A DNA stretch of 64,000 bases from Utricularia gibba (taxonomy: Eukaryota; Streptophyta; Magnoliopsida; Lamiales; Lentibulariaceae), in contig CM007992.1 of the NCBI GenBank assembly GCA_002189035.1, positions 1,054,001 to 1,118,000 on the forward strand, read 5' to 3'. The position numbers were made by a program, and so were the translations under genes. Of this stretch, positions 1 to 64,000 are shown one piece after another. The notes beneath the pieces were generated by a model. The model had not been told where the DNA came from. It saw only the letters and a list, made by a program, of their open reading frames with translations, and did no database searches. How positions within the stretch are numbered: the first letter of the stretch is position 1; the number at the start of each line of letters is the position of its first letter.

Positions 1-1944
1 AGAGACCTGGAGAGCCAGATTGTCCAGTAAGTTGAATCCAAATGCTTTTTGTGAACGTTTCTAGGAGCCAATATCAAAATATGTTTTATTTTCTTGATTG
101 CAGTACTTTCTAAATACCAAAAGATGCAAGTTCGGTAGCAGGTGCAAATTCAATCATCCTAAGGATTTAGGTGTGCTGCAGGTGAGACTTTGGGATGACA
201 ATCTCGCATCCCTAAACTATCAATGTTTCACTGGATGATGTGATCCAGTCCTGAAGGCTTATGATTTACTTTCAGGGAGGCCTTGAGGATTGTCCTTCCT
301 CTTTCTTGCCTGAGAGACCAACTGAACCTCAATGTGCTGTAAGATTCTTTCCAAAAAGATCTCATTTCAACCTGAAATGAATGATTAAGTAGGGTGTGTG
401 CAATCAGTTCTATATGAAGACTGGGAGTTGTAAATTTGGTGCCACTTGCAAATTTGACCATCCTAAATGCGTGCAACCACAATCGGATGGAGATGAAAGC
501 GGCACACTCGGGCATTACAAAGTACCTGGAAATACAAAGCCAATTGATCTGTCTGTTTCCCCAGCATTGACTTATAACTCAAAGGGTTTTCCAATCCGAT
601 TGGTAGGTGTCAATGGTTGGAAAAGTGCTATGTGAGGATTTGAACTTTTGTTCCTTGATATTTCTGATCCCTACTTTCTTGCTTCTGTTGCTCAGGGAGA
701 AGAAGATTGCCCTTTCTACTTAAAAACTGGCAGGTTTGGTTATCCCCACTATCTTATAATAGTTGTTCCCAAATTCATGATGCACGTATACCTACTAAAG
801 TAATTGCTTCCTAATATGTTTTTCTACTAAATCAGTTGCAAGTTTGGGGCTACTTGCCGCTTTAACCATCCAGACAGATATGGTATGTAGGCTGACCGTC
901 TATACTTTTTTTATGTTCTTTTCCAGTCTGTCATTATTTTCACCAACCATCAATCTACGTGCATCAGCTCTCACACCTGGTCATCTAACTTCACCCTCAA
1001 CGAATTTTAGTATCAATGTTCCAACTGCTTCCTTGTTGTCAAATTTTGATCCCAGGCTGACACAGGCATCGACAAAGTTGGTACTTTTTTCCGTTTCTTA
1101 TCCATACGTTTGGTAGCTAGCTGATCCTCAACTCCCTTCACATGCCACTGAAGGGATTTTTTCTTTAAAGTGCTTATGGTTTCAGTTTTATTATCAATGT
1201 TTGTTTATGCTTGTCTTTTTTAATCTAATTTTTTTTTATTGTAAAAATGGTAGCACCATCTAGGGCCATTTGTTGCATTTATGCAGCGTTATTTTTATGT
1301 GACAAGATTTTTAGAATGATTTCCACTGCATATAATGCTGAGTATCTTTTTTCTTCTTAATCTTTTACAGCTTGGGTTGGTGCCTACGATTTATCCTCAG
1401 CGTCCTGGACAAACTGAATGTGATGTATGTACATTTACACCCTGGACCCCCTTCGATCCTCATTTTTCAGTAGTAAATCTGCTAAAGATAGAGTTTTGCT
1501 ATGCGTGTTCTCAGCCTTGAAACATCTGTTTCCGGCAATTTTACATATTTATGTACTTCCTTGATTTTGGAGTTCTTCACCCATGCGTTTCTTTTTGCAG
1601 TATTACATGAAAACCGGTTCATGCCGATTTGGGGGTAGCTGCAAATTTCACCACCCAATTGACCGATCTGCACGCAGTGTATCCACTACAGCACATCAAA
1701 TGGAAAACGTAAAGCTTACCCTGGCAGGACTTCCAAGACGAGAGGTAGTACTGCCTTAGCATGTGCACTATGGATGGATGCATAGCTTGCTCTACATTTT
1801 TTTGGCCTGGAAGCCAGTCTCTGTGCTCTGATCACCTTTTTATAGGATGCAATACATTGCCCGTTTTACATGAAGACGGGTACGTGCAAATACGGCGCTA
1901 CGTGCAAGTTCGATCACCCGCCCCGGGAGAGTTGGTGGCATTAG
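1..1944 (+). CDS. HUA1: HUA1-like CCCH zinc-finger RNA-binding protein (5' partial, 3' frameshift)
   Basis: Arabidopsis HUA1 (C3H37) is a nuclear RNA-binding protein with six CCCH fingers that promotes processing of AGAMOUS pre-mRNA. Exons I infer: <1-26, 104-181, 276-338, 408-602, 696-733, 836-882, 968-1080, 1371-1424, 1601-1744, 1846-1944; intron phases agree throughout. Five C-x8-C-x5-C-x3-H fingers are visible: exons 1-2 ([10 protein letters not shown]), exons 3-4 ([10 protein letters not shown]), exons 5-6 ([10 protein letters not shown]), exons 8-9 ([10 protein letters not shown]) and exon 10 ([10 protein letters not shown]). The sixth must lie left of the window. The linker [12 protein letters not shown] before finger 5 is typical of HUA1. 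After the last finger the frame breaks: it reads [10 protein letters not shown] and stops at 1944, whereas the next frame reads [19 protein letters not shown] and stops at 1985, which is the expected HUA1 tail. One C appears missing in 1921-1924. Family assignment is firm; the exact orthologue name is likely. Confidence 0.88.
1921..1924 (+). other. Apparent 1-base loss in a C run, HUA1 last exon
   Basis: The finger ends ...GAT CAC CCG and is followed by CCCC GGG AGA G. The family has H-P-P-P-G-E here, which needs five C. With four, the frame shifts and stops at 1942-1944. The shifted-out frame continues to encode a HUA1-like tail to 1985. Confidence 0.7.
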
Positions 1945-1985
1945 CCACATCCAAGAGCAGTGCTCGTGAAGAGATTGATGGTTGA

Positions 1986-2957
1986 GGTGCATGAGTCCAT
2001 ATTGCGTTGTTTCATGGTTCCACAGTGTTCATTCAGGTTGCATGAATGTGTTGTGCTGTTCTGTAGTCGATTTACTTCGGGTTTCAATATCTGGTAGCTA
2101 ATCTGCATTCCATGCTGGTGGGTCGCCGGGGCGGAAAATGGGTTTTTCTGGATCATTTATGTTGGAATTTAATTTAAAAATTGGATTAAATTTGTTGGAA
2201 AATCACCTAATTTTGGTAATTTTAAAATATTGAATTATTTAAATAATTATATTATTTATTTTAAAACTAGTTTATAAATGTATTTATATTATAATATTAA
2301 ATTATATATTAATTTAATTATTAAAATTTATAATATATATTTTATTTTATTAAATTTTACAATATAATTTTATATTATCTCATAAATAATTTTATAATTT
2401 AAAATTTATTTTATTTATATATTCTTAAAATTAATCATATTTTTTATATAATATAAAACAGAGCTTCAAATTATAAAACATAGAAAAAAAATGAAGTTTT
2501 ACTAAAATTTAAATTAGTAATAATTGGTAAATAAAATTGATAAAATAAATTGGTTGATTCATGAATTTTCATTTTTTTTGAGGGCATTCTAATTCTTTTT
2601 TTCATTGAAATGAGATCTTCAATGTATTTTAAGGTTTAATTTGGAATATCTCATGCTCTAGAGAATTTTTATAAAATAAATTTTATTATAAAAAATGAGT
2701 AATTCCTATATCAAAAAATAAAAAATTTATTATTTTAAAAAAATTGTAAAATTTCAATTTCTAATTTTTTTATGAGTATTATTTAATTTAATTTTTGATA
2801 AAAATTATACTAAAGAAAACCTAATATGTGGTAGTTGTTTTTTGGGTGAGGGTAGTTTACATATATAGTAACCAAATTTTTACACAACCAAGATAACCGT
2901 TTTCGTTTAGCTCTTTCCTCGTCGGACCCAATCACATTTAGCTCATGTGTGGCGAAA
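1986..2957. other. Intergenic: HUA1 3' region, extreme AT block, ABCD2 promoter
   Basis: No gene is seen. From about 2160 to 2820 the sequence is almost pure A/T with long oligo-A and oligo-T tracts, of the kind found in matrix-attachment regions. Around 2820-2957 composition returns to normal and should contain the ABCD2 promoter and leader. Confidence 0.6.
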
Positions 2958-5900
2958 ATGCTCTCTTCGTGGTCTAGAATGATCGGCGTGGAGTCTCCGC
3001 TCCATCTTCCGCCAGCCTCTCGGAGCTCCTTAAGCCTGCACGGTGGCGGACGTGGCTGCAAGATGAGGCACAGAAAGGCGAACCATGCCACCATGCTAAG
3101 GAAGCAGCAGGAGCTTTCCGGATTGTTTGGAGGGGATTCTTCCGGCCGGAGGTCCATTTGTGTGCGTTCCAGCGATTCCTCGGTTTCGTCGTCTCCTGTG
3201 ACACAGCCGGATGAGGTGAACGAGTTAGACAGCTTCTTATTGAGTAGTTGTCAATTCCGATTGTACTTGAAGTATTTATTATGTTATTTAGGATAACGCG
3301 GGAAGGAAGGTTCCTGATGTGCAAAGTCTGGTGAAGCGGCTTTGGAAAGTGGCAGCTCCTTATTGGTTTTCGGATGATAAAGTGCAAGCTCGTTGGCGGC
3401 TTGCTGCTGTTTTCGCTCTAACTTTGGGGACAACTGGAATTAGTGTTGGCTTCAATTTTTTGGGCCGCGACTTTTATAACGCCCTTGCCAGTACGATTTC
3501 TTTTCCCCAATCTTGAATAGCTTTGTTTTTGGTTCTGAATTTTTCATTTTTCTTGAGGAAGCCAATTAGCTGATTCTGTTTTGGTTTATGAAAGACAAGG
3601 ACCAGGAGCAGTTCAGTAAGCAGTTGCTGTACTATCTAGGTGCTTTTGCTGGTGGAATTCCGGTGAGCATATTGCTCCGTTTTTTTAGGTACATATGAAA
3701 AATCCTTCGTCATTCTTTTTGCTGTTTTTACGATCAATACGTATTTGGGTGCTTAATGTTATGAGATCTTTAAGTTCATACGTCTGCTACTCATTTCTTT
3801 TTTCTTGGGTCGTCCGCATTGGGAAAAGTTTTATAATCATGCCTTCCGTGTTTGAAAACTTTTTCCATATGGCTTTAAGTGGGTAAAGGATAGCGGTTTT
3901 TGTTTGTATTTTTTGGAAAAAAATATACTTGGTTCTGGCAATTTTCCAAACAAGGAATCTAAAATTTTATTAAACTAGCAGTTGGAGTCCTTACAATGTT
4001 TTTATCTTCTATCCTTGTTGTCTGGTATCAGCGGTTGACGGATCTGTGTTTTTCAGGTATTTGTTTTGAGGGATTATGCAAAAGATACTTTATCTTTAAG
4101 ATGGAGGTCTTGGATGACAAGCTTCTACCTGGATCGCTATCTAAAGAATCGAACATTTTACAAAATTCAATCTCAGTCAATAATTGACAATCCTGATCAG
4201 AGAATTGTTGATGATTTAAGTTCTTTCACTGGGACAGCGCTGGCATTTTCTTTGACTCTCTTTAACGCTACGGTGGATTTGATATCTTTTAGTAATATTT
4301 TATATGGTATTTATCCTCCTCTGTTCCTCGTACTTCTTGGTTACTCACTGGGTGGAACAGCTATCAGTGTGTTCCTTGGAAAGGTATTTTTTTGTCATCT
4401 CATGATACGTTCGAATTTACCATCTCTCTTTTCCTCAATTGTAACACGAACTGCGCCTTGGTTCGTCTTAGGGACTGGTGAATCTGAACTTTTTGCAAGA
4501 GAAAAAAGAAGCAGATTTTCGTTATGGACTTGTTCGCATTCGAGAGAATGCAGAGTCCATTGCATTTTACGGTGGGGAGGGAAATGAGACACAGTTATTA
4601 ATGCAGCGGTTCAGAAGTGCCTTCGATAATCTTAGTGTATGTGAAATCTCTAGGACTCCACTCTTTCAAAATTTATGATCTGCATTAGCAATCCCTTTGT
4701 TATGCTTCTCATAAAGATTTTCATTTTTTTTTCATTCCTAAGCAAGCAATATATTTTATGATTTGCATTCTGGATTTTAAGGGTACCTTATTATGCTCAT
4801 ATTTCACTGCAGAAACTGTTGATATCTTCCCGGAATCTGGACTTCTTCACCAATGGCTATCGATATCTTATCCAGATTCTTCCTGCAGCCGTTGTTGCAC
4901 CCATGTATTTCTCAGGAAAAATAGAGTTTGGTGTCATAAATCAGTCCGTCTCGGCTTTCAACCACATACTTGGTGATTTTTCTCTCATTGTCTATCAATT
5001 TCAGGCAATCAGTGCGTTCTCTGCTGTCATAGATCGACTAGGTATGCCTTCTTCCTGATGTACAATGTCCTAAAACTATTTTATCTTCCTCGAGTTTTAT
5101 AGTGATCAAAACTTCAATATATTGTCTACATTAGGTGAATTTGATGATCTTCTAGACTCAAATGAACCCGATACTGACTCCAAAGCGGTAGAAATTTCTC
5201 GGTCATATGCTGATACAAGCAATCCTCTCTCTCCTAATGGGTCTCTACCCCTTGGAGGCAGTTCGAGGTTGTTGCTATCTATCAAGCACTTAACTCTTTT
5301 GACCCCAAGCAGAGCCACCCTTATCAGGGACTTGTCATTTGATGTTTGTGAAAAGGAGCATCTTCTGGTCAGTATTTCTCCTAGATTTCTGTTCAAACAA
5401 AAACTGTTCTGCTGATTTTCCCGGCCCATCAACAGATTTCAGGACCCAGTGGGAGCGGCAAAACATCATTATTAAGGGCAGTGGCAGGTCTTTGGAGCTA
5501 TGGAACGGGCACAATCACATTCTACGACAAGTCTCATTTTGGTTCCATGAACCAAGAGGGAATAGAGACACAAAGAGTATTCTTCCTCCCACAAAGGCCT
5601 TATATGGTCCTAGGAACACTACGACAGCAGCTGCTCTACCCTTGTTGGAATGAACATTCAGCAACTCCCTCGGACACCGATAAACCTGTTGAAATGAACG
5701 GTATTTCACCTTTACCAGGCCAAGTTCTGCATTAGGCCAGCTCCTTACTGATCTTTTTTCCAGGTTCCTTGTCTTTCTTGACCCCTGCAAAGAACGTCGA
5801 TGAAGAAACAACCAAGCCCAGCACAGATGATCTAACTCAAGCACTTGAAAACGTTCGACTCGGCTACATATTGTCCCGTTTCGACCTCGACTCCACACAG

Positions 5901-6286
5901 GAATGGTCCAGTGTTCTTTCCATTGGTGAGCAGCAACGCCTGGCGTTTGCACGACTCCTTCTCGCAAAACCCAAGTTGGTCCTACTGGATGAGTCCACCA
6001 GCGCCCTGGATGAACCCAACGAGGTATTATCCACTTCCGTACAATCAACATTCCAATCTTCACACACTGTGCTGATTTTGATTCTCCGATCATTCATCAG
6101 GCGCATCTGTACCGCCTCCTCGACGACTCCGGCATCACGTACATAAGCATCGGCCACCGTCGAAGCCTTTTCGAACACCACAGAAATGTTGTGTACATAT
6201 CACCATTAGAAACATCCAGCACTCACCTCAACTGGAGCTTTGAACCTCTAGACAAGGACTCTGCTCCCTCCCCATCTTCATACTGA
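2958..6286 (+). CDS. ABCD2: ABC transporter D family member 2-like (half transporter, plastid-predicted)
   Basis: Half-size ABC transporter of the ALD/ABCD family: one membrane domain then one nucleotide-binding domain. Arabidopsis ABCD2 is predicted to be chloroplastic; its substrate is not established. Exons: 2958-3215, 3292-3490, 3595-3662, 4057-4383, 4472-4636, 4813-5041, 5135-5367, 5436-5700, 5764-6023, 6101-6286 (729 aa). The first 85 residues are rich in S and R and poor in acidic residues, like a transit peptide. The membrane part carries the family motifs [10 protein letters not shown] and [18 protein letters not shown]. Walker A is GPSGSGKTS (about aa 496-504), the signature is LSIGEQQ (about 634) and Walker B is LVLLDES with the D-loop SALDE; the H-loop is ISIGH. 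The signature is LSxGEQQ rather than LSGGQ, as I recall for ABCD2. The ATG at 2958 is chosen because the reading frame upstream lacks another ATG. Confidence 0.92.
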
Positions 6287-6896
6287 ATGAGGTAACCGAT
6301 GCCCTCATTCTTCAGGTTCAAACATCATGTATCGCTGGTTTTACTTAGTGCAGAAGCGAATCATTTTTTTTCCTTATCCGTACAACCAAGTGGTTGTGTT
6401 TTGTCTGTGTATGGTGGTTGTGTCAAGAAAACTTAAAAAGTCACCGAAGAGATATTTAGTAATATAGTATATTTTAATTATTTACGATTAAAAAATATGT
6501 ATTACATAGTTAAAATTAAAAATTTGATACTTATTTTGTTAGATGATATTCGTTTCTTATATCTAATATTTAAGATGCGTTTGATTGTTTGATACAAAGT
6601 GAGTATAAGTAACTATTTATTTGATATCTTATTGAATGTTTAACTATTTTATAGATCAAAACCTACATATAATATTTTATAAATCTAATTTGTAGGTATT
6701 TTTTAAATCTACTAATAAAAGATCTCACGAGGAACGGTGTGGGCAAAAAGGGGAATGCGTTGTTTGCCAAGCAACCGCGTGTTTATTCGAAGCATAAGTG
6801 ATGCCCATTTGAAGTGTTAAATGGCGAGGGACACGTCGTCGCTGCCGAGGCAGGCACCGCAGGTTTCTCATCTCCGAAGGTTGCGCTGACGAAACA
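6287..6896. other. Intergenic: ABCD2 3' end and VTE1 promoter
   Basis: AT-rich DNA without a supported gene. A short segment near 6565-6600 (gatgcgtttgattgtttgat) resembles terminal sequence of plant MITEs, but I could not define an element. The VTE1 leader begins somewhere after about 6725. Confidence 0.5.
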
Positions 6897-9742
<2,846 letters not shown>

Positions 9743-10853
9743 TCCAAAGCAGCCAACCCTTGAGGCTCACTTCCTCCCAAGCCAAGGCTATATGCTACCG
9801 TTCCATCATCATAAGCTTCTTTTGGAACATTTGTTTTGATTAGAGTTTTAAATAATTTTAAAAAATCTGAATCGTTTGTACAAACAGTTCAATGTTTGGA
9901 CGTTTGAATAGGGCTGTTCAAACTATTCAATTATGATTAAATCAATAATTAGATCGTAAATTATAATTTAATTATGTTTGAATTGTGATTAGGCCATAAA
10001 TTTTTTCTATTTCAAATTTTTATTGATGATTTAAAACGATTCAATTGTAATTTAATTACGATTTTTTAAACATTGATTTTGACAAAGTATTCATATTTCT
10101 TCTTCTAAGAAAACATTTATTTTAATAAAGGAAAACGATTAGTTTTTTTGTAGAAATTTATTTATTGATTTTATTTTTTGAAATAAAATTATTTATATTT
10201 GATTATGATAACTGTTTTTGGAATTTTTGTATTGAAATAAAATTTATTCGGTTTTAATATAGAGCAGTAATTGGATCATATTCATGTGGATGTTTGCCAA
10301 AAATCATGCACATTTAATGTGAACGGCCCAAGCTTATAATCATGTTCGGAAGCCCATTTACTATGAAAGGCCCAAGACCAATACCATCTTCTTCTCAGAA
10401 AAGGCCGACTATTAACCGCGAGGGCGTGAAATCCGGCCGTCGGCCCAGCGCAGTTGCTCTCCCGCCTTCTTCTTCTTCTTCTTCGATTATACTCCTGCAG
10501 CGGCTGGCTGTCTATCGTTGTCTTCTTCTCGCGTGTTTCATCGTTGGCGCAAGCTTCAAGGGTTCTCGAATTGCACGAGTCCTCGAACGAATTTCCAGTT
10601 TGGGCTGTACGTCAAGAGGGGCTCAGGACTTGGAGTTTGGTAAATTTATCTTTTTCTTTATGAGCTCTGATTTTTGTTATGATTTTCCGAGGATGTTCTA
10701 ATGAGCTCTAGTATGCTTCCACTGTTCTGTCTACTAATGTTGTAGGGTAAAAGGAGAATCAGATTTGTTGATATATCTGGTGATCGCGGTTCTATATACA
10801 TATATAGCTCATTAAAGAAGGCGGGAAGTGTTTCTATGTTTTCTCATGCAACC
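9743..10853. other. Intergenic plus NRPA1 promoter and leader
   Basis: 9743-10330 is AT-rich and carries repeated short words such as attcaattatgattaaat. From 10330 the composition becomes normal, with a (CTT) microsatellite at about 10466-10484. A possible leader intron runs from near 10640 (tttg/gtaaattt) to near 10745 (ttgtag/ggtaaa). The open frame at 10342-10701 has no recognisable protein content and is taken as leader. Confidence 0.5.
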
Positions 10854-13800
10854 ATGGCCGTGGAGGCAGTACGTTTCAGTTTCATGAGCGACCAGGAAGT
10901 GAGGAAGCTCAGCGTTAAGAAGATTACAAATGTCAACTTACTGGACACATTGAATAAGCCGATTGCGGATGGACTCTACGACCCAGCTTTGGGTCCGCCT
11001 GATGACATATCCACGTAAAACTCGTGTGATTTACTGAGGCTTTATAGGATTTTAAATGCCTTTGGAGAAAGAAGAATAAGTACAACTTTTTTGATTTGGA
11101 AAATTGTTTTGCAGATGTGCATCTTGCGGGCAGCGTTCGTTTCATTGCCCTGGACACTGTGGACATATAGACCTTGTTTCAGTGGTCTATAATCCGCTTT
11201 TATTTAATATGCTGAGTAACATTTTGAACAACACATGCTTCACATGCTTTCAGTTTCGCTCATCCCGGCAGCAGGTGAGGTGGCACTAAGACCTTAGACT
11301 TGTAGTGTTATTAGTATGTGTGGTTTCATTGGCTAGTCCTACTTAATTTATTATTGTATTGGTGTACTTGACATAATGTACATGTAATGTAGGTGGATGG
11401 CTGTGTTTATTTGCTGGAACGGATTAAGAAGGGTGACATTATAGGCGCTAGAAAGTTGAGGTCACAATTATCTGGAAAGTCAATGGACGCCAATGGGCAG
11501 AATGTCGAGCCTGTGCCAGAGGATAGTGTTGGGAACCATTCGTCTAGTTCAGTAGTTCTATCAGGGACCCAAGATAAACAAGAAGGTAGTAGACAAGAAT
11601 CTTGGGATTCAATACAGCTTAGTGAAGCCACGAGTGTCATCAATGAATTCTTAAAGAGAAGGGGAAATCAGTGCAGGAACTGCGAAGCTCGCAATCCAAA
11701 ACTAACCAAGCCAACCTTTGGATGGTTGCATGTGGTATGTAGAATGGCATTCGCATGAATCTGATGGTACCTGAAAATTTTTCATCTGGCATCTGTATTA
11801 TTCGTATATTAACTGGCATGAATCATGATAGCAGCTAAATTTATCAAATAATTCCTAGCATCATAAGAATATCAACTCAACAAAAGAATTCTTTCTAAAT
11901 TCAAGAGCTTGTGTTTCTTGTTGAGCATCAAAGATATCCTCATGTGCTATCATTGACACTAGGTCTTATGTGCTCTTCACTTGAATTGTCACAAATCATA
12001 TGATAGATAAAAGCTAGATAGGTTCAATTCGGGCCTTTGATTACGTCTATGTCATGTTTTTTTCCTTACAGAAAGGGCTGCCTAATGTTATTCGATCAGA
12101 AGCTATTCGACGAAGTGGCTTAGATGTAGCACGGATTCATGAAGAGGATGAGTCTTTACCTGAGGTGGTAAATGCCGATAGTCCTAGGAAGAGGGGCTCA
12201 GGTTTGATAAATATGAATCAGGATTTGGGGGATAAAGAAAAAGCAAAATCGAGACATCTCTTGCCATCGGAGGTTGCTGCATTAGTTTTTTGTTTAACAT
12301 TCTTCACTCAGATTAAACTTACATGTGGTGAATACCATTTTTAACAGGTAAGAGAAATTATGAGGCAGTTATGGGAGAATGAACGTGATCTCTGCTCATA
12401 TATATGTGATATTCAGCAAAATAAATCTCATGTTTCAGCAAACAAAATGGGTTACTCCATTTTTTTCCTTGAGACTGTTCTAGTACCTCCAACAAAATTC
12501 CGGCCACCAGCAAGAGCGGGTGATTCTGTAAGTATTAATTCCATGATTGGAATCTTCTCAATGAAAAGAATTTAGGTAGTGAGTATTTGACTGAAATATG
12601 TTTTAAGGATATCTCTGAATTCATAATTATGCAAATGATTATTTTGGACGTTTGCATGGATATTTTTATCCGACATTCAACTGGTTTTCTTGCTTTCTAG
12701 ATGAGAAAATTTTGGGCATCATAGCTGCGTGGGTTCATGTTATTAATTTTGATGCCAGAAACAAGTGCAGTTGATGATGCTATACGGTTCATTTCAGGTG
12801 ATGGAGCATCCACACACTGTTCTCCTAGGGAAGGTGCTGGTGTCAAATGTTGCTCTTGGAAATGCCCATGTTAATAATGCAGAGCGTTCCAAAATGATTG
12901 CTCGCTGGATGGATTTGCAGCAATCTGTCAATGTGTTATTTGATAGCAAAACTGGGGCCAGTACGCAAGCTGTTTACTCCTTAACTTTTTTTGTGGCTAT
13001 TGTCTATTTATTTATGCCTTTCTTTTCACCAGATAATCTGTAGTTCACCCATTGTTGCCCATGGAGGAGTACTACAAACATCGAAGTCATTTTTTATTAG
13101 AAAAGTTCAAGCTGCATATATTTCTTCCTAGCATCAGCTTGTCCGACATTCATTGACATTTTATTAAATTTCAAAATATTCATTTTATTTTTTTGACAGC
13201 TCAAGCTCAAAAAGACGGTGCCTCTGGGATTTGCCAGTTCCTTGAAAAGAAGGAGGGCCTCTTCCGTCAAAAAATGATGGGGAAGAGGGTAAATTATGCA
13301 TGCCGGTCTGTGATATCTCCAGATCCTTATCTGGCTGTCAATGAAATTGGAATTCCTCCATACTTTGCTTTGAGATTAACTTATCCAGAGGTATTAATAT
13401 ATCAAAATGCTCTTGTATGGATGTTTGTAACTCAATTTTAGTTTGATGTAATATGACTGTGAAAGCACATGACTATATCATTAGCCTGGATTATCACAAA
13501 TACTTATTTCTCAACAAGTTTTCTTTCTGTAACCGGTTTGCTTTTGCATTGGAATCGGAGCATTGTATTTTTGCTCTAGAACTTGTAATAATTATTCGAG
13601 TTAAAGATGTTCAAATGCAGATTTATGCACAGCTTTGAATGATAGAACAATTGCTATCATTTTGATTCACTTTTTCAATTTGTTCCTTTTGCTTCTACAA
13701 TGTTGACCTTTGATGACGTCGTCTTGTTGTTGAATTACATGCAGAGGGTTACCCCTTGGAATGTTAAGAAGTTGAAGTCTGCAGTCATTAATGGCCCTGA

Positions 13801-16800
13801 GATGCACCCTGGAGCTACAACTTATGTTGATAGTGTAGCTACTGTCAAGTTGACCATGCAGAAGAAAGCCCGTATAGTAATATCCCGAAAATTGCCTTCC
13901 TCCAGGGGTGAAGCTACACAAGTAGAGAAGAATCAGCTAGATTTTGAAGGAAAAGTCGTCTATCGCCATTTGCAAGATGGTGATGTTGTGCTTGTAAATC
14001 GTCAGGTATACAATGTGATGGTATTCCTGTACTCATCTTAGGTTCACAATTGATTTTCTGAAAATGGTCATCGACGAACCCAAATACTATATGCATCCAC
14101 CTCTGTGTTTCTGTGCATGACTGTATTATTTTTTTTTCTTCCTAAAGGGGCATTCCCACCCCCATTCCTATGGCACATTGCCTCCATCCGTTGCTTTAGC
14201 TGCCTAAATTGGCAGGGCACCTTTCCGCGATTGAGAAGGAATGCATGACCCATGACCTGATTCAAACCCTGCAGCTCGTATTTTTTTTATATTTGATGCT
14301 GTAAATTTCTTAACTACGGATATCTTTTTTTGTCCCTCTGTGAGAACTAAGTTCTTAACACCAGTCAGTAAGACCTTTTAGTAACATACATAGAACGAAA
14401 ACTTGGATTGTGGTGATTCTGATGTGATTTTTTATTCACATTTGATTTAGACACTATTTGACTGGATGCATTTTCTTCCCAGCCTACCCTTCACAAGCCG
14501 AGCATAATGGCTCATGTTGTCCGTGTATTAAAAGGGGAAAGGACACTTAGAATGCATTATGCAAATTGCAGGTGAGGCATTTTTTTTTATTTATGTTCTT
14601 TATTACTGTTTCCATTTCGTTTAAATCATCCACTTAAGAGACTCTTACAGAGTAACAGCCAGTGTTATTCCCGCGGGATGGGGTGTATGTTGTGCTGATG
14701 TGGTCTTATGGTTTTGCCATCTTTTTAGTTGTAGATGTTTTCCTGCAATATTCGTATATGAAATAATTTTGTACTTGGATTATGGCATCATGCTCCAAAT
14801 TCAATCATCACTCATTAACTATTTCAAATTAATTGTTTGAATGGTGTCTTACATCTTATGCTGGCTACAGTTCATATAATGCTGATTTTGATGGTGATGA
14901 GATTAATGTTCATTTCCCCCAAGATGAACTCTCTCGAGCAGAAGCTTACAACATAGTGAATGCCAACGAACAGTACATTGTTCCCACAAGGGGTGATACC
15001 GTGAGAGGCTTGATCCAGGTTTGAATATTAGTGCTAGCAATTATTAGCTGTGCACTAAAGCCTTTTTTCCATTTTTCCTTTATATTCCGACTTTGGTTCT
15101 CTTTTCTATTCATATTTTCATGTTAAATGTGTTATATTTGCTTCACAAAAAATGCAGGATCATATAGTTGCTGCTGTGCTTCTCACCCTTAAGAGTACAT
15201 TTCTTACTCGTAGTGAGTTTAGCCAATTGCTTTATGGATCTGGCGTTTTTGCATTTGGGACTCGATCAGTTCTTGGTAGCTGTTCCAGTAAAGTATCACT
15301 CCTTGACTCAGAAGGGTTTTTAGAGTCTGTTTTACCAACAATATGGAAACCAGAGCCTCTCTGGACTGGAAAGCAGGTAAATCTTGCCTGTTCGCCAATT
15401 TCTATTATTGTTCTCGAGGGTTTCACATAATATGATCTCAAATTGGATGTATTATTTTAGGTATTAACTGCAATAATGTTATGGTAATTAGCCGTGTTTT
15501 GTTTTTATCCAGGTCATTACAGCATTGTTGAATTACATAACCCGAGGTTCCTCTCCATGTATCATAAAAAATCAGGCTAAGCTTCCAAAGAGCTACTTTT
15601 CTGATGGTTCTAATAAGCAAGACGAAGATGAAGACCAGAATGCTGAAAACAACTTGTTAGTTTGGAAAAATGAACTAGTTCGTGGTGTTATAGACAAGGC
15701 CCAGTTTGGAAAGTATGGTTTGGTGCACACTGTGCAGGAGCTCTATGGATCTAAGAGTGCTGGAATTTTGCTTTCTGCTTTAAGTCGCTTATTTACTGTC
15801 TTCTTACAGGTGCTTCTTATGTAAATTCTGTACTCCCTTTGAAATATGCTAGTGATGATTCAGTCTTGCAATTGAAACGAATTCTTTTTGTGTATCATAG
15901 ATGCATGGTTTCACATGTGGCGTTGACGACCTTATGATATTACCTCAATATGATGCACGAAGGAAGGAGAAACTTGAACAGGATGATGTTGGCGAAGAAG
16001 TACATTGTGATTTTGTTAAGTTCAAACCAGGCCAAATAGGTACCTTTTTTGCATATGCTTTGTTAAACAAGTCCCATAGCAGTATGCTTACTTTTATGGT
16101 TCTTCACTTTTGTACATAAGGTCTTGAAGAGCTCCAGTTGGAAGTTGAGAAAGTTTTATCCAGGGACAAGGAATCTGCCACTGCATTTTTGGATATGAAA
16201 ATGAAAAACAATTTAACAAGTAAACTAACCAGGGAAGGTTCCCAAGTACTGAAGCATTTACTGACTGATGGCTTGCTAAAACCATTCCCAAAGAATTGCA
16301 TCTCTGTCATGACAACAACTGGGGCAAAGGGCAGTACGGTAAGTTTAGACTCCTTAATTGCAGATATGTTAAGTTGATGCATACTACTTTTAACACCAAA
16401 TGCATGAAATTATTAGGGTTCTTTTTTTTCTTTTTTTGTTAAAAGTCACATTTTGTTTTGACACCGTATACTCTAGTCATCTTAAAACTTTTGGGATGTT
16501 CACCGTTCCTTTTGATCTCAAAGGATTCAATGTTCTGCATTGACTGTGAAATTTACTCCGTAGATCTTTTATTTCTTTACTGCCTTTGTATTTATAATTT
16601 TTTAACATGAAAAATAAAACATTGTGTATTGTAATAGGTGAACTTCCAGCAAATATCCGGCTATCTTGGTCAACAAGAGTTGGAAGGTAAACGAGTGCCA
16701 AGAATGGTGTCTGGGAAGACATTACCCTCTTTTCCTCCGTGGGATTATACATCCAGAGCTGGTGGTTTTATAACAGATAGGTTCCTTTCTGGACTACGGC

Positions 16801-19538
16801 CCAGGAATACTATTTCCATTGCATGGCGGGTCGTGAGGGGTAATGGCATGCTTTTTTGCTCACTTTCATTTATCATCTTGATGATGATATGCCGAATTGG
16901 TCTACTCGTGCATTCAACTAAACTGCTGTGTTGTGCAAATATAGGTTAGTTGACACCGCAGTAAAAACATCTCGTAGTGGATATCTGCAAAGATGTCTTG
17001 TGAAAAATTTAGAGAGCCTCAAAATTTGTTATGATTATACTGTACGCGATGCTGATGGTTCCATCATCCAATTTTATTATGGTGAAGATGGCGTGGATCC
17101 GCACAAGACAAGTTTCTTGAAGAATTTCAAGGCGCTAGCAGATGTAATGTTCAGTATTCTTTATTTGGCTTGCATGGAAGCTATCTTTTGTTCATTATCT
17201 TCTTGAAAAAATGTATTCTTTTGCAGAATCAAGAGACTATACAAGAGAAATTTCAGAACAAGCATGAATTCGATTTTTATATTAAAAAGTTGCCTGATGG
17301 CCTTGAAGAAGAAGCAAGATCCTTTGCTAAAGAGGCGTATTGGTCAGGAAAACATGCATCTTCATCCCAGAATTTGCATAAAAGTCGTGGGAAAAGTAAA
17401 AAGCAGCTCATAGGCAAGCATAAGGCAACTACAAAGGATCATGACATATTCATGGAGCTCTTGGTGCAAAAATATTTGTCAAGTCTGGCACCAGCTGGAG
17501 AACCTGTGGGCGTCATTGCTGCTCAGTCCATTGGTGAACCATCGACCCAGATGACGTAAGAGTTACATTTCAATGTAAAGCAGTAAATTATCATGAATGC
17601 GTAGCTTTTATAAAATAAACAAGATTTTCTATTCTAAGCCTCTGTTGTTGATAAAAGGTGTTTAGAATGGAGTATTCCTGTGCCTAACCCATTGGTGTTC
17701 GACTTTAATTTATTTGATGTGCTCAACTCTTCATAATTTGGTTTTAATGCATTTTCAGGCTGAATACTTTTCATCTGGCTGGACGTGGTGAAATGAATGT
17801 TACTCTAGGTATTCCCCGCCTCCAGGAGATTCTGATGTCTGCATCAGAGGTAATTAGAACTCCTGTTGTGACCTGCCCTTTCTCACGATGGAGATCCAAG
17901 TAAGTTCCTGCATTTCATCTGCAACCATGCGAGTGATAAAAAATGTGAATACGTTTAGTCAATTCTGCAGCTTTTGAAGAGTTGGTATTCTTTTCCTGCA
18001 TTATGCAGTGATGTTCTGAATAATCCTTATCATCATAAATACTTAGCCTTCTGTGGATGACATTGCTGGTAATGCTTGTCTTTTCAGAGATGAGGCTGTG
18101 TCTGTTATTGCAAAACTGAAGAAGGTCACCATAGCGGATTTGGTAGATAGTATGCATGTTGAATTCTCCTTTCACGAGAAAGAAGTTGCTAGAATTTATA
18201 AACTCGAAATGGAGCTCAGAGACACAAAGTTTGTCTCATTGGGAGACCTGCGGGAGACGCTGAAGACCACTTTTATGAAGGAAATGGAGAATGCATTGGA
18301 AAATCACATAATATTTCTCTCCAAAATCAACCATATCAATAATGCCACCTCCGGTAGTTCCACAGTCGATGCGCCAAGCGATGGTGATGAAGATGAGTCT
18401 GGTGACCAACCACCAGAAGCGGAAGATGATGATGCGGATGATAATTCAGACAAGGGAGATGATCTTGGTTTAGACTCAGAGAAGAGAAGACAACAATCAA
18501 CGGATGAACTGGACTATGAGGACGCATGTGACACAGAGCTTGGAGAAACAGAATTATCCACAGGTGGAAAAGAGGAAAGCCAGGGAGACTTTGAGGATGA
18601 TGCTGATAATCAAGAAGGGGTTGAGGATGGGGATAGGAATGACGATGAGAACCTTGATGATGAAGATAACACTACAAATGATGAAGTCGACACAGATGTT
18701 GTACCGCAATCCGAAGAATTTATGCTCTATCCATCGGATGATAAACCAAGGCGCAGGGGTGTCTTCATGAAATTTTCTGACTGGTCCTTTGAAGTCCATT
18801 TCAAGCTAACCACCGAGCCGCATATACTCCTCACTCAGGTACCATCCATGTCTTGTGGTGCTCCTTTCAGCCTTCAGTTATGAAACCTTTTGGAGATGAA
18901 AATAATGCTGTTCCTTCTTGAACCTACAGATCGCTCAAAAAGCTGCGAAGAAGGTACTTGTCAAGAAGTGTGGCAAACTCAGCCAATGCAAGTTGGTTCA
19001 GCATGACCCGGATGAGAAAACAGTGATCTGGGACAACAAGAAAAAGCAAAAGGATAGTTCAGGCAGAAACGACGACGACGGCGACGAATCCGCTTACTGG
19101 GCAGTGAAAGCATCTGGATTAGACTTGAGGTCCTTCTGTGAAACGGCAGATGATCTAGACCTCAGTCGTCTCTACACAAACAACATCTACGGGATGCTTC
19201 AGATGTATGGTGTGGAAGCTGCCAGAGCAAGCATAATCCGAGAGATGAAGCATGTGTTCGACATATACGGAGTCAAGATCGACTACCGGCACCTGAGCTT
19301 GATCGCCGACCGCATGACGCACACTGGGGAGTATACATCGATGAGCAGACACGGATGCATTGCGCAATCCAATTCGCCGTTCCTCAAGATGTCGTTCGAA
19401 ACTGCATCGAAGTTCATTGTGGAAGCTGCAACATACGGGCTAACGGACACCTTGGAGACTCCATCTGCGAGGATTATATTGGGTCGCCCTGTGAATGTAG
19501 GTACTGGTTCATTCGACGTCATGGAAAATCTTGCATGA
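10854..19538 (+). CDS. NRPA1: DNA-directed RNA polymerase I largest subunit (internal frameshift)
   Basis: Catalytic subunit of Pol I (RPA190), which makes the rRNA precursor in the nucleolus. Twenty exons: 10854-11014, 11115-11274, 11393-11734, 12072-12272, 12348-12527, 12798-12960, 13200-13390, 13745-14005, 14483-14571, 14871-15018, 15158-15376, 15513-15809, 15901-16039, 16121-16338, 16638-16839, 16945-17143, 17227-17555, 17759-17899, 18088-18838, 18930-19538. About 1666 aa if one base is restored, the normal size. Seen: N-terminal zinc site [17 protein letters not shown], a second CRNCEARNP, catalytic NADFDGD (about aa 586-592, genome near 14880), bridge-helix region (exons 15-16), trigger-loop block [17 protein letters not shown] (end of exon 17 and exon 18), and a long acidic stretch at about aa 1308-1420. 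Exon 15 lacks one base (16800-16802), so the written sequence would stop at 16947. An upstream in-frame ATG at 10836 is possible; [10 protein letters not shown] is preferred. Confidence 0.96.
16800..16802 (+). other. Apparent 1-base loss in a C run, NRPA1 bridge-helix exon
   Basis: The sequence reads CGG CCC AGG AAT ACT ATT, giving RPRNTI. The family has [15 protein letters not shown], and that exact sequence is present one base out of register (CAG GAA TAC TAT TTC CAT TGC ATG GCG GGT CGT GAG). Exon 15 is 202 nt, one short of what the flanking exon phases require. Confidence 0.85.
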
Positions 19539-20260
19539 TTTGAGGTTGGTTTCATCAATTTTGGAGATGATGATGCTGCTGCTTCTTTATCTCTGAGGGT
19601 TTTTGTGCTCCCCCCTCGCTTCTTCTTCTGGGACATTTAATTGATTCATGCATCAAATTTATCGAACGAAGGAATATAACATTATGAAATGAAATGTATT
19701 ACAACAACTGTAGCCAAGCGGCTACATTTTATTTTTTTTGAACATTGGTGAATTCTCATATAATACACTATTTAGAAAAGTGGACACACGTGTATATGAT
19801 TATTTTCAATATTGATTTCTTGATTAGTCAAAATTTTTTAACTGAAGATGACCATTTTTATCACATAATTCAAAAGGGATGTTCAAATTTATAATACACC
19901 CCTCAAGTAATATCATCCAAAAGCAGTATTTTCTCAGTCCTGAGCCCTCAAAATAATGGAATACACAAATCCCCCTCAAATCTATCTATCTCAAAATGCC
20001 GTACAAATAACTTCAGAGCACAACTGAGGCGGTCGAATATACATTAGCTCATGTTCGTTCTAATGTTGTCTTGAAGAATGAGGAATAACTTTATGACATT
20101 TGTTACATGAAACGCGAGCCCACTTGCTCTGTTCTTTCATGTTCATGTAGTTGCAGTTTTCTATTTTTTTTTTTGTGTCTACAAATTACACTATTAAATT
20201 CTACCTTTTTTTTTCTATGGTGTTGGCGGCTGCGTGTGATGCCCAAGCTTGATGCCATCC
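19539..20260. other. Convergent intergenic region, NRPA1 and ABC1K3 3' ends
   Basis: The two genes point toward each other here. The stretch holds their 3' untranslated regions and AT-rich spacer with T tracts. No gene or RNA is recognised. Confidence 0.6.
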
Positions 20261-23200
20261 TCAGAGCAGTGTATCTCGTATAATTCTTGCTACTACTCGA
20301 GATGATAACCGCTGAAGTACTTCAGGAAGAATGGCGGAAAGCCCTGGCAACACTGGAACTAGCTCCCGGATCACACGGCTCACATCCACACCCTGAAAAC
20401 ACCAAAAGAACACCTATCAACAGCTCAGAATAAGCAGTTTTCGGTTCAACAGTGTTTCAACATAGATTTCTGTTGGTTTTTGCATGAGAATAGTGGCTTT
20501 GTTCCTCTGTTGACCGTTAAGATGATAGTGGAGAAGTGTGGAGAAAAACAGTAGGCAGGGTAAATTACCTGACTCCCTGAAGAGGCGGTTCCAGCAGCTA
20601 GGAACTCAATGATCTTCTGGACATTGTTGAGTATTTGTTTATCCTCCTCGGTGATCGTTGGAAGCAGAGCTGCTGTCCTAATAGGTCCCAAAGTAGGAAC
20701 CAAGCTGAAAACTGGGACTATGTTTCTAACTCCCAGAAAAGACAAAACCTGAACTAGTTGCTCCCTTGAGATGGCGTCTATTCCCTTCACGATCTGAGTT
20801 TAATCAGGATTCCAAAGATCAGCTGACAGAAAAAAAAAAAAGAGATATACAACTGAATCAAGGATATCAGAAACTGTACAGACCTCATCCAGAAGAAATT
20901 CTCGGAAAAAGTTGCCCTTATCAGATAGTAGAAATCCTAATGCTGCTCTAGTTTGAACCTTCTGTGTTCGAGAGCTGCTGGTGGTAAACATAGGGATCAA
21001 GTTAGTGTTCTGAGTTTGCAGAATTCCCAGCTCGGCCATTCTTCCATTCAGATCCTCTCCGCCACCACTCTTTGCTGCATCTATGAAGTTCTCAAAAGCT
21101 TGCATGACATCTATAAATCTTTCAGCATCAAATACACCATTTCTCCCATAAATTGTATATCGCAATGCATATCGTAAGCGTGGAGACTCATCCGTGAGTA
21201 GTCTCTTCAAAAAGAAAAAAGAATGCATCAGATATGAAATGTTGAGAAATGGACACTTTTATTTGCAAACTGTAAAGATGAGAGTTTCGAAGACAACTAC
21301 AAGAGGGGTGTGGCACCTGTGCAATATATGGATACGCTTCGTCTACAATAGCAAAATCAGGATTCCCGACCAAAGCAATACCCTCCAGCACTCCAATAGC
21401 TCTGATGATAAGTGCAAAATATGGTGGAATTCTGAAAGGGTAATCAAAAGTAATTTGTGCTAAATCCGATGCCAGCTCCTGGAAGTTAATATTTTTGGCT
21501 CCACCGCCTTCAAGGGCCTGATCAAAAACCTTGGCCAAAACTGGCAAGATAGGCTCCAAGTTAACTCCTTCAGGAATGAAACCAAGATTCACAAAGTCCT
21601 TTACAATAGCAGGATAATCTCGGTGAATAAGATGAGCAATGGCTTCAACCATTCCATACTTCTGATCATCTGTGAGTTTTGTTACCAAACCTGCATTTTG
21701 ACACACATTTTCAGCGTATATGGGAGCCTAAGAAAGTGATAAGGAAAGGAAAAAACAAAATAACAATATTCAGGTACATCACAGTGAGTATAAAAAGCGG
21801 CCTAAATCTCATCAACATAAAGATGATATACACAATAGCAAAAAAATTCTTAATGGTTACATTAGTTGTTCCCAGTGATGATGAGGATGTTAAGAAATTA
21901 TATTGTACAAAATAATGGAATATTGATAGGAACATGTTACCAAAATCCAGTATAGCCAGCTTCCCATCTGGAGTGCGAATCAGATTTCCAGGATGTGGAT
22001 CAGCATGAAAAAACCCCGTATCAAGCAGCTGCATGATGAAGTCTCAAACTTTGGAAAACTATGTCTAACAGCAGGAAAAAAAAAGAAAGAGAAAATGTCA
22101 CCCCAGTATTCTCTCTTAGGCAAAACTAATTCATTCATGATTATCTATGAATAATGCTTTTTATTACAACTTATATTTCAAATCCAATTCTAAGGTTAAA
22201 AATGACGGTAATGGATTACCTGCTTAAGATAGCATATAACTCCAACATTTACCAAAGTTCCTACATCATCTTCAGTACTCTGTGATAGCTTTACCCCATC
22301 AATCCACTGGGTTGTAAGAACTTTTCTCGCAGTGTATTTATTGTACGTCTTTGGCACAACAACCTAATTACATGTACCTCTGAGGATAAGTAAATTGTAG
22401 GAGACAAATCACAAATAAATATAAGAAAAAGGTGTATCACAAAAGAACACCTGTGGGAGGTCCCTCCTCATCATTTCAGCAAATAATGTTCCATGCTCTC
22501 CCTCCTTGACATAATCAAGCTCTTCAAAGAAACGGGCAGCCCATTCATCAACCAATCCAACAACATCAATAGAAATCTGGGGGAATTTTCGAAGAGCAAG
22601 ACCCAACTTCCGTATAATAAACAAGTCAATGGTTACTGTCTCAAGAACAAAAGGCCTCTGCACTTTAACAGCCACCAATTCCCCAGTCTCTTTTAGCCGA
22701 CCCTTATAGACTTGACCAAGAGAAGCTGCAGAGTTTTTTCACCAGGCATTAACGTATCTTGACTGACTTATGGATTCAGTCTCGACAAACTGAAATTCAT
22801 TGAGATTACCAGCAGCTATAGGGGAAGGAGAGAGTTCTGAATAGATGTTATACCACGGCTGTCCAAGCTCCTCCTCTATAAGAGCCATGGCCACATCATC
22901 AGGAAATGAAGGAACCTGAGAAAACACTGCGTTTTGAATTTATTGAAAACAGGATAGAGCTCTTTAAATTGTGAAGAACAGAAACTGTCGACACCTTATC
23001 ACAAAGCTTCTGTAGCTCAGTCATTGCTGCCGGAGATAGTATATCAGGTCGAATGCTCAATGCTTGCCCAAGTTTAATGTATGCAGGACCCAGGGAAGTG
23101 ACTATCTCCCTCAACTCAATGGCTCGTGCCACCTCATTCTGTAAAGAACAATATGAATCGGATTTCATGAAAGCCATGTTTAATATAGTGGTACTGAACT

Positions 23201-24424
23201 CCGCCATGGTGAGCTTTTATTGACCTCACCTCTTTCATCTTGTTTTTTATCAGATCCCAGGCTATACGGGACAGAAATCCTCCAGCAACAGATAATAATT
23301 GAATGATACGAGTTGCAACTGCACGGGGTCGTTTCCCCCAGTATGCAGCTATGCTTTCAGGATCATACACCAGTGGTAAAAACTCACTGCTCTCATCAAC
23401 CTGCAGAAGCCATGGTATGTGGCTAATTTACTTTTAGCATTACTAGGAACCTGGTATATCTTCAACATATTTGAATTTGGGTGCAGAAATACCAAGCCTC
23501 AGAAAACAAACAAGTTGTAGTAAGCCAGTAAAACAGAATCTACTGTAACTTACGAACCTCCACTAAACGGAGCTTGATGCTGTCATCAGCGAACAACGAG
23601 TCCTTCAAGTTTTGACCCCGAAGCCCTCTCATGAGAGTTGCCAATTGCTCGTTCTCTTCCATTTGTGCTCTCACCCTTTTTATCTCTTGTGAGACATCTT
23701 GCATTCTCTGGAACATGCAAAGATCAGATCATATGAGAATAAAAAAAGAACACATGGAACTCAAAGGAAGCTTAAAATTCAAGCATGGACGTTGGAGAGT
23801 CAACAATGATAGCCCGTACAAATCCAGCAGTCAATGTAGTTGGTTTCCCAATTATATATTATGTGATATCGTTGACATCCGGGGTTCTCTGAATGTTGCT
23901 TGAGCGCCAACCACTTATACTTATAATGATGGGAGTGATTGATGGGAATCCAACATTTAAACTTTCACAACTCAATCTCCAACTAGTCTTACGAACAAAA
24001 ATCATAACGGCATTTATTTTGCATCAAGCTTATCAAAAAATTTGACATTGTTTTTTTTTTCCAGAGAAATCGTTCATTTATCGACCCGTCAGAAAAATCC
24101 CCAAGAGATAAGAAAGAAATCATGTAGTCTAAAAATTCTGACAGTAACCAACACACTAAAGATCGAAGTAAAGAGAAAGCCCACAGTTGCGCCACCGTTG
24201 ACTGTGCTGTAGGAACTGGTTTTAGAGGAGGAGCCATTGATGAGCTTGGTATCCGGTGGTCTAGGCTCAGTAGCAACGCACTTAACGCCGGCGTTGAGGT
24301 TTCGAACAGTAGAAACATGTCCAGCAAAATGGCCACCATTTCTCGACTTGCTCTTCGATGAAACGGAGGAAATTGCCGGAAAACGGTTAAAAGGATCAAA
24401 TAGATGCGCGGCTGCTGCGTCCAT
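20261..24424 (-). CDS. ABC1K3: ABC1-family atypical kinase, chloroplast plastoglobule (ABC1K3)
   Basis: Member of the ADCK/UbiB-like kinases. Arabidopsis ABC1K3 is on plastoglobules and affects prenylquinone and tocopherol metabolism together with ABC1K1. Exons in gene order: 24424-24185 (donor uncertain), 23707-23558, 23400-23230, 23138-22995, 22915-22810, 22725-22451, 22363-22220, 22028-21941, 21690-21317, 21204-20884, 20793-20569, 20392-20261; about 789 aa. Diagnostic motifs: [16 protein letters not shown] (KxGQ, near aa 208), alanine-rich loop [15 protein letters not shown] (near 270), VAVKVQRP (lysine), [17 protein letters not shown] (near 418) and LAILDFG (near 437). The N-terminal 80 residues are Ser- and Ala-rich, a likely transit peptide. 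The end reads [12 protein letters not shown] as in ABC1K3. It shares a short divergent promoter with the metacaspase gene. An alternative ATG lies upstream at 24457. Confidence 0.95.
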
Positions 24425-24790
24425 GGCGGGAACAGCCAATCCGAAACAAAAACCCACTGGAAAGCGTTCGAGTCCACAAAAAGGAAATGGCTTTTACGTC
24501 AAGCTTCCACCTCCAAATGCAGAGCGCAGTGTACGGAAGCGGACGTGCGACGTTCTCAGCCGACCAAACCAGAGAGGCTTTAGTGGCGCGCTGACGAGCC
24601 ACTGGCGCCAAGGGAACCACGTGTTTTACTTGTGGACTCAGTTTTTTTCATTAATTTATTTTTATTTATTAATTACTGCAATCATATTCGTTGATAAAAG
24701 TACAAATAAATCGATTTTTAAAAAGTGAAGGGAAATCCATTATCCACTTCACTGTGTAGTGTGTACGCTCAATTTTCAACGGAGACGCTG
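24425..24790. promoter_or_regulatory. Divergent promoter between ABC1K3 and metacaspase, with G-box
   Basis: The 366 bp between two start codons facing away from each other must hold both promoters. A palindromic G-box CACGTG lies at 24618-24623, inside AACCACGTGTT. G-boxes bind bZIP and bHLH factors linked to light and ABA responses; its use here is inferred, not shown. Confidence 0.6.
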
Positions 24791-26114
24791 ATGGCGAGGA
24801 GGGCGGTTCTCATCGGCTGCAACTATCCGGGGACCAAGGCGGAGCTCCGAGGCTGCATCAACGACGTCCACCGCATGCACGCATGCCTCGTCCAGCGCTA
24901 CGGCTTCGCTGAGGAGGACATCAAGGTTCTGATCGACACCGACGAGTCCTATACGCAGCCAACAGGACGGAACATCCGTGCTGCTCTCGCCGATCTCGTC
25001 GGATCCGCAAGCCCTGGAGATTTTTTGTTCGTTCACTACAGTGGCCACGGCACGCGCCTCCCGGCGGAGAGCGGGGAGGACGATGACACAGGCTACGATG
25101 AGTGCATCGTTCCCACCGACATGAATCTCATCACCGGTAGGACTTTAACAACTGCCTGAGCGAGTCCTAGATTTATGGCATTCGCTATTTCGCGATCTGA
25201 ATTTGGGAATTTGTTTAGATGACGACTTCAGAGATCTTGTGGAGAAGGTGCCAGAAGGATGCCAGATCACGATTGTTTCCGATTCTTGTCACAGTGGAGG
25301 ACTGATCGATGAAGCTAAGGAGCAGATCGGTCATAGCACAAAGTCGACCGAAGTTGGAGGCGGTGGATCCACTTTCGGACTCGGTAACTTCCTTCGAAAA
25401 ACCGTCACCGACGCAATCGAATCTCGCGGAGTCCACATACCACCGGAACTGGGACTCGGCCACCACCACAGACGTCATCAGCAACAAGAACCCCAGGAGG
25501 AACAACTAGAAGGGCACCACATCAAGAACAAGTCTCTGCCACTATCAACCCTCATTGATTTACTCAAGCAAAAAACAGGTAAAGATGACATAGATGTCGG
25601 CAATGTGCGACCTACCCTTTTCGATGTATTTGGAGACGAAGCGAGCCCCAAGGTGAAGAAATTCATGAACCTCATCTTCAGCAAGCTACAAGGACAAGGC
25701 CAAGGAAGTGGCAGCGGGGGGATGATGGGGATGGTGGGTGGATTAGCTCTGCAGTTTTTGCAGAGCAAGCTGGAAGACAATGGTGGAGGTTACGTGAAAC
25801 CTGCAGTACAAACACCAGTTGGGAAGAAAGAAGAAGCATACGCTGGTGCAACAAAAAGGGGATTACCTGACTCTGGTGTCCTGATAAGTGGCTGCCAATC
25901 TGATCAAACATCAGCTGACGCAAAACCATCTGGCGGTGAAGCTTATGGGGCTCTGAGCAACGCAATTCAAACCATAATTGCAGAATCGGACGGGCAAGTA
26001 AGTAACCGAGAGCTGGTCAACAAGGCAAGGGAGCTGTTGAAGAACAAAGGTTTCAGTCAGCGACCGGGACTGTATTGCAGTGATAACTTCGTTGATTCTT
26101 CCTTTGTTTGCTGA
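24791..26114 (+). CDS. MC4: Type II metacaspase (MC4-like)
   Basis: Calcium-dependent cysteine protease that cleaves after Arg or Lys, involved in wound response and cell death. Two exons, 24791-25136 and 25219-26114, give 413 aa; the intron splits the codon of the first Asp in DDDFRDL. The p20 domain shows catalytic His86 in HYSGHG and Cys139 in SDSCHSGG, the positions I recall for Arabidopsis MC4. There is no N-terminal zinc-finger prodomain, and a long linker separates p20 from p10; these define type II. The linker contains a His/Gln/Glu-rich patch ([17 protein letters not shown]) before [17 protein letters not shown]. The p10 end has [16 protein letters not shown] and [21 protein letters not shown]. 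Its position beside FGT1 supports the MC4 assignment within the MC4-MC8 group. Confidence 0.95.
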
Positions 26115-26567
26115 GTGCCCTCGTCTCTCTCTATTGGTCTCACTCATTGGACTTCGGTTTGCTTTTTCTCCTAATTCTCCTGTTTGAGTGTTCGTGTGCA
26201 GTTGAGTTGTTTGCCTTCCCCTCGGCTCCCTTCGATTGCATGCTCTTTGGTGGATGTTTTCTCTTGTACAATACATGATCTATGAAACTGGTGAAAGGTA
26301 AACTAAACGTGACAGAGATACTCTCTTATGAACATCAAAAGAGCATCAAGCAATTGCCTGCATGCCTACAGAAACGCAGGTGTGTATGTACATAGCAGCA
26401 ATGGGAGGGATATGCCCAGAGAGCTACTACCCATTTCATGATAACAATAAGGAAGCTGCCGGTATAGCCAATGTAATCTAATCTAAACTAACCTAAGCTA
26501 CATTGGGACCGCAGCATTCGCATCAAAATATTCAAAATCCAACGCCATTTCCATTCACAGCTTTGGC
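26115..26567. other. Convergent intergenic region, metacaspase and FGT1 3' ends
   Basis: 3' untranslated sequence of both genes; nothing else is recognised. Confidence 0.6.
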
Positions 26568-29500
26568 TTAAGCGTGAGGTGTGATCTCTTGTTCATCTTG
26601 ACCCCATGATAAATCTGCCACCCGAAACGCCATTTTATCACACTTGGGCCATTTCGTTAATTAGTAGATAAGGTTGGCACAGAGAGGGCTAGAAAGTACC
26701 TTGCAGAACTGGTTTTACTGCCGCATTGGGAATATGAAGTCCGACGACTCGTTGATGGTCCGAGGTAGTTTCTATACGGATGACTCGTATCCTTCTATGG
26801 CTTTGGCGAACCTGCAACGAATCACTTGTAGGTTATACCAGCTACATGTATTCAGATTTCAGGTAACGGGAAAACAAATTGGTTTAGTCTGAATGCAACT
26901 GATTTCATGGATTAATGTGAAAGCAACTTGGTTTCAGTTTATGTTCAGTAGCAAAGTTTTAGCATCTCGGAACGGAAATGGAAAACAAGCATAAGGGGCA
27001 GAATTACCAGCTTCGAAAGCGCCTTTTCAATAGTACCCCACACAGGAAGGATGAGGCCACCCAAAACATTGACTTCTTGTAGTCTTCTGCCTACAGTACA
27101 GAAGCTCCCAACCTTGCAGTTTGGACCGTGCATACACTGCGTATTAAACCATGAATAAGCTATCCTGCAACATAATTGGAAAAAAACACATTGCACAAGC
27201 ATGTCTAAACTAATCAATAAAGCCTCGCCTAGATCCAGAGACCTGCAAGAATCTATCAACCATCACAAAACTTGTGAATGTATCATATATAGTACCACAA
27301 CCCATGTTGGAATGACTGGTTCGCAATGGTTCATATCGCAGCTTCTTTCCATACTACATATAACAATCTCCACCAACAACTTCTATCTGAAAAACAGCTC
27401 CCTACCTGCTTGGATGATACTTCATATTCATCTTCCCAACCACTTCGAGCCTTCTCAAGGGATGCTAGTTTTTTGTACTTGTCTTTTAGCTCTTCCAAGG
27501 GCAGCTCCCTAGTTATTGAAGGCAACATTAGAAGATCTGTACATCAAACTAACAGAAAAACAATCGAGATGTATATAGTATAGTATTTTTAACGCACCTG
27601 AATGACTCCCCAACTGTTGGCCGATATATCTTGTAGGACCCGGATGCAGAACTGAATTGGCCCAGCAAAGAAAACAAATAAAAATTAGTTACATACAGAC
27701 TTTTCACATTTCTTGCATATGGAGTGCAACATACAACAACAAATGCATATCTGAGAGGAAAACAAGGATCAGTATATGTGGAAAGCATAATCATCAGTCA
27801 GCTAGAAATGCAAGAAGTTATCTAACCAGATAATAAAAAATAAGAAAAGTTACAACACTCTGCTAGGAATCACGATACTGACATAGCCATCACATCTTTC
27901 TGGAGTACTAAGAATGGATAGAAAACAAGAACTATAGCATGCCCATCCGCAAGGAAAAACAAGCAAACAAGACACTTAAGTTCCAGGGAACAAGATCCAA
28001 TTAGAAGCATTGTTTCAATCCAAGTTAAATGCATAAGACCCGTACTTCTCAAAAGCTAAAATAAAGTGCCTTCTTCCCATCCATTCTCTCTTAGATTCGT
28101 AGAACCCGTTGTCACTTGAACAAGAGTCATCTTTCTGCTTCTCCTCCAGCATTGCTGATGCATACTAACAAAGCACAACAGCTGTCAAGCCTTACACTAG
28201 GCGATGGTCATTTTAATTGTTTGATAGGATGAAAAAATAGATATCCAAAGTGAACTAACAAGCTTACCTCCCAAGTAATTCCTCTATCCAACGAGAAAGT
28301 AAACAGCACAGTGGCTGCACCGGACAAGCTATCAACATGAACAGTCTGCATCATATGGATGTCAAATTAATTGTTTTGATTGTCAATTAATAAATAAACA
28401 GAGAATTTCAGAACCTTTGGCTTCCCCTGCATTCCTATGATGTTAGCTCTCATATCAACAATTCCTGAATCCAAATGTCCCTCAACACGTGCATTCTGCA
28501 TGAGAAGGTGGTGGATGTTTACAAACAATTCAAACAACCTGCAAGGCCATCAAATCTATTATCCCTAGTATCAACGAGACCAAAGACTAAAATACAACCA
28601 TTGATTAGGATACCTATTCTGGATCTCAGGTGGGAGTCCTAGAAGTCGGTTGAGAAACCGTCCTACATCATGCATGTCAGACTCAAGAATGCGGCCTGAG
28701 ATCTTTCCTGGATCTTTCCCATCACCTGGAGAGAACTCATGAATAAAAGACAAAAGGAAAAAGATTTAAGAATAATAAAATATCAAGGCCAATCACATAG
28801 GTATATTTTATTTAAATTACAAATATTTCACATTCAAAAACATAATTTGCATTTATTCGAACTCTAGAAGCATAATGATGTCAATGAAGGAACCCACAAA
28901 TTCATCAAAGTAAAATTGAAGTCGAAGTTCGGAAGATACTCCAGCCTACCAAGAACAGAATCTCTTATGATACCAACAGATACAAGGGCAGCCCTTCCCT
29001 TCACAAGGAAGTCTTCAATTGTCTCAGGTCTTTCAGATGAGCAACCTGGTGGATCAATTGGTAATGCTTCCTAATATTATAAGACAACACACAATGAGCT
29101 CGTTATAAAAAATAAAAAATTGCACGAAATTCATCACACAAGCACCTGCTCCATTATTCCCTTGTATAACATCATCAAGGATCTCTTTCCATATGTGCTA
29201 TCATAATTATAAGCACTCAGAGATGGTCCAGCCCTGTAAATACACGATACTGTAAGCTCACATGTAGGTAATGGGTAAAAACTCCAGAAATCCATCTCAA
29301 ATATACAGCCATACCTACGATCACCCTGGGTTAATGCTCCAAGGGACTCAAGTCTCCTGGCCACAATAGATGCGAATCGGCGTTCACCCCCAAGATTTGT
29401 AAAAAGCAACCTTCAATGAAAAATGATAGCTCATATGATAGTTTTTCCAAGACAATATACACAGGAGCACATCCCTGCACTATTATTAATAGATGTGTAA

Positions 29501-32500
29501 CTGCATGCATAAAGATTAGAAGATCAAGCAAAATCATTGAAGAAAAAACATTCAAAACTTGAAGAGAAAAATAGAAGTGCCAACATGCTGAATAACATAA
29601 AAAAAAAAGCTCCACACATCATTTGGGTCGTAAGGAGAAATGGCTTGTAACAAATTAAAAGTGTTGTCTCAATACAGAATATCGAATTGCTTAACAATAT
29701 TGTCCTACAAAGTGAACAGAAGCCAAAAAAAAAGGCCAATTTGTTCCAAAAGCTATAGCCTACCATGAAATATTTACACAAGTGAATCACTACCTATACT
29801 CAGGTGCTGAAGTTTGATTTGATCGATGGGTTCTTCCAAACTGTTGAATTGCTCGTTCTGCACTCCAAGGTAATTCCAGAGTTATGTGAACTCTTCTTTT
29901 CTGTTAAAGAACAGCAATGAAATTAAAATTGTTAGAACTCCATACAAAGAGATGAAACAAGTGGTATATATGTATATCTACCTGATTGAGTGCCCGTCTG
30001 TCAGCCTGCAATGAAACCCCAGCAGATCCAGCCTCAGAAATTATAGCTACAAGCTTTTTGCCATCCATGAATAGCTGTTTTTCATGCATGTTAACCATTT
30101 CCATGTTCACATCCTTCCTAATTCATCCACAGCAACTGACACTTAGCCACAAGAATTCCAAAGAGGGGCTTTATAATAGAAACTCACGTGTTCCGTGTCT
30201 GATACAAGACACCCTTTCCCTCAGATGCTCTGACAAGCATCCCTCGCCTGCCTGTTATTTCTGCTACCTTACTGGGGCCCCCAAGCTAGACCCGACATGG
30301 AAATCCAGACTATGTCACTGATCATAACAAAGGAAATTTTTGTATAGATGATGGTTTACCTGATCAATTATATCATCCAAAGGGTTGCTGGGAAGATCCA
30401 AAGACCTTATAATTTCTAAAACCTTCAGTTTACGTTCCAGTGCTCCATCATATCTAATCACCATTTGAAGTCCATAATTAGCTAACAACATTGCCACACC
30501 CACGTGTATGTTACAGAAAAAGTTTCCACAGGTTTCACCTTCCTCGTAATTCTTTATAGTAGGCTTCTTTAGCTCGGAGATAATCCTCTGTTTTTTCCTT
30601 GCATGAATGACAAGACCAGTCCCCATAAACTACTTCTACAATTGGTGGGTCCAGACATGCAGGGTGAGCATGCTGGTTGCAACACGAACACTGAAGTAAT
30701 TTCTTTTTATCCTACCCACATGCACCACAGACCATCAGTACGTGTAGGTATGGAAATGGAGTGCATAAAAATAATAAAAACACTCAAACTGGTACTCTAA
30801 TCCTTGAAAAAAAGGGAGAGCAAAAAAAGATACCTCGTCCGAGCGGCAGACATGACATATCTGGAAATCATCATCAGATTCAGAATCAGGGTCAGTGTCA
30901 GCTGCATTCACAGTAGAGAGTGTGAGAATCTGGGCCAGAAAGAAAAGAAGACAGAAAAAACACGCTGCAAACATGAAAGTTCATGCATGCAAAGAGAAAA
31001 ACAGAAGGCCGGCTATACATCAAACGATGGAAAGAAGCTTATGCAGAAGATGAAGACCAAGATGGCATATAACTAGGGAAGATGAAGAGATGGGACATAG
31101 GTGTACAAAAACGCTTCAATGCTGCATTGAAATAATGCAAGATAAAAATGATTGTTTCATATGTGATTTTATAACAAAGAACTTAGCAGATTACTTTCTG
31201 ATTTCCAATCACTTTCATCTTCACTGCCAGCATCTAATTTAGCAATTTTTTGGGTTCTCCCCTTAAACGAAATATCAGCTGCTACAGCATGCCTCTTTCT
31301 CTTAATCTCTTCTGGAGTTTCTGCATAGCAAAGTGAGTCAACACTCAAGAATCATATGATATAAGAAAAATAGCCTTTACAAATAATATAGTACCAGACT
31401 CAGGCTCTGGCATAGGTGGAAGGGGATAATTTTCATCCACAAATTTGAGCAATACTTCACGAGGCCCAGATATAAAATCATCAAGTTCCAGTCCCTATAT
31501 CAAGCAAGTTTTAGAGATATTTTAAAAATCAAAATTTCTTAGCATGGATAACGGAAGAGCTTGATGAGCTAAATCTCAACATAGGATACTTGGCATGCAG
31601 GAAAAAAAAAACACTTAAAAAAGTAAAATGATCTAACATATTTTGATACTGCTTCTTCTGTCCGGGCTTCTCCAGTACTCTGTAAGCCTATGACAACACA
31701 CTTATCTTCTGACAATGCTTGCTTGGCAATTTTAACCACTGCAGGCACCTTTGCAGCCATGCACATGTGCCGAAAGAACCGCTAAAAAAAAAATAGAATT
31801 AGTGAAAGAAGGAGAGGCTGACAACGGGTAGAATGAGGAACAGAGTTAGAACCAAATGCTCAACAAACGACCAACCTGGTGGCTCGACCAGTAGAGTCTC
31901 CACAACTGACTCAAACTAGGCTTTTCGCTGTCTAAAAGTGTGCTTGCAGATAGAAATTCAACTCTTAACTCCACCCAAAATGCAGCTGACTTTTCATACA
32001 TATCCTGACAAAGATAATACAACAAGTGTGACAAAAATCACTTTAGAACAATCATAGGTACTTATAGTCCAACTATCTAATGACTTCAAACCAGAGATCA
32101 TTCAGAAATTCTTTTATATTTAAGCCAGCAGCTAGCATTCACGCTACAGCCCATTGCTGTCAAAATGATACTGTATATTTATTCACAATTAAAAAAATAA
32201 AAGAGCAAGAGGACTAAGATAGGAATGGGGCTTGAAGATATCGAACGATAATGGATAACGACAGGTATAAAATATATCTATACCACTGGTTCACAATTGC
32301 AACAAGAGAAAAAAAAAAGATCACACAGCCTAACGAAGTTCACCTTTTCTATGCAGATAAGAAAACTGAAAGGTGCCCAGTATAGATAAATCTAAAAAAC
32401 TTAAAGGTAAAAGGTCACAAGCAATACCCTCATATCATCTTCCAGGGGAACTTCAACCACTTCAAATTCTGAACCTCTGTAGCTAAGAGTCCGGCAGACA

Positions 32501-35500
32501 TACATCCCCTACAAATGAATAGTAGAAGTTTAACATGATTCTGGAAAGAAATTTTTTAAAAAAATGCCCTCTGATATTCTAACATATGAATGACCTTGAT
32601 TTCATATCCATAGCTACAAGTTCAAGAGCTCCAACACCACCTTTCTCTATGGAAACTGAAAAAACGAAAAACAAGGAATGCGTGATAAAACAAGAAGCCT
32701 GCATACCACAGGAAATCACTAGGTATAATGACTGGAATACCAAACTGTTCAGAATGGATCGATCTACAGTCAAATTTCTGGAAGATAAACATTGCTATCA
32801 GCCTAAGGAAGTGATGCCAGTGATAACTAGGTATCAAGAGAGATAACTTCATTTTTCTATATCCAACACTTACAGGAAGACCTTGCATTGATCCATCCCC
32901 ACCATCTTAGTATTGAACAAATATAGCTTAGCATTGAATAAACTCCAACCAAATGGATAAATGACAGCTAATTCTGTACCTAAAAATTCACGAAAGTCTG
33001 CAAAAGACGTTCCAGCACCCCAAAGACCAAGACGGGCCATATATCCCATATTACGTGGTTCGGAAGCACCAGTTGCTGAGCAATAAAGAACACGAGCTTC
33101 AGGAAGCTTGGCCTACATTGTAAGATTTTTAACCAGGGGTAATCATTATCCAATAAACAATGTACACATATGTGCTGATTTGCACAGCACTTCATCAAGC
33201 ATACGATAGAAGAAACAAAAGCTATACCTGAATTTCAAGAACAGCTTCACCAGTCTTTGTTGGTTGAGATCCAGCTTCAGGTACCAGATTTTTGGCTTTG
33301 TGACACTAAAACACGTCAGTTAGACATCTTGCACTTTCGCATGAAATCCAAAGCAGCCACACGAATGTCAATTCTAGCTAACAAAAGTTACAGAGCCATC
33401 TGCATTTCTTCATACCTCATCAAACACAATGAGTCCATCAAATTGTCCACACCACTGAACAAGTTGTTGCAATCGAGAACGACCTTTTTCAGATGAGGCA
33501 ATGAGACTACTGTATGTCAAAAACACAACACCTTCCCTTATGCCAACGGATTTTGAATCGAGCTTAGAGTAGGGAAGCTTGTTCAGTGCATGCACTACAA
33601 TAGAAAAATGTGCTGTAGTAAGCGTAAACTGCAGCACTCACACAAGATCAAAAACATAGCAGAAGGGTATGCTTGTTCTATGTTCTTTTCATATTAAATA
33701 AAGGTAGTAATTTAATGGTGGATTCACTTCCCTCAGTCAGTCTCATTGGTCATTGCTCAACAATATGGACAAGCCAAAATGCAAGATACATGCACTAAAA
33801 GGCTATCAAAAATTGAAAACCAAAGAATAAAATTGGTGAAGCCTTATATGGTTTATAATTTGGAATAAGAATATACAAGTTGTAAAAAAAAAAAATCATC
33901 CTAATGATTGAGTTTGATTCTTCCATCAAAATCGAAACGAGTCAAATAAAAGCTGTCACAATGAATGAACAGATTCCTAACAAAAAAAACAATATACCTT
34001 CTACACAAGATGCTCCCACATCATCCAAGTCCCTTCTAGCATCATATTTCAAGTCTGAACCAACAGAAATCCACCTGTACACTATCACTAAATTAGTATG
34101 AGATCATCGAAAAGAGAAATGGACACGTATGTTCAATGCAAGGAATAATAGAAAAGGCATGAATTAACATTTAGGACCACTGCAAGAAGTATATGAACAA
34201 AAAAAGCATGAGACGGATGAATCTCACCCAACACTTACAAGGCTTTTCTTCTTCCATGCTGCCAATTTTCCCAAATCAAACCAGCTATTGTCCTTCCTTT
34301 ACCCATACCAGCACCATCACCAAGAAAAAAACCCGCTCTAGCACCATTTCCCAAGTGCTGAAGATGTCTCTGTTTTGACAAAACTGATCAGAATGATGAA
34401 ATCGAAAGGACACAAATGTCAAGCAAAATCTACAGCAACCTGACAAGCATAGACTAATGTTTCAATCTGTAAGCATGAAAGTGCCTTCGAACTCTCCAGT
34501 TCGTCCTGAATCTTGAGAACATATGTAGGCTCAGGTGGCTGTGCTGCGGATAAAGAAGAAGTCTCCACAACTGCATCTGGATGGGATGGGCCAATGGACA
34601 ATTTAGAAGGCCTCTGAAAAATGAAGAAGAATTAATTGGAAGCACCACACAAAAAAGCAGCCATAAGCGATAAAGATTTGGACAAAAAACATACATAATC
34701 TGTAAATGTGTCTGTAGTCAAGACACCTTCATCTTCTTCCTTCTCTACTTCAATTGCAGCCTGAAATAAACAAAGGGAAGAGCATATCAAACTGCACTTG
34801 CAATGAATACAAATCAAGTGATAGACACTGAAGAAAACCTAGCTATTACAACCAGGACAGGCTTAATTTTTCTTATTTTACGCTCATCAAACTGATGACC
34901 CTCATTCTGGATCGAAATATCTGGCACTTGGTTGTCAATTTTTAGCAATGTCAATAGAACTTTTGGAAGTTACTACAATTACTGTAACATTAAAAACAAA
35001 TATATAAATAGACTTTTGCATATGCCCAAGGGATCACTCTAGTGAAAACCTTTTTTTGTTGCATCTGTAGCCACAGTTGTCTTTTAGATAGGGTATAATC
35101 AATACCTCACACCATGCTAGTGCATTTCTGTCTACTATGGCTGTGTTGCAATACCGAATCACCATACTACAGCACATGAATTATTTTACGAGGTTGAGAA
35201 TTACCTATAGGTTTCATAAATGAATTTGGCAGCCATTTAATGGAATATCAAAAAACTTTAATGGATGCATGCAGATTAAGAAAAATAATCTATAGCTGGA
35301 ACTAATTTACTCAAATTTGATATCTTCAAACGCATGATATCAAAACAACCTAAAACCCCCATTACCAGAAAATCTAGAGCGCTATCAAGAATACCCTGGT
35401 ATAAATGTTGTCTTCCCGTTTAGTTATGCTCTGACACGCTGCTATCCACAATAAAAGAGGAGACCACAAGAATGAACAGACAGAGAATCTACCTCATTAA

Positions 35501-35912
35501 CTTCTTCTGGAGGCAAAATATGGCCAATTTTAGACGGATCAACGGCCAGGCTAACTGAGCACTGGGGGCAGCTAAACCGAGACAAACCGTGAGGCACATT
35601 CAATAAGGCCTTACAATTGGCACAAGGAAGCTGAATCTTGGTAGGATCAATGCCGTGAGCTAGGGCATTTCTATGTTGCTGCCCCTGAGACTGCAACTGA
35701 ATCGATTTCATCAATTCAGGAGGGAGCATTTGGGGCAACTGGCAGGATGGGCATACAAACTCCGTCAAACCAGACAACACCGTGAGCACCATTTTACAAC
35801 GGGCGCAGCGCACCTGGCAGCCTCCATTAACGAAAGGTCCCTGCGGCGGAAGAGGCGACACCGCCGGCGGAGGAGCGATCGAAGGCGGCGGCAACGACGA
35901 CGGCTGCCCCAT
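26568..35912 (-). CDS. FGT1: FORGETTER1 / strawberry-notch helicase-like protein (internal frameshift)
   Basis: Plant orthologue of metazoan Strawberry notch. In Arabidopsis it sustains heat-stress memory by keeping nucleosomes open with SWI/SNF and ISWI remodellers. I trace 32 exons, from 35912-35493, 34760-34695, 34613-34440, 34369-34239, 34074-33998, 33594-33416, 33305-33228, 33112-32980, 32655-32595, 32508-32428, 32004-31876, 31781-31638, 31494-31395, 31320-31195, 30901-30834, 30711-30539, 30453-30360, 30285-30188, 30117-29982, 29900-29794, 29410-29315, 29233-29146, 29070-28950, 28725-28614, 28538-28415, 28345-28268, 28164-28046, 27651-27598, 27508-27406, 27136-27008, 26811-26700 to 26614-26568; about 1252 aa if one base is restored. 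Seen: two N-terminal zinc ribbons ([20 protein letters not shown]), ATP loop [28 protein letters not shown] finger ICHVC...CSCC...CHSC split over exons 15-16, and helicase C motifs [16 protein letters not shown] and [11 protein letters not shown]. Exon 10 is out of phase by one base (see 32506-32509). Confidence 0.94.
32506..32509 (-). other. Apparent 1-base loss in a C run (G run in the gene), FGT1 exon 10
   Basis: Exon 9 ends AAA TCA AG with two bases left over, so exon 10 should begin G GGG ATG to give K-S-R-G-M-Y-V-C. After the acceptor AG only three G remain, leaving [10 protein letters not shown] one base out of frame; as written translation stops at the end of exon 10. All other 31 exons agree in phase. 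A different splice site is less likely, because no other donor fits. Confidence 0.65.
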
Positions 35913-36924
35913 CTTAAGAAGCAGCTACGGCGATCTCCGATCAAGAGATCGAGGAATCCGTCGGAAACTTAGGGGCGCCAAAAAGGGAGACGAAGAGATT
36001 CGAGTTTGGCGCTCTTACGTTTTCACAGCGCTGCACAGGTGCTCCGCAATTTGCATGTCCGAGGAGCCACTGGGACCGCCGCCCTTCATTTACTTTTACC
36101 TCTCATTTGTAATAAATAATAATTTCTTTTTGTACCGCACTGTCATTTTTTTTTAACTGGAGTTGGACACTTCAACCTACTTTTAGCCTTCCAAATGCCC
36201 ATTTAAATTTACTATTATTCAGATTTATAAAAATATGAAAATTTGAGTAGATGATTTTTACCTTTTAAACACATTTTTAAATTTTTAAAATTATTTTTAT
36301 CCATTTTAAATTGAGGTTCAATATCAATCATGACAATTGCTTCTTGGTGGTATAAATATTCTTCTTTTATTTACATATTTCTATTAAAATATTTATTATT
36401 AAATTTATACAAACTATGATGCCTGGTTGAATTCTTGCCAATCATGCATTTTTTTATAGAGTATTTCACAATAAAAATATTCTCGAAAAGCAAAAACAAT
36501 ATTAAAATATATCAATAATTTCAATATAACATACCCAATACCCATATAACTTATTTATTGCAAAACCCTAATTTATCAATCAAACAGATTATTGCTCTCA
36601 ATCCACCAAAACAAACCCTAATTAAGATAATTAATTCTGGTACTTGTTTTTCATAATGACTACAAGAATCAGGAAAGCGCTTTCCCACTCCTAAGGGAAG
36701 ATAAGGGGCAAAAGTTCCAGTAAAGCCTCAGGAGGAAGACGACTGGAAGAGAAAATGGTAGGGATCACTTCAATATGTGAGTTCTAAGTATGAAAACCAG
36801 AAGCAACACTGTGATGGGCACACACTTTTCAAGGATTACAGACTCCTTCGTACGTTGAAATGAGCAACAGAGTCTGGATCAAGAGATCAAAAGCTACTCC
36901 ACCAAGAGGAAGCCATTTGGCAGG
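35913..36924. other. Intergenic: FGT1 promoter and leader
   Basis: The first 170 bp after the FGT1 start have normal composition (leader). From about 36120 to 36640 the DNA is AT-rich, and 36640-36924 is probably the 3' end of the next gene. No further gene is seen. Confidence 0.55.
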
Positions 36925-37569
36925 TCATTTCTGATCCTTGGTGATTCCATCACCAACTGGCTGAATTCTCTGATATGGCTTCCTGGTAAGTGTCTCTCCC
37001 TTTAAAGCAGCGACATACCTGTCATTTGTATCCTCCTTCCTCTTCAGTTCACCAAGATATTCCGCCAGCCGCTCTTTGTTGACCTTGCCCATCATCTAAT
37101 CATCACATGAAAACTCAGAAAAAAATTACAGCAAAATGCCAAACAGTGACAGAAAATTGGATTTTGAGCTCTGCGCTCTCATATGGTAGCAGCCATTTAG
37201 ACTAGAGTTTCCAATCTTCTGCATTTTGAACACTATCGCATGATCCAGTCAATTTTTAGAGGCACAAAAATCCACAATTCCGACAAAAGACCGGCAAATA
37301 GCGACCAATAATTATTCGAATTCAAAGGAGAATTAGGAAAAGAACACAAGGGTTACGAGAGCAGGTACCAGGGTTTCGGGGCGGGCGGAACGCCGCAGTT
37401 TGGCTTCCAATTCGGGATCGCGAGAACTGGTGACCTGCATCACCCCATACCCTACGATCCCCGGGACCACGCCGCATACGGTGGCGAAGGCGAAGAAGAA
37501 GCCTCTAGATTCCCGCGTCTTGTTCACCAGCCACCGCCATGTTTGGCTCTTCTCCCAGAGCAACGACAT
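36925..37569 (-). CDS. Small conserved plant membrane-anchored protein (At1g79390-like)
   Basis: Two exons, 37569-37369 and 37095-36925, encode 123 aa. The first encodes SLLWEKSQTWRWLVNKTRES, then a hydrophobic segment (FFFAFATVCGVVPGIVGYGVM, about aa 23-43) that looks like a single membrane anchor, then the charged SSRDPELEAKLRRSARPETL. The second encodes MMGKVNKERLAEYLGELKRK and ends with ETLTRKPYQRIQPVGDG. The split at a phase-0 intron before MMGK, the size and the position between FGT1 and APL agree with Arabidopsis At1g79390 as I recall it. I know no established function and assign none. Confidence 0.82.
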
Positions 37570-39219
37570 TCCCCTCTCCTACGCCCCTTCGCGATCCCCA
37601 GCGGCCTGTGAATCCAATTTCACAAACTGGGCTTTTCAGCCAGAGCAGTCTTTGGGCTTGATCTGCCATTTATCGGCCCAACACATTCCAGATCATGTTG
37701 ATAAATAATGTATAATAATAGTTTTTTTTTAATGAATAAATATCAAGGCTTTGCCTACATTGTTCCCAATTGAAGCAAGGGCTTTTGTTTTCTTTAGATT
37801 TATCCAAGGAAAGGCACGTGCGTTGTGCACGTGAAGGTGGGGGCGCACCAGAAGCTTCGCGCTCTTTAGCTCAGACAATCATCACCACCAACCGTGAAAG
37901 CAATAAAGTCACTGCGCAGACAGGATCCGATGAAGAGAACCCTCTGCCACGTCACCCGCCCCCAAATATTTCCAGTTTTTTATTTTATATTCTCTATATA
38001 TAATTAAATATTTCACTCTAAATACAATGCTGACGTGTTAATTAAATTCATCCCTCCTCCTAGAAAACCAGCATTTATTCTTAATAAATATTTTTTATTT
38101 AAAAAAAAAGTGGGGGAAGTGCAGAGGTTCAAACACCGCAAAAGGAATTCAAAGTTGGAAGCTTCTTGGGACGCTTTGCATGAGAGTGCGCGCTTAAAGG
38201 GACAACAGAGTTCATGTTCATGTGCACCCAAAGGCTGCCTTACCACCTCTCACTACATTTTTTAAAAAAATTTCTAAAATTTAGTATTTAATTTTTTTTT
38301 ACAAAATAATGTATTCTTGAAATTTTTCCTGTAATTTGGTCATTTTTCCTAGAATGCAATAATAAGGTGAAGCACTAAAATTGAAAGGGCCCAATGCTCT
38401 TGTTCTTGATTTTGAATTCTATGTAAGTAAGATGGAAATTGATGTAAAAACACAACAAAGTATTCTACGTTATAAAATTAAAATGAAATAGTCAAATATA
38501 TAAAAGATTACATATTAATACTAATCAATTGGTCGTAATATTTTTTAATATGATTTATGTTTATTATATAGTTATAGTTTATATGTATTCATTAAATTCA
38601 TTAAATTCATCAAATTCTTAATTTTACCAATGTTACTTGTTTGTTTAGCGACTAAGATAAAATAGTATATAACAATGGCCAAGCCACCTAGTTGTGACAC
38701 TCTGAAAAAAAAAACTCTTTTATAACGAATTGAATCGAATTTAATTAAAAATGAAATAAAAATAATTATATAAATTTAAAATTTTGTAAATTTCTGAATT
38801 TTTTTTATTAAAATTAGTGAATTGGATACGAAAAAAATTCTGAATTCGATTTCAACCCGGGATTTTAATACAGGATTGGTACTACCATAACCGACCAGTG
38901 CTGCAAAAGAGGATGGCTGTAACTAACTTGAGGATCACAATTAACTGTATGAAAAGCAACGGTCAAAAAGGGGAAAACCATCCACAAAGCTTCTCTGTAC
39001 TGCTTTGCTCATGCTTAACCCCAGTATTCATTTTCTGAAGCAGAAGAAGAAGAGGCATGGTTCAGCTACTCGTAGTTATTTCGAAACCTCAAAGCATACA
39101 GTGTCTGTTATATCCAACCAATACGTAAGCAATACTTGTCAAACTCGCAACGATGCTGCCACTATACTGGTTTAAGGGAGTGGTGCTTTCTTCGCCTCCG
39201 GTGGTAATCGCCGATGGTC
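37570..39219. other. Intergenic region without a supported gene
   Basis: Promoter of the small protein gene near 37570-37700, then AT-rich DNA. A segment at 37800-38000 and one at 38100-38260 have more normal composition but contain no recognisable coding content. 38920-39219 is probably the APL 3' region. Confidence 0.5.
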
Positions 39220-40695
39220 TCATGCCATGAGTGGCTTCGAGTCGAAGATGTCTGTAACCGGGTCGAGCTCCCCACCGGATCTGTCCCCGGTGATTGGGCT
39301 GATGTGAGTGCGGGGGTGTTCGTCCATGGAGGATGTAGATGGAGCGGTTCTTAGCCCTTGGAGCCGCAGGTCATCAGCCCAGATAAAAGGGGCTTTTCCG
39401 ACAGAGCCTGAGTGGCTTTCGCTATACGGATTTGATCGCTTTTTGCGGGACAGAGTCTCGTGTCCGCCCAAGAAGGATTCGACGTTGGAGAGGTGGTGAT
39501 GGTGACCTGGGACCTGATCGAGTTGGTCTGAGGACAAGTAGATGTTGAGATCTTGAATGGTGGAGTAGTTGATGCCCGGATCCAGCTCTTTCAGGCCGTG
39601 AACATCGCGTCCGATGGCTGCCCGATTATAACCTCCCGGAGCCGCCGTGACGTTCTCTCCGGCAAGGGTTTGGCACGCTTTCTCGAGAATGGTTTGCATG
39701 TACTTACCTTGCGCCTCAATCCTCAACTGAAGATGCCTTTGCACCTTCCAATTACAAAACAATTAGATTACCAGTTCAAATACAGTATATTATAATTCAG
39801 TGTGGATTACCTCTAGCTGTTCATGGAGTCTTCTGTTAACTTCCATTTGCATCCTGATTGCATCACTGATATGCGCATTACTCCCACTGATCAGAGAAAC
39901 CATACACTCTAATTTACTTTCTATGTAACACAGTTTTGTACTTCAAATTGTATTTCAAAATTCCTGAACTGAAAAGCGTTTCCACAATACACCTGAAAAT
40001 CTCCTGATCTCTGACAAAGACTGTATTATATTCAACTTACCCGTTCAGGCCGTGTCCAAGCATCCCAGCCGATGCCATGTTATTTCGTTGAAGTTCTAAA
40101 GATGAGAAGAAGGGAAAGAAATTACTCATGACCGGTCAGATTCAAAAAAATCAGCAAACTTCTGCGATTCACAGACTTGTAATTCGTTCTGTGGCTCACC
40201 ATCTTTCATGGAGTGATCAGCGAAGTCCTTGTGAGGCTGCTTCCCCAATCTGAACTTCTGTATCCAAAATCAAAACCCTATATTTTTAGCATCAAGGAAT
40301 GATGAAATCGAGGGCTTTTGCCCAGTATCGGTTTGGGTTTAGCTCCAACCTGGAGATGGCTTTTGAGATGGTATAAGGTCAAGCCCTTAACGCCCATCAC
40401 TCTCATGATGGTTTTGGGCGTGGCTTCTGCAGAAACAACAACAAAGAACAACTGATAAACCTTCATCTTCTTGATTAGGGTATGTGTGTGCATGTGTGTG
40501 TTGTTTGTACGCACTGTCGGGGCCCCCCAGCTGCGTCACAGCCTCCACGAAGCGTTCGTGGAGCTCGACGGTCCATCGGAGCCGAGGCTTGGGGTCGGTG
40601 GTCAGAACGAGGCCGGAGTCGCCTTGGACACACATAGCGCGATCGTGAGAGTTAACCCCACTGGCGGATGGCTTCTTCTGGCTGCCCTGGAACAT
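39220..40695 (-). CDS. APL: MYB-CC (GARP) transcription factor, APL-like
   Basis: APL (ALTERED PHLOEM DEVELOPMENT) specifies phloem identity; the family also includes the phosphate regulators PHR and PHL. Six exons: 40695-40515, 40426-40350, 40257-40200, 40095-40041, 39886-39811, 39744-39220 (323 aa, somewhat shorter than Arabidopsis APL). The N-terminus has AMCVQGDSGLVLTTDPKPRL, shared with APL. The single MYB repeat runs from RLRWTVELHERFVEAVTQL through KTIMRVMGVKGLTLYHLKSH, with the SHLQKFRLGKQ ending. The coiled-coil has the family motif LHEQLEVQRHLQLRIEAQGK and continues YMQTILEKACQTLAGEN. The C-terminal half is Ser-, Gly- and His-rich and includes IQDLNIYLSSDQLDQ. Position beside FGT1 and the small protein gene supports APL rather than a paralogue. 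Confidence 0.93.
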
Positions 40696-43600
40696 CTCGG
40701 TCGCAGCCCTGCGTGGCGGAAGACGGCGGAGCTCGAGATTCAGAGAACAGATGCTCGAGTATAAAAAGGAGAGAATTGGGTTCCAGGGTTTTCAACTTAA
40801 CCGCCACAATCCAAAAGTAGCAACATTAGGAAAAAAAAAATATTCTTTTCCTTTTTTTTTCAATTTTCGTCACCTTCATCATTTTGAAATTTCTACCTTA
40901 GTTCATGTTGATTCCATCCCACTAAAATTTCTCTACACAAAGTAATTAACCAATTTAATTAGTTTACTCTTTACCTAAGTTCGGAAATGAAAAAACGAAC
41001 AATATCATATAACAAATATCAATAGCTTCTGAAGCTTTTCAAATTTGAACTGTGTAATGCAATGTGAATTAATAAAGAAGTGTGACTTTAGTTTTGTTTT
41101 GTGTTGTAAAGCAAAATCTCCCCTACTACTCCTCCCAAGCTTTTGTGGAGTACAAGATTGTCCTCATTCCCTCTCCTCTTGTTCTTCTCAATTGTTCAAT
41201 AATAAGGGCAAATATGTCACTTTTGTCTAAATTGATGCTTATAATACAATACATACATTAACAATTTATTGATACAAATAACGTGAAATTATAATATGAT
41301 TTGGGCATTAAGAAAATCAAATGATACAAATTGTCAATTTTCAAAAAAAAAAAAAACATGTTTTGCCATTTGCCCACATTCTAAACACGAACATTGCATG
41401 CAAACAACATAAACATGACAATAAGTAGGATTCTATTTAAAATAGTTCCTGAAAAATACTATATAAACAATTTTGTTATCAAATATGAATGAATTTTATT
41501 TCAAAATGAATAAAAATTTATAATCGTTTCTTATTTTTAAAAGACAACATAAATACAATTTATATTTTATTATAATCATTTTTCGAATTCGAGAATTAGA
41601 ACCAAATAGAGACTAATTATTCCCATTTTCTAAGAGTAGGGTGACGAGAAATGTTCCTTCGGTGATGCCAAACGACCCACTCCCACGTCGTTTTGAATCA
41701 ACATGACTTGTTGCTTATTACAGCGCAATACAAGATTCTCAGACAAGCCCTAAAAGGGAAGTGCAGTGTTTCACTTAACCAAAGGGTAGAGCCGTAATTA
41801 CACATCTTTCTTGAAGGAGAATATGTTCTTCCTTCTTTGTGACCTAAAGCCAAGATTCCTTCTTCAACTGCTCAAAACAACTCAGGGCTAATTACTTTAT
41901 TAACCCTAGCATTTAAAGGAATTAATTCAAATTTCCTTTTTTTTTTTAGAGGGAAATTAGGGTGAGTGTGCTTCCTTATACCACAAGCATCATGGAATTT
42001 ATTCCAAAAAGAAAATGAATATATTCTCCTCTCCCCCTTTGAGTTGAACTGGTGGGCCCCTGTCCACCCTTGCCTTTGCTTTTTACTCCCTTTGCCCATT
42101 CTCCCTTATTTACAAATTCGATCGATATTATTGTTGAGGATGGTGGGATTTCTATGAACTGGTATTTGAAGATTCAAAGATGCCACAATCCCTCTAAGAC
42201 AATATCCATGCAAACGCAGTCTAAAAGGGCAGCTGGTGATGACTCATGAGTGTCGTATTTTATGTGTTATTCATCCGTATTGAAATTAAGGAGTAGATGG
42301 ATGGGACAAGTATACTGATCTCAAATACATAAAAAATGTGAATTATATTTAAAAAGATTAGATTATTACCAATCTTTTGTATATTTGATCATATCAATTT
42401 AATTTTATGATGTGGAATTATTTATTCTAATACTCACCCTAAACTCAAATTGTCCTTTGGTCCAATTAATACTTCGTTTTTTGTGATTGTAGATAATATA
42501 ATTAGATTTAATTTTTATCATCTAATTTTAATGTATCTTCTTATTTTTTTAACCAAAATTTAAATTAATGCATGGACTCATTTTGGATACTTAAGATGTG
42601 TTGCAAGTCAAATACTCCAATGCCGTGTTAAAATTAAAGATCTGATATCGAATGATTACATATGAAATCTAAGTAAATAAAAAACATAAATAAAATTTGA
42701 AAATATTATACTCAATCAATTATTAATAATTTATAATCTTTTATATATTTGATCATTTCAATTTAATTTGTTCAGATATAGAATTTTATTTGCTCTAATA
42801 ATCGAGAGTTAATTTCAACACAAAAACCAGAGTGGTGGGATTGTTGTGCATGAGTTCAATGAAGAAACGATGATGAGCTGTTAATTTCATGGTGAACCGG
42901 TTTGGGGATCTGAAACCGGCTATCCGACAGACCCGGACCCGATATGTCGATGAAACAGTACGAAATTTGCACACCAGCCTCGAAAAGATAGATTGGTTTC
43001 GGGTGTTGGCATCAGATTCGTTGCTCTCTTGTTCTATCTCTTGATTTTGCTTTTATTTTTTTGTTTGAAAAAAAGAAGAAGATAGAAAGATGGGGGGAGA
43101 ATATCCGAAAGGTGTGCGGCATTTGTCACCTGGGGACGATGACAAATCTTCACGCATTTAAGAGCAGGAGCCTTTTGTACTACGAGAATTTCAGACAACG
43201 CATTTGAATTCAGATGCTTTGTTGAATCCTTCCTGTCTGTCTGTCTGTCTTTCCTCGTCGTCTGCGTTCTTCAGAAAGGAAACAGGAAGACAGAAGCAGA
43301 AGATCCCATCTCAATAATCCAGTGGATAAAAATTACAAATGGTGTTTAATACTAATCTCAATATTTTTGAAATTAAACCTAATTATATACAAAACATGAA
43401 TTACATTAGAAAATATTAGGTCAAATTGATTACAAGTAATCTATAATTTCTTCTATACTTAATCATTTTAATTTAATTTTCTGAGATAGAATTTTTTTGT
43501 TCTAATAGATATAAAATAATGGCAACGTTTTGAAAAATTACTTCAAAATTAATTTTCACAGAACTGAAAATTCTATAAAAATTTATATTTGTTTAAAAGT

Positions 43601-44065
43601 ATTTTTTAAATGATTATTATAAAATTGATTGGATGGAAAAAAATAAATAAATTATAAATAAATTACATATTTACCTATTGATTAATAATCATATTTTATA
43701 AAATTATTTACATAAAACATATTATAAATATCAATATTTATCAAACTCTTAACTAATATTATTAAATTAGTATTTAATTTAAAAATGATATTAATTATAA
43801 TTCTGTATTAATAAATGAGTATAATAGTAAATTAATTTGATAAAATAAATTCTTAAAAATAATTTTATATTAGAAGCTACACATTCATGTTTCTCAGAAA
43901 ATTGAATTGATTCTCAAAAATCAATGTTACAAAAATATAATCAGGTACACATTTGGAAGGTAGAATCAATTTTATAGTAATATAATTAAATTTAGTAGAA
44001 TGGAAGTAGTTTACAAGCGTAATCAATGGTATTAAGAAGGGAAAGAAGATTAAAGAAGAGTTATC
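40696..44065. other. Intergenic region upstream of APL
   Basis: APL promoter, then mostly AT-rich DNA. Islands at about 41640-42250 and 42830-43320 have more normal composition, but I find no protein, tRNA or splice pattern in them. A CTGT microsatellite lies at 43233-43250. Confidence 0.5.
42290..43520. repeat. Three diverged copies of a dispersed AT-rich repeat
   Basis: Related segments near 42340-42440, 42690-42800 and 43390-43510 share the order (A/T spacer)-ttgatcat(t/a)tcaatttaattt-(gatatagaattt)-gctctaat. Spacing and flanks differ, so these look like scattered relics of one repeat family rather than a tandem array. No ends could be defined. Confidence 0.45.
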
Positions 44066-44744
44066 GGTGAGATTCTCTATCTCTATGTTCTTCGAGTTGT
44101 TTTGTCGACATTGAAATCTTACAATTAGTATTTTTGGTTCTTTACCCCTTATTTCTCAATGTCATCTTTTGATATGAAGTTACAATGATTAAAAATTATT
44201 CTCTTACATAATCAAAATAAAAAATCATTGCGATTCTCTAAATCTGCATTCTCTAAGTTTTTATGTCGACGTTGAAATCTCACAATGAGTATTTTTGGTT
44301 CTTTGCAGCTTATTTCTCAATGGCATCTTTTGATATGAAGTTGCAATGTTTAGTAACTATTATCTTACATGTCGACAATGAAATCTTACAATGAGTATTT
44401 TTGGTTCTTTGCGCCTTATTTCTTAATGTCATCTTTTGATATGAAGTTGAAATGATTAGAAATTGTTTTCTTACATAATCAAAATAAAGAATCAGTGCGA
44501 TTTTCTATCTATGCGTTCTCCGAGTTGTTACGTCGCCATTGAAATCTTACAATGAGTATTTTTGGTTCTTTGCGCCTTATTTCTTAATGTCATCTTTTGA
44601 TATGAAGTTGAAATGATTAGAAATTGTTTTCTTACATAATCAAAATAAAGAATCAGTGCGATTTTCTATCTATGCGTTCTCCGAGTTGTTACGTCGCCAT
44701 TGAAATCTTACAATGAGTATTTTTGGTTCTTTGCGCCTTACTTC
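44066..44744. repeat. 161-bp tandem repeat, about 4.3 copies
   Basis: The phrase gtatttttggttcttt recurs with its leading AG at about 44127, 44288, 44394, 44555 and 44716, that is at spacings 161, 106, 161 and 161. The unit runs through tgaaatcttacaatgag, the phrase, catcttttgatatgaagtt and a stretch ending gttctccgagttgtt. The last two full units are nearly identical, so they duplicated recently. The second unit has lost about 55 bp. No coding content is seen. Confidence 0.85.
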
Positions 44745-45749
44745 ATCATATATTTAAAGAAAATTCTTTAAATTTCAGATTTACTTACACCTGCCAAGAG
44801 AATGCAAAAATAATATATATTCTCTGTTTTTTTTAAAAAAAAATTAATTATGCAATCAAATAAATACTTATTTATTTTCCACCGAAGTCTATCAGTAGTT
44901 AATATTGCTTCTCTAGAATACCCCATCCTCATCACATTTCAAAATTTGCATTCAAATGATTTTAAATGAAAAATACTTCATAAGGATTTATGTTTGTATT
45001 CAAATCAAAAAAATGAGAATGGATAATAATAATAGTAATAATAATAAACAGATAAAATAAAATCTTATAATATAGTTAACTAAAAACATAACAAGATTAA
45101 ACTGCGAGTTGACGTTTTACATTTCAATGAAATTTTACCAAAATTTTGGATTTCAGATTTTTTTTTTCAAAATGAAATATTGCCAAATTTTTCCCAAAAT
45201 TATTCTGCTAGAATGAAATGAGAAATTTTTCCAAAATTAAAACATTGGTGCAATTACCAACAATAGATGGGCGGGCCTCAAGCAACATAAAATTGTTTTC
45301 AGTCGAGTAAACATTTTTCATATAAAAAAACGGTTAAAATGGGATATTTTTTTCTTTTTTTTTTAATATTTGGTTTCCAGGGGCGTTAGGCAAAACATTA
45401 CAAGAATAGATAACCAACTTCTCTGAATTTTCCAACGAGCTGATGTTTTAAAATCAGCAACTTCCATCTCTGTGTCGTTCTACTGTGGGTGCAGTATACT
45501 TTCTTTTTTTCTTTCAATTTGATCTGAAGTTGGTTCTGTTCATTTTTTATGTGGTGGATCCTTCCTTACGTAGACAGCTTCTGTTAAAGCTCCAATGAGC
45601 ATGGCATGGCGGCTGGCGCCGTTTTATTCAACACAGGAAGAAGACATAGACAATCATTCATATACCGCACACTCAGCGACGACTTATTCAGTTTAAAAAC
45701 TCAAAGGAACGCCACTCAGAAGAACTCACAGTTCAGGGAATGATCCAAT

Positions 45750-46214
45750 CTACCACCAAGGAACCCAGAGAGTAGCAGTCGCGTTCGCAGGCTTCGTCTG
45801 CGGCGGAGCTAACCCGTTATTCGTAGCGAAGAGTGCAGAATTGGCACCCCCTCTGGAGACATTCATGGAGGCGCAACTTGTGACCGGAAACCGGATGCTC
45901 AGACCGCAAGGGAGCAGCCCAACCGGCGGGATGGGGAGGGACACATCGGAGAGACTACTGGCAGACACTTGCAGGCTGAACCTCCCGCTGGCGTCGGTCG
46001 AGTTCGCGCCCACGGTGATCTCGGTGAAGTTCTTCGTGATGCACTTCAGAGTCACCGTCTGGCCGACGAGAGGCGGCGAATTGAAGAAGCAGTTTCCGAC
46101 GTTGCTGCAGCATACTTTGGCGGTCACGTTCAAGGCGTACGCTTCGGCTGTTGGGAGCGCGAGCGAGAGAAGCAGAACTGCTGCTCCCACCATGAAGATC
46201 TTCCCATGCGCCAT
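45750..46214 (-). CDS. Secreted Ole e 1-like protein, copy A
   Basis: Intronless frame of 154 aa. Residues 1-25 form a clear signal peptide (KIFMVGAAVLLLSLALPTAEA), so the product should enter the secretory pathway. The mature part has the layout of a Pollen Ole e 1 domain: a beta-strand with VCCSN, VGQTVTLKC, then TDASGRF. Six Cys (35, 36, 42, 58, 103, 114) and five N-glycosylation sequons (N29, N62, N71, N118, N144) are seen. It ends VPWW. Relatives are apoplastic or cell-wall proteins of varied expression; no enzyme activity is known for the domain. The start is supported by a TATA box 80 bp upstream and by conservation in copy B. Domain assignment is by pattern and is moderately sure. Confidence 0.8.
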   Translation of the reverse strand: MAHGKIFMVGAAVLLLSLALPTAEAYALNVTAKVCCSNVGNCFFNSPPLVGQTVTLKCITKNFTEITVGANSTDASGRFSLQVSASSLSDVSLPIPPVGLLPCGLSIRFPVTSCASMNVSRGGANSALFATNNGLAPPQTKPANATATLWVPWW

Positions 46215-46293
46215 TTTCTCTTCTTCTTCCCACTGCTTGCTGCTTACTTCCTGTGTATGTGTCTGTGTTGTGAGAGGCGAGGACGATAACTTC

Positions 46294-46301
46294 TATTTAT
46301 A
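46294..46301 (-). promoter_or_regulatory. TATA box of Ole e 1-like gene A
   Basis: TATAAATA on the minus strand, 80 bp before the start codon, in the context GGTTATAAATAGAAG. The same element is kept at the same distance in copy B. Confidence 0.75.
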
Positions 46302-49300
46302 ACCACACTCCATTGCCTTACAATTTATTTTATTACAAAAGTCAAAAGGTTTAGGGAAGAAATGAAACCATGCACAACTAAAAAAATATATCCTTAAAAG
46401 GAAAGAAAATTAATTAAATTTTAAGTCATATGTTTTAAAATAAAACAGATGTTGATAGGATGAATTTGAAAAATAATCATTCTACTTTAAGTGTGTATTA
46501 AAAACAACAATCCTGTATGAGAAAATGTTAGTATCATTACTTTTAAAAAATGGTCGATGTTAATATGAATTTAAAATTATGAATTAAATCGAATAAATTT
46601 TATAAAAAAATAAGAAAATTGGAAATTTTATATTCAATTTATTTTTTAATATTTTATAATTTCTAATTAATACAATTAAACATTAATTTAACCTAATTCA
46701 ATTCGTTGTAAAAAGAATTCAATCATGATTAAATTAAAAAAATGGGTAGATATATTTCTAAAATATTATGTATAAGTGTTTGAAATTAACTTTAAATTAT
46801 TTGGTACAAATAAAACGAAAAAAATCCACTTTTTTTATTTTAATTCTGTTTATAATTAAACCATTTTTTTAAAAAAAAATACTTACCCCATTTATTTAAT
46901 TATTGAATAAAATAAATTCCATATTTATTGTGCTTCAAAAATGAAGTAAAAGAAAACTAAGGATCTTACAGCCTAAGAATGAGCTACTTTCTTCTTTGGT
47001 TTCTTTAATCACATTATCTCCTTATCGTCAACTCATGCCCATCGATTCTTAAATCACATTATCGCATCACGGTGGACCACGTTTTTTTAAAAAAAAACAT
47101 TGATAAAATAAAAAATGATAATTTAAAAAATTTTAAAAATAAGAAAGCTTTCTAAATTTCTGTTTTTATAACATTCATATTTAATAGTAAAAATAATTTT
47201 GAAATATTTACCTAAAAATATAAGGAACCGTTTGGAAATCAGTTCAATTCAATGAAAATCAATTATATCTTCGTAGAATTGATTCTATTTTTCAAATGTA
47301 TTTCTAATTCTATTATATGATAATTGATATAAAATTTATTTTGATAAATGAATTTAATATTATACTCAATTGCTAATAAAAAAATTACAATTACTCTAAA
47401 ATAAATACTAATTTACATTTTTTTATCAAAATTTCATTATAATAGAATGAGTATACAATTTTCAATTGACAACAAATAACCATTAATTTTAAGGATCAAA
47501 ATAAGAATTTAATTATATAAATATAACTATTAATAAGTATGAGTAAATATGTCATTAACTTATAAAAATCACATTTTATTTTTACACTTTAAAATCATTA
47601 CTTAGTTACAAAACGTGTAATTAAGATATGTTATTTAATATATAAAAGAATTCATATATAAAATTAATTACCCGGGCTTCAAGTTACTTAATTATCCTTT
47701 TATAAATAGTAACCTGCGTGGGATGGAATGGAGGAGGTACTTCCACGTGCCATTTTAAAAGTTAAATAAATTATGCTAATGTTTGATGCATTTATTACCA
47801 TTGCAGAAAATGGAAGATTAAAATTAAATGGTCGCATTCCCAGGTATGAAGGGTAAAAGAATTTTTTTAATAGTAGGTTTTTAAGTACAGATTAGGTTAA
47901 ATGAATTATATTATTTTATAATTAATTTTATGATTCAATGTGGTAAATCATTAAAAAAATAAATATACATATGTTTTAAGAGTATGAGAAATTTGAAATC
48001 ATATAAAAAATAGTATGTAAAATATAAATATAAAAACATATTTAAGAATATTATAATATACAAATGTCAAGATGCATGGTTTATTTGTATGATATTATCA
48101 TTTTTTTATATTTAAATCTCACGATATTACGTTTTTCTTTTTGGAAAAATAATTCTCGTATAAAATTAACAAAATTACTCTATTTAAACATGTGTTATAC
48201 TTAGCACGTAATCAATATGAGATATTGTCATTAACCCCCTAGTTTTACATTACATTATTAAAGAAAAAATAACTTTTCAACATCATTTAACATGATAGTA
48301 AATTCAATTCAGAAAATGAATAACCCAAATGAATCTTGGGTTTTCATAAATCCAATATTGTAGAATGAACTGTAGCAGCATGATTTAAAAGATGATAATA
48401 GTTTCAATCCAAATAATGAACGATTCGGAATTGAATAGAGTTTAATTGAATCTTAGGTTATAAAAAAATACAATATTATAGAATAAGCTCTAACCATATG
48501 ATTTAAAAGATGGAAGGATTGCTACGTGAAGAAGATAGTGGACTTGGATCAAATTGCTCTTGTACCTAAAGATCCTATTTTGGTGAACCAAGTAATAGCC
48601 CAATGACAAGGTCCAATCAAGCAGCATGTTAAATTAAAATAATTACTGTAACCCAGTTCAAAACAATGGAAGAACAATTTAGCTCCAAATCCAATGTTTT
48701 AACGGCTACTTTTCTAGTTATTACCATACCTCTATAAATATGAAGTGAATTTGAAAAGTAAACATTCTATTGTTACTGTATATGAAAAATAGTCATACTA
48801 AATATAAAAATTTGGTATTAATGTGTGATTGAAAATGTCAGTATGATTATTTTTCAAAACTGTCCTATAGATATGTGTCTCTTATCACTTTGTAAATTAA
48901 GATTTTGTACTACAATATAAAAGATTAGCTCAAAGCGTTCAAAACTCTGCTACATCAAAATTCCAAGTTAGGGAACTACATGTTCACAGAGGTTCCAATC
49001 AAAGTAACTACAAAAAACTTACATGAACCTCATTGAAACCCAGCATCATAAATTTGTTTTTTTGATAAGTTAATATTTTTTTTATATAAGAAACGGTTAA
49101 AAAGATGGGGGGATTTTTTTTTCTATTTTTAGTTTGTATTACCAAAATATGATATTTATGGTTTACGCCGAAACACGTTCAAAGTATATATTAAATAATG
49201 GAATGTTTTGCTACATTAAAAAATGTAATAGATTTGAGTTGTTTATTCAATAATTATTTGTTTATTTTATTTTATTTTTTAGGTAAAGTGGAATTTTTGT

Positions 49301-49430
49301 CTCCTACAATCTTTTAAAAGTCTCACCATTTTCCTAGAGCTCAATTTAAAATAATTTCATATCGAAAATTAAATTAAAATAATCAAATATATAATAAATT
49401 ATATTTAGCTTGATTTTTGGTAAACCTCCG
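46302..49430. other. AT-rich DNA upstream of Ole e 1-like gene A
   Basis: No gene is seen. 46302-48515 belongs to duplication copy A. A segment at about 47218-47350 (ggaaccgtttggaaatcag...) resembles, in inverted orientation, the DNA near 43880-43970 and may be a MITE relic. Confidence 0.45.
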
Positions 49431-49597
49431 CTTTATTCAACACGCTTTATTCAACACGGGAAGAAGAAGACATAGACAATGATTGAGACACCGTACACCT
49501 CCACAGCGTGCCTCCACTGGGTACACCGCAGCAAAGACTTACTCAAAGGAACGCCACTCACAGAGGCTCACATCACAGTTGATGGACATGATCAAAT

Positions 49598-50065
49598 CTA
49601 CACCCAAGGAACCCAGACAGTAGCACTAGCCTTCACAGTCATCGGCAGCGCCGGAATTAACTCGTAATTGGTGACGCTGATTTGCGACTTGATACCCCAG
49701 GAGGAGACATTCACAAAGGGGCAACTTGTGAACGGAAACTGGATGTACAGCCAGCATGGGAGTGCCACAGCGGGCGGGATGGGGAGAGTAACATTGGAGA
49801 GACAACTGGGAGCCACTCGCATGCTGAGCGTCCCGGTGGCGTCGGTCGGGTTTTCGCCGACGGTGATCTCGGTGAAGTTCTTCGTGATGCACTTTAGAGT
49901 CACCGTCTGGCCGACGAGAGGCGGAGAAAGGAGCGACCAGTTTCCGATGTTGCTGCAGCATACTTTCGCGGTGACGTTCAAGGCGTACGCTGCTTCGGCT
50001 GTTGGGACCGCGAGCGAGAGAAGCAGGACTGCTGCTCCCACCATGAAGACCTTCCCATGCGCCAT
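49598..50065 (-). CDS. Secreted Ole e 1-like protein, copy B
   Basis: Intronless frame of 155 aa, tandem paralogue of the gene at 45750. The signal peptide and the first 75 residues are nearly the same (TAKVCCSN, PPLVGQTVTLKCITKNFTEI), while the C-terminal half differs strongly. Cys42 of copy A is replaced by Trp43, and a new Cys appears at 88, so both have six Cys in different places (here 36, 37, 59, 88, 104, 115). It ends VPWV. Start and TATA position match copy A. Both genes are read leftward, away from the UGT. Confidence 0.8.
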   Translation of the reverse strand: MAHGKVFMVGAAVLLLSLAVPTAEAAYALNVTAKVCCSNIGNWSLLSPPLVGQTVTLKCITKNFTEITVGENPTDATGTLSMRVAPSCLSNVTLPIPPAVALPCWLYIQFPFTSCPFVNVSSWGIKSQISVTNYELIPALPMTVKASATVWVPWV

Positions 50066-50147
50066 TTTTCTCTTCTTCTTCCCACAGCTTGCTGCTTACT
50101 TGCTGTGTATGTGTCTGTGTTGTGAGAGAGGCGAGGACGATAACCTC

Positions 50148-50155
50148 TATTTATA
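50148..50155 (-). promoter_or_regulatory. TATA box of Ole e 1-like gene B
   Basis: TATAAATA on the minus strand, 83 bp before the start codon and within sequence otherwise shared with copy A. Confidence 0.75.
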
Positions 50156-53100
50156 AGCAAACTCCATTGCCTTATGAAAGTCAAAAGGATTAGGGAAGAA
50201 ATGGCACGCTAAAGTATTTAAATCATGATACCACGCACAACTATAAAAAAATATTTCTCTAAGAGAAAGGGAAATTTACATAAAATTTAGTTTATATGAT
50301 TTAAAATACATAAATCTAATCATCTTTAAAGAATATTTTAAATTCAATAAGCCTTGTAAAAAAAAATCAATTATGAGCCTTTGAATTTTAACTTTAAATT
50401 ATTTGATAGAAATAAAATACACGAATCCACTTTTCTTATTTTTCACATGATACGAAATGTAATGACACACATTTCTTACACATAATATTATACATTTAGA
50501 TATTCAATCTTCACAATTTTATGTTTTTTCTTTTTTTATGTTATAAAATTAGGAAGTTTAATAACAAAATCATGCGTTTTAATTATAATTTTCAATATTT
50601 TGTTAAATTAAGTATTATTTGTATTTTTATACGTAATATGAATTAAACCATCAATTTAATTCATATTATGATTTCTAATGTATTTCTAAATGTTAATAGC
50701 AGTATTATGGATCAGATTTAATTACTTTGAATATACAAAGTCGACATAACACAATACTCAACGAGGGGATATGATGGATTGATTAAGCTGCTTGAAGCGT
50801 ACAAGTGGGCTAGGAATAGTGCGAATGTCAGCAACATTATCATATTGAAAAATGGGAAGGACAAAAGGGGAGATATTTTTGGAGAAAAAAAAAAAGAGAT
50901 AACAAAGAGACCAATTGCGAGAAGAAGGATGAAGGAGACGATTTAGAATGAGATTTCAACTAGAAGCTCTTCCAATGCTGAACCCAAATTTGTGTTACTG
51001 TTTCGAGCTAGAAACAGTAACTAACGACCAATGCAGAACTGAACTCTATTTTCTTTATGTATTATGAACATTTATGTTTGTTATTTTAGTTTCAAAGTTG
51101 TGACTATGAACATGCGTTTACTTTCAGTTTATGAAGTTGAGTTGCTTAATTTATTTATGAGTAGCTAAGATAGTTGTGGTCCTTTGAAAAATAAAAGGGA
51201 AATGTATATAGTTTTGGTTTAGGGTTCGAAACTTGGTAGTGAGTCTTTTCTCAATATTTCAAGATAGATTCAGAAGAAATAAAAGAGGAATAACATCTAA
51301 CTTAGATAATTCAACTTATAGGTAAATCAGAGGATTGATATGTAGATATATAAGTATATTTTCTTGAACAAATATCCATAAGATCGGATAGATCTAGTTT
51401 TATTTACCTTACTATATGCCAGACCTAAGTATAAGAGTGGTTTAGGAAATTTAGGAAAATTAAAACTGAAACTCATAAAGGTTAGTCTTGGTACACCAAG
51501 AGAATTTCGAGTTAGTTAATATTTTTGAGTTTTAAGATCAAAAATCACATTAATACATTTCCCTAAAATCTTGAGGCACTCAAATTTTATTTTTATTTTA
51601 TTTTAAGTTTTAGTACTTGCTCTGTTGCTTTATATAATTTCATATTTTATTGTTTACTTGAAGTTAATTTTAATTAGAACTTAAACTGAAATTATTTTAT
51701 AATTTTTTATATTATTTTCATAGAATAAGCATCAACTTATTTTGTTCAACCCCATAATCCATTATATATTTTGTATTGAATTTGTATTTCGTGAGAATTA
51801 AGTATTATAAATTTATTTGATACGAAAATTCATTTTTCACCCAATCACAAAATTTTCTTGTAAAATTTGAAGGGTTTTTTTTATTTAAGTTCATTAAAAA
51901 TAAAACTATTGTCAACTTCCCTTAAACTATTTATTTAAAAATAATATTTATTTTCAAATAATGTTTTTTTAAAAAATACCTCTAAAATCAACTACCCCCA
52001 TTTGATTGTTGAATAAAATAAATTTCAATATTGCAGCCTAAGAAGGAGCTGCTCTCTTCTTTGGTTTTTTTTTTTATCTCCTTAACGTCAGCTTGGCCCA
52101 TCATTTTATTTTATTATTATTGTCAACTTATGCCCATCCTTTCTTCCTTGTCGCACCACGTAGAAAAAAAATAATAAAATATAAATTGATAATTTACGAA
52201 TTTTTTCAAAAAATGAGAAAACTTTCTAAATTTCTGTTTTTATATAAAAATGTAAATATTGCAAGAGAAAGTAGATAGCAAAGAGGAGATATTAGTTAGG
52301 AAATAGGAGAGAAGTTGAGGGTTGCTTATGTTTACACAATTTATTAAAATAATTATATTGAATTTTGCGATTCAATCTTCATTTTAATGATTAAATAAGA
52401 AGATAGTTAGAAAAATAAATTCTATTCATATAATATTAAAATTAATTTTATCCTATGGAATTGTAATTTGAAGTAATTATATAATAGGTACTAAATATAA
52501 AGAATAAAAGAAAGGATTGAAAAAAGATTACAATATAATTATTTATGCTGTTGTTGAAAAAATATATAATATCTTATTTAACTATCATAGAATTAATTTG
52601 ATATCTAATTAATTGAACTATATATCATTACTCACAAAATATGTAAGTGATATATGTTTTAACTTAGATGTTTTTGTACGATATTATGCATTTTGGACAC
52701 TTTATTCTCACGACTTTACATTCTTTATTTTTAAAGAAAAAGTTTTGTATAAGATTAATAAAATTCTTCTATATATGATACATAATCAATGTATGTCTGT
52801 AGACTTATATTACATAAAAAAAAAAAATAAGTTTACAACATTATTTAACATGATAGTAAATTCAATTCAAAAAATGAATGACCCATATGAATCTTGGGTT
52901 TTCATAAATCCAATATTGTAGAATGAACTGTAGCAAAATGATTTAAAAGATGATAATAGGTCCAATCCAAACAAGGAACTATTGGGAATTGAATCGAGTT
53001 TAATTGAATCTTGGGATATAAAAAAATACAATATTATAGAATAAGTTTTAAAAATATTATTTAAAAGATTAATGTTAGATTTAATCCACAAAAATTGATT

Positions 53101-53384
53101 CGAATTGAATCCGGTTCAATTGGATCTCGGGTTACAAAAAAGCCGGTAATATAGAATAAGATGTAACAACATATGTATAATGTCAAAAGATCGGCCAGCC
53201 CGGCAATGGGCGCCAGGGCCGGAATGTCTTCAGGGGAGCCTCACGGTCGGGAACATGTACGGACAGACCGGAAAGCTGTGTCCATCGGCTTGTGAGAAGA
53301 GACAGAAAAGAAGTATGAAACGAGCTTCAGCCGAAAGAGGGGTGAGTGATCGAGTCTACAGCTTGACTTGGTGGGTTGGTCGCC
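50156..53384. other. AT-rich DNA between Ole e 1-like gene B and the UGT
   Basis: No gene is seen. It contains the extra 1.5 kb of copy B, the 117-bp degenerate repeat, and from about 53180 the UGT promoter and leader. Confidence 0.5.
52850..53175. repeat. Degenerate tandem repeat, period about 117 bp, three units
   Basis: The word atcttggg or its variant atctcggg starts at about 52891, 53008 and 53124. Each is followed by a variant of ccaatattgtagaataa and tgatttaaaagatga. In duplication copy A only two units are present (about 48333 and 48450). Confidence 0.7.
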
Positions 53385-54875
53385 ATGGCTGAAGCGGCAA
53401 AGGATCGTCTTCACATAGTGATGTTTCCGTGGTTCGCCGTCGGCCACCTTCGCCCCTTCTTCCGTCTTTCGAAGGTTTTAGCTCGAATGGGTCACCGAAT
53501 CTCCTTCCTTTCTACACCCGGAAACCTTCAAAGATTGCCGAAACTACCATCTGATGTTTCCGAACTGATTCATTTCGTGGCGATTCCTTTTCCCCACGTC
53601 GTCGATTTGCCCCCTGGAGCAGAATCATCCATGGACGTGCCACATCTGAAGCAGCAGTTGCTCAAAATCGCGCTTGATTTGCTGGAAGCAGATGTGCGTA
53701 AATTCTTGCAAGAGGCTAAACCTAAACCCGACTGGGTTGTTTACGATTATGCTTCTCATTGGCTTCCATCAGCTGCTCGAGAATTGGGAATTGCTAGGGC
53801 TTTTTTTAGCCTCTTCACAGCTGCTTTTCTAGCGTTTCTGGGACCTCCATCTAGGGATACAGACCCAGGGTGCGGAAGATTTAGGGCAGAGGATTTCACT
53901 GTTGCACCCAAATGGATTCCCTTTCATTCCAATATGGCGTTTCGTTTTCATGAAATGGTTAAGAACATGGAAAAAGGTTGTTCCTTTAATTTCGATTCTC
54001 TTGAACTGCACACTCGGGGTTCATCTAAACTTGTGCCTTGTGTGATCACAGATGCAGGAGGTGGTGCTCATGATTCAGGAGCATCTGATGCCGTTAGATT
54101 CAGTCATAGTATAGAAGGGAGTGATATTGTGATCCTAAGATCATGCAGTGAAATAGAACCTGAATGGATTGAGCTTGTTCATCAACTGTACCAGAAGCCA
54201 GTGATTCCCATAGGAGTTTTACCAGTAGAAGATGAAGAATCAGAATTCAAGGAGAGCGAAGATTGGGTGAAGATAAAAGATTGGTTAGACCAGCAGAAAG
54301 AAGGTACAGTTGTGTACGTTGCTTTTGGAACAGAAGCCACATTATCAAGGAGAGAAGTTCATGAGTTAGCACTCGGATTAGAGAACTGTGGGATGCCATT
54401 TCTGTGGGTCATAAACAAACAAGAAAACATAGAAATGCTGCCTGATGAATTCCTCGAAAGGGTAGCGAACAGGGGAAAAATCTACACAAACTGGGCTCCT
54501 CAGGTATACATTCTGAGTCATGATGCTGTAGGGGGGTTCCTAACTCACTGTGGATGGAATTCAGTGACGGAGGCGCTTTCCTACGGACGAGTTTTGATTC
54601 TGTTTCCGGTTATGAATGAGCAGGGCCTGAATGCAAGGCTGTTAAGTGAGAAGAAGCTCGGAGTGGAGATCCCTAGAGAAGAGAAAGATGGAGCCTTTGT
54701 GTGTGTTGATGTGGTTGAGACACTGAGGCTTGCAATGGTCGATGAAAAGGGTGCGAGTTTGAGGGAAAATGCAAGAAAAATGAAGTGCTTGCTGATGGAC
54801 AAAGAGACGAATGAGCAGCACGTCCATAACTTGCTTCAACAGTTGATTTTCAAGCACAGGGGAGGCACCAAGTAG
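53385..54875 (+). CDS. UDP-glycosyltransferase, UGT91-like
   Basis: Family 1 glycosyltransferase that moves a sugar from a UDP-sugar to a small acceptor; UGT91 relatives often add a sugar to an existing sugar of flavonoid, saponin or terpenoid glycosides. Single exon, 496 aa from the ATG at 53385. His21 in FPWFAVGHLRPF is the expected catalytic base. The PSPG donor-binding box starts at about aa 370 (WAPQVYILSHDAVGGFLTHC, then GWNSVTEALSYGRVLILFPV) and ends with MNEQ. LNARLLSEKKLGVEIPR follows, as in UGT91. The absence of introns also fits this group. The acceptor and the exact sugar donor cannot be read from sequence. Confidence 0.93.
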   Translation: MAEAAKDRLHIVMFPWFAVGHLRPFFRLSKVLARMGHRISFLSTPGNLQRLPKLPSDVSELIHFVAIPFPHVVDLPPGAESSMDVPHLKQQLLKIALDLLEADVRKFLQEAKPKPDWVVYDYASHWLPSAARELGIARAFFSLFTAAFLAFLGPPSRDTDPGCGRFRAEDFTVAPKWIPFHSNMAFRFHEMVKNMEKGCSFNFDSLELHTRGSSKLVPCVITDAGGGAHDSGASDAVRFSHSIEGSDIVILRSCSEIEPEWIELVHQLYQKPVIPIGVLPVEDEESEFKESEDWVKIKDWLDQQKEGTVVYVAFGTEATLSRREVHELALGLENCGMPFLWVINKQENIEMLPDEFLERVANRGKIYTNWAPQVYILSHDAVGGFLTHCGWNSVTEALSYGRVLILFPVMNEQGLNARLLSEKKLGVEIPREEKDGAFVCVDVVETLRLAMVDEKGASLRENARKMKCLLMDKETNEQHVHNLLQQLIFKHRGGTK

Positions 54876-55397
54876 TGTTGTGAAGCGATGATTGGTTAAG
54901 TTTGTACTTATCATATGGAGGTTGCTTTGGATGGCTTGTGAATGTCTATATTTTGGAGAAAATCCAGCAGCCACTTCATGATCAAGGGAGATGGCTCTAA
55001 GCTTCAAGGCAAAATAGACCATGGTGGGCTTAAAGCTGACAATCCAAACTCTGTAATACTACATGAGATCTGCACTAAGTTCATGATAAGTTTGATGTAT
55101 TCCCTAAGTTTTCACTACAAGTAAAGGGTGTGAAAAAGTAAGCATAGACCCTTGACGCCACTCCATCCACACTGTCGCAGTCATCAGGAGTTGAGTTGCG
55201 ATTAGCTTGTCATCATGGTGTTCCATCATGAAAGCCTAAAACTTTGAGAAAGCAAATGGGTTGCTGGCAGCGGTGTTGAGATGCCGCGTGTCGACCGGAG
55301 GCCGGGACACCGCATCGTTGTTCCTACCGAGTGTCCGCTCAACCAAACTAAATACCGACACGGGAACACCAATAGACACCGACGGGAAAGGAGAAAA
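54876..55397. other. Intergenic between UGT and the uncharacterised gene
   Basis: UGT 3' region and the promoter/leader of the next gene. An in-frame upstream ATG at 55281 would extend the next protein by 39 residues but gives no recognisable sequence. Confidence 0.5.
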
Positions 55398-56487
55398 ATG
55401 GCAAAACATGCAGAAGCCGATGCTTTTGAAACTCTGGTAGTATTTGTGGGCTTTGTGTGTGTTTTTTTTACCTTTAGTTCTACAGTTTGATGTTTTTTGT
55501 TTGTCGTTATGGCAGGAATCCGGGACCATATTTTTCTTCTACAAGCCAAAAGTGAACGTAGAAGAAGCACATGGAACCGACGACGTGCAGCGCTTCTACC
55601 TGCTGCTGCGCCCACACGGCGGCGGCCCCTTAAGATTACTCCTCATCGGCCGCAAAACTCTGGCGGCCAGCCGCGGCTCCACCCAGTGGGGCTTCGTCGA
55701 GATCGTCACTTTCAGTACACAGAACATCAAGGACGCCTTGCGTGGAGGTTCTTTTTTGCTACCTTGTCATGTTTAAACTCATTCATCCAAAGCAGCTTCA
55801 ATATGAACGATAATGTTTTGACTTGTTGGAGAAGAGACATGCAGTTTGTAAAGAAAAACAGCTGATTTATAACAGGGAGATGCACTCACCTAATTGTAAA
55901 CTCACAAATTTCACATTGGTGAATGTGTCTTTCGCAGCATGGTTGAGTGTTTTTCCGAGTTATGTTGCGTCTTGGGGGAGAATGACTGTTTAAAATGATG
56001 TGCAGAGGAATATGAGACGAGAACTAGGGGCCACAGGCAAGTACCGGAGGCAAGAGCAGTGGGGGAAGGGGCATTCTGGATAGTGAAGCACAACAGAGGA
56101 AGCAGCAAAATGCACACACATCTGGTTTACAAGCTACACTATCCATCAACACAAGCAATGGGAGATCCCCAAAAGGATCTCAACTTAGCCAGAAATGCTT
56201 CCTTCATCTTGCAAATCAACAACCCCGAGAATCAGCAGCAGAGATTGCACAGCAGAAACAAGGCAAAAGCTAGCTTCCCTGATGAGCTGCAAGCCCGGTT
56301 CGGGAACCGAATGTATCATCCTGCGGATCCTGTCGATTTTCTGAATCACCAAGGATGCGAGTTTCTGCTGATAGAATCAGGGGAAGATTTGGGATCCTTG
56401 GGGTTGGATTCAGAGACAGGTGATGATTGTCTTCATGTGTGGGAAGTGTTGCAGGCAGAAGATGGCGAGTCTTCTACACGCCCTTAG
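55398..56487 (+). CDS. Conserved plant protein of unknown function
   Basis: Three exons, 55398-55436, 55516-55747 and 56006-56487, give 250 aa. The core resembles a plant-wide uncharacterised family that I recall only as hypothetical: ESGTIFFFYKPKVNVEEAHG, DDVQRFYLLLRP, IGRKTLA, WGFVEIVTFS, ALRGEEYETRTRGHRQVPEA, MHTHLVYKLHYPS, FPDELQARFGNRMYHPADPV and DFLNHQGCEFLLIESGED. It has no signal peptide or membrane segment and is mixed alpha/beta with many charged residues. The first exon (MAKHAEADAFETL) is short and chosen because its donor phase fits; it is the least certain part. I assign no function. Confidence 0.75.
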
Positions 56488-58888
56488 CTTCATGGAACTT
56501 GGGCATGACCAAGAGACATCAGCTAGTTGCTAGTTGTGTCACCGTTTTGGAACTTGGGAACCGCTAACTATTAGAAGACTAGCAGGAAAACCAGATGGTC
56601 TTCTTCTTCTTCTTCCCTGTTTTTGCCCATTCTGGTTCGATATACGAAAATGGCAGGCAACCAGGCAACCGACAGATGAGCATAACAAAATAACATTCCC
56701 ACCCATTCATAAAGAATACACGAATAAGTATAACAATGCATCACAGGATTCACAAAGGGATAACCCATTCCACTAATACCATTTTGATTCCTGCGCCATG
56801 GCTACTTTTCATCTTGACCCTAAACTACGTAGAGGCGAAAAAGCAACAATAAATCCGCATATCAAACGACACAACCAGGAGGTCTTATCTCGGTACTTGG
56901 CACCAAAAGGAGAAAGTTTTCACTCTATCAATATGATACGAAGCCCAGACTATCAGAAACACGCCAATCACTCCTCTTTCTTCATCAGAAACGGAATCAA
57001 ACTGGAACAAGCACACTTGGTGAACATTAAACACTAGAATGGGGTACATTAACACAACTAAGAGGATCGAAGGATTAAACCCAGACAGGTAACAGCATCA
57101 AGCTTTATCGCTTCCCAGGAAGGCATCCAACCATGAGCAAGTGTTTATCGAACATTCCCCACAAACGATCTCCAAATTCCCAATACTTGTTCGGTTCTGT
57201 TCATAGTTAGACAGTTTTCCTTTTTGCTACTGAATGCATACACTGACTGATAAAGGGATCGCAGGTCAGTTTCTGCGCCATGAATGCGAATTCCACCCAA
57301 TTCTCAACAAAAGCTCTCCATGTTCTCACTCCCCATTGACTCCGCCTCTCCTGCTTCCAGTTGTGAACTTATGGACCACTCCTTCACCTCACTCCTATTG
57401 ACAAATGCCTTACCAACTCCAGCTCACGTTTTCCCACTTCTTTTCCAATTCAAACTGTCACTTTGAATGTCAATTTTCACATTTATTTTCAATGACATTT
57501 TTTATAATAATTACGAATGAGTTATTTGCATATTTTACACTAATTTAAAATATTTAATTCAAGATTTGATTATATAGTTTTATTCTTTTCACTCGCTTAA
57601 CCACTACATATCTTGAAAATATGTTACAAAATCTTAGATTAAACAACCATACCTAAAGCCAAATGACCAATTCAACATCATTGCTAGCATATGTCTCCAC
57701 CTACCTTACCTAGGAAAATGAGAGTTGTTTAAGCTAATGCCGAATGTGGGAAAAACATATGTTATTATCTAATGTTGATTCAACGCTCTAACGAGCTTAC
57801 TATTGCAATTACCATATACTATTAGAATAATTCGAAAAGCCGAATTTGATGAAAGTCGTATGTATTTCATATCTTAAGGTCTTAGCATACTTCATCCATT
57901 GATTCACTTTCAATCCACGTGATTTAAATTTAATCATTAACTAGAGTCTCAACTCTTGTAATTTCCACCATTTTGAGGTGGACAAACCTTTAAGCTATTT
58001 TCTTTATATTATAAAAGTCAAAATAATTCATTCTCTATTGAGCCAATATTTTATTATTACTTAAATTATTATTCTTATTATTAATTATTATTATTACTTT
58101 AGTTTATTATTATTATTATATGATAAGGTTTAGAAGCATACAAGGAGTAGGGCATTTTAGGAATGATGTAAGAATCAACCGTGTGGCAGTTTCTTTTTCT
58201 CATAGCCGAATTATTTGACATGCTGAATAAAGTCGTTATCTTGAAAATATATTAAATATAATTCTCCTATACAAAAAAACAATTTTTTTATTTCAATTTC
58301 AAATATATATTATATTTTCGATTTTTATAATTTTTTTATGAAAATTATTGTATGAAAATTTATGATATACTCGATCAAATAATTTAGACCTTGTATATCA
58401 TTTGAAAATAGTGCTCTTGATATAATTTTGATGATTGAAATATATTGTAAAATTATGAATTTAAATTAATATTATAATTTAATATAAAAATGTAAATGAA
58501 CTTTTTTTCTGTTCAAATATCGAGAAATATGGAGTATGTGAGAAAAACGTTTTATAATTTGGGATTGAACTCAAAATAAGATCCGATTCAATCCGAATTC
58601 ATCACTTTTTTGGACTTTAATTTAATAATTTTTATGGAAAATTAAAATTAACATTATTTTTATTTTTCATAATGTTTTTAAATTTTTTGAACTTGATTTT
58701 TCTTAAAATAAATATTCAATAAAATATTGGACGCGTGTAATTTGATTATTAGGGAGCACGGTAAAATAGACCATGAACAGAGTTCCTCGGTTTGAACAGT
58801 TGTTTTGTCCAAGGCAAGACCATTGAAACATCTTAATGTCTGCCGGGGTACAAAGGAGAAAAGGAAAAAAAAAAAACATTTTCTGGTT
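56488..58888. other. Intergenic region without a supported gene
   Basis: 56488-57480 has normal composition and includes open frames such as 56798-57037, but none resembles a known protein; it may be 3' untranslated or non-coding transcribed DNA. 57480-58750 is AT-rich and includes a (TTA)n-like stretch near 58055-58120. Confidence 0.45.
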
Positions 58889-59875
58889 CTAGTCAAGAAA
58901 GAAAGGCGAAGATGGCCACAAGGGAGAGCCATCCCACGGCAGAGAGAGTTGCTCGTCTCTGGGCCATTGATCTGCACCACCTTCCAGGAAAAGCTCGCAC
59001 TCGAAGAAGGCCATCCACTTTTGCAGCTCGTCGTCTTTGCCCACGTCCAGAGATGAGGAGGAGCCTGTGTCCATGGAGTCCAGCATCGTCCAGATATCCT
59101 CGTCCAGCTTCGCCTCCATCCCAGTTTTCTCGATTTCTGAACCGGAGACACTTGCTTCCGATTGTGGGTCGGATACGGATACGGACACGGATGCGAGTGA
59201 AGATGACGTAGAGCAGAAGGATGCTGCTGCAGCAACATTTGACTTGTCGGCATCACCATCTCCAGCCTCTTCCGTTGGACCGGCGTTTACTGTCCTGGTG
59301 TCATATGATGATGACGAGGATGATGATAACGAGAGGTTGTGTTCATTCTTGCGAGCCATCGCCCTCTTTTTCAGATGAGTGTTCCAGACATTCTTGATCT
59401 CGTTATCGGTTCTCCCCGGTAAATGCGATGCGATCTTCGACCATCTAACAGGAAACAGGACAACAGTGAGCTCACAGGATCTGAATTCAAAGGAAGAAGC
59501 ACTTTGGGAAGTGATCATTACTTGTTTCCAAGGGAGCTGTGCAGTTCAATGATCGTTTCTTCCTCTTGTGGAGTAAAGTTTCCTCTTTTCACATCGGGAC
59601 GAAGGTAGTTAATCCACCTCAGTCTACAGCTTTTACCACATCGCAGCAACCCTGCAAAAAAATAAAACACATCCGTTTCATTCTTCTGAAACCAAACTGA
59701 GTTTTCATATTACTACCAAATCTGAACCCGCGTTACCTGCTTGTTTGGGAAGCGCGCGCCAGTTAGTATGACCGTGATCGCGAATGAAGGCAACCAGACG
59801 GGCGTCCTCCGCCGCGCTCCACGGCCCGGTTTTAACCTTAGACTTGTCGCAGCAAGGAGTTCTCCCTCCCCCCAT
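58889..59875 (-). CDS. R2R3-MYB transcription factor, subgroup 3 (MYB58/63/72)-like
   Basis: Three exons, 59875-59737, 59651-59522 and 59444-58889, encode 274 aa, with introns at the two standard R2R3-MYB positions. R2 begins [20 protein letters not shown] and contains [21 protein letters not shown]3 contains [16 protein letters not shown] and [20 protein letters not shown] followed by NTHLKKR. The combination PCCDKxKVKxGPWS with GNKWSKIAS fits subgroup 3, whose members MYB58 and MYB63 activate lignin genes and MYB72 acts in iron and root responses; subgroup 2 (MYB13/14/15) is the alternative. The C-terminal part is Ser-rich then acidic ([12 protein letters not shown]) with [16 protein letters not shown] near the end, likely the activation region. 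Confidence 0.9.
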
Positions 59876-59947
59876 TTGCGATGAGAGAACAACTAACTCA
59901 AATCCGAGCTTGATTGTTCTGCTTTCTGGAGTGTCCTCTGTACTTTG

Positions 59948-59955
59948 TATTTATA
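59948..59955 (-). promoter_or_regulatory. TATA box of the MYB gene
   Basis: TATAAATA on the minus strand, 73 bp before the start codon, in CCAGTTATAAATACAAAG. Confidence 0.65.
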
Positions 59956-62900
59956 ACTGGAGGCCATTCGGACCAAGACAAGTCAATAGTAGGGTCCACG
60001 GTTTCACAATGCCCAATGTGGAATGTCGAAAATGCCCTCCCAGTTTTACAACTTGGACACAATTTCCATGGAATAAGCGGCGGTGTGTGCGAACGCCACC
60101 CGTCACTTCCACGCAGCTTCTGCCGACTTTTTCTTTCTTATTATTTTTTTAATCCCGAATTGATTATTATTTTCGTTTTAAGAAACACGAATTTTCGCAG
60201 CAAACTTTGAATATCCAATCTGGTATTATAATAATTATCATTATTTGCTTGGGAAATTAAAAGATTCCCATTTGTCTTTTTTCCACTTATAAAAATAGTA
60301 TACGAAAGCATCCCGTACAGTATTTTGTTTTTTTTCTTTTTTTGTCAAGGGGAATTTTGACATAAAAAAATCAAATGATTATTATTATTATAGTGTATAA
60401 AATTTTTATTTATTTATTTTTTTTAAAATACATAATAATTAATAAAAATAAAAAGAGCTGTATTATATGTTGCATTTTGAACGATTTGGAATCTAAAAAA
60501 AACGTTTCAAATAAACTGGATGATTTTCACCAAAATTAATCTACAAAATATGAGAAATCAATGCTTTTGATAGACTAAGATGTTAGAAATCAACATTTAT
60601 ATTATTAAAATAATTTCTTGGATTTCAATGGTTTGGACCTGCAAAAATAAACCCGTATTTATTATGTTTTGATATTGAAATACCATGCGATGATGAACTT
60701 ATTTAGAAAGTTGACACAAATGTAGTGTGAATCACCAAGGCTATTATGGTCATTTCACATGTAATTTCTACAAAAAGTAATTCCACCACGCGTCCATCAC
60801 CCACCCACTCGCAGTCGACTTCAGGGGGGTTTACCAAATCGTTGACCGAATAATTCATACGACATAAACAAAAGGCCAAATATATTAAAACAAAATTAAT
60901 TGTGTATTATGGACTAATTACTGCCATTAAACCCAGAAAGTTACGGGTATTTAAAATCGGAATTTTTCATATAAAAAAAGTGGTAAAAATTTGAGTAGGG
61001 TTTCCAGATTCACATCAGGTTCAGTCAAATTCAGGAATTGAAAGAGTGTCACGATGTTATTTATTGCAAAGACTTTGGTTATTTTTACACCTACTTCAAG
61101 GACAAAAGAGTGATGAGTTTCTAGCAACTTATTTGACATTTTTTTTTCTTTGCAATTTCTGAATGGAGATGGGCGAAATCCAACAAACCGATCGTGACTT
61201 TTACCTAGTCATTAAAAAAAAGATTTATCTATTATTATTTCTTTGTCAACAAAAAAATTAATATTAAAAATAATCATTTTCATATTGTATAATGATCTCC
61301 AGTTGGATGGCAGTTTCTAAATGAACCCACTTTTAGGTGTAATGAAAATACATGTGGGGGTTTTGGTGGTATAACTTATTATTGTACATCTAGGGGGTAT
61401 TGACCATATCCACATTAATTTCATCGAAAGATGAGATTAATTCTTTTAATTTTGCAGGAGAACGTTTTTTGTAAGAGAATAACCTACAATTGTGGAAATT
61501 TGGTATTCAAAATAAATAATATTTTATAATTAGAATTGAATTCTGACATTTATGTTATGAGTTCAATCTTTTAGAAATCTTTTGATTCTAATTCAAATTA
61601 GTTATTTTTATAAAAAATTATTACATAATATTTATCAAATGAAAGTGGAAAATTTTCTGGTATACTCAAAACTGATTAGGAATAGACTGACCAATCAATT
61701 TTTGTTCTTAATCGATTTTAATTCGGTTTCGAGTAAGAACCGATTATACAAATATTTCATTGCGTTTGATTTTGGTTTCTATTGATATCAAATCAAATCT
61801 TATCCATGAACATCCCTAAATACATGTAGTCTCCCTGCATTTTTTTTCTCACACAAAATGTCTTTTTCAATAAGTAATCGTCTCCCTTATTGAAAATTAA
61901 AAAAAAAACGTTGTCTTTACCAGAAAAAAAAGTCAACATTATAAGCTAGTAATTTAAAAGTATTGAGTGATATATGGCCAATCATCAACTAGGGGAAGGT
62001 GGGAAAACTACACTAATATTATCCATTTTAAATATTCAATTATTTCCATTTTATATTTCTCCATTTTGAGTAAAATAAGTGTAATAGGATTAATATTGTC
62101 ATTCTATTTCATATGTTACCATATTATTCGTTCTGGATATTTAGTTTATGATTCTATGTTTTATTCTTTAGAAAAAAAAATATATTTCTTGCATGTTCAA
62201 CATGGTTATTTTATTTTTATTTTTTTCCTCACCGGTAAATATTATCATAAGGTATTTCATAGAAAATAAAAATATTTTATATTTACATATCACTTAATTT
62301 ATGCTTGTTAATACATTTAAAATAGTAATATTTGTATACATATTTATTATATAATTAAGGTTTAAAAATTTGTATGATACATAAGTTTCGCACATATATG
62401 TTTAAAATGAAGTTTATTTTTCATTCTTATTAAACTCAACTTGTTTAACAAAACTCGCTCAAAAAGTGATTTTTAAAATACCTAACCTCAGGGTTGTATT
62501 TGGTAACTAATTTTAATTTTAGAGGCATTTTAAATTTTAATTCAAAAATTATGTTTTACTTTAAATCATATAATTAACAATTCACACAAACTATCAAACG
62601 CACTTCAAACGCTTTACTATAATTTTGCAAAACACTCGTATATTATTTAAATATTTACCATAAATTCATTATTAATAATACATGAATATTTAAACAAATC
62701 GCCGACCAACCACCCATATGATCCAAATCAAGTGTTATACATTCAATCATACAAATATTCATTCATAACGATTTTATCGCAATTCAAATCGTGATTAAAT
62801 TATATATGAGAATATTCGTTTTCATTCATTTGTGTGTTGAGACATCAATCATCTTTGTTATCCTACGGTACTTGGTGTTGTGGAGTGAAGTGGTTCACTC

Positions 62901-64000
62901 GAGACACTGGAGCTTGTTTAGGACACGTTCAAAGAAAGACGCGAGACAAGCGATGGCCCACACATATATTATGTTTTGTATTAAAGAATATCATTATCAA
63001 TTACTTACAAGAAAAAAAAAACAAATAAAAAAAGGGCATGTGCGGGAGCGCTAGCCAAAGCGGACTGCGATGTGGAATGCGGAAGTCGGAGTCCACGTCG
63101 GCGACAAACATTGACTTACGGCGCTGGCTGTAGCAGTGCTTTTCACGTTTCTTTCTTTCTTTCTTTCTCCCCCGGGCGTATTTTGTTTTAGAAGTATATT
63201 TTTTTTGTTTCATGAATATTTGACGCCATTCCAAACACTCGTGCGCTACTAATGTATCGACGTACGCCTTATATGACATTATGTGTTTCGGGCACTCCAT
63301 GAGGTCTTTTCTTCGTCCCGTTAGAGTGTGGAATTATCTGAATCGAATCTCATGTTAGTTATGGATTAAATAAAAGATTGAGATTGAATAAAATAAACAT
63401 ATAAATTTCGCATGACATTTTTTATTCTAACACGATAAAAGATTCTTAATAGAAACTTCAAAGTTTAAGCGCAATTGATCTAAAGTAAAGTGAGAATGAG
63501 TAAATTTTTAATAAGATAGATCAAAGGTAGAAAAAAAAATATAAAATCATAAGAGGTAAAAGTTCAAAATGGATAATATCGTGTAAGGCAAACGTGACTC
63601 GTTACATTTATGTATACTAGGTAGCTTTATATATTTTATGTGGGTCATTACAATTACATGATTTATGTGTGCATAGATAACTTTACATATTTTAAAGATA
63701 TCGATTTTACTTTAGTGTTTATATTCATCATATAAGTCCTTTGTTGTAAGCCTCTATCATGAATGTATGGATGGCAAAAAACCAGTTTAAGCAAATAATC
63801 CATTGATTATGAATCAAAGAGATAAACTAACAAAGTAGAATAATCATATAAATCTTGTATGAGTTATTCCTGAAGTATTACATTCTAATAACTTGATCTT
63901 ATCTTATAGAGCATAAGTAACTTTTAATCAATATGTAAGATTAGAAAAGTATGTTAGATGGTCACATGTTAAGTATTGGATAAGAACGAATTGAAGCAAA
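59956..64000. other. MYB promoter and long AT-rich intergenic region
   Basis: No gene is supported. 59956-60130 has promoter-like normal composition; 60130-62800 is AT-rich. A more GC-rich island at about 62860-63300 includes a TTTC microsatellite at about 63148-63168. The rest to 64000 is AT-rich. Confidence 0.5.
62489..62615. mobile_element. Possible short MITE relic
   Basis: The segment begins gggttgtatttggtaac and ends ctatcaaacgcacttcaaac; the two ends are imperfect inverted complements (tttggta against the complement of atcaaac), the usual look of hAT-type plant MITEs. Target-site duplications were not identified. Weak evidence. Confidence 0.25.

Follow-up and report, generated by a model that had tools for sequence, protein, structure and literature searches.

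Four conserved genes in one stretch of the Utricularia gibba genome each lose their reading frame at a short run of C or, on the opposite strand, G. This raises the question of whether the plant carries four broken genes or whether the assembly misreports four intact ones. The stretch, hereafter called the window, comprises 64,000 nucleotides (GenBank assembly GCA_002189035.1, contig CM007992.1, positions 1,054,001 to 1,118,000) and sits on a contig that we designate C4, in an assembly of 100.09 Mb and 516 contigs. We consider the four frame breaks to be, with a probability of roughly 0.93, residual consensus errors of a long-read assembly (PacBio CLR, HGAP/Quiver-type). Judging from the sequence, the four genes are almost certainly intact in the living plant.

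At each of the four sites, the run was read directly and the exon limits were picked by eye at GT/AG sites. The last exon of HUA1, a CCCH zinc-finger gene (1846-1982, + strand), loses its frame at a CCCC run (1921-1924, + strand) that is one C below the conserved frame. Likewise, the last exon of VTE1, which encodes tocopherol cyclase (9422-9593, + strand), loses its frame at a CCCC run that is one C short (9570-9573, + strand). The NRPA1 exon in which Rpb1 domains 4 and 5 of the RNA polymerase I largest subunit meet (16638-16839, + strand) contains a CCC run that is one C short (16800-16802, + strand). FGT1, a strawberry-notch type helicase gene, is on the minus strand, and its exon at 32428-32508 starts at the shortened run (32506-32509), which reads CCCC on the + strand and GGGG on the gene strand and is one base short. 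The splice acceptor AG has its G at position 32509; one of the four run bases thus belongs to the acceptor, and the exon starts with three. The original prediction that these four genes lose their frames at these runs, and that one extra C restores each of them, agrees with the runs as read and with the exon models in which a C has been added. It was also correct that the base missing from the minus-strand FGT1 gene is a C of the + strand.

The restored frames are supported to different degrees. NRPA1 is an essential gene, and its site is the most secure of the four. The NRPA1 exon with one C added reads on from Rpb1 domain 4 into domain 5, the corresponding model matches RNA_pol_Rpb1_5 with 145 bits, and its alignment to solved RPA1 chains is ungapped across the site. 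The exon as it stands, up to its stop, gave no RNA_pol_Rpb1_5 match. For FGT1, addition of a C raises the AAA_34 score from 21.4 bits to 62.7 bits, a gain of 41 bits. HUA1 with one C added reads ...KFDHPPPGELVAL... (exons joined by eye). Two in-genome CCCH rows (C236 and C505; 52% identity) span query positions 39-82 in a single frame, and both continue past residue 70, where the HUA1 frame breaks. VTE1 is the least supported of the four sites. With one C added, a stop comes soon after the site in the restored frame, and the C-terminal end located there is one that we take to be conserved in plants. Because the Pfam Tocopherol_cycl match stops at residue 105, short of the site, our assignment of the last VTE1 residues comes entirely from reading. 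Elsewhere in the window, ten single open reading frames were scanned, and seven of them have Pfam matches: UGT, the two MC4 pieces, two pieces of ABC transporters, and two MYB-type frames.

We surveyed the assembly for similar breaks using four families, PPR, GRAS, KCS, and BAHD, that were chosen as intron-poor. A break was classed as clear if one base is missing at a C or G run, a judgement made by eye through comparison with motifs typical of each family. Since one-base C/G loss is built into this definition, the clear count alone cannot prove the error spectrum. From the PPR_2 list, 150 of 3306 candidates were scored and 68 distinct loci were counted by eye. We took 40 of these 68 loci: every one of the 17 whose open frame does not exceed 530 aa, and 23 of the 51 with longer frames. 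The PPR rate is therefore enriched for broken genes. A PPR profile was built from matches within the 40 loci, and repeats found in more than one frame were flagged. This marked nine loci (L006, L007, L013, L014, L015, L016, L018, L023, and L043), three of which (L014, L016, and L023) were left out on account of introns or a gap. For GRAS, KCS, and BAHD, adjoining pairs of rows in different frames were read by eye where no more than 60 bases separated the two rows or were shared by them (L044-L069, L097, and L098). Junctions L048, L060, L062, and L069 and the first junction of the L059 gene were left out as introns, and L051, L061, L063, L068, and L098 were left out as damaged or unclear copies.

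Outside the window, this survey yielded 19 clear one-base losses at C/G runs, spread over four unrelated families and 12 contigs. The six PPR loci that were kept hold seven switches, of which four are clear (L013, L015 twice, and L043) and three are ambiguous -1 switches (L006, L007, and L018). Ten clear losses are in GRAS genes (L044 second site, L045, L046, L047, L049, L052 twice, L053, L055, and L056), one is in a KCS gene (L059), and four are in BAHD genes (L064, L065, L066 second site, and L097). These three families contain seven further ambiguous -1 switches (L044 first site, L050, L054, L057, L058, L066 first site, and L067). All ten ambiguous switches fit a one-base loss, and some of them may be losses of A or T. 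In the stretches that were read, the frames on either side of the survey sites are open and on family. The L056 gene lacks a row covering profile positions 1-109 and may carry further changes. Over the 165 kb of matched sequence, the 19 clear losses correspond to one per 8.7 kb, or one per 5.7 kb if the ambiguous switches are included (29 in all). Within the PPR spans, clear breaks number 4 among 769 C/G runs of at least three bases versus 0 among 2000 A/T runs (p = 0.006), a difference that weakens to p = 0.10 if the three ambiguous switches are all at A/T. The recurrence of the same type of loss in unrelated conserved genes favours a systematic consensus error.

Five GRAS genes (L045, L046, L047, L044, and L049) are broken at or beside one common Gly-Gly-Pro-Pro motif, at which the observed runs are 4, 5, 6, 4, and 6 bases long. 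Twenty intact GRAS genes were fetched, and the motif was found in 16. Reading of the printed codons by eye gave runs of at most 4 inside the motif in these intact genes; the computed run maximum, which includes flanking codons, is higher than this motif-only reading in L080 and L095. The broken and intact genes overlap at an observed length of 4, and L080 is intact with a C6 run just past the motif. This comparison of 5 broken with 16 intact genes, made after the fact and at one motif, is suggestive of breaks being more frequent at longer runs. The codons of the motif, which form C/G runs, are likely to be a hot spot for false pseudogenes. Two of the 16 intact genes, L088 (C316:31891-32241) and L089 (C412:854264-854614), have identical GRAS stretches. 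L088 is on a 38 kb contig and L089 is on a large one, so small contigs may repeat large-contig sequence.

A further break of this kind is found on C516, a plastid-like contig of 172,489 bases whose long frames we take, by their length and order, to be rps2, rpoC2, rpoC1, atpB, rbcL, and psbB. While rpoC2 (1373 aa), rps2, and further long frames on this contig are open, accD (L073) breaks at a G7 run (C516:71890-71896) into two frames that overlap. The frame beyond the run is intact and matches the carboxyltransferase family in Pfam. The frame upstream of the run is presumably the start of accD, and a Pfam search of it returned no recognised match. Two of four further plastid pieces (L071 and L072) are mostly N. 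The plastome was considered as an error-free control and rejected, because the accD break at G7 means that the plastid contig is not error-free. Taken together, the five GRAS breaks at one motif and the plastid accD break favour a reading error over mutation.

Were the breaks in the window true loss-of-function mutations, then either the four genes or the alleles that were sequenced would be decaying. Such decay would suit a genome that contracted following two recent whole-genome duplications, as described in PMC8333044, and a few family members with stop codons do look really damaged (C3:261 kb; C413:4947 kb, which is L063; and C244:2105 kb, which is L098). However, no close second copy of HUA1, VTE1, NRPA1, or FGT1 is among the in-genome matches listed, and the joined exons on either side of each site showed no further lesion. 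Moreover, other genes have the same type of lesion at C/G runs with open frames around it. We regard decay as very unlikely. The short runs could also be real and tolerated by means of polymerase slippage at C/G runs or ribosomal frameshifting, slippage presumably being prone to occur at homopolymer runs, but such tolerance would need to act on a plastid gene in addition to unrelated nuclear genes, and at C runs as well as G runs, and we find it scarcely credible. We give just as little credence to a mixed case in which some C/G runs are truly short, the plant shortening them unusually often and transcriptional slippage correcting them in both nucleus and plastid.

All four losses in the window are of a + strand C, as would be expected from a strand-specific fault of contig C4 that takes only this base. 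Such a fault is extremely unlikely, given that four losses would be alike by chance with a probability of 1/8 (1/16 for four C) and that, of the 19 clear breaks outside the window, 9 fall on C and 10 on G when read on the + strand (in L097, for instance, a + strand gene breaks at a C5 run). Pooling the window with the survey gives 13 C among 23 losses (two-sided p = 0.68). On contig C4 itself, a single PPR gene (896-899 kb) has a G loss at C4:897324-897326 and a C loss at C4:898397-898399, so a comparison of C with G runs elsewhere on this contig goes against a loss of C only. The original prediction of a systematic consensus error in short C runs therefore stands as a systematic error in short homopolymer runs, which recurs in conserved genes across the assembly, and its restriction to + strand C falls away. 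Since C and G are about equally frequent outside the window, the uniform + strand C of the four sites is attributable to chance in a sample of four. For residual consensus errors, we would envisage that C or G runs, mostly three to seven bases long here, are sometimes called one base short, and that this shortening strikes either strand. We infer both the platform (PacBio with HGAP) and a cause in sequencing and consensus calling.

Some copies in the surveyed families are of a different kind. L063 is best read as having lost an A. The GRAS copy L098 (C244:2105347-2106219) has several lesions and one switch that is not -1, and it is probably a real pseudogene. The DCL3 truncation reported in PMC8333044 was considered as a possible victim of the artefact and rejected; it is said there to rest on transcripts and 5' RACE, and it does not look like a C/G-run loss. 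The probable DCL3 locus is C213:2761967-2762970, within L075 (C213:2754001-2764000), and it was assigned by elimination because the RNase III pair there lacks a Dicer_dimer row. Among forward frames of at least 40 aa, examined by eye from approximately position 2753501, no helicase-like frame was seen in the roughly 8.5 kb upstream of this probable DCL3 RNase III pair, which is in line with the published truncation.

If the breaks are errors, then the sampled families in the U. gibba assembly would have a false frame break approximately every 6-9 kb of conserved coding sequence, a rate whose PPR part is enriched for broken genes, and false breaks would be more frequent where long C/G runs occur. 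Truncated or lost genes claimed from this assembly alone would need to be rechecked at such sites. The finding itself is most likely an ordinary one, an assembly artefact and not biology.

According to Table 2 of PMC5793159, U. gibba was assembled with HGAP from SMRT data at 88x, with a contig N50 of 3.4 Mb. A literature search for C/G-run base loss in the U. gibba assembly found no description among the matches listed. One-base losses are not always errors, since PMC5644110 describes a one-base G deletion in a PacBio assembly that is backed by nine of ten reads. Kastor (PMC12007338) was made for small genomes and works with a curated reference set, but it deals with the same effect, in which frameshifts give intact genes the look of pseudogenes in long-read assemblies. 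A close parallel comes from PMC4832174, in which a bacterial PacBio assembly, Quiver-polished at 262x, kept 205 indels, nearly all of them in G or C homopolymers. Those indels were counted against Illumina reads in a bacterium, whereas ours are deduced from protein conservation in a plant; the likeness is that one-base-scale indels would survive consensus, nearly all of them in G or C runs.
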